Positions 1 to 64,000 of a stretch of 64,000 nucleotides of DNA are shown here, one piece after another. The notes beneath the pieces were generated by a model. The model was not told the origin of the DNA. It saw only the letters and a program-made list of their open reading frames with translations, and made no database searches. Source of the stretch: Jacaranda mimosifolia (taxonomy: Eukaryota; Streptophyta; Magnoliopsida; Lamiales; Bignoniaceae); assembly GCA_018894105.1 (NCBI GenBank), contig CM032128.1, positions 22,177,001 through 22,241,000 on the forward strand. The letters are read 5' to 3'. The first letter of the stretch is position 1. Each line of letters starts with the position of its first letter. The translations under genes were made by a program, and so were the position numbers.

Positions 1-900
1 TTATAATTTAAATATCAAGAACTCTTTTTTTATTATTTTACTTCCATGCGTAAATTTTAATTATTCTATATAAAAAATAATTTATATTTTTTTATTGAAA
101 ATCTAAAAATTATATTAAATTTATTTCTAGATATTAATTGATTATCATTATATTAAAAGACAATGTAAGAATTTATGAAAACATTAATGTTATAGAATAA
201 TTGTTACACCATATCATAATTGTGAATTAAACAATATAAAGATATCGATAGTATCATTTATTGATATGTTTAATAAGAATGTTTTCTTGATGCTTAATAA
301 TTTATTTTCAAATGAAATAGTCAAATACATTATGATATTAATATACTAATAATTAATAATCAAACTATTTTAATAAATAGAATACATATTTATACATGTT
401 CTAAGTTTAGATTTACTACCTTATAGTATTGGGACCTAAAATTTGCTCCAGTCAACATAAAAAAAATATTATCTACCATTTTAATTAGTTAATCTTATAT
501 GAGATGAAAAAAATAATATTGAATGATATAAGTATATTATAAATTTTTTTAGAGCAAAAATACAACCCGAAAATATGAAAATAAATAAAATATAGATTGA
601 TTATTTATTTTAAAGTATTTCATGATATAGATAAATTATTTGAAAATAATAAATATTTTCATAAATCGTTAAAAATTATTTTAATTGTATGGTATTCAAT
701 TAACACTTATTAATTATTTTACTAATAAAAAAATTATAAATTGTGTATTAAAATCTAGCAATTTGCACGTGAAGTAAAACATGAAGTAATTTGAATATTT
801 GTATTAGAATCAAATTGACTTAATAGTTACAAGCTCTATTCATGGAGTTTTCTTTCATTTTCTTAATAAAATGACTCAGCTTGCAAATTTTTGGTTATAT
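1..900. other. AT-rich stretch with no recognisable gene
   Basis: Very AT-rich sequence without a supported reading frame, tRNA or clear terminal repeat. It ends where copia homology begins, near position 900. Comparing the two copia copies (position ~905 here against ~7390) puts a breakpoint at this edge. Confidence 0.6.
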
Positions 901-3900
901 ATGGGGTTATTCGTGGTCCCATCAGACATAAGTTTCTTCTTTAAGATTCATTTGCACCCCATTGTGGTGCATTTCGGAGATAATTCGACTAGTTGCCATG
1001 TTCCATTAGAGACAATTGAAACCATCTCACTCTTGATAGTACCCTTCCTATTTATAGGGCCAATCGATATTATAATTGATAAAATTACTTGCAAAATCCT
1101 TGACGACTCTATCTTGTTTAGTCCGTCTAGGTTCATCTAGTTCTCCAAATCCAATGGATACTGATTCAGAATTCCTTGGATTAATCCCCACATTTGTCAT
1201 CCTTTCCACATGATCAATGATGGAAGTAGTTATAAGGGCTAAATCCAGGAAATATCCAAGGTACTTCAATTTTCATCCGAAACATGTCCTCAAAGAATGT
1301 AGCTTAATGAAACTCAACTATCATATTAACATATGTACTAGAAATTTCAAACTTAATGACTCAAAATCTTAGTGCATAGCTTGCTTCCACATAGTCCAAA
1401 AATATTGAATCAACAGTTTTAGGATCCAGTCTTTTCCTTTCGTATTCTGGGACTAGAACTGTTGCAAGACACCCTACATAGAAAAATATTTTAAGCTAGC
1501 TTTTCGCCTTTCCAAAATTCAAATGGAGTGTTTCCTTATGTTTTAGAGGGACATTGTTCAAGCCGTATTTAGAGTCTCTCCCCACATATACTCAGGCAAT
1601 CCAAAATTCAAAAGCAAACTGTTAATCATGTCTTTAAATATTATGTTCTTTTGTTCTGCTATCTTATTATATGAACGGGAGTAAGGAGAAGTCTCTTTAT
1701 AAATAATGCCAAAATTCCGATAATATTCATTGAAGGGGTTAGATTCATACTCTCCATCTTTGTCCGATCTTAACATTCAAATTGCTTACCAATTTGAGTT
1801 TTATTCTTGAATTTTTATTATAAATTACAATAGGAATATGAAGTGACGTCACTTAAGAATGTGAAGGAATGACATCTTTACTTGGGGATATGGAGTGATA
1901 GCATATTTATTCAAGAATATGTAGAGGTGAATTTTATTTAAGAATAAGGAGTAATGGTATATTATTCATGTATAGTAGGAATTAATTTGTGAGTTACAAA
2001 AATTAGCTATATATAAATATTAAAAATATGTGAGAACATACTTATCTTGTGGGAGGAAAAAATATTAGAAGAAGAGGAGAAAGTATTAAAGGAAGAAAGT
2101 AGAGGAAGGATCCTGAAGTGGTGTTTCTTCTTAACTTTATAAGAATTTATAAGGTGAGTGTTTTACTATGTTTAAGATTGAAAATATTCTTTAGTATGGG
2201 GATTATATTTTAACCCTTACTATGTGTAAATATGTTTTGTATAACCATACTAACTATAACAATTTTTCTATGTGATGTGGAATCTTTGTTATATACTGAC
2301 TTGAAACTAGTTTCCAATATTTTGTAAGCTTCATTATGGTGACTTCTACATTTTCCACCAAATTTTGGGTTATAGTCATACAATAATATTGATTATAAAT
2401 CATTGTAGGTTATTTTGAACTATTGAATATTTTGCATCTTAAACTTAAAATGCTTGCTTGGCTTTTGAACATACTCTTTTATTGACATTTTCATGTGAGG
2501 GGAGAATTACCAAGATCAAGAGACACGGAACAACTTTCAAGTTGTAGTCCTTTTTTTTGGGATTTTTGTATAAAAATTATTTTATTTTATTGAGTTAGGG
2601 TGTGACACTAATTTTTGTATAACAATACCTACTGCAATCATCTATAAAGCTAATAAAGTATTTTTTTATGATGTTTAGTTAAAATCCCATTGAACTCATA
2701 GATATTAGTGTGAACTAAATCAAGTATTTCAAAATGCCTTTCAACCGAATGATGATGCTTTCTTACTTGTTTGGCTTCAACATATATTTGATATTTGTGA
2801 TTTTGTTTAATATCATGTTTAAGGATCAAATTCAAGTTCATAATGTGTTTAAGAGAACCAAAATTTAAATGACCTTAATTACTATGCCATATATTGGAAC
2901 ATTCAATAGTATCCACAGAAGAAAGTTTAGAATACTCAATTTTATTAATGTTTGAACTACTATTTTCAACCCGTACTTTGAATGGCCCATCGTACAAATA
3001 ACCCTTTCCAACAAAAGAACTACAATGTAAAATTAAAAATTTATTGAACTTAAAATTAAGTTCATAACCATCCCTAATTATACAGAATCACTTATTATAT
3101 TCTTACGAATTATTGGAACATGGTGCACCCTCACCAGAGACAGTATGAGACTAGAAGGAAACTTAAGGTCAACACGTGCTATCCTAAGTACTTTGCGGTA
3201 ATTGAGTTTCATATTGTCATAGATTTTTCGTTGATTGGATGGTAAGACATAAATAGCAACTTATCAGCACAAACACGTACATTTTCCCTAGTATTATTAA
3301 CCAATCGAAAGGTTTATAAATTTTAAGGAGTTCAAGTTTCAAAGAAACATACCCATCAATAGTCGTTTCTGGAGCACTAGCTTTGCTAGGTAGCCCCACA
3401 ACTATGTTGATCAGAGTTGGTCTAGCGGACTCAAGCTTAGCTTTACATCCTTGTAGAGAAACTCCTTAGTCCAGTGGCCTACTGTCCATAATTCCAATAC
3501 ACAATTTGTTTACTTTTAGTATCTTGTTGGTTTTGGCTTTCCCTTTATTTATAATTTTCGAGTTAGGTTTCACTTGGTTTGTTCTAGAACCTATCTTTTT
3601 TCTTGATGTTAACATGTTTGCTATAGGTTGGTGCTCACCAGGAACACTGTGGACTTGATTTTAGTGTTCCTCTTTGATACTTATGACAATCATAAGATCA
3701 TCGAAAGATAATTTTTCTTTTTGATTTTTGAGTGTCAATCTATAGTTTTCCTATGTCTTGGAAAACTTGTCAACTATGGACATGACAAGAAACTTCTCAG
3801 GAAGCTTCATCTTAGCATCAGTTAGGGAATTCTCATGCTCATATGTTTGTTTAGTTATAGACTTCATCTCAACCATTAAATATTTCAAGAATTTAAAAAA

Positions 3901-4258
3901 ATAGAAGCCTTTTACTCTTCAGTATTGTATTCTTATTCAATTCGTCCCACAGTGAATTTGTATTTTATGAATCGAAAGAAGACACCAAAGAGAACATTTT
4001 ACATAGCGAACAGAACGATCACTTTGCTTAATTGGTCTTATTCAATCCACTCGAAAATTTAAGCTGCTTTGAGATTATTACAGTCGGTTCATGTCTAGTC
4101 ACTTAAATTTTCCTTAAAGTCCTTTCTTTGCAAGTTAGATTTTCATCCGCTGTTACCAACCTTTGAAAAATTGGTTGGAAATTTTTTTTTGACAAGCCAG
4201 ATAAGATGACTTTTGCAAGAAATATAGAGCTAGTACTAGAACCACTTGTAGATGCCAT
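900..4258 (-). pseudogene. Decayed Ty1/copia polyprotein, copy A (truncated in reverse transcriptase)
   Basis: This is a gag-pol remnant read on the minus strand. It starts at a gag-like ATG at 4258 (MASTSGSSTSS, matching copy B MASASGSS at 10056). A worn zinc-knuckle stretch lies near 3480-3530. GAG-pre-integrase and early integrase follow around 2650-2841. An integrase core piece is at 1558-1776 (LRSDKDGEYESNPFNEYYRN; further on LPEYMWGE). The start of reverse transcriptase is at 948-1136 (TWQLVELSPKCTTMGCK). Many stops and frameshifts interrupt it, so it is dead. Homology to copy B stops at about 900, so most of reverse transcriptase and RNase H are missing. It also carries an ~800 bp insertion that copy B lacks (about 1800-2607). 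The copia assignment rests on the domain order gag-integrase-RT and the motifs. The exact lineage is not resolved. Confidence 0.85.
1800..2607. mobile_element. ~800 bp insertion in copia copy A, possibly a solo-LTR-like relic
   Basis: Copia copies A and B align on both sides, but A has about 800 extra bases here. The right edge ends in TTGAGTTAGGGTGTGACA, a wording typical of Ty3/gypsy LTR ends, followed by ctaat; ccaat lies near the left edge. The middle is non-coding and includes a purine-rich stretch near 2040-2110. The insertion is seen by comparison; calling it a gypsy solo LTR is inference, because the left terminus is not clearly defined. Confidence 0.35.
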
Positions 4259-4549
4259 ATTTTATATAAAAACAATTTATAACACAAACTTTGTCTTCAA
4301 GATTTTTGGAAAATCTAATTTTTAATTATCATATATGTAGAATATTACAAATAATCACAAGGCAGTTATATAAATAGTTTAGATATAAAATTTTAAGGCA
4401 TGCAAAACAACAACAAATTCAATTCATTTTACAAAAACCAAAAGCAATAAATTAGTTTTGAAAAAGAAACATAATTGAATCAGTTAAGAAATGCAAAAGA
4501 ATAGAATGCAAGAAAACTTAGGTCCATTCTGCATCGTACACAGAACAAT

Positions 4550-5490
4550 CGAACAAATTACCAAGAAAATTAGTTTGCCTTGAAGAAAATGTATCCCACT
4601 CATTGGTACGCTAGTTACAAACAACTCTTCTCCTATGATAAGACAGTCTAAAGGCAGTTTCGATGCACTTCCCTATAAGCTCACTTCGACCTCTACTTTG
4701 CTTGTCAATAATCGAAAGATAGAACAATATGGAAATGTAAAGAATGTTTTGAGAGGATATCAAAAGATGTTTTGAGTTGTGTGTATTCAACCTACAACCA
4801 GCAGACTATTTATAGTTGTGAAGCTAGACATAGCCATTAATCTAGAAATTAATCTAAAAAAAATTGTTATTTAAAACACAAAGCATCTTAGCCAATAGCC
4901 ATGAAGGCTGCACAAACATAACCAGATTCAAGCTATCCATATTCATGTAGTTATGAGCAGAAAAGTTTTACAGTCTAAAGAATTTTTGCAACAGTAAGTT
5001 TTAATTTAAAAATTGAAAATTTCAAATTCAAAATTCAAAATAAACTTCTAGCAAAAAGATTATCTTGAGACTAAAACAATTCACCCAAATACCGGAGCCC
5101 AAATCGGAGTTGGAGTTGGGACGGGCGGGTAACGACAACGCACGCATGTGCTGCACACACTATGAATCCCTTACTTGATACTTTAATAAGCATTAATTCT
5201 TGGATTACATATAAAATGTCACCTTTGGTTAAAATACTAGCATGGGATAAGTGACTAGTATAAGGGACAACATCTTTTATACCCCCACCAGTCCTTACAT
5301 CATTATCTCAAATCCAATATAGGATAACCCACTTACATAATCCATTTTTATTTTGTACCCCAACTTCACACTTCAAAGGCCAAAGCATCTATGAATTTCA
5401 ACTAAAATTGGTACTAATTGAAGGAACAAAAACATTTCCTTAACATGTAATTAACCTAAAACCCCAATTGGTTTAGTACCTATTACAACA
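4550..5490 (-). repeat. Probable copia LTR shared by copies A and B
   Basis: On the minus strand, a purine-rich tract (TTATGGGGGACTG) is followed at 5490 by TGTTGTAATAGGTACTAAAC, the expected polypurine tract and LTR start downstream of copy B. Two TATA-like boxes are visible (TATAAAAG near 5275; CTATAAATAG near 4810). Between them lies a short GC-rich piece (about 5095-5155). Copy A gag begins about 300 bp further on, so one LTR seems to serve as 3' LTR of B and 5' LTR of A. The downstream LTR end and the primer-binding site were not identified, so the 4550 boundary is approximate. Confidence 0.4.
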
Positions 5491-6033
5491 GTCCCCCATA
5501 ATCCATAGTATTGGAATATTAGGATTGTAGTAACTTGCTTTCAGTAATGGTATTTTTTTATTTGAATTACTATCTAATTTATCCAACATATGCCTCCATA
5601 GGGACAAATGCAACTAAGCCTTGAATTTAGCCCTTGAATGTAGTGATGTCTATTGTAACAACGATTACAAGCAATTGTAGTGATCTTTAGATTTAACATG
5701 TTAAAGGTCATCTGTCTTGATCTTGTGTCATGAATATATTCAAGGAAAACCCAATTCCTCTAATTATAGCAAACGTTACATTCACTTAGTTGGATATCTC
5801 TAGCGATGCACCTCTTGCAACTCGTTAAGATTGAATTGATCCCATCTAGAGTCAAACTCTTACTTTACTAATATTAATAAGTACCCTCCACATATGCTAT
5901 GGGGCAAACTCAAATACTATGTATAAGTCAACGTTAGGCGCAACTTAACACACTTAGCAACTTGTTTATACCACTTTAAGCCTTCCTCTGGGATCTCCAC
6001 TTGGTAAGTTTGATTGCCATTGCATGTGTGTTA

Positions 6034-9000
6034 CTAATAGGTTTTTAGTCTCATCCCTAGCCTGGATTTTTGGATTAAGGACAACTCGATTTCTTTAATC
6101 AAAGCATCAACCACACTGTCCTTAGTACCAACAAAGTTAATGACCATGACCCTATTAGACACAAGTTCCCTTATAGACTTCAGTCTAACTTGGATATATC
6201 TCTTGGTATTTTGGTTAAAGTTTGGACTTTTGACATTTGAAATTATGGTTTGACTATCACAATGCACTGCGATTGTAGAAAGAGGCTTGTTGACCATGGG
6301 AAATTAGACCAAAAACATATTTAGCTACTTAACCTTTGTCCCAACCATATACAAAGTATATAACTTAGCCTCAAAGGTAGACCAAGTTTTTAAATTCTGC
6401 TTAGTAGACTTCTATGATACAACTCCTGCACCCAAAATAAATAAATACCTTGTATACCCATAGCTGAGGGGGTATTGGCTATCCATCTTGGATTACTATA
6501 TCCTTCAAGAACTACAGGAAATTTGCCATAATGCAGAGTCAGTGATATTGTGTCTTTAAGATGCCGAAGTACTTTATCCAGAGCCTCTCAATGGGTTCGA
6601 TTTAGACAATTTGTATGCCTTGCCAACTTCAAGACAACAAAAGAGATATCTAGTCTTGTACCATTTGCAAGACACTGCAAGCTTTCAATGATCTTAGAAT
6701 ACCTCAATTGAGGCATAGGAGCACCATTTTTATTCCTAAAGAGAGCCATAGAAGTATCATATGATGTTGAGTGATTTTGCAGTTCTTAGCGAAATTTCTC
6801 AATTATCTTCTCAACATAGTGAGACTGAGAAATGGATATGCCTTAGTTGATTGAGTGAACTTGAGTTAAAGAATCACATTAGTTACACTCATATCCTTCA
6901 TTTCAAACTTACTCTTTAAGAATGGTTGTCTCATTGATAATCCCAACATTTGATCCAATTAATAGAATATTATCTATTCCACATATAGGCATAAAACAAT
7001 ACAATTATCACCTTTAACTTTATGGTAGAACTAACTTATCATTATCGTTTACAATGAAGCTAAATGACAACATGGTTTTATCAAACTTTTCATGCAATTA
7101 TTTAGGCGTTTGCTTTGATTAGTAAAGTAATTTAATAGGCTTGTAGGCTTTTTTACTCGTTACAAGGAGCTACAAATCCCTTAGGTTGATTTATGTAAAA
7201 ATTTTCTCTTAGGATCATCAAATTGAAATATTGTTTTCACATCTATTTGGTGAATCAGGAAATCATATATGGATGCTAGTTCAATAAGCACTCAGATTAT
7301 AGTAAATCGAGTAACCAGGGAATAGGTGCCAAAGAAATCAATTCTCTCTTTGTGCCAAAAGCCCTTGGCAACTAATCTAGTCTTAAACTAATCTATGGTC
7401 CCATCAGACTTAAGTTTCTTTTCAAAGATCCATTTGCACCAATTGCGGTCCATCAATGAGGTAGTTAGACTATTTTCATGTCCCATTAGAGATAATTGAA
7501 TCTATCTCACTCTTATAGCACCCTTCCAATGCGTGGCTTCTAATGAAGCCATTACATCTTTAAAGGTTATAGGATCATCCTCAATTCTGTAAGTGATAAA
7601 ATTATTTAATGAAATTCTTGATGACTCTAGAGTAAGATGGATTCATCCAGTTCTTTAGATCTAGCAGATATTGAATCAAAACTCCTCACGTTAACCCCTA
7701 TATTTATCATCTTTTCCATATGACCAGGAATATGGAAGTAGATGTAAGGGTTGAATCTAGAGAGACATTCTGAGGTACTCCAGTTTTCATGGAAAACACG
7801 TATTTAAAGAATGCAGGATCACGAAACTCAACTATCATGTTAACATCTATACCATGGATTTCAAACTTGATGACTAAACTATGGTGTTAACATCTATGTC
7901 GGGGATTTCAGGCTTAAGGACTAATAATCTCAATGCATACCTTGTTTTCACATAGCTCAAAAAGACCGAATCAATATTGTTAGGACCCCAACTTTTTCCT
8001 CTTGTGTTTTGAGGATAGAAGTTTTGCAAGGCAGTGCCACACACAAAAATAATTTAATCTAGCTTTTTTGCATTTCTAGAATTCAAATGGAGTGCTTTCC
8101 TTATGTTTCAAAAGGACTCTATTCAGAATATGGCAAGCATATTTAGAGCCTCTCCCCACATGACTTGGGCAATCTAAAATTGAAGAGCAGGCTCTTAACC
8201 ATATTTTTAAATGTTTTGTTATTTTGTTTTGCTATCTCATTAGACAAGCGAGGGTAAGGAGAAGTCTCTCCATGAATAATGTCAAAGTTCCAACAATATT
8301 CAGCAAAAGGGTTAGACTCTTACTCTCCATCTCTGTCTGATCTTAATCGTTTAAGTTTCTTATCAGTTTAAGTTTCAACTTCATTTAAAAACATTTTAAA
8401 GTTCTTTAGTGCTTCGTCTTTATGTTTCATTAAATAAATATAACAGTAACTACTACAATCATGTACAAAGGTAATAAAGTATATTTTATTATCTTTAGTT
8501 AAGAACCCATGTTCAGATATTAGTGTGAACTAAATCAAATATTTAGAATGCCTTTCAACTGAATGGTAAAGTTTCCTTGTTTAAATTCATCACATATTTG
8601 ACACTTGTGATTTCGTTCCATATCATATTCAGGGATTAAATCCAATTGCATCATCGGTTTAAAGGAACCAAAATTTAAATTGCCTAAACGACTATGCCAT
8701 ATAATAGAACATTCGACAATATTCACAAAAGAAAATTCAAAATACTTAATTTTTATTCATGTTTGAACCAACATTTTCAACTCGTTCTTTAACAACCCAT
8801 TAGATAAAATAACCCTTTCCAACAAAGGAACCATAATGTCATACAATTATTGAACTTAAAATTAAATTCATAACCCTCCATAACTATTACAGAACCGCTT
8901 ATTATATTCCTACGAATTGTTGGAACACGGTACATCCTCAGTAGAGACAATATGTGCCCCAAATGAAACTTAAGGTCCACATGTCCCATCCCAAGTACTT

Positions 9001-10056
9001 TGGCGACACTTGAGTTCTCCATCATTATGAATTTTTCATCAATTGGTTGGTAAGACAAATTGTAACTTATCAACACAAACGTGCACATTTTCCCAAATAT
9101 CTATTAACTAATTAAAAGGTTCATAAATTGTAAGGAGTTTTGGTTTGAAAGAAATATACTCATCAATGGTCGTTTTTGAAGTGCTGGCTTTGCCAAGTTC
9201 CCCTAGAACCATGTTGATCAGAGCTAGTCCAACGAGCTCAGGCTTAGTCTTCTCTTTCTTATAGGTGTACTCCTTAGCCCAAGTAGTCTACTTGTCCATA
9301 ATTCCAATAAGGTTTATTTGCTTTTTCGATTTTTTGTTGACTTTTACTTTGTCTTTATTTATTGTTTTCAAGTTGGGATTCACTTGTGGCTTGTTTCAAA
9401 AATTTTCTTCCCCATCGTTAAAATGTTTGCCTTGCGTTGATACTCGACAAGAACACCATAGACTTGATTCCAATATTCCTCTTTGATACTTATGGCAATC
9501 ATAAGATCATCCAGAGATAACTTTCCTTTATGATGTTTGTCATTCTCAAATTTTCTCAAGACTTGGGAAACTTGACACCATGGATATAACTAGAAACTTA
9601 TCAAGAAGCTTCATGTCAACATCAACCACAGAATGCTTATGATTTATTAGCTCATGTATTTGTTTAGTTACCGAATTGTCCGCAACCATATGATATTGCA
9701 AATTTTGAAGAAAAAAAAATACTTTTCACGCCCTTACTCTTTAGTATTGTATTTCCTACCCAATTCATTCCATCAAAACAGAAGACGTCAAAGAGAACAT
9801 TTTACAAAGCCGACAAAATGGTCTCTTTGTCTAACTAATCTTGTTCATTCCACTCAGCAACTTCAGCCACCTCAGGACATTATCGGATAGTTCAAGTCTA
9901 GCCACCTGAATTACTGTCAAAAATCCCTTTATCATAAGCCAAAATTTCATATGTTGCCAACATTTGAAAACTTGTCCACCAAACTTTCGGCAAGCTGGAT
10001 AAGTCAACTTTTGCGGACAATATGGAGCCAATACTGGAACCACTTGCAGATGCCAT
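6034..10056 (-). pseudogene. Decayed Ty1/copia polyprotein, copy B (all domains represented)
   Basis: This is a complete-length but degenerate copia gag-pol, about 4.0 kb, on the minus strand. The gag start ATG is at 10056 (MASASGSSIGSILSAKVDLS). A damaged zinc knuckle lies near 9270-9310 (YWNYGQVDYL, key Cys/His lost). GAG-pre-integrase is at 8535-8726 (IWHSRLGNLNFGSF, then CQICDEFKQGN). The integrase core is near 8160-8350 (LRSDRDGE, ESNPFAEYC). Reverse transcriptase lies at about 6500-7480. RNase H is at 6034-6297 (VHCDSQTIIS; DSVVDALIKE). Stops and frameshifts occur in every domain. No 5' LTR is visible above 10056, because different sequence begins within about 100 bp, so this copy is 5'-truncated. 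An LTR candidate follows at 5490. Confidence 0.88.
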
Positions 10057-10233
10057 ATTTTATACAGATCCTCACTGGATACAAACCAAAATGTAGCATA
10101 TGAATTAAACAAGAGATATGCCTTCACATAAATGACTCAATTGAATGACGGTACATAGCGCATTTTGATGTTTTAGGTGTTGAACACATCATATTGACCT
10201 AAGGCAAATAAATGGGTAACTGGACAAAAAAAT

Positions 10234-10236
<3 letters not shown>

Positions 10237-10268
<32 letters not shown>
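10237..10268. repeat. (GA)16 microsatellite
   Basis: Uninterrupted GA dinucleotides for 32 bases. The tract lies about 320 bp beyond the auxilin stop codon, near or just past the end of its 3' UTR. Confidence 0.95.
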
Positions 10269-10271
<3 letters not shown>

Positions 10272-10587
10272 GTTAGACAAGAACCAAATAATCACCTCAT
10301 GAGCATAAGGCTCATTAACTGTTACACAGTTGCACAAGATATTAAAACATTACTATTCTGTACCAGGCAATCTTGTAAATTAGCTTCACTTGTATCTCTG
10401 CCATTGACATCAAATATACAGTTGGCAGACATGTACAAACCATTCAAGCATCTCAGCAGCGCAGAGGTGCAGTCAAAAAATTGCAACACTACTCGTATAT
10501 ACTTTCGAGGCCAGTCAAGTGTTACACTTCCCAAATGGAGCAGGGAACAGAGGTAGAAGCTCAAAGATAAAGAATTTGTGACAGCAT

Positions 10588-13500
10588 TTAGAAGAGCTCC
10601 TCTGAGTTGAATTTATTCCAAGCCTCCTATTTTGACATAACAAACTCAAAATTAACAGATCAAAAAAGAAATAATTTTGATATTAGAAAGCTGACATCTA
10701 CAAAAATATTGATCACATGTTTCTTCGAAACATAATTACATCCAAATATTAAGCGTCGACCCACAATTTTCCTAGTTCACAATGCTTTTTGCTCACACTC
10801 AACAGAAATCCACACATACAATTTTCTAAAAAGAAAAAGGAAAAACAAAACTCCAATAAAATGAGATACTCAAATAATACCTTCAGCAGATCAAAGACCT
10901 TTTCAGCAATGTACCTCTGTTGGAGGGTGGCACCCTTTTGCTGCACTTTGTCAGGATGAATGCAAAGAGTAGCTTTTCTATATACTTTTTTGACAGATGC
11001 ACCAGTGATTAAATCTGTCAGAGAAACAGGCTGCCAGCCACATTCAGGCCAAAGCACCTGCCATCCAGGAAACACCAGTTAGCAGCTTCAGAACAAACTG
11101 AAAAATCTGAAACGTGATGCATTTTCAAAGAAAATAAAACAAAGTTTAATGTTAAAAGTGATAAAGTAAACTCAGACATCTGTAACTAGCATATAGCCAA
11201 CATATGGAATGTGTACCACCACCTAGCATTATACTAGTTATATGGAACAAAGAAACTAATTTAGACGTACATATTGCAGCGTTGACAGCAGAGCTCGTAG
11301 ATTTCCTTCTTTGCCAGCAGCCCAACGCTTGATTTCAATATCTAATGTCTCAGCAATCCTCTGTAACCAGAGATCAAGGTCAGAGAAATCAGATGCTGTT
11401 TGATATACATGCAGATATATCTACTAAAGCATATAAATAGCTATCGGATATATGCAGGGATAGACCTCAAACTAGTTAAACTTCTAATTTTCTTAACAAA
11501 GTTTGTAGAACATTGTTCCAATTAAAGAACCAACTAAACATTAATGATGAGGATCCTCAATTTCACGGCACAATAAAGTCCATATTCTGCGTAAAAGCAT
11601 CGGCTGAAGTTCAAATATACATGACTTCACACCAAGATTATTAAACTTTCACTCAACATAGAGAAGCATGAAATGTCCCGCACCCCCCACCCCCACAACA
11701 AACAAAAACCCCCAACACCCCCCCCAAAGAAAAAGGAGAACAAAAAAAAGAAAAAAAGGGAAAAAGAAGAGCCTCAACATTAACTGGCAATGTCATGAGT
11801 TATATACTAAAATGAATAGTAATATCTAGAGAGAACTTTTTGTTCAACAACACAGATTGTTTTTGCTATGTACAGTATGAATTTAATTATTTAGCATTAG
11901 CTAAAGATAGATCAAAAAGGAAATCCTAAAACCTGTAATCTGCAGAGCTGCACAACTAAAATGCAACACAAATTTAAGTTGTGGTCATGAAAGATTAAAT
12001 CATATCACTAATATTTCCCGCATCTGGAGAAGAAAACTGCACACAGAAGCTGGCCAACAAGTAGTGTGATAGGGAAAGGAGTAGGTTTCAAGATGAAGAC
12101 ATCCATCCAAGAACCAAAGCAATAGTTGCAAAATAGATCATTAACAAGTACAACTTAAGAGATTCAAAGTAACCTAAAAGATGTCATTGCTAGGCAAATA
12201 CGAAGTGACAAGAAATATCTACTTTTTTGCAGTAACTTACATGTCTTTCTTCTTGTTCCCTCTGAGCTTGAAGGTCTCGCTGATTCTTCTCAGCCAATGC
12301 TTTGGCCTGGGCACATGGAACCAAATTTCAAACATGTTGAAGATGAAAAAGTCAGATTCTGTTAGACCCTAAACTCCAATGGTAAAACAAATCAGAAACT
12401 ATTGTTTATAAGAAGACACAAACACATACCGCCCGCTCTTGAGTGCGTTGGTGGCGCTCCAGTCTGGATCTTCTTCTTTCTTCAGTTTCCCCTTCAACCT
12501 CCTGGAATTCTCCAGATGGAGAAGCTTTGGAAGCAAGATTAGTCCGAGAGCAGAACAGCAGTCAGCAAGACAGATGTGAAATCACATTCAATATTATGAA
12601 TGATATAAAAAGTGCTATACCTCCAAAAATAGAAGATAGATCATCAACGATATTATTAGTGGAAGAAGCCTTCTTCATATTGGAAGAGGCTCCACTAGAT
12701 GATGATGCCCTTTTTGCAGTTTCAGATCCTCCCTTGTTCTGGAATTGCTGATCAAAGAAGGGATCCTGAAATTATAAGCCCGTGAAAAGAATAAGAACAA
12801 CAGTGAGTAACAAAATCTCATGAATTGAAACAAGACTCATGAACATATGTCATTTTCTGCTGCTAGCACTTACAGTTGCACTTGTTCGTCCTCTTGGTGC
12901 ACTGCTTGCTCGTCCCATGCTGAAAAAGGATTCCAGATCATCGTCGTTCCTTTGTTGATTAATCTTTGCCGTTGCTGCAGCCCTTTCTCGGGCTTCTGCA
13001 GCGGCTCTCTCCCGAGCCTCTGCTGCAGCCCTTTCAACAGCAGCTCTTTCAACTCGACGCCTTGCTTCCGCTTCAGCCCTTGCCACAGCAGCTTTATCCC
13101 TTGCTTCTGCAGCTGCCCTTTCCCTAGCTTCTGCAGCAGCCTTTCCAGCCCTCTCTTTAGCTTCTGCAGCAGCTCTTTCACGGGCCTCAGCTTGTGCCCT
13201 CTGGACAGCTGCTCTTTCAGCACGCTCTCGAGCTTCAGAACTTGCTTTCTCAACAGCAGTCCTTTCAGCTTTCAAGCGAGCTTCAGCAGCTGCTCTTTCG
13301 CGTGCCTGAGCTGCTGCTCTTTCACGCGCTTCGCGACTAGCTCTTTCCACAGCCTGTCTAGCCTTCTCCCTCTCAAGTCTCATCTGCTCTCTCTCTTCCT
13401 CTTCCTTTTGTTTCCTTTCACGTTCTAATCTCTCTACAGTTTCCCTAAATTCTCTCTCCTGCCCATGTTTTTCGTCCTTTTCCAGCTGCACAGATTCCTT

Positions 13501-16500
13501 ATTTCTAGCAGCCTTTGCATATTCTCTTTCACGTACCTCCTTAGCATGTCTGAATTTAGCCTCAGCTTTCTCCATTGCTTCCTTCATAGCAGCAGCAGAT
13601 GCAGCAGCTGCAGAGAATGCGTTTGTTCCTTCGCTGGGATGAAGATTGGCACTTTCATCAATGCTGTTTTGAGACCTACCCATGGAAGAATCCTCAAGTT
13701 CATCAAACTGTGAGAGAGGAGGGCCCTTGGCTGCAGATCGAGCTGAGTTAGGACTTTGAGAATATTGACCATAACTTGAAGGTGAAGAAAATTCATCACC
13801 CTTCTTTCTTGAACTTGAAGAAAAGGAGCCTCTTTCGGATCTTGAAGTTTGACGAGGTACGGATGGAGGAGGTCGTGAGGGAGGTGGAGCAGCTGTAGGT
13901 TGTGTGAAAAGAGGAACCTCTGATACAGTTAACCATATATCATCAGATTGCTGTCCCTGTCCTTCTGGTGTTGGAGGCATATCAACTGGTGAGCCTGTTT
14001 CAAAATATTGAGAAGACAGAGCAGTTTGACCAAAAGATTTCTCAAAATCTGTAGAAACATTTGGGATATCAAATATGGGAGGTTCCTGAAAATTGTCTAC
14101 AGAAAATTTCTTCTCCGTATTGCTTTCAGAATATCTGAAAGAAGAGTGTTCTCTGGTATCAGCAGATTGGGTTGTTCTGGATCTTGAAGGACTCCCTTCA
14201 TTTCCTCTTTTATCTCTTCCAGGAGAAAATGAATGGGCAGGCTTTCCAAAACTTTTAAGAGGATCTAAGTCATCAAATCCTCCACTACCACCAGATGAAG
14301 CTCCAGCCCCTGCACTCCTAGATTTACCAGGCTTACTGATCTCCTCCAGTGGATCTGCAAATACCCCAGGCGATGAAGATCCATGGGTTGGACTTGATTC
14401 TAAAACTACAAAAGGATCATCCACGACACTCCCATGCTTTGAACCTCCAACTGGTACAGAGTCCCTATTTGACCCTGGTATTGGTCTGTTCCAAAAAGTA
14501 AAAAAATGCTCAATTTTTACTTTATTTATATTTTGTTAAAAATATTATGAAAAGAATAAAGTATTTTTTATTTAATTTTAGGTCTTCATCCATTGAAACC
14601 ATAATAATAGATGATACAAATCGTTGATATCATTCAAGCTTAAAACACTGTTAAGTGCCCCCCAAGATTGTCATTTCTTATGCAAATTACAGCAGGAGAG
14701 CAAAACATCAACATCCGAAAAAGTCTAGAATAACAGAGGAAGTCATTCTTAGAAAAACTCATCTATTTGCCAGGCTGTGGCTTGGGGTTGGGGGCTAAGA
14801 GTTCATTTGGTTTGAATTAAGAGACTGCATTGCAATTAGTTTAAAAAGGCATATCATTCTTTAACTTTGCTACTAGTGATGTGACAACTATATCGGGCTA
14901 TGATGTATTAACCAAACAAGTGATTAGAACCAAAATTATAGAAGCCACTAAAATATTGCATCAACTACTATTCCAAGTCATACAAGGCCTAAGTGGAACC
15001 AAAAGGACAGCTACTATTTTGTCCTTCTCTGACTACATACAATATAGCTTCTCGAGTAAAACTATGGCTAAGATATTGTCAAAGCAGAAATTATTCTGTG
15101 AGCTTAATCTCAAAGCACATGTCTCTTCCAAACACATCAACAGTCTCATTTCACACTCTTCATGACCTCCAGATCCACAATGACCAATGGCAACAAGACT
15201 CATTTTCATTACATTCTTATCTTCAGGATTCTCTTGGACAGGGAGAAAATAGTACTGCAGCTGAGATGAGGATCGAATCTACAAAATAACAAACTCCTAA
15301 TAAAAAATCCAATGGGCTCATTGGCAAAACCAAAACTAAACTATCAACACAAAGCAGCCAACTGAAAACCAACAATCTCATGGGACATATTGGCATACAC
15401 GTGACTTATAACACTTAATCCCTCTGCTAAAAAACTCTGCCAGAGATCCACACCATCATCAAGAACCGAAATTTATAGTCAAGCTTTTGCCCTTGAAAAT
15501 TACAAACACCTTTTGTCCTCGACGAAAATTAACAACTAGCCAACTGAGCTGCTCATGTAGATTGCAGAAGAAAAAGAAAGCAATTTTCATTTACAGTTTC
15601 AATGATACTATTTTTGGGAACAATTTTTAAACAGAAATCAAATCAAAAGCCGGTTTCCCATTCATATCATTGGCAACAAAAGATGGTAATAGTAATTTGG
15701 GCCTGACTAAAAGTTGCTGTTTTAAACATTGGGTTAATTGTTTTCTATATTAATTGTTCTGTTTTGCTAATGGGCAACATACAATGAGTGCAAAATCAAA
15801 TACGCAATTTGATTGTTTATGTGAATGTCTGGCTAAATCAATGTAACTGTTCTCCTGGGTGATTGAGCAAGATAGAAACAGACTAGAGGGAGAGGGAACA
15901 AAAATGGCCTATAACAAAAATTCCAAGAAAGTGACTTTTCAAAGGTCAAGACTTGAGTGTTTTCCACTAAAAATTTCTCTGGAGGAGTAAGTTCTGGTTA
16001 CGACAAAATATAGCCATACCATAATTGAAAAAATCCATAATGTAGGGTGGCTGTAAATCACTTTCTCTTTATGATGACTTGATAAAACATGTTGACTTTG
16101 TGAAAATCATTTGTAAGTAAATGTTTATTTAAGGCATCAAAGAGTACAACTAATTATCCAATCAATGCATGACATAATAGTGCAGAAACAATCACTATTG
16201 TTTTTGGATACATTTTACCAAAATATTTTCCTTCCTCAAAATGAAAATGTATCTGGTTTGACATATTTTCAGGATATGTTTCCCAGAAATATTTAGAAAA
16301 GCAACATTATATCCAACCCTAACTTTCAACTCTATTTTCAATGCCTACACCGTACCTTTCAAACACCTGTAGAATGCCTATACCACATTTTAGAGAAGAT
16401 TATTTTATATTTGAAACAAGTAAACCAAACACGTTTCACAAAAATGAAATGTCAAATCAACTAGTTAATTGGTCAAATTTTGTAATCCACTCATACAAAC

Positions 16501-18349
16501 ACATTTTTATTTTGTCAAAATGATAATGGTAATCACTTCAGATAGAGCCGGTACGTGTATGTCCCAAAATTTTACAGGCACCGAGCTACGTCTCACTAAT
16601 ATAAGACTATTGAACTCACCAACTTTAATCTGGGATTTCGCATAACAGTCAAAGTCACAGATCGTGCAGACCATTTAACTATGTCTGAAATATGGAGCAT
16701 AAAGATTGAGAATAAATTTTCATATTGTTGTCGCTTAATAGGTATAAAATATTTAATCATGCTAAGTTTTGCTTTTTATTGGTATTTTGGGAATTCTTCC
16801 TTCCCCTTCAACATATGTCCCTGTGCGACAGAAACCAAGATGAGTCAATTTATGTATCTAACTAGTTATTTGGCACTCGATGCATATAAATATATTCCAA
16901 AAACTTAGAATATAAACAAGAGAAAAAAATCATAATATCATTGTAAAAAGGAGGGCATAATTTTTTTAAGACTAGAAGATAGATATTCAGAAGAAAGTGA
17001 CTAGTTCTGACATATGGAAGAGAGATAGATACATTTTCTTTTATTAGCTCTGATATAGGCCTCAAATTTGCTTCCAAACGATAATAGTTGAATAATCTTC
17101 GCAATACCAACAAGGTGATGCTAGCAAATATGTTTTGTTTGTTGTTGCAAATTTTTTTTATGTCATTTTGCAATAGAGATTTCACGAGTGAAGTGAACAA
17201 ATCTTGAGCGGTGAACTCAGATTTTCAAGAAGCAACTGCGTGATATAACAAGTAATCTCTATGAAATCAGCAAAATTGGAAAGTAGCAAAACATAACAGC
17301 ATCTAAAACTTCCTTCCGTATAATATAGAAATACTAAGCAAGAACTTCAGAAGTTTTAGCCTTTGAGCCACCTTATAGACACACTTAATAATGAACTGGG
17401 ATGTGGCTGATAGCACTGTCTGCCAAAATACTGAACTGCTAACTGCCAAAGCTAGGTAATTAGAAAATGCTAATTTTACCATAGTCATTTATCAGGTTCT
17501 ATAGATCAGAATCGAGCCAGCCGAAGAAATGGATAAAATGCTTCATTTACTGAGAAAAACCTCTCTACATTTGGCAATCTATATGCTTAGGATTATCAGC
17601 ATCAGCATGCTTCAATTCAAGTCAACAACTTTCCAACTAAACAAACTTCCAGTTTCAGAAGCACTATTATGTATAAGCAAAATATATGGATCAAGCCGCT
17701 AAAAGAGCAGTTAATTCAGCTATAAATCATAATTCAACTGAATTGTCACCACCAAAGCAGAAACTTACCGGTTGCTAGCAGCAGAACTGGCACCCCCGAG
17801 CCCAGCTAACAAATCATCAAACCCCTTCAAACTTGAGCTGCTCTTAGCACTACTACTTCTTATGTTTTCCCCTGCTTTCTTATTCCTCCCCAAATTCCCC
17901 AACAAATCATCAAAATCATTTTTCTGGTTTCTACTCTTACTCGAGGGCGGAGAGGACATGGATGAAAACACGTCATCGTCAAACCGAACTGTCGAGGAGG
18001 CAGATTTGCTCTTCAACCCTGTCAACCCATCAAATATATCTTCGTCGTAAACCGGTTTATCATGAACAGGAAATGACGACGTTTTACTACTACTATTATT
18101 GGTTTTCTTCGCCTCACTTGTTGCTGCAGATGAACTGAAAATAGAATCATAATCCAAACCGCTCATTGACGAGTGCTTGTCATTATTGTTCGAATTTGAG
18201 CTCGGTGTGTGCTTGGCGGGCCCACCAAACACGTCGCTGAACAAAGGATCGTCAACGGGTCGGCGATCCGGTTGGGCAGATCTCATCGGATTGGACTTGC
18301 CTCGGGGACCAAAGCCAAAGTCCCGGGCCAGCATATCCAGATCATCCAT
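10588..18349 (-). CDS. Auxilin-like J-domain protein (clathrin uncoating cochaperone)
   Basis: Minus strand, 8 exons: 18349-17769, 14485-12874, 12765-12621, 12524-12430, 12306-12241, 11360-11271, 11057-10881, 10626-10588. All introns are GT..AG, phases agree, total 2805 nt, 934 residues, close to Arabidopsis auxilin-related proteins (about 900). The start [19 protein letters not shown] matches the conserved family N-terminus; the TTG four codons upstream is not needed. An acidic, Ser-rich N-terminus contains FDDLL repeats and DPF motifs (217-219, 732-734) of the kind that bind AP-2 appendages. Residues ~486-705 form an Ala/Arg/Glu-rich coiled coil. The C-terminal auxilin-type J domain (~836-934) has HPD at 897-899, the Hsc70-stimulating motif, and ends [12 protein letters not shown]. 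By family knowledge the protein recruits Hsc70 to clathrin coats in the cytosol. The exon structure is read directly; function is inferred from the family. No lesion is seen. Confidence 0.94.
11361..12240 (-). other. Intron 5 of the auxilin-like gene, with a C-rich/A-rich tract
   Basis: This 880 bp intron has donor GTAAGTTA and acceptor TTACAG. A strongly strand-asymmetric low-complexity block at about 11675-11775 runs from C-rich (CACCCCCCACCCCC) into A/G-rich on the plus strand. Confidence 0.85.
14486..17768 (-). other. Intron 1 of the auxilin-like gene (3283 bp)
   Basis: The donor is GTAAGTTT (17768-17761) and the acceptor ends GGAACAG (at 14486). It joins the split codon CG|A (Arg194), giving ..[11 protein letters not shown]... 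across the junction. No other gene, long ORF or clear transposon ends were recognised inside. It is far longer than the other six introns (96-880 bp). Confidence 0.9.
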
Positions 18350-18762
18350 CGCAGAAACCAATCAACAAATAGATTTGCAGCAGGCAGATCCGAAATAAAA
18401 ATTGCCCTAGCTAGTAGGGCAACTGGCCGGATCCAGAAAATTCAACGGAATCAAAGGGGGTTTAAAATGTCCAACCAAATCAAGCCGGGACTGCTTAAGA
18501 ATACACGCTTGTAAACATTCTCAGAAATGTTAATTAGTATTAGAAGTTATGCAATAAAAATGAAGATTCCCAAATGATACGTATAGAACGGGTGTATGTA
18601 TAAGCGAAATATGCAAATGATACTGCTGTTTTTACGTGGAAAATCTGGAACACGAGATAAAGTTTTGATTAGGGTTCTAATCCTCCTTCTCGATAAAAAA
18701 TCGAATGCTTTTTGTTTCCTTGTTCCTCGAAGTCCATATACTTTTTTTTTTTTTTTTTTTTC
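18350..18762 (-). promoter_or_regulatory. Probable 5' UTR and proximal promoter of the auxilin-like gene
   Basis: This is the ~410 bp between the start codon and the Mutator-like insertion. It includes a poly-T run on the plus strand (about 18741-18761). No TATA box or transcription start could be placed with confidence. Any promoter elements further upstream are separated from the gene by the 1.7 kb element. Confidence 0.4.
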
Positions 18763-18772
18763 TATATCTTTA

Positions 18773-20492
18773 GGGTAAATTGCACATAGCCACATGTGAT
18801 ATTCGCAATTGATTCATAACACCCTTGAAATAGAAATTGGCAAAAAAATTCCCTATGTTTTCTAACATCATGCAATGAGCACCCCTTAAAAGGTTGGTGT
18901 CATTCACGCGCAGTGTGTGCGATTTTGTGTGCATTTTTATGTATAAAAAGACGATCTTTCCCTTACTTATTAACCGTTAGATTTTTTTTAAAGAAATCAA
19001 CGGTTTAAAATAAATAATATAATATTTTTAAAAAATAAAAATAAAAAATATATATTATTATATATATAATATAATAGATATATGTATAATATATTATTAT
19101 TCCCAACCCCCAAACCCCAAGCCCACCCCCTTCACCCTTCCTTCCCCCCGCCCCCCCGGCGGACGCAGCAACCAACGGCTGCCATGGCTGCTCCTGCCAT
19201 GGCCTCCGTGCGACGATCATGGCAGCATCAGATGCAGCGGCCATGGTCGCCGAGTGCATAAGGGTAGGATTGGGGTCCCACCCCACCAGCCGCCATGGCT
19301 GCCATGCCCGGCAGCTCGGCGAGCATTTGGCGGCCAGTCGGCTGTCGGAGCCCTCCGAGTTGCCGAAGCCAAAAAAAAGAAAAAAGTGACCGGATCTGGC
19401 CAAGCCCAACCATATCCGATCACTATGCACCACTGCCATGGCAGCCTGTTGAGGTTGAGGGATGAGGGGTGCGGGATGGGGGCGGGGAGGTTGGGGGCGT
19501 GGGTGGGTGTAGGATATTATATTGTATATATGCTATATATATATTTATATATGTGTATACTATATGTATATAAATATAAATAGAAAATATATTATATATT
19601 TTTACAAAATAAGTATTGTTTAATTTGAAATGAAGAAAATTTATATATATATATTTTTTTTGTGAAAAAAATATATTTTTGTATTTATAGATGTACATAT
19701 GTATATATTATGTATAAATAAAAAATATATTATATTTTTATAAATATTATATATTATTTAATTTTAAAAGAATTAAAGAAAATTTATATTTGGATATATA
19801 TGATATGTATAAATAAATAATAAATAATATCTTTATAGATAAATTTATACATGTACATATATTATATAAGTGTATAAAAACTATATTATATATACTTTTT
19901 AAAATTATTATGCATAAACTTATATATGTATACATATTATATATATAAGTATAAATAGAAACATATTATATATATCCTTTTTTAAATATTAAATATTGTT
20001 TAATTTTAAAAGAATTAAAAAAATTATATATGTATATTATATAAGTGCAAATAAAAACTATATTATATATACTATTTTAAATAGACATTATTTAATTTGG
20101 AATAAATAAAATAATTTATATATTATATATAAATAAAAAATACATGTGTATATTTTTATACATAAACTTATACATGTATACATATTATATATTTAAGTAT
20201 AAATATAAACATATTATATATCCTTTTTATAAATATTAAATATTTATTTAAGTTGAGATGGACAAAAAATAATTAAAAAATTATATAAGTAAATATTATT
20301 TAAATTTCAATTTTAGTTAAGGGCAATTTTATCTTTTTACTACTCAATAGACATCAAACAAGAAACAAAAAGGCCGTTGGGTTAGGTGAGCAACTTTCAA
20401 TTAAACACAAGGGGTTTTTTTGCTAATTTCTATTTCACAAGGGGTTATGAACCAATTGCGAATATCACATGGGGGCTCTGTGCAATTTACCC
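18773..20492. mobile_element. Non-autonomous Mutator-like element (MULE-type), 1720 bp
   Basis: The long terminal inverted repeats of about 80-90 bp begin GGGTAAATTGCACA (left) and end TGTGCAATTTACCC (right). They share blocks such as GTGATATTCGCAATTG and AAATAGAAATTGGC. A 10-bp target duplication, tatatcttta, flanks both ends exactly (18763-18772 and 20493-20502). Inside is a GC-rich core (about 19110-19510) with several GCCATGGC-type palindromes, then ~750 bp of TA-rich degenerate repeats. There is no transposase frame; frames across it are artefacts of biased composition. Long TIRs plus a 9-11 bp duplication are the Mutator hallmark. It sits about 420 bp upstream of the auxilin start codon. 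Confidence 0.85.
19510..20270. repeat. TA-rich degenerate tandem repeats inside the Mutator-like element
   Basis: Variants of a TA-rich unit recur; for example CATAAACTTATA-type starts at 19913 and 20161 are followed by closely similar sequence (..tataagtataaata..aacatattatata..). The spacing is irregular at about 180-250 bp. Confidence 0.6.
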
Positions 20493-20502
20493 TATATCTT
20501 TA

Positions 20503-21479
20503 TCTTCCTCTTTCTACATATCAGTTTATATTGTTTCTCTATTTTAAATATGCTGGAAGACGAGCGCATTATTGATCTTTTATTATTTTGTCCGCTTTTG
20601 TCATATTTTGCATGTAATTAATATTTATTTTATTTATTAAAAGTGATTAATAAAATTTTTAGAAATATTGATCATATTTTTTCAATATAATAAATTCTAA
20701 CTTTATAAAGTATTCTGGTAATTAATTTTCGCTTCAATAATAATTTCTTGTATGAATTTATGGTTCATAACTCCTTTTTTTTATTTTTTTTTGATAATTT
20801 AAATTGTAATTTTTTGGCCTTTCATTTTGAATTCTTCAAATGCTTTGTGACGTTTGAATTTTTGATGTTGATTTTTGTCTATTTCTTTGTCTTAATAATT
20901 TCCTTCTCCCCGCCCCTCACTCCCTTTCTTTTGCTTTTGTCTTAGTTTTTCATTTGCCTTCCTCTTATTCAATAATTGGTGATTTCATTGTTTAACAATG
21001 ATTGTTATTTCATTTTTACTTTACAATGTGTCCTTTCTTAAGTCACATAAAGCGAGAGTGATAAAAATAAATAAATAAAAAATATATGAAAGCGAAAGCG
21101 TCTTAGAACCTATTTAAAAAGTAATTATTAAGTATTTTATACATGTATATATGATAAATTCCTATAGAATAAGATCAAAGAAGAAAAAATATGCAGATAC
21201 TAATATAATTAGATACCGATCTTAGTTTCATAAATTTAAGGAGTTAAATGACTCAATGTTATCTCATCAAAAGATCCAACAAATAGATTTTTTTTTTTAC
21301 CACTATCAATAGACAAAATACTAATTGATCCAATTCAACCCTATATAAGTACATATTTCTATTTATTAGATTAATATGATATGCATCGAACTTATGCATT
21401 ACACTAGTTGTCCAAAAGACAAAAACAAAAGAAACATATATGAAAACTTAAAAAAATAACTAGAAACCAAAATTTTAAC
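20503..21479. other. AT-rich spacer, nothing recognised
   Basis: This lies between the Mutator-like and CACTA elements. No reading frame, RNA gene or terminal repeat could be supported. Confidence 0.5.
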
Positions 21480-21876
21480 ATTCACTACTAAAAAAATTGT
21501 TTTTTGCAATGGAAATTTGCGATGGAAAACATCCGTTGCAATTTGCGACGGAAAATCCATCACAAAAAATTTCGTCCCAAAATCCATTGCAAAAGGTTAA
21601 AAAAATAAAAAAAAAATTGCAACGGAAAAATCCATAGCAAATGTTGCAGTTTTGCAACGGATTCAAATATATCGCAAAGGTCCAATTTTGCGACGGAAAA
21701 ATCCGTCACAAAAGGGGAAAAATAAAAAAAAATTAAAAAATCATTTGCTACGAATTTAATTGAGTAGGGGAATTAAAGCCCTACCTTCCCTAATTCTCCA
21801 ACCAGACACATTTTTGAAAAGCAAAATGTTTTCTTCTTCTTCTTTTCCTTTTTTTTTTTTCTTCTAAATGTTGAAA

Positions 21877-22015
21877 TGGCCAACCGACGGGCACCAACAT
21901 CGGCCGGCCAGCTGGTCCGCACCAACCAGCTGCTCGCCAGCAGGCCAGGCGCATCAGCTTGTTGCTGGTGCAAGTGGATGCGGCCAACAAGCTCCTGGCC
22001 GCCGGCCAGATTTGG
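21877..22015. other. GC-rich island inside the CACTA element
   Basis: About 140 bp of markedly GC-rich sequence in otherwise AT-rich surroundings. It has short self-complementary pieces (CAGCTGGTCC.. / ..ACCAGCTG). It could be a captured host fragment or a structural piece; no protein family was recognised. Confidence 0.55.
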
Positions 22016-23159
22016 AATTTTATTTTTTATAAAAAAATTAGTTTTAATTTTTAAAAATTCTAACATTGTTGTTATTTAATGTTTCAAGTTTGGAGAATTT
22101 ATATTTTGCTCTATCTCCAATTAAGGTAACTCTCACAATTATGTTAAATTTTGATTGTGTTCGATTATATTTTAGTTAAAATTTGATTATGTTTGATTAT
22201 GTTTTAGTTATCTCCATTATGTTTTAATTAGTTATCCATATTAGTTAAAATTTGATGTATGTGTTGGTTAAACTCAAATAATGATTTATGTGTTAGTAAT
22301 ATAATTTGATTTAACATAAATAATGATTTATATATTAATTCAAATTTGGGGTAAATTTTATATTCGTATTAAGTGTTGTTATATTTGTTAGAGTTATGTT
22401 TTTATTTGAATTAAAAATTTTATTAGAATTTTGGATTGAGTTAAATTTTATGGTACTATATATTGAATTATATTATATTTTTAAATTTTAATTTAGTTTG
22501 TGGAATTATGATTTATGATTAAATATGTGCACTTGTAACATATGCCTAATGATGTAGGCTATCTCGATTGTGATGGATACCTTCTTTGAGTGTTGAGTTG
22601 TGTGGAGCATTTAGAGGTAAGTTTGCATACCTTATTTTGATTTTATATATATATTTTTCGTACAATACATTTTAAATGTTTAGAATTGGTAGAATTAGGA
22701 AGGAGAATGGGATGTTGAGAGAAGGGGTGGAGTCTTCTCATTTGTTGCTAATTTTATATATGTTTATCTTTTTAGAGACATTTTTATAGAAGCCCATGAT
22801 GGCGATTTGGGAACATGCCAATGAATACAAATATTGCTAAAGATAAAATCACTATTTCTTTTCATAATTTTTGTGAAAATAAAAGTCCAAATTTACATAT
22901 CCACAAATAACAATGTAAGTTTCCTAAGTTAAATCATGTCATACTTAGGGTTGTGAAAGATTTGACTGGCCATTCATGGATAAATAATTGGATATGAGTA
23001 GCTAAAAGTTTTACTCTTGTTGTCAAATATTAAAAATTATAGCAAGATTATTATTTGGGGAAACTAAAATTCAAGTGGTTCTATTATCCAATTTTGTGGC
23101 CTTATGTCATTAGAAACCTAATATGTAAAGAATTTCATGTGTGAAGTGCAATCCTCTTC

Positions 23160-24200
23160 TCTATCGAGCAAGAATAAAATAACATTAAAACTAATCACAA
23201 AAGTAAAGTCATGTCTTTAACCATCAAAATGAAAAGTTGCAATCTTTATGATTGTTTCTAGATTTATGTGTTAGATTATGCATTTATATTGAATTATGTG
23301 TTAGATTTATATTTTGTGAATTATATGTTCGGTTAGGATTTGAGTTATATGTTGGACTTATTTTAAATTATATGTTGGTTAATGATGAGATATATGTTTG
23401 ATTATATTGAATTATGTGTTAGATTTATATGTGTTAAGATATATGATGCATTATGTTGAATTATATGTTAGATGCTGTTAGATTTATATTTTTTGAGTTA
23501 TATGTATGATTAGGATTTGAATTATATGTTTGATTTATATTAAATTATATGTTGGTTTATAATGAGATGCATGTTTGGTTATATTGAATAATATGTTAGA
23601 TCATACATTTATATTGAATTATGTGTTAGATTTTGTTAGATTTACATTTTGTGAATTATATGTTTGATTAGTATTTGAGTTATATGTTAGACTTATATTA
23701 AATTATATGTTAGTTTATGCTGAGATATATGTTTGATTCTATTGAATTATGTATTAGGTTTATATGTGTTAAGATTATGCATTTACATTGAATATGTGTT
23801 AGATTTTGTTAGATTTATATTTTGTGAATTATATGTTTGATTAGGATTTGAGTTAAATATTGGACTTATATTAAATTATACGTTGGTTTATGATGAGATG
23901 CATGTTTGATTATATTAAATTATGTATTAGATTTATATGTGTTAAGATTATGCATTTACATTGAATTATGTGTTAGATTTATATTTTGTGAATTCTATGT
24001 TTGATTAGGATATGAGTTATATGTTGGACTTATATTAAATTATATGTTGATTTATAATGAGATGTATGTTTGGTTATACTGAATAATGTGTTAGATTTAC
24101 ATGTGTTATATTATGTATTTACATTGAATTATTTGTTAGACTTATATTTTGTAAATTATATGTTTGATTAGGATTTGAATTTTTATATTTTATGAATTAT
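23160..24200. repeat. ~167-bp degenerate tandem repeat (about 6 copies) inside the CACTA element
   Basis: The phrase around TTAGGATTTGAGTTATATG recurs at 23334, 23511, 23669, 23842, 24006 and 24169, giving spacings of 177, 158, 173, 164 and 163 bp. The same order of sub-phrases (GAATTATGTGTTAGATTTA, TTTTGTGAATTATATG, AAATTATATGTTGG) is seen in each copy with indels. It is non-coding. Confidence 0.8.
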
Positions 24201-24738
24201 GTACTTGATTATGATTTGGTTATGTATTGAATTTATATATTGGTTTATTATGTTGAATTGCCTATTAGTTTAGTTTATGTTTCTATTTTTCATTATTGTA
24301 ATTTTGTTTTTGTTTTAATATTGCAGGCTTGGATATCTCAAAGCATTGAAATTTAGTATAAGTCTTGTAACATAATTTTTTTGGCATTATTTTGTAAATT
24401 TTATATTTTAGTTAGGGCTTGATTTTATATATTCAGCAATTTTATATTATTGGGCTTGATTTTTATTGTGATATAAAATTATTGTGATTTTATGTAAAAT
24501 AATATTTAAATATTGGTGTATGGGATGATTAGTATGTAATGCAAAGAATTATTGATATTGGGTAATTATAGGTTTTAATTTGATAGGATGTGTATATTTT
24601 TTTTAAAAAAAAACTTTTTAAAATTTTGCGATAGATTTTTCCGTCAAAATTTGCAACGGAAATTGCCGTCGTAGATTTTGCGACGGATTTTTTCTGTTGC
24701 AAAATCCGTCGCAAAAATCAGTTTTTTTAGTAGTGATT

Positions 24739-26172
24739 GATAACTCAAATGTCAATTAAAAATTAGAGAAATAAAAAACATCCTAAATTAGAAGCTAAAA
24801 ATCTCATTATTCATGAATAAGAAACCATTTCCATAAACACAACTTCTTACAAGTTTTTATCCTTACCATCATATAAAAAAAAAAAATAATTCCCATGCAA
24901 AGGGAATAACCACCAATTTCATACCTGATTCGTAAGTGTCTGATAAATTGAAAAGTCAAGAAAAAGTATCAAAGAGTTGTTGTCATTTTAAAGGATTTGA
25001 ATTTTGAATCTTGAGAATTTTATTTTGAAAATTATAAGTTGATAGAGGAAATGGGTTTCGACTTCTGAAGCTCAAAGGTTTTGATTTAAATTGGGGATAA
25101 GGTTGTGGGGTTGAGTCTTAGCATGGGGGTTTTTCTTTTATTTTATATATTAACATAAATATTTATATTTTAATAATAAATAAATAAATAAATGAGTAAG
25201 ATTTAGTATGATATAATAATGTAAAGGGCGAACTATTAATAAAAAAAGTTCAATTTAAAAAATTTTAAATTGAAATTTCGTAACTTTTAAACATCCTCTT
25301 GTAAAAATTAAGTTTGCAAATTAGTGAAGGTTAAGTCGCGAATTAAGAAATTTTAAGTTGCCTTAGAGCGATGGTTCCACTCTTGATTTGTCAGATAGCA
25401 ATCAAAGTATTGGAGCGGTCGCTGGAGGAGGAAGATTATGTGTCCTAGGTCCTTTCTATGTAGTGTAGCTTCCAACTATGTTGGTAGATGAAATGTTTTC
25501 TTTGGAGTAATGACGTAGTGAAAAATATTGACCAAAATAAGTAAATAAATTAAAATAATATTACAAAAGTATTATTTGTCTCATATCTCAGTATCGGAAC
25601 TATATCAATGTAGTGGAAAACTTGTTATCAATATATGTGATGAAATATATAAGAAAATATGATTTTTTTTAAAAATTTATTTATAGATTGATTTATTAAC
25701 CCATCAAGCATAATTTCTCAACTTTCTAATTAACAATTTTAATAAAGTCTGATAGAATTAATTAGAGCGATCAAAAGAGTAAATTGCCTATAATTTCCTT
25801 TGATTAATGTGAAATTTTGCAAGTGGAGTATTAGAGTATGCTAATAAATGAGCTGATAACATATTTAGATGTTTATAGAAATATAAACAGAAAAGGGAAA
25901 AAAAAAAATTGTTTGGAGTTGTAGGAGTAACAATAAACATCACAGATTTGGTTCAAACATCACTCAAGCAATTCGCATTCTTTGAAGTCAAGTAATAAGA
26001 ATCACTATATTTCATAGATGTAGAAATCCTCTGGTAAGGACCATACAATTTGAGAATTGCGTGATAAAAACATAAAAAAAATTGTCATTTGAAAATTCTA
26101 CTATACTCTTTTTATAAGAAACTAAATAAGAATCTAGTTGTGGCTGTATGTACCCCCACCACGGCAATCCTT
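24739..26172. other. AT-rich spacer, nothing recognised
   Basis: No gene or clear repeat boundary found between the CACTA element and the PIF-like MITE. Confidence 0.5.
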
Positions 26173-26175
26173 TTA

Positions 26176-26626
26176 GGTCACGTTTGGATATACGGAGTGG
26201 GCTTGATAGATTGTATTATCGAGCTCCATCAAATATTTGATTTTAGAGAAATAAGCCTTTGATGGATAAATGGCCCGGTCTATAATCTACAAATCAATTG
26301 ATAAATAATCCTGATAATTTGGCCTAGATTATATAATCCTATATCATGGTGGGAAAAAGTAGCTAGTTATTTGACAATTATACTCATGAAACTCATAAAA
26401 TTTGACAATATTGCATGGCCTAATTATTTAATCCTTGTATCCATAAAAGGGATTGTAAAATAAATACATATCTAAAATGTGTAATCTTAAAAGGGATTGT
26501 AAAATAAATACATATCTAAAATGTGTAATCTTAGTCACCAAATGTAATATTATATTATCTTCAACAGTGTAATCCCATCATATCATTATAATTTTATCAA
26601 TCCTATCTATATATCCAAACGTGCCC
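26176..26626. mobile_element. PIF/Harbinger-like MITE (451 bp)
   Basis: The left end GGTCACGTTTGGATATAC and right end ATATATCCAAACGTGCCC are inverted repeats with one mismatch in the first 15 bases. They are flanked by the 3-bp duplication TTA (26173-26175, 26627-26629). The TTA duplication and small size fit Tourist/Harbinger MITEs. A hAT origin is less likely because no 8-bp duplication is seen. Confidence 0.7.
26444..26531. repeat. Perfect 44-bp tandem duplication inside the MITE
   Basis: Two adjacent identical 44-bp copies, each containing AAAAGGGATTGTAAAATAA. The absence of differences suggests a recent slippage or repair event. Confidence 0.9.
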
Positions 26627-26629
26627 TTA

Positions 26630-28083
26630 TAGTCTGCATTGTCCCACGCTCGTTAGAGTGAATTGACAATCTAACAATTTGCGTAGTTAATAAATTAAGT
26701 TCTAGCGTTAATCCAGCTAATGCTTGGTCAGAAATTCCACAACCAATCATCCAATATGATGATGTATATTTCCGGTGAGGTAGATAAGAGGGTAACGAGC
26801 TCTTTCTAGTTGACTGAAATAAGAGTTCTGGGTTGGAAGATAGTTGTGGCGTGAGTCAAGTCCTGCAACCCAAAGGAAGCACGTCAGGTTTGTTGAAGTG
26901 GCTCTAAACTAAAATCTGAGATGCCTAAGTCAGGTTGAGTATATAGGAGAATAAAAGAGCAAAGCGAGTGCTTAAGTATATGTGTAAGCGTACCTCAAAT
27001 GCTTGCACAATGGGAGTTCTATAGTGTAAGGTCTACTTTACAAGTGAGAGATTGAAATGACTATATATTCCCTATGAATAGTATGATTTGACTTGTTTCC
27101 AAATTGAAAAATGCATTAAATGCGATAGGGCCTCCATACCTGATGCTTATTCAACCCTATGAGGTCGAACTTTTGACCGGTACAGATACTAGCTATCCTC
27201 CTTCACTCTAGTGAGGTCAAATACACAAGCCATATCAGGCCTCCACATGGTCGACCAAAAAGTAAGTGGATCTAGACGATATGGAGTGGTCTTCACACCT
27301 CTCTCGTCAAGTGGAGTCGACCCCCATGGTGCTCATCTGACTAGGCTAGACAAGACTGTGTCGTCTTTGGCCCAAGGATGTAATTCTTTGGTCGACTAGA
27401 TCAAGCTCCATGCATTCTTCGCTTGTGGTGCTACTGGCATACCCAAACTAGCTAAGCTCGAGAGGTCTCTAGCTCACCCATATCACAATAGAATTAATAT
27501 GGTAGCAATCTTTGATTTAAAACAAATGATAAGTATATGAGAAGTAAACACAAGTGTATAAACTCCAAAAAGCAAGGCAATTTTGTAATCTCAACAGTTC
27601 CGTAATGACGTATAAATGAATACATGTGTTTACATAAGAATCTAAATTTTTGTATTAACTCATAGTTAGATGCTTGGGTGTTGCGCTATGGTTAATCCAA
27701 TTTCTATATTGCCTTGTCTATTTGATACGTATCTCAATAAGAACTATAGCATGTGTTGTTTCTTAAGAATATTTAATACATAACTTTAGGAATAAACAAT
27801 TTTGCAATTGTATTTAAAACTTTTTTTGCAGATAATAATTTTTGTTTATACTTTTACTTTAACACTAGGTATGTTTGTTTTGCTCAATACTTTAGTCATA
27901 GACACTAAAATGTTTCTGGAGAGCCACATATTATTAGCCTTGAGATAAGACTAATTACAACAAATAGACTTCTACATTTGAATTATTTGGCCTTGTATTT
28001 TATGTATTATTATGGCAAAGCAAGGTCAAACAAGAAATTGCATGTGAAATGCTTATTAATAGCTGTCTTTTTGACTCATGATA
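26630..28083. other. Anonymous spacer with a higher-GC part at 26750-27480
   Basis: The 26750-27480 part is less AT-rich than its surroundings and reads like an old repeat. It has stops in all frames and no recognised domain. The remainder is AT-rich and empty. Confidence 0.4.
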
Positions 28084-28091
28084 GTGGTATT

Positions 28092-28909
28092 TAAGGGTGT
28101 AAACGGATATTAAATGGATCGAATACATTATTTTTATATTTGTATCCATTTAACTTTTTGAATATTCGGATACGGATACAGATTTGATGAATATTTAAAA
28201 ATGATATCCGAATTCAAATCCATCGGGTATTGGTTGAATTCGGATATATCCATATTCAATTATAATTATTCAAATGTATCCATATTTGATTAAACTTATG
28301 TGTAATCAAATTATTTTTTTGATATTCATATTCGATGATAATTATTTAGATATCTATTTACGATATCCAAATACATGAATCTATGAACCTATAATAAATA
28401 CATATTTTTAATTAATAGATTGAACTATACAATTTAATTAAAAAGAAAGCAATCAAACAAATAGCTTAATTTCTAATTAATAATTGACTTTATAATTAAT
28501 TATTAGTACTAATTGATATTAATAATGACATTTAAGTATATTACTTATAAACTCAACCAATAGTAATTATGTTAATTAACTTTATTGTTCAATTTGTTCT
28601 CTATATTACAATAGTTTTTTAAATTTATTCTTTTTCTTCCCAATTCTTCAACTATAATTTATATATATATATATATATGAATTATGAAATTTTTATTGAA
28701 AAATATAAATAATATATTATTTAATAAATGTATATTCAGAGCGGATATTAAAGGGATCGGATACGCATTTACTACATTTGGTTCTATTTATAATCGAATA
28801 TCTACTAATTGAATACGGATAATATTCGCTTTAAACAGATGCGGATAAATTTTGTATAAACGAATACGAATGCGAATAGTAAATTTTTGAATATCTATTT
28901 ACAGCCCTA
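28092..28909. mobile_element. hAT-like non-autonomous element (818 bp)
   Basis: The ends are TAAGGGTGTAAACGGATAT and, inverted, ATATCTATTTACAGCCCTA. The flanking 8-bp duplications are gtggtatt (28084-28091) and gtgatatt (28910-28917), one mismatch. The interior has many short GGATAT/ATATCC-type inverted repeats (for example near 28120-28250 and 28740-28870). There is no transposase. The 8-bp duplication and GGGTGTAAA ends are typical of hAT MITEs. Confidence 0.78.
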
Positions 28910-28917
28910 GTGATATT

Positions 28918-31186
28918 TTAGTAGAAAGGCATGTTTGCCTGTATTGTGAACAAATATAATTCCTATATCAATTACATTGTCATTGAAATCCATGTATATC
29001 ATTCTTGTATTATTATATAGTCCATTTCATAGTTCCAAATTCCTTAGAAGGATTATTGGGCAATTTCTCTTGAGTAACAATTTATCAGGACGCCATGAAG
29101 CCCAAGATTTAAGAAATTTCTCTTTACAATAATAATAATGTGAATCACCAATATCTTTGTTTTTCAACAAAACAAAAAGATCAACTTTTCATTTTGTGTA
29201 TCGATATCCTCAACTTTAATTGCTAGTAATAATCAACTTGTCACTTAATAAGCTAAATTATCATTCTTACTTAAAGTTGGAAAAAATTAAGTATAAATTC
29301 GTTCTATGGAGTTTTCTTTATTAAATAGTCAATTACATTCAATATTAGTTGGTTGCTCGCGCCATGTCTAGTTAAGTAAGAAATCATTTAATTTGGGATT
29401 TTTTGGATCCTTAAATTTCTTGACAAAGTCACTTTGTCATTTTACTCAATAAAATATCACCAGGCTTACAAGAATTATTTGATGATCTGTAGGGATGGAA
29501 CAACAGATAATTCTTGTATAAAGTCTCAACTTTCAACCATCACTTTGCCACCAAAATTCTCATCGTTTCCTATTATGTTGTGAAGGTATTTCTCTACATT
29601 CTTAATAGGGCTTCATACCTAACAACAATTGGGTTGTATGCGGTGGCTCAACAACTCCATTTTTGCTTTGATATAGAGCACTCAATTGATTCGTTTGTAT
29701 CTATTGGTATTGTGAATATGGAAAATTTATTGCCGAACTCATTAATTTTATATTTATATTTTGAAACTTTTTAAATTAAATTTCAAGATTAAATAAAATA
29801 TTTAATTGATGGACGAATCAATATGTCATGAATGAAGTTGAGGTATCAAATCACATCTCACGATAAGAAAGTAGTTGATATATTGGTAATTCAAATCACA
29901 TCTTATGGTAAACAAAATAAACGCCAAAAAAGTCATAATGGACCAATCAAATCAAGTTGTTTTGTCAAATAATCATGGAAAAAGTTCATTCCCTACAAGT
30001 ATAAATAGAGCTTATGTCCAAGAGGTAAAGACAACAAATAATTTGACATCCAAGCAAGAGAGATGTTGGAGGAAGTTCCCCAATTTTCTCAATTAAATTC
30101 AATACGATCCATACCATTTAAGCCATTCCAGACGTTTTAAGGCACATATCAAGATATGCCAACAAGGGCATATATTGAGGCGTTGTCGCGGATCTCATCA
30201 AATTATAGTGTTTGACTTGATGTTATAGTGCAAAATCTTGGAATAAATGTCATTGAAGGACAAATCAACCATCACAGAGATTAAAGTGTCAAATTCCACC
30301 TCCAAAGTTTCAAGTTCTAAATCATTTTTTTTGAATACAAGAATCAAAGGATCCAAAATATGGATTGTACCGAAACTAATCAAGTTCAATAAATTTTAAT
30401 TTCTATTATTTTTGTTGTCTTGTACATTATATTTTGCAAATACAAAATCTGTGTTACAAATTTATGGCATGCTTACTGGTACAATTGCTACCTCTCATCT
30501 CTTCCTTTCCCAAAGTTTGAAGTATCACATGGTTGCCCAAAAGGTTATGGTATTCAAAATTACTACTTCAAGTTCTTTAAATACTATAGGATCAAAAGTA
30601 TTTATATTGTCACAAGAAGTACGTCCAAGTTGCAATCATGTTTTGAGCTAATGCATTTGCTTAAAGCAACTGATGAGGCTTTACTATATCTTGAGACACA
30701 AATGATGTTAGTAGAAACTCAATGGGTATCTGCATCATTTACTACCTTAACATCAAGTTCTTCATTTACCTTAAGTATAATGTCTGTCATGTTGGCAAAT
30801 GCTAAACCTTGGAATTGTAGATTGCAAATTGATGAGAGCTATTGAGAAACTGGTGAAGCGTATTTAATATGGAAAAATACAACCTTAAAGATAAAAATTG
30901 AAAAAACAAATTAAAAGGCTCAACACTAAATAAATAATAATTAAGTAAAAGGCCAATGAACCTAGTAAATTAAGCTCATCAAGATAGGCATCCAAACTGA
31001 AGTAGATTGAAACCACTAAATACTTAACTATTACAAGTATCAACTTCCAAAGCTAAAACGGATAAATCAAATCATTTTTAAAAAATCCCAAAGCCTAACT
31101 CCACGCAAAACGTACTTCAAGAGCAAAAACTTATTTGATTTGCTGACTTTTGAAAAGGACTCTAACTAGAGTCCTTCAATATTATC
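28918..31186. other. Anonymous decayed repeat-like DNA
   Basis: No gene is supported. The frames at 29514-29774 and 30412-30845 are short, without a recognisable domain. A TATA-like stretch (AAGTATAAATAGAGC near 30000) might mark an old LTR promoter, but no LTR ends were found. Confidence 0.35.
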
Positions 31187-31206
31187 TTGGTGGCGTCTAT
31201 AGGAAC
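31187..31206 (+). other. Primer-binding-site-like relic of a Ty3/gypsy element
   Basis: TTGGTGGCGTCTATAGGAAC resembles the TGGCGCCGTCTGTGGGAAC-type primer-binding site of plant Tat-like gypsy elements (15 of 19 by eye). The following ~300 bp could be worn gag, with stops. It is only suggestive. Confidence 0.4.
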
Positions 31207-31549
31207 TCCTAAAGCAAGAAATGTTGAGGATGTAGACAAGGTCCATAGTTCGAGATTTCAACGCTCAAGTTGCACCATGAAACAAGAATACGGAAAACAA
31301 CCTATTGAAGATCCCGTCTAGCATCGGAGCTAGCACCAAAAGTGTGCTCGCCACTAGAGGAGATGCTAGTGTAGCAAGATCCACGCCCTGGAGGACTAGT
31401 GTTGCATATGGCTCAAGAAGCATTGATGGTGTTGGTCGAGAATGCCTCCACATAAGCTATAGCTAAAGTAGTTTCCTAATATGCTGACGAGCACCATCCC
31501 CAAAAGCAACCCCAATCCTCTTACTGGAATAGGAAAGCCTCGTTGTTCT

Positions 31550-32358
31550 TGGTGATATAAATCTTAAATTTGACCTCTATGGTATAAAATTATAATCTAA
31601 GCCTTTGAATTGGTGGAACCAATTCGACCCTACTGATGGGACATGGAAAACAATGTAATTCGATCGCACTGATGGGACACAACAAACAATCTACCTGGGC
31701 TATTATAATAAGTTCTTAAGGTTGACTGCTTTAACTCTAGTCGCCCTTTTGAAAAAGTCACTTTGTGTCCTTAAGGAATGATTGCCTTTAGATTGACCTA
31801 ACCTTCATGACACGACCCTAACCTATTCACTTTATCATGGGTGGTTGCATTAAATGCCTTTCATGCCTTTGAGCGGTCTCTCTCCTCCTTATTTAATGCA
31901 CCATACACCCCTTTTTCCATTAGAGTTGTCTACTCCAGCACTATTTTGGGTGGCAACAACCCATTTGGTCATCCACTTAGGACCAAAAGACATATTCTCC
32001 AATCTCACGATCTTTTAGAGTATATTCACCTAAGTAGGGTTTGATCCTAAGATGAACTCTATAGATACCCCAATTATTCTTTATCTTAGGTATGCACTCT
32101 AAACACTGAAAGCTCTCAACTAGCTGTGATCTTAGTATCTCTACTATGCTTATTCTTCCTTAAGCATTGGAGGGTCTTATCTAAGAGCGACTTCCACAAG
32201 CCTAAAGTGCTCATTATGGTTGTAGGTTCAACCTGCACTCTCCACTCGAGTATCAACCTCAAGCAATCCAACAAAACTATCCTTGAACATCCTATTTTCC
32301 CTCCATAGTAGCACCCTTATCAAATGTTGCATCACCAGGCATCGTCTATAGGGAAACC
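31550..32358 (+). repeat. Probable Ty3/gypsy LTR relic followed by a primer-binding-site-like sequence
   Basis: This is an LTR-like stretch, less AT-rich than its surroundings, ending at about 32335. It is followed by CAGGCATCGTCTATAGGGAA (from 32336), again resembling a TGGCGCCGTCTGTGGGAAC-type primer-binding site. A ~50 bp near-duplicate around ATTCG..CTGATGGGACA lies at about 31620-31690. LTR termini were not defined. Confidence 0.4.
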
Positions 32359-33119
32359 TAAAGCTTGCAATTTGAAAATGGTATACATAAGGTGAAACCA
32401 TTTCCATAAATTAAGACCACATTCCACATGCTTGGACCCAAAGTGAAGACATTCTGGACTTAACGCTCTAGTAGCGCCAATGATAACATTGTCTATTAGC
32501 CAACATAAGCCTTTGTGGGCGTCCAACACTAGTTTAGGACTGACTCAATATGCCATAACTCAATGTAACTAGTATCTCAATGAGGCTTTTGCATAGCTAC
32601 CACACTACTAAATAAGTCATCCATGAAAGTATAATGTGACTTTCTATATTCACAACCATATTGAAATAACTGATTATGTATAGAAGTTTTCTAGGTACAA
32701 TCGTGCCCTAATGTGTGACTGTCTGGAAGAGGTCCAAAAGCAACATAGTAGAGGATTCCCACCCAAAGATAGGGGTAAATGGAAAGGAGCATTGAACCAA
32801 ATTCAAGAATTGAATGAGGGGATGAAGGGCATTTTCAGTTATATAGATCCTAATGAACACTTTTTGTAGTCTAAGCATGTTGTATGATTTTACGGACATA
32901 GAGAGTCTATATATGTGAAGGCACTTTTCACTAGGCCTGTCAATAGGTAGGGTATTATCCTACACAAGCCCATTCCCAGATATATCCAAATATTGGATCT
33001 TATACTTGCCCTATCCTATTTAATTAACATTAGGACGTGAATCATCTTTATCGACTTCTTTTACTATAAGTCATAAAGAATTTCTATATATTCGGCTCAA
33101 TTAGAAGTAGAAAGATTCT

Positions 33120-34377
33120 ATGAAAATAGAATTATCACACATACAAAAATAAAGGAACCTAACTTAGATTAAGTATGATGACCTCAATCTTGAATGAGTC
33201 CTCTTAAACTAAATACTTCAAATCAATTCATAACCCTATTTCTATCACACAATTTGGCAAGTTGGAGGGCGATGATAATGCAACCAACCTTAAAATCAAA
33301 GAGTTGCCTCTCACTAGAATCCTGTACACCTTATACACATCATATGCAAACTTGACCCCATTTTTCAATGCACAAAAGAAATCATCAAGACATTCTAACA
33401 TAACACATTCATCAGTGTTCCAACAATTATACACATATGGAGTAAATGTAATTGTATTATAGTACTCATAATAAATTGTGCGCCCCATGATCCCCAATGA
33501 CATTAAAAATCATTGGACATTACCTTTTTTGTTGAAAAATCAAGTGTAACATAACCTTTAGGTCAAACATCCTATAGTTATATTGTTAAACTCATAGCGA
33601 ACTTTATTAATGTACTACCCATCTCCCCTTAGTTTTCAATCCTAAAAAGCATAAACTGATAAATTGCAAACCTAGATTTGTGCACATCATACAAAGAGGA
33701 AGTATTGCTATTTTTCTGAAACTCTTTTGCTTTCTCTATCCACTCCTATGTATAATTCCTATCTTCTCTAGGATATTTCTCAATCTTATGATGTAAAAAA
33801 TTTGACCTACTCAAGTGCAATCTTTGTATCATCTAAGTTTGACTTTTGAATTATTTTGACATGATATTACAAGCATGATGTATCTTCGACCCTCAAGGAA
33901 GTGCTACTATCTTTTTGAAACTCTTCTGCTTCCTCTCTCTGCTTATGTGCACATTTTCCATTTTCTCTAGACTTTCCTATTTTGAACTTAACCAACTTAA
34001 GTGCAATCTCTATACCATCTAAGTTGAAAATTTGATCAATTTGACATGATATGACAAGTATGATATATCATCGTCCCTCTATTTTGAAGAGTTTTTCCTC
34101 TTAATTGCTAAATAATTGGAAAAGGCGACTTTTACATCAACTCCGCCACCATTCACAGTCCTCTTCATTGCCAAATTTCGACATTCCAATTTCTAGTGCA
34201 TGACATACTTATTATGCTTGTCCTATCTACCATGCTTTGTATATGCTATAATATCACGTGAAAAATTATCTTTATAACCTCTAGAAATACTAATGTTGGT
34301 TGCAATTGACTTCCTAATAAAGCTCTCGCTAGATGGAACATAATCAATTAAGACCTGCACTTGGCCATGCAATCAAA
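33120..34377 (-). pseudogene. SUVH2/9-like pseudogene, array unit 1
   Basis: Minus-strand remnants in order are as follows. A HGQVQ-type start of SRA lies near 34370. The SRA middle is near 34100-34300. A reading YDVHKSRFAIYQFMLFRIEN followed by GEMGSTLIKFAMSL lies near 33580-33700, matching SUVH2/9 FDVGKSGFGV.. and the stretch after it. Pre-SET is at 33246-33490 (YNCWNTDEC..CLDDFFCALKNGVKFAYDV). In pre-SET one family cysteine is replaced (CLDDFF instead of CLDDCF). The frame is broken by stops and indels. SUVH2/9 proteins have SRA, pre-SET and SET domains and in Arabidopsis bind methylated DNA. No function is expected here. Confidence 0.78.
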
Positions 34378-34916
34378 AAATAAGAAATGTGCTTCATTAT
34401 ATTCAAGGAAAGAGTTTGTTTAGTTATAACTTAACTTGTATATTTTCCTAAGATTTTAGCTTATATTAGCAAATAAATGTCCACGTGCATTACAAGTGCA
34501 TTTTTTTAGTGACTACAATGTTCTCCCTTCTCAAACTTTCAATCAACAAGATGTCCCTTCATTTTTTTGTTTCACTTTATTTCCTTTAATTCATTGAAAT
34601 GCTTTAGTAATACTAATTAATATCATTCAAACATGTGGCTAGTGCATAGTAAAACATTAATTTCAGAAAGCTCAACCATTAGACATAGTATTATATACTA
34701 GTTTCCATCTTTATTAAGAGATTATCAAGAGAAATAAGAAAAAAAACACAAGGAAGGAGCACCTGGTGCTGGATTTCTCAATATGCAACTTTGGGATGCG
34801 AATTCATCTTGTCAGCCTTTTCTTTTCTTTTTTACTTTTCATAATTCTTCTTTCCTTTTTTTTTGAATTATGTTTTCTATCTAAAAATTTTCCTCCTTTA
34901 TAATCTAAGAATATAT

Positions 34917-36999
34917 TGAAGTGTGTGGTGAAGCAAAGATCTAATCGCACAATGGAATTTAAAACTTCCTCCATGAAAACAACTTATAACATCACATACT
35001 TAGGATCTTATTTTATGCCTTAAAGACAGATTTGGGAGAAAAATCAATTATCTTGATTGATTATTCAAAAATCAGAGTGTAAAAGCTTCAAGTGACTCCT
35101 CAATTGAAGATCTACCGTTTCTCTTTCCTTGGATCTTTCTTCCTCACTCCTCGGCCTCAAAGTACAGCACATTAGGCCTCCAAATCACATCCAAACTATG
35201 CTCAAAGGGCAGCAACAAAATCAGCCAAATGAAGCCTCCAAAAACCGCCAATTGCAATGAAGAACTCTTCTTCATTGGATCTTCATTGTTCACCAACAAT
35301 AATACCCCAAGTTTGGTATCTCTAAAGGTATCCACAAGCCTTACAAGCACTCTAATCTTCACTGTTAGTCTAGAAAAATAATGAAGTGGAAGAAGGAACT
35401 TAAGAGGGAAAATAAAGTTTGGAAGAGAATCCTAGAATGGAGTTATTTGTTCACAATAAAATTGAGATAGAGAGATCTAATCCTATCTCTTCAAGTGGCC
35501 GGCCATAGGGGGAATAAGGGGGCTTTTTGTACGGTGTTTCTCACTTGCATACTAACTTGGATGCCAAGAAAATTGCCACTTGATTTTAAATGGACTCTTC
35601 CATTTAAACCTTCCCTCCAAAACTAGATTCTCCAATCAATTAAATTGATCCCTTAATTTAATTAAACTAATTTAACCCTTTAAGTTAGTAAGACAATTAA
35701 ATTGTCACATGACTCCAATTAAATTAATTTTTTAATTTAACTGGTCTAATTTAACTCAAATTATTTGTTAAATTAACACTTTAAATCAATCAAGCCATCA
35801 TGACTAACTTTTAATTAGCCAACTTGGCCTCTTCCAAACTTGACCAATCTTATTATCCAACTCTTTAGATAATTTCTCTACTTCCATTTAGAGTGGTTAA
35901 GGCTTTTGTGTGTGACCCTTTAGGTTCACCAATTAATTAGACATGGGCTCACAACTCTTTGTGATTTGTTGAATATCAAATATTTCGATTAGTCTAAACG
36001 CTTTTAAACTAATCACTCTTTCAATTAATCTCTATTAATTGAAGAGTACCCAATCTCCATAGTCTATATCTAGCAGAAGCCTATGGAGCTCAACTGATTG
36101 GATGAATTAATTATAGTGAACCTTTTTGGCTTACAATTGCAATGCAAATATGGTCATTCCATTTTTTATCTCTTGAAAGAGGTCTAGGGCAAGATATTTG
36201 TTGATTCCCCAATAGCCTCGATAACTATGCATCTATTTTTGATGTGTGGTTATACTTTATGACCTCAACTTTGGAAAACTTCTTATTTTCAAATTGTCAT
36301 ATCACCTTACGCAAGGATTTCTTGGAACTGATCATCCTAGAATACATAGAAAATCAACTCATTCTTCAAAACGAGCAAAATGGATCCCATCTTGGAACTC
36401 ACCAACTTCCATACTTAGGTAATTTGTGCCCGACCTAAGCCCCAAACAACTTGCTAAGTGGTCAGGACAAAATCAAAGCACAAGGACCTAAATACAAAGT
36501 TTTGTGGAACCTCAAGTCAAAGGACTAGTTATGTGCACTATCGTAAGCTAGAGTGTTTCTCACTACCGATAAGCCACTCAAGCTATTTTGTGGTTTCTCT
36601 AAGCTAATTTTCAGTGAACCTGTTGTCTACAAGCACCTAGTAACATACATCTATGCCTTACACAGATTGCCCATGAAATGGGGCAATATCCAACCCCTTG
36701 GAGTATGCATCGTTAGTGCAAGTCTATTTGAATCTTAGATGCTTTATCTCTTAAGGTTCTGTGACTTGGAATATTCAAAATCATGACCATAGAGACTTAT
36801 TTTATGATCACCATCATATGCGTGACCAAGTCCCGTAGTTTTTGTATGATTTAAAGGCTTCAACCAAGTGTATGTGAAGAATATCATAAATTGCATAAGA
36901 TGAAGATGGCCATTTCATAGAATATCATTCAATCAAGATTGTCATACAAGGAGTAGTTTTATATGCTAATCTAATTGGTTGCAGGGCACTATTCCAACA
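34917..36999 (-). mobile_element. Solo long LTR, member 1 (inside array unit 1)
   Basis: Read on the minus strand it starts TGTTGGAATAGTGCCCTGCA at 36999 and ends ..CACACACTTCA at 34917, so it has TG..CA termini (2083 bp). The array unit is split between ..CTAAGAATAT and TATTAGCTCC.., and the flanks suggest an imperfect 5-bp duplication (tatat/tatta). It is related to the LTRs at 47581-50462 and 54331-56550. No internal region is present, as expected of a solo LTR left by LTR-LTR recombination. The superfamily is not determined. Confidence 0.72.
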
Positions 37000-37354
37000 T
37001 ATTAGCTCCAACATAAACTTGAATTTTGCTCCTTAGCATAGCAACCCCGAAAAGGATTAGTATTACGATGGCCATGACACTGTGATCTAATTAATGGAAG
37101 TCATATGTTGTGCTTTTGGGCTGTGACCTTGCAATCTTATGATGCTAGTGCCTAAGACTTTATAGTGATTCTAATTGATAATTCTTTTATGTGCAACAAC
37201 ACTTAATATTCTACTTTAGCATTTCTTCTACTTTTGTACTCCTTCTTGTTCCATACCTCCATTGCTAATCATTAACGCCTTGGTTATTTCTCTCAAAATG
37301 CTAACCAAGACCAAAGTACAAAATACCAAGATAGAATGACTAAAAACCATTTTG

Positions 37355-38612
37355 TTAGAGTAATAAAAACACCAAAGATAAAGCATTTACTTTAAGTCTT
37401 AAAGAATAACTATGTATTAGGCTTGATCGGAAGTAGAACAATTCTACAAAAATAGAGTTATCACATACTAACAAATGAAGGAACCAACTTAGATCAAGTC
37501 CAACAACTTGAATCCCCCTGTGAGTCATCCTCAACCTAAATATTTTAGATGAATACCTTACCTCATTTTTTTGTGCATACAGTTTCGGCAAGTTGAAGGG
37601 CAATGATAATGTATCCAACACTAAAAAATTCAAAGGTTTGCCTCTCAATAGAATCCTGTGCATGTTATATGCAAACTTGATCCTATTTTTTATTATACAT
37701 AAGCAATCATCCAGACAACCTCTAACACAATCACATTCACTAGTGTTCTGACACTTATACATAGTGAAAATATCAATATAACCTTTAGCTTATGGCACTT
37801 GTAATGAATTGTGCAGTTCATGATGCCCATGAATATCAGCATAGATAAACATCGGAATGCTTTTTGCTAGAAAAATCAAGTGTAACATAACCTTTAGCTT
37901 TAATATCCCATTGTCACATCTTTAAACTAGTAGCAAGCTTCATTATTGTACTCCCCATCTCCATCTCCTTTTTTTTAATAATTTTTAATTGAAAAACCCA
38001 AACCTTAATTTTATTACATTAAACAAAGAGAAAGTGCTACTGGCTTACTAAAACTCTTCCGCTTTCTCTCTATACTTCTATGCATAATTTCCATATTCTG
38101 CAACACTTTTCCTTACTTGAAATAGAAACTTTATCTACACAAGTGCAACTCTATACCATCTAAGTTTGAAGCTTCAATCATTTTGAATCTTCCACCTTGA
38201 GAAAGTGTTGCTATCTTGCTGAAATTCTTCCAACTAAAGTGAAATCTCTGCACCATCTAAGTTCAAAATTTAATGATTTTGAGATGATATGATAAGCATG
38301 CTCTATCATTGGCCCTTTACTCCTAAGAGCTTTTACTCTTAATTTCTATTAAATTGGGAAAATGATAACTCTACCACAGTTGACAATTCATAATCCTATC
38401 CTATGCCGAATTTCTATATTCCAATTTCTAGTACACGACATGCTTGTTATGCTTGTGCACCATGCCTTGTGTATATTATCAAGACACATGCATCCTCGTT
38501 ATCTTTGTAACCTTTGAAAAGATTAATGCTGATTGCAATTGGGTCCTTAATAGAACTCTAGCTAGATGCAACATAATTAAATAAGGCCTGCACCTACCCA
38601 TTCAATCAAATA
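37355..38612 (-). pseudogene. SUVH2/9-like pseudogene, array unit 2 (best pre-SET)
   Basis: This copy has the longest readable pre-SET stretch (minus 37355-37762). It reads YKCQNTSECDCVRGCLDDCL, then FAYNMHRILLRGKPLNF, then VFR-type RLRMTHRGIQVVGLDLSWF. The last part corresponds to the LEVFRSRETGWGVRSLDLIQAG-like pre-SET/SET boundary of SUVH2/9. The cysteine pattern CDCVRGCLDDCLC is preserved. The SRA part (about 37975-38600) is degraded, with several stops. The unit contains the ~175-200 bp sub-repeat twice (near 38030 and 38205). The end of SET and an intact start are absent. It is certainly not a working gene. Confidence 0.82.
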
Positions 38613-39834
38613 ACAAGAAAATATGTTCATTACATTCAAGGAAAGAATTTGTTTTATTGTAATTTAACTTACAATGTTCAAATGATTTTAGTTTATGTTT
38701 GTACTTTAAAAAAATTTATCACTAATAGTAGTCTGCGAATAGGTGCGTATGTGCAGTGCACACAAATTTTTGGTGTCTACAATATGCTTCCTTCAACAAT
38801 TCTCAATCAATATAATGTCTTTTCATATATTTTTTTCTCATTTTATTTCCTTTCAATTCATTAAAATAATTTATTAATAGTTTATTTGTAAATACTAGAA
38901 CTAATATGCCAACTATGCCCAACTAAGCAACCTTCTAATAGTGCTAACCTTATAGTGATGGTGCTCAAACTATTATTAGCCCTCTTAAAGTCAAATTACG
39001 ATTTTAAAATTATTCAAACATATGGCCAATGCATAATAAAGAGTTAATATTAGAAAACTCAACCAATAGACACAACATTATATGCAAAATTCAAGAAATC
39101 AATACCATAAATAAATAATCCATTATATCATGTTTTAGAGAATGGAGAAAGGCCTAACATAGTTAGAAAGAAAAATTGCAACTAGCTTCCATCTTTATTA
39201 AGAGATGATCAAGAAAAATACGGGCGGAGATCACCTAATGCTCGATTTCTTAATCTACAACTTCACGATGCAAATTCATCTCCTCAACTTATTTATCTCG
39301 CATTCACACTCTTGAATGTTTCTTTTTCTTAATTTTCTGAATTATTTCCTTACTTCAAGAATTTTCCCTCCTTCATAGATGATCTAAATATTTATTTTTT
39401 TAGTCCAAGAGTTGCTTTGGCTTAAACTTGAATTTTGCTCCTCAGTATGGTAATCCCGAGAAGATTAGTATGGCAATGGACATATTGCCTTCCTCTAACT
39501 AGTGGAAGAAGTCATGTGCTGTGCATTGGGTTGTGGCTTTGCAATTCCCTTGCTCTAGTGCCTAACACTTTATTTTGATTGCAAGCACTATTTTTTCTGC
39601 ATCATAACACTGAATATTTGCTATTTTTTGCTCTTTCTCATTTCAAACCTCCAATGCTCATTATTGATATCTTAGTTATTACCTAAAAATGCTAAACAAA
39701 ACTAGAGCACAAAATAACTAAAGTGTTATCTTAAGACATTCATAAAAAACATTGAAAATAACAAGCTTTTACTTTATGTCTTAAAGAATAGCTATATATT
39801 AGGCTCAATTAGAAGTAGAACAATTATATCAAAA

Positions 39835-41380
39835 TAGAGTTATTATATATTCAAAAACGAAGGAACCTTAGATCAATCCCAACAACATCAATCCCTAATA
39901 AGTCTCCTCAACCCAAATACTCCAAATCGATTCCACCCCATGTGAGTTAGATGATTTTGACAAGTTGGAGGGCAACGATAATGAGGCCGACAATGAAAAA
40001 TCAATAGTTTGTTTCTTACCAAAATCCTATTCACATCATATGCAAACTTGACCTTATTTTTCAATGCATAAAAGCAATCATCAAGACATTACTGCACATA
40101 TTCACATTTACTAGTGTTCCAGCAATTCTACACATATTTGGCAAAAGCAATTGTAACATGATACTTAAAATAAATAGGTGTTTCATGATCCCTATCAATA
40201 TCAATATAGAAAAACATTAGAAAGCTCTGCTTGCTAGAAAAAATCTAGTGTAACATAACCTTTAGTTTGAACATTGCATGCTTATATCGTTAAACTTGTA
40301 AAAAACTTCATTATTATACTGTCCATCTCATCCAAATTTTCAATCCTAAAAATCTTAAACTAAAAAAACCCCAAACCTAGATTTCATTACATAAAACTAA
40401 GAGGAAGTGCTAATAGCTTGATGATATGATTTATAACACTTCATTTTGGTTTTATTACACTTATGAGAAAGAAGTGCTAATAGCTGATGCCATCATGGCT
40501 GTGTCAACACTTCATTTTGGTTTTATTACACTTATGGGAAACATCATAATTAGCTCTAATAGACAACCTACATTTTTGTACAATGCACATACAACTTTGT
40601 ATAGCTTTGGTTAGTGGGTTGGCATTTGATTTGTCGCCAGCCACAATTTTTGTTATTGTGCATATCTTGTCAAATTAGTCACAATCTTAGAGATACGAGT
40701 GATTTGGCCTTTGCTTGAGATGTAAGGGAAGGTTGTTCTTCCCACTTAATTTTTCTAATAGCTTGATGAGACTCTTCTACGTCTGTGTATAATTTCCATC
40801 TTCTTTGGGACTTCTTCAGTACGAAGTTAAAAGCTCAACCTATTCAAGTGCAATGTTTGTACTATCTAAATCTTAAACTTGAATAATTTTGGCATGATGT
40901 TGCAGGCATGCTATATTTTTGACCCTCAAGGAAGTGCTATTATCTTGCTAAAACTCTTCCGCGTCCTCTCTGTACTATGTGTATAATTTCTATCTTCACT
41001 AGGCTTTCCTTTTCTGAAGTATAATTTGATTAGCTCAAGCACAATCTCTAACCCATCTTAGATGGAAATTAGATGTTCTATATCTTTGACCATTTATTTG
41101 CAAGACTTTTGTTCTTAATTGCTAAATTAGTTGGAAAATGGATAACCCTTGAACTCCATAATTTATTGTCCTCTCCAGTGCCAAATTTCCACATTCTAAT
41201 GTTTATTGAACAAAGATTATTATGCTTGCCTTGTTCATCATATCCTTTATATATTATCTTGTCCCCTACATCATCATTGTAACCTCTAGAAACATTAATG
41301 TTACTTGCAATTAGCTTTTAATAGAGCTTTAGGAAGATGGAACATTTTCAATAAGGCCTGTGCTTGGCTATGCAATCCAA
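39835..41380 (-). pseudogene. SUVH2/9-like pseudogene, array unit 3
   Basis: The landmark order is the same as in the other units, with SRA and pre-SET remnants on the minus strand. It has an extra ~330 bp (about 40420-40740) that includes a direct duplication of a phrase around ACACTTCATTTTGGTTTTAT. That duplication splits the SRA between the two ~190 bp sub-repeats. Stops are frequent. It is assigned by alignment to its better-preserved neighbours. Confidence 0.68.
40425..40545. repeat. Local direct duplication inside array unit 3
   Basis: AACACTTCATTTTGGTTTTA followed by TTACACTTATG occurs twice, about 70 bp apart. It is absent from the other seven units, so it arose after the array formed. 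Confidence 0.8.
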
Positions 41381-41937
41381 ACAAAAAAAAAAGTGCTTCG
41401 TTATATTTTAGGAAAGAGTTTATTTTATTATTATTTAAATTATAAAATTCTCATAAGATTTAAGTTTATATTTTTAGTTTGAAAAATTTATCACTAATAT
41501 TGATTTGTAAATAACTGCGCATATGCATTACACGTGCATTTTTTAGTGACTATAGTGCTCTCCCTTATATAATTATCAATCAATAAAATGTTACTTTTTT
41601 GTTTCACTTTATTTACTTTAACTCATTAAAATAATTCGATATATAATAATTCATTTTTAATTACTAAAGCTAATCTACCAAATCTGCCCGATTGAGCAGC
41701 CTTCTGATAATGTTACACCCTCAATCACACACCTCTTGGTGGTGGTGTTCAAGGACCTTGAGTAATTTTTTATTCAAACAATTATCACCCTCTCAAAGTC
41801 AAACTATGATAACAACACCTTCCAAACATGAGGCCTACATGTGGGAAAGCATTAATCTCAAGAAACTTAATAAAATTCTATATGAAATTCAAGAAAAAAC
41901 ATCATATTAAAATATCCATTACATTATTTTCTACAGA

Positions 41938-44620
41938 TTGGTTGTAAGAGCCTAGGAATATAGTTATACATCTATTTCTCTTAATAACCTAATATTTATC
42001 CTAAATTCATGGTTACTTTTATTTTTATCTTGTCATGATACCATTCACAAAAAGATACTTGATTTTAGAATTTTTGAGTGAATCTGCCATCTTTATACAA
42101 AAGATTCTTGAATGTAAACTATTTGAGGAGCTAAGGGAGAATACTAAAATTTGTTTAGGACCTTGAAATAATTAATCGAGATTCTGCCCTTTTATTTTAT
42201 TTTGACACATATAATTGTTAATACCGTGATTTTCATCATGAATCGGATTTACCGTCCGTCATGGACATGGAAAGAGTACTGATTTTTAAAAAGAGCGTAT
42301 TTTTGGCCTACCTTAATTGATCACTTGACTACCAAAAAAGCCATTGCTGCTTCAAGGGCTGGAAGAGCGGAGTAAGCTCTCACGACGGCCTTGCTTTCGT
42401 TCGGTTCCTTGTTGACTAAGCTACTGAAAGCATATTAGATTGTACTTTATTTGAAGGAGTCAAATGCAAATACCAAAAAGTAAATTACTTAAATTGGATA
42501 GCTGGCAACTTGAGGTAAAGCCACATGTTTTGACCAAACCTAATAAACCTTACCCTTTAAAAGGTTTTTCTCACTTTCACTATTAGCAAAATTTGGATAT
42601 TTTAGGAGGAAAAAAAAATAAAAGGGAGAGAAATAGAGAAGAGAAAATAAAAGAAAACTTATAACTAGGTAGGCTAGAATAGGAGAAAAAGGGAATTTAG
42701 CTCTTGCTCCCAAAAGGTCGCATTCCTTACCATTTAAAGTTGTTTATTTTGAAACATATGTGTATGTTATAACATATATGTTAAGGTTATGATTTAAATT
42801 ATGCATGGTTTTGTGTGCTTAATTTGGTAAAGACCAATTAAAGTTGGACATAAATTTAAGTTAGTTTGGCAATTCATTGGAAGGACTTATGAAGTTTAAA
42901 CTTGCATAGGTCTTATTTTTCAGAAATTTATGGCTATCAATGTGTAAGTAGGTCCAAAAAAGTAGAGGAATTTAATTCAAGCCTAGATGGTTAAGAATTA
43001 AATTAAGAAAAATCACATTTCTGTAGTTAAATTTTGACTTTGGGAGTAGTATCAAGTTAGAAGTGTTATGGATGTATATGTTAATCCTAAAATCACCACA
43101 TCAGGGAGGTTAGTGTAATTTGTGAATTAGTAAATGATAAGTAGAAAGTAGCTATAGAGGAAAAATTGAAAATGTACTTGACTAGAATACTTTAGCTGGT
43201 TGGAAATGAGAATTGGAGTTATATTTGTAAATTGGAACAAAAAATATCCTATTATTGAGTATATTTCATGTTTATAGAAATATAAATTATATGGAAAAAA
43301 TAGAGAAATATAATAAAATAGATTCAAGAAATTAAAGCGTAGAATGGGAGGAAAATAAAAGAATTAACAGAGGACATAAATAAAGTTGAAGAAATGCTAT
43401 TTGGCTAAAGTTTGGATATATATATATATATAATATTTTAGGGTTAACTATATCTTGTCCTCAGTATATAAATTTCACTAATTAAGGTACATTAATTAAA
43501 CTCTACATTAAATTTTAGTATTTATGTTGAACAAGCAACTTGCATAATGGTTTTTCTTACCTCAAAACACCGCACTTGGGGAAGCAAGGTGAGTGCTGTA
43601 ACCTAAAGGACATAAGATGATTATTTCCATCAAGATGAGTATGATATGGTCATTATAGAAGTGAGAAAAGAGAATAAGGAAGAAAAACATTTATATCGTT
43701 ATACTATGCAGGTCATTAAATCACTTCGCATGCAACATGGTACATCACATATAATTGAAAGATGCATCGACATGAATATGCTAGTCTCATCCCATAGAGG
43801 TGTAGTATTTTATCTCACTGTGAAGGCTTATTTTGATATTATGGCATCAGTATGGACATATTTCTCATGGAGGTGTAGTACTTTTATCTCACCTTGAATG
43901 CTTGACTTTGTTATCACGTTTAAATTGTATGGTGTATGGCACAAACTACTCGGGCGGCATAGGGCTTTTCAAGTAGGATTTGTGCCTCGTGGCCTATTTC
44001 CCATAAACGCATGACTAGAGCTGCCATGGTGAGAAGGGCTCGTAGGATTGGCATGATTTAGAGCATGTCTACTGATGAGAAGGTCCACCTTGTCTAAAGC
44101 AATTAGGTTGATCGTGGCCGATGAGATAAGAGTGATGGCATCAACAATCTTTAACTATATCCTATCACAGTAAATGATTTATTAGTTATTGTACTTGACA
44201 TTGCATGCATAGTATAATCTAATAAGTCAATTAATATTCAAGTTGAAGAACACACAAACACAAATATGAGCCTTACTAAGTTGTATTTGCAACTTATGTC
44301 TTTTATCTATTTCAATCTCTTTAGGAACGAAGGGCAAGGACATTGGCACAATGTAGGAACTAAATATGTAAATATTAGAAGTAGATCTTATGCTGGCTCT
44401 GAATATACAGAAGATGGTAGTCCACCCCATGTTTATATTTTGTATGGACCGACTATGTTATCTTGCCAATGTTCAAATAGGAGTGGTTAGAAAGTGTTCA
44501 TATTTCAAGATAAACATCAAGCTTTGGTTTTAAATTGTACTGGTATGTGGTTGTGGGAAATAAAAAAATTAATTTGGTTAAAGCTAAAGATACATCAGGC
44601 TTATACATTGGGATCATGAT
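41938..44620. mobile_element. Unclassified ~2.7 kb insertion in array unit 3
   Basis: Homology to other units stops after TTTTCTACAGA (about 41938) and resumes at GGGAAAATGCATAAAG (about 44621). The inserted DNA contains no recognised domain. A purine-rich stretch is near 42610-42660, and an imperfect ~70 bp duplication (around ATAGAGGTGTAGTA / ATGGAGGTGTAGTA) lies near 43795-43880. Terminal repeats and target duplications were not resolved, although ATTG occurs at both edges. Confidence 0.6.
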
Positions 44621-44828
44621 ATTGGGAAAATGCATAAAGTATTCATAAAAAAAGCGCAACTAGTTTCCATATTTTTCAAGATAAAAAAACCCATTCGGGA
44701 GGAAGTGCACCCGATGTTGGATTTCTCAATCTACAGTTTTTGGACGAGAATCTATTTTGTCAACTTATTCTTCTCTCTTTCTCTCTGCAGAATTGTTCTT
44801 TTTCATCTTTTTTTGAATTATTTTCTCT

Positions 44829-44847
44829 CCCCCCCTCTCTCTCTCTC

Positions 44848-44878
<31 letters not shown>

Positions 44879-44880
44879 TC
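44829..44880. repeat. Low-complexity C/CT/TA tract
   Basis: A run of C, then (CT)n, then (TA)n. It corresponds to the CT-rich tract present in every array unit, here expanded. Another expanded version is at 47340-47362 (C15 then CT repeats). Confidence 0.9.
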
Positions 44881-45419
44881 CTCCTTTATAAATGGTTTGA
44901 AGAGTTCCTTTTATAGTCCAACAATAGCTCGACATAAACTTGAAGTTCGCTTAGTATGGTGTTAACCAAAAGGACTTCACTTAGCATGGTGTTCCCAAAA
45001 GGATCAGTATTACGACGACCACTACACTATGCTCTAATTAATGAAAGCCACATGTCATGTGCTAGTATTGTGGCTTTACAATCTTTTGGTGCTAGAGCAA
45101 AACACTTTATAGTAATAGTAAGTGTTGGTTTTTTCTATGCCATGACACTGAATTTTCTATTTTAGCACTTTTACTATGTTTTTACTCCACCTTATTCCAA
45201 ATCTTTAATGCTCTTAATTGATATCTTGATTATTTTCTAAAAATGCTAAACAAGATTGATGCACAAATTACCAAGATAAATCGATTAAAATTAATTATTT
45301 TTAGATAGAACGACTGAAAATCATTATTTTTAGATAGTTGAAAAAACATAGAAAACACGATAAGTAAAAGTCTTAAGGAATAACTATATATTAGGCATGA
45401 TTAGAAGTATACAATTCTA

Positions 45420-46652
45420 TGAACATAGAGTTATTACATAGTAACAAATAAATGAACCAACTTAGATCAAGTCCAACAACCTCAACCTCCAGCGAGTCTC
45501 CCTCGACCTAAATACTTCAAAATGATTCCTAACCTCATTTTGTCTTGCACTATTTTAGCAAGTTAGAGGGCAACAACAATGGGGCGAGCACCAAAAAATC
45601 AAAGCTTTCCTTCTCACCAAAATCCTGTGCACATCATATGCGACCTAGACCATGCTTTTCATTGCACAAAAGCAATCATCTAGACATCCCCCAACATAAT
45701 CACAGTCATTAGTCTTCCTAAAATTGTACATATGTAGAGTGAAAACAGTTGTAATATGGCATTCATAATAAACTATGCAATTCATTATGTCCATTAATAT
45801 CAATGTAGATAAACACTAGAACACACTCCTTTTTATTGGAAAAATCAACTGCAACATAACCTCTAACTTCAACATCGCATGGTCATGCCTTTAAACTGTA
45901 GTAAACTTCATTATTGTACTGCCATCTCTCCCAGATTTTTTTACTTTTTAACTAAAAATCCCAAACCCGATTTCCCCACATGAAACCAAGAGGAAGTGCT
46001 ACCAATTTCCTGAAACTTTTTCAATTCCTTTCTTTACTTCTGTGCATAATTTCCATATTCTCCAGGACTTTTCCTAGTCTAAAGTAAAAACTTGATCTAC
46101 TCACATACAATCTTTATACCATGTAAGACTGATTTCGATATTATATGACAATTGTGTAATATCTTTAACCCTCAAGGAAGTGATACTATCTTGCTTAAAC
46201 TCTTTTACCTCTTTCCACTCATGTGCATTATTCTCATTTTCTTTAGGCTTTTCCATTCTAAAATAAAAACTTTACCAACTAAAATCCAATCCCTAAACTA
46301 TCTATATTGGATATTTCATGGTTTTGACATGATATGACAAGATTCTATATCTTCAACCCTTTATTTCTAAGAGCTTTCACTTAATTGCTGCATAACTTTG
46401 AAAATGGGAACATTTACATAAACTTCATAATTCTTGGTCTCTTCCCGTGCTAAATTTCCAAATTTCAATTTTTAGAGCATGGCGTGCTTATCATGCTTGT
46501 CTTGTTCACCATGCTCCATATATACTATCACGTCACCTACATCCTCGTCAACCTCTAGAAATATTAATATTGGTTTCAACTGGATCCACATTAGAGCTAT
46601 GGCTAGATGGAGCATAATGAATTGAGGTTTACACCTACCCATTCAATCTAGA
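45420..46652 (-). pseudogene. SUVH2/9-like pseudogene, array unit 4 (best SRA core)
   Basis: The minus strand reads DEDVGDVIVYMEHGEQDKH near 46485-46560. This aligns with the SRA core of SUVH2/9 (DEDAGDVIVYTGHGGQDK..) and is followed by a stop where the family has QKLEGGNLAMERS. Near 45960-45995 it reads SSWFHVGKSGLGF. The pre-SET near 45580-45740 is present but damaged. Two sub-repeat copies are near 45990 and 46170. Without insertions, the unit gives a clear picture of domain order on the minus strand. Confidence 0.8.
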
Positions 46653-47339
46653 AATGAGAAAATGTGCTGCATTATATTTTAAGAAAGAGTTTCTTTTACA
46701 ATAGTTTAACTTATAAATTTCAAAAGATTTAGTTTACATTTGTAGTTTGAAAATTTTATCATTAATAGTAGTTTGTAAAAAATGCATGTGCATTTTTCAG
46801 TGACTACAATATGTTCCTTTCTATAGTTTTCAATCAACAACATGTCTCTTCATACTTTTCAATTTCAGTTTATTCATCAATTCATTTGAATAATTTAAAT
46901 ACTATTCATCTGTAAATACTAAAACTAATATACCAAATATGAAAAATTGATCAACATTCTAATAGTCCTAGACGCTTAATCACACAACTCTTAGTGGTTG
47001 GTGTTCAAGGATTTTGAGTAATTTTTGTCTTGGTCCATTATTATCTTAAAGTCAAAGTACGATTACAATATCATTCAAAATGTGGCCGGCATGTAAGCAT
47101 TAATCTTAGAAAACTCAAGCAAAAGACACAACTTTATATGTAAAATTCAAGAAATAAAAAATATAGTTAAATCATCTATCACATTATGTAGAGATGAGAA
47201 AAGGCCTAACACAGTCATGAACGCAAAATTGCAACTAGTTTCTATCTTTATTAAGATCCGATCAAGAGAAACTAGAAGAAAAACACAAGAAAGAACAACA
47301 CTTGATGCTAGTCTCAATTTCCAACTTCAGGATGTGAAT

Positions 47340-47362
47340 CCCCCCCCCCCCCCCTCTCTCTG
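47340..47362. repeat. Poly-C (15) plus CT microsatellite in array unit 4
   Basis: Fifteen consecutive C followed by CT repeats, at the position of the unit CT-rich tract. Confidence 0.95.
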
Positions 47363-47580
47363 ATTTTTGAATCTTTTTATTTTTTAGAAACTTTCCTCTT
47401 TCATAAATGATATAAAAAGGTCTTTTTGTAGTCCAAGAATAGCTCCAAGATAAACTTAAATTTTATTTCTCAGCATGCTAGCCTTGAGAGGATTAGTATT
47501 TTTAATGAGCACAATGGAATACTCCAATTAATGGAAATCACAAGCTGTGCACTGGCATTATGGCTTTACAATTTTCTAGT

Positions 47581-50462
47581 TGAAAGATTGAGTCCCCAAC
47601 TAGCAAGATTGAGAGGTTTAGTGTCCTCTTAAGAAGAATTGCCTGACTTTTGGGGTTAGCTTCGATCATGAGGAGAGAAGATCGAGGAGAGAAGAGCGGA
47701 CCATTGAAAGTATCAATTCCTATCCACCAAAAGTAGTGAGTTTGATTTCAAATCCAACAATTTTTTGAAAGCTAGTAAAGGATTCAATTATAAAAACTTC
47801 AAAAGCATAATGAACTAGTGCTTACATGATAACTAGGATCAAATCATGCTAGAGATTTAGATTAGGATAGAGTGTTACCTTGAAATTGCAAAATCCAAGG
47901 AGAATGAGGTGAACTCTTCACCGTTCCAGAAATTACCAGAAAATGTGCAGTAGGAGAGGAGCAATTTTTGCCTCTGTCAAATCACCTCCAAAAATCACGA
48001 AAAAATTATTGGAGCTGCTCAAGACCTTGAGGAACAAAATTTAGACCGAAAAGCATTTTGGATGTCCTTGTAGAAAATTGCCAAATCGGACTCTGTGCAG
48101 TGGATCTCCAAAACCGTAGCAAACAAAGTAGTTTGCCTCTATTGATATGATCTACACACCAAATAGATCTTCCAAAATCTCTGGATTAAGGCTAGAGATT
48201 AGCTATGGTGGAGGCTGAATTTTGGTAGGGAAGAAGAAGAAAAAGCAAAGTTTTCAACAATGAATGCAATGCTTGCAAGGATTTTGGAGGGAATGGTGGA
48301 GAATCTAATTCTTCACACCTTTTGACATAATGACCATCATTCTCTCTCTATATCTATATATAGAGGCTGGAAAGTGTGATGCCAATGTAGCATCACACCT
48401 AGGGGTGTAAATGATATGAGACTATTCGCGAATGGTTTGGGCTCGGCTCGATGAAAGCTCAAATATGGCTCGAACTTAAACGAGCCGAGCCCAAGCTCGC
48501 CAGTCAAACAAGCCGAGCCAAGCTCAATAGTATTTGGCTCGACAGGCTCACGGGCCTAAACGAGCTTTTTATTATATATATATTTTATATACTACTAATA
48601 ATAATAATAAAATAGTAATAATAATAATAATAATAATAAAATAAAAAATAAAAAAAAATTTGTTTCAAGCCTAAACGGGCTCGAGCTCATCCGGGCTTAT
48701 ACGAATCGAGCCTTATCGAGTTAGAGCAAACTCATCCAAGTTTATACGAATTGAGCCTTATCGAGCCTTGACAAGCCGAGCTTGAGCCCGAGCATATTCT
48801 GATGAGCCGAGCTCGAGCTCATGAATCAGTAAACGAGCTGAGCACGAGCCTAGCAGGCTCGGACTCGGCTCGGACTCGGCTCGGCTCATTTACACCCCTA
48901 ATCACACCTCCCATGAGGAGAAGGGGCGGCCAACTTGCATTTGCCAAGGTGGCAAATGCAAATTTAAATCTAATTTGAATTTTACTTGCATTTTAATTAC
49001 ATTTGAATCTAATTTCAAGTTAATTAAAATGCTAATTCAAATGAACATTTCATTTGAATTTTCCATCCAAATGTATTCTTTTGATTAATTAAATTAAACA
49101 CTTTAATTTAATTAATTAACCTTTGACTTAACTCTTAAGTCAAATAAATAAGCTCAACTCTTAAGCTTGAATTTTGTTAACTTAACTCTTAAAGTTAACT
49201 TGACCAATTGATGGTCATATTGGCACCAAATAATTAACTCCTTAATTATTTGTCTAATTTAACTCCTTAAATTAATTGATTAATTTAATACTTAAATTAA
49301 TCAAACTAAAATTGGCCTTCAAAATTGGAACCTCAAAATCGGTCTACTGGGAAACTTTTTTCTAACACTTAGAAAATCTTTTCTTCATTAATGAGAAAGC
49401 TAATTGGCTTTTGTGTGTGACCCAATAGGTTATACCATTCATTGGACATGTGCTCATAACTCATTGTGACTTTTGAATATCAAATATTCATTTTAGTTTA
49501 AAACACTTTTAAACTAATTGACTCAATTCAATTAATCTCATTAATTGAAGAGTACCCAATCTCCATAGTCGATGTCCAACCTCAAGCCCATGGAACCCAA
49601 CTAATTAGCCAAAATGAACATTCTAGAGAATCATTATAGCTATACGCTTACCATGAAAATACAATCCTTCCATCTTCTATCTCCTGAAAAAGGCATAGGG
49701 CAAGATATTTGTCGGCTCCCTAATAGCCTCGATACTATGTTTCTATTCTCAATGTTTGATTTCTTTATGTGACCTCATCTTTGGAAATCTCCTTTTCCAA
49801 ATTGTCACACCACCTTGCGCAAGGATTTCTTGGAATCAATCATTATAGAATATATAGGAGATGCATTCGCCCTTCATAAAAGCGAGGAGTCAGATTCCAT
49901 CTTGGATCTCACAAACCTCCATGCCAAGTAGCTCATACTCAACCTCAACCTAAAAGACCCGCTAAGTGGTCAAGGAAGAGTCAAAGCATGAGGACCAGAC
50001 ACAAGGTTACCATGGATCCTCAAGTCAGGGGACTAATAATATGCACTAGTATAAGCTTGAGAACTTGCCACTACGGCTATCTAGTGGATTCTCCGGTGGG
50101 TCTTCAGTGCCTTGTTCTCTAACAAGCACTCACTAAAATGCACCCATGTCTCATACGGTTGTTCATGGAACGGAGCAAAATCCAACTCTTGCATTTATGC
50201 ATTGTTAGTGCAAGTTTATCCAGATCTTAGATGCCCTATCTTATAAGATCCTACGACTTGAAAGATTTAAGATCACGACCGTGTGAGACTTATTCCATGG
50301 TCATCGAAAGTGATCTAGGGGCTTCATCCAAATGCAAGTGAAGTAATAAAGAGCATAAGATGAAGATGACCATATAAAGAATATCATTCAATAAAGATTG
50401 TTTTACAAGGAAATAGTTTTTACAAGGCCAATCTAATTGGCTTGTCGGGCACTATTCCAACA
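47581..50462 (-). mobile_element. Long LTR, member 2, with nested hAT MITE (inside array unit 4)
   Basis: On the minus strand it begins TGTTGGAATAGTGCC at 50462 and ends ..ATCTTTCA at 47581. That is 2882 bp, or about 2373 bp without the nested MITE and its target duplication. Blocks shared with member 3 include the region around 49560-50450 (minus), for example GCATCTCCTATATATTCTAT. An 83-bp stub between 50463 and 50545 belongs neither to the array unit nor to the LTR. No internal coding region is present. A TATA-like CTCTATATATAGATATAG lies near 48345-48365 (minus). Confidence 0.72.
48400..48900. mobile_element. hAT-type MITE (501 bp)
   Basis: The termini TAGGGGTGTAAATGA and TCATTTACACCCCTA are perfect inverted repeats over 11 or more bases. 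An exact 8-bp duplication, atcacacc, flanks them (48392-48399, 48901-48908). The interior is rich in GAGCCGAGC/GCTCGGCTC motifs and has an AT-rich centre (ATA/AAT trinucleotides at 48590-48650). There is no coding capacity. It inserted just upstream of the TATA-like box of the surrounding LTR. Confidence 0.93.
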
Positions 50463-50844
50463 TTTTTTGACCTATAAATCTTCTATTACGCAACTCAACC
50501 CTTCTCCTCAAACTCTTTCACTTGTTGGATACATAAAATGACCTATTCTAGTGCCTAACACTTACTGATTGTAAGTGATGTTTTTTCTTGCACCACAAAA
50601 TAGAATGTTCTACTTTAACACTTTTTCTACCTTTTTTGCTCCTTCTTGTTCAACCTTGAATACTCATTATTTTCACCTTGGTTATTACATAGAAATGCTA
50701 ATCAAAGTTAAAAAGCAGACTACCAAGTTAGAACAACTAAAAACTATTATCTTTAGACAATCACAAAAACATTGAAAACACAAAGATTTTACTTTAAGTA
50801 TGAAAAATAGCTATATTAGGCTCAACCAAAAGTAGAAGAATTCT

Positions 50845-52932
50845 ATGCAAGTATAGTTATGATATACTCACAAATGAACTAACTTAGATCAAGTCCAACG
50901 ACCTCATTCCTTAATGATCCTCCGTCAACCTAAGTATTCAAATCAAGTCATAGCCCCATTTTTAGCCAAACAACTTTGACGAGTTGGAGGGCAACAAAAA
51001 TAGGACCGATAACCAAAAGGGTAAATTGCGAACACCCCAATGTGTAGGGTCATATGCACTTTGCCCCTTAACCGTTGCAAATGTACAGTACGATTACTCA
51101 ACCTTTGGTAAATGTGCTTGAATACCCCCTTGCTCAATTTTTCGGTAGAATATTCCACTAGAGATGTTGAAATACATTGAGTATGTTGCACTTTACCTCC
51201 TCAACTTTAACAAAATATGCATTTAACAATCCAACCATTGTAAAATATCACACTTATATCATTGAATTTTTATTTTTGTAGAATAAAGTGAAATATTTTA
51301 TAAAAATATTATCACACACTAATCACTTGTCAATATATGGGCAATTAAATCAGTTTGAGCTATCATATAATTTTAAATTAATTTTATATTATATTTTACT
51401 TGATTTATATGCATGAGATGATTAAAACTAATTTTATAATTGTATCCTAATTGATTTTTATATCAATGTAATATCATGCATATTTGTTAGCCAATGATAT
51501 TTAAATATTTTTAATTTAAATAGAGTAATAAATGAAAGAGATAATATTGATACTAAGATATGCATTATTTGCCATCAATATTCGTTCGACTAGCGTCACC
51601 TATCTCATTCTTATTCAAATTAAAACCCTAAACCACTTACACTCTTAATTAAATAAATAAACACAAATTTATAAGTATACCATAACGATCATTTGGTAAT
51701 AGAACCCTAAAATTAATTTTTAATTATCTTAGACACATCAATTTAGAAAATTTTTAACCATTAAATTGGTTTATACATTTCAAATAACTCATATTGATTG
51801 AGTTGGTGATATATTAATAATTAAGTAATATATGGTAATAATTTTTGGCAAAATATTTTACTTTATTCCACCAAAATAAGAATTTAATGCTAAGGGTAAC
51901 ATTTTAAAGTACTTTAGGTGGCTAAATGTAAATTTTTTAAAGCATCAGCGTGCAAAGTGCAACAACTTTAAAATATATCAACGAAAAATTGAAACATAGG
52001 GTATTTAAGCACATTTAGCAAATGTTGGGTAATCATTTCGCACACTTGCAACAGTTGGGAGGCAAAGTGCAAATGACCCTATGCGTTAGAGGTTTGTCTA
52101 CTATTTACCTTAACTAAAAACCAAAGGTTTATCTCTCACCGAAATCCTATGCACAACACATGCAAAATTGACCTTAGTTTTCATTGCCTGAAAGCATTTA
52201 TTAGACATTTATTGCCATAATCACATTTAATAGTATCCTGAAAATTACACACACATGGAGTAAAAATAGTTGTAATATGATATTCATGATTAACACATTG
52301 TTCATGATGCCCCTACAAATATCAATGAAGAAAAACACATGAAAGTTTTTCTTTTTGCTAGAAAAATCAAGTGTAAATGATTTTAAGCGAAACATCGCAT
52401 GGTCATATCTTTAGACTCATAGCAAATTTCATTATTGTACTGCCCATGTCCCCCTGATTTTCAATTCTAAAAGCTTAAATTGAAAAACCCCAAGCCCTCA
52501 TTTCATCATCAAATCAAGAGGGAGTGCTATTAGCTTTCTAAAACTCTTTTGTTTTCTCTTATTTCTTCTATGTAAATTTCGATCTTCTCTAAACTTTTCT
52601 CAATCTTAAGTAAACTCTTCACCTACTCAAGTGTAATCTCTATACCGTATAAATTTCAAATATGAATGCTTTTACATGATATGATAAGAATGTCATATCT
52701 CCAACCTTCGAGGAAGTACTACTATCTTACTGAAACTCTTCCACAACATATCTCCACTCATGTGCAAAATTTGTACCTTCTCTAGGCTTTCTCATTATGG
52801 AGTAAAAACTTGAGCAACTTTAGTGCAATCTCGCCACCATTTAAGTTGGAAATTTAATTCTTTTGACATGATGTGGCAAGCATTCTAGATCTTTTATCCT
52901 ATATCTCCAAGAGCCCATCGATGTAATCAAAA
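50845..52932 (-). pseudogene. SUVH2/9-like pseudogene, array unit 5 (split by a Mutator-like element)
   Basis: Minus-strand remnants lie on both sides of the element at 51019-52110. Near 52430-52470 it reads ENQGDMGSTIMKFAM, a SUVH2/9-like stretch after the SRA domain. The SRA core landmark (GDVIVYT region) is deleted here: sequence jumps from the second sub-repeat to the HGQVQ region at about 52910. Sub-repeat copies lie at 52515 and 52710. Confidence 0.68.
51019..52110. mobile_element. Non-autonomous Mutator-like element (1092 bp) inside array unit 5
   Basis: Terminal inverted repeats of about 115 bp begin GGGTAAATTGCGAACA and end CTATTTACCT. They share AGGGTCAT.TGCACTTTGCC and AATGTGCTT.AATACCC blocks. 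The flanking 9-bp duplications are taaccaaaa (51010-51018) and taactaaaa (52111-52119), one mismatch. Removing the element restores continuity with other array units (..CGATAACCAAAAACCAAAGG..). There is no transposase. Its ends resemble those of the element at 18773-20492. Confidence 0.82.
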
Positions 52933-54330
52933 AATAAGAAAATATGCTACATTATATTCTAGGAAAGAGTTTGCTTTCTAGTAATTTAACTTATAAATTT
53001 TTGTAAGATTTTAGTTTATATTTGTACCTCAGTTTGCACATAATGTATGTGCATTTTCTTTAGTGACCACAATGTGCCCTTTTCTACAATTTTCAATGTA
53101 TAGAATGTCCTTTCACATTTTTTTTTTTGTTTCACATTATTTCCTTCAATCTATTAAACTGCTTCAGTAATAATTTATTAATAACAGCTAAAATTGATTT
53201 TCCATATATGCACAATTGATCAACCTTCCAATAGTGCTATACCATCAATCTCACACCTCTTAGTGGTGGTGTTCAAGGACATTGAGTAATTCTTAGTCTA
53301 AACTAATATTATCCCTCTCAAAGTCAAACTACGATCTCAACATAATTGAAACATAGGAAAGCATTAATCACCAAAAAACTCAATAAATAAACACAATATT
53401 ATTTGCAAACTTTTCAAGAAATAAACAAATTGTTAAAACATCTATTACATCGTCTTCTAGAGAATGGGGAAAGGCTTAACATACTTACCAAAAAAAAATA
53501 AAAAATGCAACTAGTTTCCATCTTTACTAAAAGATAATCACGAAAAATAAGAAAAACCCATAAGGAAAGGGAGCACCCAAGGCTAATTTCTCAATTTGAA
53601 ACTTCACTATGTGAATCAGTTTTGTTGACTTCTCTCTCTCTCTCTAACTAGAATTCTTCTTTATCTTTATTTTCTTAATTATTTTCTCTCTCTAGAAAGT
53701 TTCTTCCTTATCGATGATCTAAGATTTATAATCTATGAGTAGATCTAGCATAAACTTGAATTTCGCTCCTAAGCATGGCAACCCCCAAGGATCAATATTA
53801 TGATGGTGATTACCCCATGTTCAAATAATAGAAGTTACATGTTGTGCACTAGAGTTGTGGCTTTGCAATCTTCTGGCAGTAGTGCCTAACAATTTACACT
53901 AATTGCAAGCAATGGTTCTTCTACACCACACAATTGAATATTCTATTATTTTTTTGCTCCTTCTCATTTTAAATCTCTAGTGCTCGTCATTGTTGCCTTG
54001 GATATTACCAAAAAATGCTAAATAAAGCTAAAGCACAAATTACAAAGCTAGAATGACTAAAGTACATTATTTTTAGACAATCATAAAATACCAAAAAAAG
54101 CAAACTTTTACTTTAAGCTAAACAATGGCTATATATTAGGCTTCACTAGAAATATAACAATCCTATGAAAATACACCTATCACATATAATAAATTAAGGA
54201 AGCAACTTAGATGGAGTCCAATGGCCACTATCCTAAGTGAATCTCTGTCAACTTAAATACTTAAAATTGATTTTCAACCCTATTTTGTCCCACACAATTC
54301 CAATAAGTTGGAGGATAATGATGACAATGG

Positions 54331-56550
54331 TGTTGGAATAGTGCTCCGCAGCCAATGAGATTAGCATGTAAATTATTTCACTTGTAAGACAATCTCGATT
54401 GAATGATATTCATTATAAATGACCATTTTCATCTTATGCTTATATTACTCACTAGCATTTGGTCGAAGCCCTTAGATCACACAAGACTATGAGACTTGGT
54501 CATGCACTTAGTGGTGTTCATGGAATAAGTCTTACATGGTTGTGATCTTAAATATCCTAAGTCATAAAATCTTATGAGATAGGACATCTAAAATCCGAAT
54601 AGACTTGCACTAGTGATGCATAATCCAAGGGTTGGATGATGCTTCGTTCCATGAGAAAGCTATGTATGACATAGATGCATGTTAGTGCATGTTTGTTAGA
54701 GAACAAAGCACTGGTGGCCCACCCAGAGAATTCACTAGGTAGTCATTGTGGTATGTCGATAGTGGCAAGTTCTCTAGCTTATGCTAGTGTATATAATTAA
54801 CCCTTTGACATGAGGATCCATTGTAGCCTTGTGTTTAGATCCTCACACTTTGACTTTTCCTTGGCCACTTAGTGGGCCGTTCGGGTTGAGATTGGTTATG
54901 AGCTACATAGACATGGAGGTTTATGAGATCCAAGATGGGATCCGATTCCTCGTCTTTGTGAAGGGCGAGTGCATCTCCTATGTGTTTTATAATGATTGAT
55001 TCCAAGGAGTCCTTGCGCAAGACTGTATGACAATTTGAAAAAAGAGTTTTTCAAAGATGAAGTCATAAACCAGAATAAAAAATTGAGGATAGAAACATAG
55101 TATCGAGGCTATTAAGGAGTTGACAAATATCTTTCCATAGGTCTCTTTCATGGAGATAGGAGATGGAATGATTGTATTTGCGTGGTACGCATAGAGCTAT
55201 AATAGTTCACCAAAAGCATTTATTCGACCAATTCTTGGACTTCATGGGCTTGAAATTGGACGTCGACCATGGAGATTGGTTACTCTTCAATTAATAGAGA
55301 TTAATTGAATTGAGTTAATTAGCTTAAAGGAGTTTAAACTAATATGAATATTTGATATTCTAAAGTCACAAAAGTTGTGAGCCCATGTCCAATGAATGGT
55401 AGATCCTAATGGGTCACACACAAAAGCCAATTGAAATCCTACTAGATGAAGGGAATTTTCTAAGTGTTAGAGAAATTCCAAGTTGATTGAAAATGAGAGG
55501 AAATTGGTTGATGCAATTTTTAGTCATTTTGGCTTGATCAATTTAATTGTTAAATTGATCTAAATAGAGTTAAATTAGACCAATTAAACTAAAGGTTAAT
55601 TTAATTGGTGCCACATGACTCTCAATTGGACAAGTTAACTTAAAGAGTTAAGTTAATTATTACTAGCTTAAAGAGTTAAGTTAGTTGACTTAAAGGTCAA
55701 GTCAAAGTTTAATTAAATTAAATTGTTTAATTTAATTAAAGCGAAGAGTTTATTTTGGAGGAAAAATTCAAATGAAGAGTTCATTGGGTGTGGCATTAGA
55801 ATTTATTTGGATGACATTTCATTAGACTAAATGAAGATTCCAAATTAAATTCAAATGTACACAAAATGCACATGCCACTTGCATGCAAGTTGGTGCCACC
55901 TTGGCATCACACCATTCTCCCTCTATATATAGATATAAAAGAGGGCGGCCAACACACATGAAAAGCAAGCATTTAGATCTAATTGTTAGATTCCTCATTT
56001 TCCCTCCAATTTTTGTGATTCTCTCATGTGTTGAGGCTTCACATTTTTCTTCACCTCAGCCTCTCTTGATTTTTGGCCTTCATCATCCTCATTTCTTATT
56101 TGATCTTCCAAATGATCTAGGAGAAATTGGATTGTCCATTGGTGTGTGGATCATATCATTAGAGGCAATACATTTGGATTGATAAGCTTTTGGAGATCCT
56201 CTGCTTGGGTAGTAACTTTGAAGCATCATTGGAGGTCTTTCCGAGTTTTTTGAGCTAAAGTTTTTACTGGAGATACTTCAAGGCATTGGTATTCTTGTGG
56301 TTCAAGTTTCACTCAATTCCGAGGTGATTTGGCTGGGCAAAGGTTGCTCATACTCTACTGCGCCAGGAGGAGACTTTGTTGGAGAGATCTAGCTTGTCTT
56401 CTTCATTTCAGTTGGAATTTGCTTTTGAGGTAATTTTATGACCTTAATCTAGTTTAACAACATGAACTAGATCCTTTTGGAGGTGCAAATCAATTTAGAT
56501 TTTAGTTTTTAAGTGCTATTAATTGGATCTTTGGCTTACATCGTCTTTCA
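54331..56550 (+). mobile_element. Long LTR, member 3 (2220 bp), plus strand
   Basis: It starts TGTTGGAATAGTGCTCCGCA and ends TACATCGTCTTTCA, immediately before a primer-binding site, so it is the 5' LTR of an element. It aligns with members 1 and 2 (opposite strand). A TATA-like CTCTATATATAGATATAAAA lies at about 55919-55940, followed by GAGGGCGGCCAACAC, giving a plausible promoter within the LTR. No matching 3' LTR is present in the window. Confidence 0.78.
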
Positions 56551-56552
56551 AG

Positions 56553-56564
56553 TGGTATTGGAGC
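56553..56564 (+). other. Primer-binding site (initiator-Met tRNA type)
   Basis: TGGTATTGGAGC matches the plant initiator-methionine primer-binding site TGGTATCAGAGC at 10 of 12 positions. It lies 2 bases after the LTR end, the usual arrangement. Confidence 0.75.
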
Positions 56565-58535
56565 TTAAATTCATGCTTCTAAGTTGGATTTTCATTGATT
56601 GATTCATGTGATGGATTGATTTAGATCTCCAAATACTTGATCCAATTTATGGATTGGAGTGTTTGGATGATGATGCTTGTGGCTCCTTTGTTGATGAATA
56701 TATGTTATGCTAATATATGTTTTATTTGTTAATTCATATGTTAGTGTAACTTGATTCATGATTAGCTAATGTTAAATTTTGATTTAGCATTGGATGATGT
56801 TATATGTTGATATAGCATGTTAAATTTGTCCTTAATGTGTTTTGGTCATTTTTGGATCAAGTTGGATTGGATTTAATTGGAGATTGTGGAAGAATGTGAT
56901 TCTCACTTAAAACTTGATTTTTGAAAAATGTTTGAGCACTTGAAATTTCATTTTAAAAGGTGTTTTAGATCTGAAATTTCATCTATATTATGTGATTTAA
57001 TGTTTAGGAGGTGTCCTAAATTTTTTGGTGCACAAAAGTCGAGCAAAATAACACATGACTCGGTCCACAATTGAAAACAGGGGGCTATTGTGCTACTGTC
57101 GGACGCCCAGCGTGGGTAGCAGTGCCTAGTTTGAGTATTGGATGAGTTTGGTTGTGTTTTTTTTGCTCCTTTAGTGACCAAAAGTGTTTTTATTTCACAC
57201 ATAATAGATTCACAAGTGTTGTGCAAGTTCTCAAAATTATGTTTGACATTTTTGAATGTTTTTTAAATCTTGTTAAAGTTGATCTCCAATTATGTGAAAA
57301 AATGAGATGCCTAAAAGTTATGCTTATTTTTGCTTGACCAATTAATTGTTTATGAGATAAGCATTTAATTGTTGGAATTGAATGTCAATTCTTGATTTAT
57401 TGTTCATTTAATTGTTGAATGGATGATGAATGAATGGGGATGGATGATCATGAGCTTTTAATATTAATTTTATTTATTTCAAGTTGTTGAAAATGATTGT
57501 ATTAAATTAGGGCTTACATGCCTCTTAATTTCTATCTTGTAAATGTTATGAAAGTAGAATCACTAGGAGTGAGGATTTCTTTTCATTTAAATGTTACAAG
57601 GAGCAAAGAAGACCATTGGAGCATGAAGACACATGAATATAGGGATATACTTGTGTAATAGTTAGATTTAATCAACCTACTTAAAATCAACTAAGTGGTA
57701 CACCTATGGCTCTAAGTGCACCATTTGGTTAAGGCTCAGGGTTATCCCACCCTCGGAGCATGCTAGGCAGATTTACTTATTTATGCTTTCCATATCCTAT
57801 TGATGTATGTGATGCATGGATTAAGATATAGAAAACCTAAATAAGAAGATAAAATTCACGAGATCTTGGCAAGCAAGTTAAAACACTCCACTTAGAATGT
57901 CTAACCGCTTTCAAAATATTAAGTTAAGATGGATATAAATTAAAAGGAGTTCTAACTAATCCATGCCTTCTACCAATAGTATATGGCATGAAGACACTAC
58001 CATCTTTGTGTGATGGCACTCAGTCATGTAGGTCACACTTAGGTGGAAAGTTGTGGCCATATACTTAGCATACAATGCACCTTTGATTTGAGGCTTCCCA
58101 TGTATTGGCACTCGATCACGGGGGGTGTCATGGTGCAGTTCGAATCAAAGTTTGATTGGTAGGTTCGATTTAACACCTAGTAATGTAGAGGTTGTCCGAT
58201 CACAGGGATCTATATGAAGAGTGAGACAAAATATATCAAGAGTTGCATATGATGCAATTAGCAAATGTTGCTTACCTTTGGATTGTTTGCGGATGGCACT
58301 CGGTCATGGGGGTCCACTTACAAGTCCCTAGGGTCTTGGTTCTCATTAGGAAATATGATTTCTCGAGTTTTTCTAGGGGGTGAAGGATTTGATAAAATAG
58401 TAGGAGAAAGACATGCTTGAAAGACCATAAACATGTTTTCAAATATCAATATTCAATCACATGCTTGTATTCTTTTTTAGCTTTTTGTAGATTTTTGAAA
58501 TCTTCAAACTCGAAATGGCTAAGAACCCACTCATA
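56565..58535 (+). mobile_element. Non-coding leader/internal remnant of LTR element 3
   Basis: This internal sequence downstream of the primer-binding site has no gag or pol reading frame. It has a less AT-rich stretch near 57090-57130 (CGGACGCCCAGCGTGGGTAG). The phrase TGGCACTCGGTCATGGGGGT recurs with changes near 58012, 58108 and 58294. It ends where array unit 6 resumes (about 58535), with no second LTR. The element is therefore truncated, or was a non-coding (large-derivative) type. Confidence 0.6.
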
Positions 58536-60114
58536 ATATTTCCAAGAGCTTTTGTTGTTAATCATTGGATAAGTAGGAAAAGGAAAACTGTTATATGAAG
58601 TCTATAGTTTATGGTCCTTTCTAATGCCAAATTCCCACATTTTAGCGATTAGCGCACGATGAGATTATTATGCTTGTCTTGCTCACCATGCCTTGTACAG
58701 ACTCTCATGTTATGTCCATCCACGTTATCTTATGACCTTTAGAAACATTAATATTGGTTGTAATTGGCACCCGGCCAATAGAGCTCTAGCTAGATGGAGC
58801 ATAATTAATTAAGGCATGCTCTTGGCCATGCAACCAAAAGAAGAAAATGTGCTTTATTATATTCAAGGAAAAAGTTTGTTTCATTATAATTTAACTTATA
58901 AATTTTCGTAAGATTTTAGTTTATATTTTTGGTTTAAAAAACTTATCACTAATTGTGGTTTGAAAATAACTGTATATGTCATTGCACGTGCATTTTTTAG
59001 TTACAACTATGTGCTTCATTCTATAATTTTCAATCAACAAAATGTCCCTTTATATTTTTTTGTTTCACTATATTTCTTTCAATTCATTAAAATACTTCAA
59101 TAATGATTTATTTTTAAATATTGAAGCTATCTAGCAACTATGTCCAATTCAACAATCTTCTAATGGTGCTACACCCTGACACACCTCTTACTGGTGGTGT
59201 TTAATTCCAATTTAAACCATTATTATCCCTCTCAAAGTTAAGCTATGATTAAAATGTCATTCAAATATTTGGCTAATATGCAAGCATTACTCTAGAAAAA
59301 CTAAATCAATAGACAAAACTTTGTGTTCAAAATTCAGAAAATCAACACCACAGTTAAATAGTCTATTACATCATTTTCTAGAGAACAAGGAAAGGCTAAA
59401 AATAGTCATACCAAAAATATTGCAACTAGTTTCCATATCTAGTAAGAGATGATTAAGAGAAATAAGAAAAACCACAAGGAAGGAGAGCATCTGATGCCTA
59501 ATTTCTCAATATGCAACATCTGGATGTGAATTTGTCTTGTCGACTTTTTTCTCTCTCTTTCTTTCTCCAGAGTTCTTCTTTTTTCTTAATTTTCTAATAT
59601 ATTTTCTCACATGTAAAAATTTTCGTCCTCCATAAATGATCTAAAAAGCTCCTTTTATTGTTTAGGAATAGCTCCTACACAAACTTGAGTTTCACTCCAT
59701 AGACTAGCAGCCCTAGTAAGATCTTTCTTACGATGACTACAATGCTGTGCTCCAGTTAATGGAAGTCATATGCTATGTGCTGGTGCTGCGACTTTGCATT
59801 CTTATGGCACTTGAACCTGACATTTTTTAATGGTTTTAAGTGATGGTTTTTTTGCCGCAAGGTATTGAATAGTCTACTTCAACACTATGCAACTTTTTTA
59901 ATCTCTCTAGTTCCAAATATCCAATGCTCATCATTATTGTCTTGATTATTATCTAAAAATGATAAACAAAAAGTAAAGCATAAACTGCAAAGCTAGAGTA
60001 GAGTGACTAAAGAAATTGTTTTGATAATCACAAAAACACCAAAGCACCAAGCTTTTACTTTAAGTGTTAAAGAATAGCTATATTAAGCTCAACTTGAAAT
60101 AGAGCAATTCTATG

Positions 60115-61366
60115 AAAATAGAGTTATCACATACTCACAAAGGAAGGAACCAACTTAGATTAAGTCCAACGACCTTAATCCCTAGGGTCTCCCTCAATGT
60201 AAATACTTCAAATTGATTTTAACCCCATTTTGAGTCATACAATTTTGGTAAGTTGGAGGGCAACGACAATAAGGCCGATACCCAAAAATCAAAGGTTTTC
60301 CTCTCACTAGAATCACGTACATGTCATATACAAACTTGACCCATTTTCAATATAAAATAGCAATTGTCCAGACATCCCCCAACATAATCATATTCACTAG
60401 CGTTCTAACAATCATACATGTATAAAATGAAAATAGTTGCGATATGGTATTTATAATAAAATTGTGTTATTCATGATCCATTTTAGTATTAGTGTAGAAA
60501 ACACTAGAAAATTCTTCTTGCTAGAAAAATCAAGTATAACATAGCCTTTAGGTCAAACATCCCATGGCAACATTGTAAAACTCATAGAGAACTTCATTGT
60601 TATACAGTCCAACTCTTCCTGATTTTCAGTCCTAAAAAGTTTAAACTAAAAAAAATCCTAAACCTTGATTTCCCTTTATCAAACCAAGGGGAAGTGCTAC
60701 TAGCCTGTTGAAACTCTTTCGTTTCTTTTCTCCACTTCTGTGCATAATTTCCATCTTCTGTAGGATGTTTCCCAATCTAATATAAAAAACTGACCTACTC
60801 AAGTGCAATGTTTGTGCCATCTAGCTGTAATTTGAATGATTTCAATATGATAGTCAAGTATATTATATCTTCAACCCTCAAGGAAATGGTCTATCTTGTT
60901 GAAACTCTTCCACATCCTTTCTCCACTCATGTTCATAATTTCCATCTTCTATAAATTTTTCCAATTTGAAGTAAAAACTTGACCAACTCAAGTGTAATCT
61001 TTATATCATATAAGTTGGAAATTTGATGATTTTGACATGATATGGTTACCATGCTATGTATTCGACATTCTATTTCCTAGAGCTTTTGTTCTTAATTTCT
61101 AAATAAGTTGCAAAAAGGGCAACCCTTACCAAACTCTATAATTCATGGTCCTCTCTAATGCTAAATCTCCGCATTCCAATTTTTAGTGCACGACATGCTT
61201 ATTATGCTTGTCCTATTTACCATTCCCTCTATATACTAACATGCCAGTTGCATCCTTGCCATCTTTATAATCTCAAGAAACATTTATTCTTGTTACAATT
61301 AGCTTTGGTTAAAGCTCTGGCTAGACGAAACATAATCAATTAAGGCCTGTGCTTATCCATCGATGG
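60115..61366 (-). pseudogene. SUVH2/9-like pseudogene, array unit 7
   Basis: An uninterrupted unit. Minus-strand remnants are the start of SRA (HGQ region near 61360), the SRA core near 61190-61260, sub-repeats near 60880 and 60680, WFDKGKSRFRIFF near 60640-60685, and pre-SET near 60240-60420. Stops and single-base indels are spread throughout. It keeps the standard domain order of SUVH2/9 up to the beginning of SET. Confidence 0.74.
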
Positions 61367-62569
61367 AAAAATAAGAAAATGTGCTTCATTATATTCTAAG
61401 AAAGAGTTTCCTTTATTATAATTTAACTTATAAGTTCTCAAAAGTTTTTATCACTAATAGTAGCTTGCAAAAATCTATGCACATGCATTGCACATATATT
61501 TTTTTAGTAGCTACAATGTGCTCTTATCTGTAGTCAATCAATCAACATAATTCCTCTTCAATGTTTTGTTCACTTTATTCTCTCTAATTCAATAAGATAC
61601 TTCAATAATAATTTATTTATAAATACTACAACTAATTTTAATAATATGCCCAATTCAGCAGTCTTCTGATAGGGTTACACCCTCAATCTCATACCACTTA
61701 ATGGTAGTGTTCAAGGATGTTGAATAATTATTGGCATCTAGGAAAGCATTAATCTTAGAGAACTCAATCAAAAGATATAAAATTATAGGCAAATTTGATG
61801 AAATCAATACTATAGTTAAAACATCTATAACATCATCTTCTAGAGAACACATAAAGCCTAACATAGTCATACAAACAAAAATGCAACTACTTTCCATTCT
61901 TATTAAGTGATGATCAAGAGGAATAAGAAAGACCCATGAGGAAGGAAAGCACCCGATGTCGAATATCTCAATATGCAACTTTGGGATGTGAAACCACCTT
62001 GTCAGCTTCTTTCTATCTCTTTTGCTTTGCACATTCTTCTTTTTCTTGATTTTTTAAATTATTTTCTCTCTTTGGAAATTCTCATTTTTCTAAATAATTT
62101 GAAAGGGGCTTTCTATTGTCCTAGAGTACCTCTAGCATAAAATTGAATTTTGCTCCTCAGCATGGCGACCCCAAAAGGATTATTATAACGGCTACTACAT
62201 CATCATGCTCGAATTAATGAACGTGACATGTTGTGCCTTAGTGTTGTGGATTTTCAATCTTCTGGTGCTGGTGCCAAACTCTCTATAATGATTATAAGCA
62301 ATAGTTTTTATTGCGTTGTGACAGTGAATGTTTTGCTTCAACACTTTTCCCACATTTTGGCTTCTTGTTCTAAACCTTCTATGCTCATCATTTTTTTCTC
62401 AGTTTATTACCTAAAAATACTAAACAAAACTACAACACAAATTACAAAGCTAGAACGACTAGAAACTATTTTTTCCTGACCATCACAAGAATAATGAAAA
62501 CACTAGGCTTTTACATTAAATTATTATAGAATGGCTATATATTATGCCTTTGTAAATATTATAATTATA

Positions 62570-63690
62570 TAAAAATATAATTATCATCTACTCACAAATG
62601 AATGATCCCACTTGAATCAAGTCCAATAACCTCAATCCACAATGAGTCTCTCTCGACCTAAGTACTTCAAATTGATTCCTGATCCCATTTTGACTCCAAA
62701 AAATGGGAGGGTAACAACAATGGGGCTAGCACTTAGGAACCAACAGTTTTCCCCTCATAAGAATCTTATGAACCTTGTATGAAAATTTCACCCTATTTTT
62801 CATTACGTATAAGCAATCATCTATATATTCCCTATCACAATCACATCATTGGTGTTCCAACAAGTATAGAATATGAAGTAAAAATAGTTGTAATATAGCG
62901 TTCATAATAAAAATTCCATTCAGTTCAAGATCTCCATCAACATTATTGTCCAAAAACACTAGAAAGTTCTCATTTTTGCTAGAAAAATCCAGTGTAACGT
63001 AACCTTTAGGCTGAACATCACATATATTTCTAAATGGGCAACAAACTTCATTGTTGTGTTGGCCATCGTCCCCTGGTTATCAATCCTAAAAAGCTTAAAC
63101 TTAATAACCCCAAACCCTGATTTCCCTACATCAAACCAAGAGGAAGTGCTAAAACTCTTATGCTCCATCTCTCCATCATGTGGGCAATTTTTGTCTTTTT
63201 TAATGATTTTCCATTCTAAAGTAAAAAATTTACCAGCTCAAGTGCAACCTCTGCACCATCTAAGTTGGAAACTTTGATGAGTTTGACATGATATTACAAA
63301 CATGCTATATCTTTGGCCCTTAAGGAACTGCTACTAGTTTATTTGAAACTCTTCTACTTTCTCTTTCCACTCTATTCTAAAGTGAAAACATGACCAACTC
63401 AAGTACAATGTTGGTACCACCTAAGTTGAAGATGTGAATGATTTTACCACGATATGATAAGCATACTATATCTTCAATCCTTGAGGAAGTGCAACTAACC
63501 TACTGAAACTCTTCTGCTTCTTTCTCCACTCTTGTTTACAATTCCTATTTTCTCAAGGACTTCTCTATTTTCGAAAAAAGAATTGAAAGAATCACCTATG
63601 CTCTTGATGACTTTGACAAGATAAGATAAGTATGTTATTTTTCAAATAGTGAGGAGACATTACTAGCTTCCTGAAAATTTTTCATTTTGT
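62570..63690 (-). pseudogene. SUVH2/9-like pseudogene, array unit 8 (truncated, best SRA end)
   Basis: On the minus strand at 62959-63168 it reads SSWFDVGKSGFGVIKFKLFR, then NQGTMANTTMKFVAHLEI. This is nearly colinear with SUVH2/9 WFDVGKSGFGVFKFKLVRIEGQ and the stretch after it, and is the clearest SRA C-terminal piece in the array. Upstream on the minus strand, instead of the SRA core, there are about four copies of the ~175 bp sub-repeat (near 63135, 63315, 63480 and 63655). Unrelated DNA then begins at about 63690. Pre-SET remnants lie near 62700-62860. Confidence 0.8.
63130..63690. repeat. Expanded ~175-bp sub-repeat (about 4 copies)
   Basis: Each copy contains a GAGGAAGTGCTA..CTGAAACTCTTCTGCTTTCT phrase followed by a CTCAAGTGCAATC..CCATCTAAGTTG phrase. 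Spacing is about 165-180 bp. Other array units carry two copies. Confidence 0.75.
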
Positions 63691-63694
63691 GAGT

Positions 63695-64000
63695 GATAAA
63701 TGCCTAAGAGGGAGGTGAATTAGGCTTAAGAGATTTTAATGCAATGGAAGTTTATCACTCAAAATACTTTTTGGATTTTCAAAATTGTTTAAGTCTTTTG
63801 TAGAAAAATAGTTTTATTTTACTGACTGGAATTTGTAAGCATCAGTTAAGATACCAGTCAGACCAGTGATAAGAAAAGAAGTAAAAATAGAATAAATAAC
63901 CATCGGTATTTATAGAGGTTCTGCAAGCCTACATCCTCTACCTAAGCTTTCACCCAAGATTTTAAACCTATCAAATTAATAAGTGTTTAAGAATGTTGTA
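63695..64000. other. Edge sequence of another repeat
   Basis: It begins GAGTGATAAATGCCTAAGAG..GGTGAATTAGG.. and later has ATTTATAGAGGTTCTGC. This type of wording is common in plant retrotransposon-derived repeats. It is cut by the window end, so class and boundaries cannot be judged. Confidence 0.3.

What the first reader, a model, noticed from the sequence alone, without database searches (positions are those of the whole stretch)
33055..63690. Macrosatellite-like array of eight SUVH2/9-type pseudogenes
A ~2.4 kb unit is repeated head to tail about eight times over 30 kb. Read on the minus strand, different copies preserve different pieces of one SUVH2/9-type protein. These are GDVIVY..HGEQDKH (SRA core, unit 4), WFDVGKSGFGVIKFKLF (SRA end, unit 8), ENQGDMGSTIMKFAM (after SRA, unit 5), and CDCVRGCLDDCLC with FAYNMHRILLRGKPL (pre-SET, unit 2). 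Together they give the correct domain order. Tandem amplification of a DNA-methylation reader gene into a satellite-like array is unusual.
Basis: partly seen in the sequence, partly recalled or inferred. Interest (0 to 1): 0.87.

Follow-up and report, generated by a model that had tools for sequence, protein, structure and literature searches.

The report
Decayed tandem array of gene fragments
A plant chromosome carries about eight old, broken, head-to-tail copies of a piece of a DNA-methylation reader gene; the piece was already incomplete when it was multiplied, so this is decaying repeat DNA rather than a working gene cluster.

Summary
A 2.5 kb unit lies head to tail eight times over about 33,047-63,685, and its minus strand carries decayed pieces of a SUVH2/SUVH9-type protein: closest solved chain SUVH9, E 2.2e-27. 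The interpretation needs revision: what was multiplied was a truncated fragment, not a reader gene. No copy has the N-terminus or SET. In the five copies where both sides can be read, 25-35 SRA residues are replaced by 366-436 bp of other DNA (753 bp in one). A stop at one Gln codon is in 6 of 6 readable copies. About half the unit gave no Pfam match (10 of 12 frames). The tree is star-like, neighbours are no closer than distant copies, the three codon positions diverge alike, and C-to-T change rises CHH<CHG<CG, as for methylated non-functional DNA. Later insertions split the array. Host: probably Lamiales. One old burst of a dead gene fragment followed by neutral decay fits best. Copy number elsewhere in the genome could not be tested: the search did not complete.

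The parts
33047..63685 (-). whole array, eight units head to tail, coding sense on minus strand; right edge runs into other sequence at about 63,690
33058..34080 (-). unit A (partial)
34158..38210 (-). unit B, interrupted about 34,904-37,002
38222..41080 (-). unit C, interrupted about 40,425-40,740
41095..46360 (-). unit D, interrupted about 41,938-44,680
46362..52887 (-). unit E, interrupted about 47,556-50,500 and 51,020-52,109
52888..58536 (-). unit F, its upper part not detected; 54,331-58,536 is inserted or unrelated sequence
58537..61070 (-). unit G, uninterrupted reference unit
61071..63685 (-). unit H
33148..34372 (-). SUVH2/9 fragment copy c1 (P0001 residues 93-174 and 202-383)
37465..38614 (-). 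copy c2 (90-166 and 202-386); holds CDCVRGCLDDCLC and FAYNMHRILLRGKPL
39847..41384 (-). copy c3 (90-171 and 202-386)
45400..46646 (-). copy c4 (93-174 and 200-402, the part after 386 weak); holds GDVIVY and HGEQDKH
50866..52497 (-). copy c5 (about 208-386, weak tail to 391; N-side piece not detectable), split by an inverted-repeat element; holds ENQGDMGSTIMKFAM
54192..58860 (-). copy c6 (77-174 and a weak 336-383), split by the 54.3-58.5 kb insertion
60131..61364 (-). copy c7 (93-174 and 201-386)
62591..63141 (-). copy c8 (200-385), fewest stops (1); holds WFDVGKSGFGVIKFKLF
60690..61066 (.). internal duplication, two copies of about 190 bp, lying where the missing SRA residues should be; off-diagonal matches show counterparts in units A, B, C (weaker), D, E and H, while F lacks the region
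35636..36999 (+). LTR-like element, copy 1 of 3
49016..50462 (+). same element family, copy 2 of 3
54331..55809 (-). same element family, copy 3 of 3
48400..48900 (.). hAT-type non-autonomous element, 28 nt terminal inverted repeats, exact 8 bp flanking repeat
51020..52109 (.). element with long terminal inverted repeats (MULE-like), imperfect 9 bp flanking repeat

Best explanation
A piece of a SUVH2/SUVH9-type gene (from the middle of SRA through pre-SET to the first residues of SET, about 0.9 kb) became stranded next to about 1.3 kb of DNA without SUVH similarity. It was already broken: no N-terminus, no SET, 25-35 SRA residues replaced by other DNA with a 190 bp internal duplication, and at least one stop. 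This 2.5 kb unit was then multiplied head to tail in a short burst, by unequal crossing-over or by rolling-circle copying of an excised circle; the data do not separate these. Since then the copies have decayed neutrally, with a mutation pattern like that of methylated cytosines, without homogenisation, and were split by several insertions. The array encodes no intact SUVH protein and most likely has no function. Shown: array anatomy, SUVH2/9 origin, shared truncation, equal divergence at codon positions, insertions. Inferred: the single burst, its mechanism, methylation, lack of function.
For: Anatomy. Origin: SUVH9 is the best PDB hit at 2.2e-27, next SUVH6 at 8.5e-16; the unfilled unit consensus is 71% identical to plant protein P0001 and 52% to Arabidopsis SUVH9, each over 255 residues. 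Truncation: the copies align within P0001 residues 77-386 apart from weak tails in c4 (to 402) and c5 (to 391) (for tblastn the rows of three proteins were looked at); the first 891 bases of the consensus score at best 30 against the whole of P0001, and spacer scores for N-terminal and SET residues are 25-33 with maxima of 33-38 in 15 shuffles each. Shared stops: Q153 is TAA or TAG in 6 of 6 readable copies, position 239 a stop in 5 of 6, Q378 in 4 of 6. Neutrality: divergence 0.320, 0.312, 0.300 at codon positions 1-3 with overlapping 95% intervals; spacer 0.286. Burst: internal branches at most 0.019, terminal 0.18-0.27; distance unrelated to order, Spearman 0.06, p 0.75, 28 pairs. C-to-T change: 14 of 35 in CG, 19 of 70 in CHG, 436 of 2776 in CHH.
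Against: Several consensus stops sit at Gln or Arg codons where repeated C-to-T change could mimic an ancestral stop: at five other Gln sites (96, 98, 108, 143, 222) 10 of 31 readings are stops (hand count; with sites 149, 305, 323 and 352 it is 10 of 57), so only Q153 is clearly shared. Copy c8 has CAA at Q378 and one stop only, so the ancestor may have been less broken than the consensus suggests. Most frameshifts look private; a few positions recur (338 in c1, c5, c7; 234-239 in c1, c2, c3, c7; SUVH9 numbering). CpG depletion is not special to the array: observed/expected 0.35 against 0.38 in the auxilin-like exon. The CG and CHG counts are small. The parental gene and the rest of the genome were not available.
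Confidence: 0.8

Rival explanations
1. A working SUVH2/9 gene was tandemly duplicated and each copy died later on its own.
For: Most frameshifts look private to single copies; many stops are at Gln or Arg codons reachable by C-to-T in parallel, and c8 keeps Gln at 378.
Against: No copy shows the N-terminus or SET; five of five copies readable on both sides share the SRA replacement; one stop is in 6 of 6 readable copies; no codon-position bias.
Confidence: 0.1
2. The unit is the body of a gene-capturing transposon (Helitron or Pack-type) and the tandem arrangement comes from its copying mechanism.
For: Gene fragment joined to unrelated DNA; head-to-tail order with a star-like tree; edges at different unit positions, so a non-integer copy number. 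Papers on Helitrons capturing gene fragments appear in the listing (abstract starts only).
Against: No transposon protein in 10 of 12 consensus spacer frames; the real unit ends cannot be located inside an array; solitary copies could not be looked for.
Confidence: 0.15
3. The array is maintained because it makes small RNAs that adjust the parental SUVH2/9 gene.
For: Homology to a gene of the RNA-directed methylation pathway; methylation-like decay.
Against: Single copies are only 44-57% identical in protein to P0001 and share few long exact words with one another (7 shared 24-mers over 23 pairs), so matching a separate gene is unlikely today; codon positions diverge alike.
Confidence: 0.02

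Closest known systems
SUVH2/SUVH9 (SRA proteins needed for DRM2-mediated DNA methylation; abstract start of PMC2582956 seen)
   Same: sequence and order of SRA, pre-SET and first SET residues
   Different: no N-terminus, no SET, SRA interrupted, stops and frameshifts in every copy
Multi-copy SUVH9-like proteins of Tanacetum coccineum (17 named entries among the 108 hits, whose query was a filled composite)
   Same: many SUVH9-like entries, several partial, in one species; three entries with one longest-contig length (80,656) and two with another (77,388), which suggests clusters
   Different: another plant order, some still annotated as genes; no shared event shown, loci not looked at
Macrosatellites (definition recalled)
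   Same: kilobase unit, head to tail, gene-derived
   Different: eight copies in view, 24-30% divergence over the unit alignment, no homogenisation

Membership tests
SUVH2/SUVH9 gene | SRA domain | tested here: inconclusive
   N-side piece readable in 6 of 8 copies; 25-35 residues replaced in the five copies readable on both sides; consensus piece hits PF02182 at 7.9e-7, 29.4 bits, under the cut-off of 30.7
SUVH2/SUVH9 gene | pre-SET domain | tested here: met
   Homology met: SUVH9 chain at 2.2e-27 over this stretch. Pfam cut-off not reached: PF05033 8.2e-6, 26.8 bits against 29.1. Both on the unit consensus
SUVH2/SUVH9 gene | SET domain | tested here: not met
   No copy aligns reliably beyond residue 386; spacers score no better than shuffles
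SUVH2/SUVH9 gene | open reading frame | tested here: not met
   1-9 stops and 1-9 frameshifts per copy against P0001 (both pieces summed); 1-15 and 1-11 against SUVH9, inserted codons counted
Macrosatellite | kilobase-size unit, head to tail | tested here: met
   2.5 kb unit
Macrosatellite | large, variable copy number | not testable with these tools
   own-genome search did not answer in 12 tries; eight in the window
Macrosatellite | homogenised copies | tested here: not met
   0.70-0.76 identity, neighbours not closer
Gene-capturing transposon | defined ends and dispersed copies | not testable with these tools
   no genome search possible; no Pfam match in 10 of 12 spacer frames

The most novel reading that the evidence does not exclude
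Soon after its birth the array produced small RNAs against its parental SUVH2/9 gene, so a gene fragment of the methylation machinery was silenced by the machinery it came from and adjusted that machinery's dose, before decay ended the loop.
Probability: 0.03. Interest if true: 0.7.

Novelty: new member of a known kind. Interest (0 to 1): 0.27.

Why it matters
It documents how a dead gene fragment can become a multi-kilobase tandem array without selection, and gives eight parallel, separately decaying copies of one sequence, useful for measuring methylation-driven mutation. It does not show a new role for SUVH proteins.

Tried and rejected
Pfam scans of ten open frames in inserts, spacer and flanks (one hit far under its cut-off, judged chance), of ten more (see Noticed in passing), and of ten spacer-consensus frames out of twelve (none). 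Rfam, gathering threshold: none. A real 144-residue array frame against the protein collection: 5 candidates, none at 0.001. Genome copy number: the genome search did not answer in 12 tries (3, 7, 16, 18, 21, 27, 32, 36, 42, 49, 54, 59). Literature: searches; I saw listings and abstract starts only, and not every hit was listed (15 of 55, 3 of 3, 15 of 33, 4 of 4, 0 of 0, 12 of 69, 12 of 13). No listed row named a SUVH tandem pseudogene array; the library is open-access only. SET or N-terminal remains in the consensus spacer: rejected. Neighbour homogenisation: rejected.

Full report
Observation. Self-BLAST of the window gives parallel same-strand alignments throughout 33,058-63,586; among the rows printed (70 bases or more) none links the array to sequence left of 33,058. 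Unit 58,537-61,070 used as reference places eight units A-H head to tail. Identities over the unit alignment are 0.70-0.76; after re-phasing to gene copies 0.62-0.74, the lowest being c6 with c8 (c6 there carried about 240 bases of insertion). Simple word counting shows no 2.4 kb peak, because the copies are too diverged. The left edge is near 33,047 (by eye) and the right edge near 63,685, beyond which the sequence changes; what follows begins with TG and a motif that I recall, without a test, from plant LTRs, so the array may continue outside the window.

Identity. A consensus pre-SET piece hits SUVH9 (4nj5) at 2.2e-27, SUVH6 at 8.5e-16, and more distant H3K9 methyltransferases. Pfam pre-SET and SRA models match at 8.2e-6 and 7.9e-7, both under their cut-offs; the third piece tried matched none. 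tblastn with SUVH9 finds the array and nothing outside it better than E 1.1. Of 108 plant and unnamed proteins the best summed score is that of P0001, then P0002 and P0003; one protein of the 108 also had a match outside the array, E 0.005, in the auxilin-like exon. The unfilled unit consensus is 71% identical to P0001, 72% to a Paulownia protein over 200 residues, and 52% to Arabidopsis SUVH9. In a tree it falls in a 10-leaf group with support 100 (two Sesamum, Paulownia, Coffea and unnamed proteins); placement inside that group is not resolved (support 37 for the group without Coffea; supports read after re-rooting). An auxilin-like exon of the window is closest to Paulownia and Sesamum (73%; 120 of 594 hits listed), so the host is probably in Lamiales.

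What each copy holds. Frameshift-tolerant alignment to P0001 shows two pieces: residues about 90-174 (readable in 6 of 8 copies: c1, c2, c3, c4, c6, c7) and about 200-386 (7 of 8; in c6 only a weak 336-383, score 60 against a shuffled maximum of 47). Where both are present, in five copies, 25-35 residues between them are missing; the pieces are 366-436 bp apart in c1, c2, c4 and c7 and 753 bp in c3, which holds a further insertion. The extra DNA holds a tandem duplication of about 190 bp, seen as off-diagonal matches in seven of eight units (weaker in C, absent in F). No copy shows the N-terminus or SET; the consensus spacers score like shuffles for both (28 and 29 before, 25 and 33 after, maxima 33-38 in 15 shuffles each). 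The spacers, about half of the unit, gave no Pfam match in 10 of 12 frames.

Dead before amplification. Stops per copy 1-9 and frameshifts 1-9 against P0001 (both pieces summed). Q153 is a stop in all 6 copies in which it can be read; position 239 in 5 of 6; Q378 in 4 of 6, with CAA in c8. Five other Gln codons are stops in 10 of 31 readings (hand count; 10 of 57 with four further sites where the copies often have another residue), so parallel C-to-T change is common and Q153 is the only clear shared stop; by hand 0.32 to the sixth power is about 0.001. The shared truncation and SRA replacement do not depend on this argument. Most frameshifts look private, with a few recurring positions.

One burst, then neutral decay. 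K2P distances are 0.33-0.55, mean 0.39. Internal branches are short, and only one pairing (c2, c4; support 90) is supported. Distance does not depend on order. Codon positions diverge alike (0.320, 0.312, 0.300), the spacer slightly less (0.286). C-to-T changes rank CG (14 of 35) over CHG (19 of 70) over CHH (436 of 2776); CpG depletion as such is no stronger than in the auxilin-like exon (0.35 and 0.38). With a recalled plant rate near 7e-9 per site per year the burst would be of the order of 25-30 million years old, less if methylated DNA mutates faster; this is inference only.

Later insertions. A hAT-type element at 48,400-48,900 has an exact 8 bp flanking repeat; an inverted-repeat element lies at 51,020-52,109 with an imperfect flanking repeat; three copies of a 1.4-1.5 kb family ending in CA lie in B, E and, reversed, in F. 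Calling that family LTR-like rests on its ends only; class names are recalled.

Known or new. Tandem pseudogene arrays and amplified gene fragments are a known kind of thing (recalled). No SUVH array appeared in the rows listed by searches, of which only listings and abstract starts were seen. Tanacetum coccineum has 17 named SUVH9-like entries, so multiplication of SUVH9-like sequences may have happened more than once in plants.

Noticed in passing
window 10752-18361, minus strand: Probable auxilin-like (J-domain) gene; exon 12853-14535 is 73% identical to Paulownia and Sesamum proteins; DnaJ match at 10752-11078 is under its cut-off (0.0018).
   Followed up: partly
window 2618-4266 and 8439-10064: Two copies (73% identical) of a stretch that in the second copy encodes a retrotransposon Pol beta-barrel piece (PF22936, 1.3e-7): retrotransposon relics.
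   Followed up: partly
window 23260-24180: Imperfect tandem array of about 158-173 bp in a stretch with strong G-over-C skew (0.42 over 22-24 kb).
   Followed up: no
window 26444-26533: Two perfect head-to-tail copies of a 44 bp unit, so probably recent.
   Followed up: no
protein search: A Paulownia SUVH9-like protein (P0017) and two Sesamum entries (P0047, P0066) lack SET in the precomputed Pfam list, while two other Sesamum entries (P0020, P0054) have it; SET-less SUVH9 forms may recur in Lamiales.
   Followed up: no
protein search: 17 Tanacetum coccineum and 4 T. cinerariifolium SUVH9-like entries, some with the same longest-contig length: perhaps a lineage-specific clustered expansion.
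   Followed up: no
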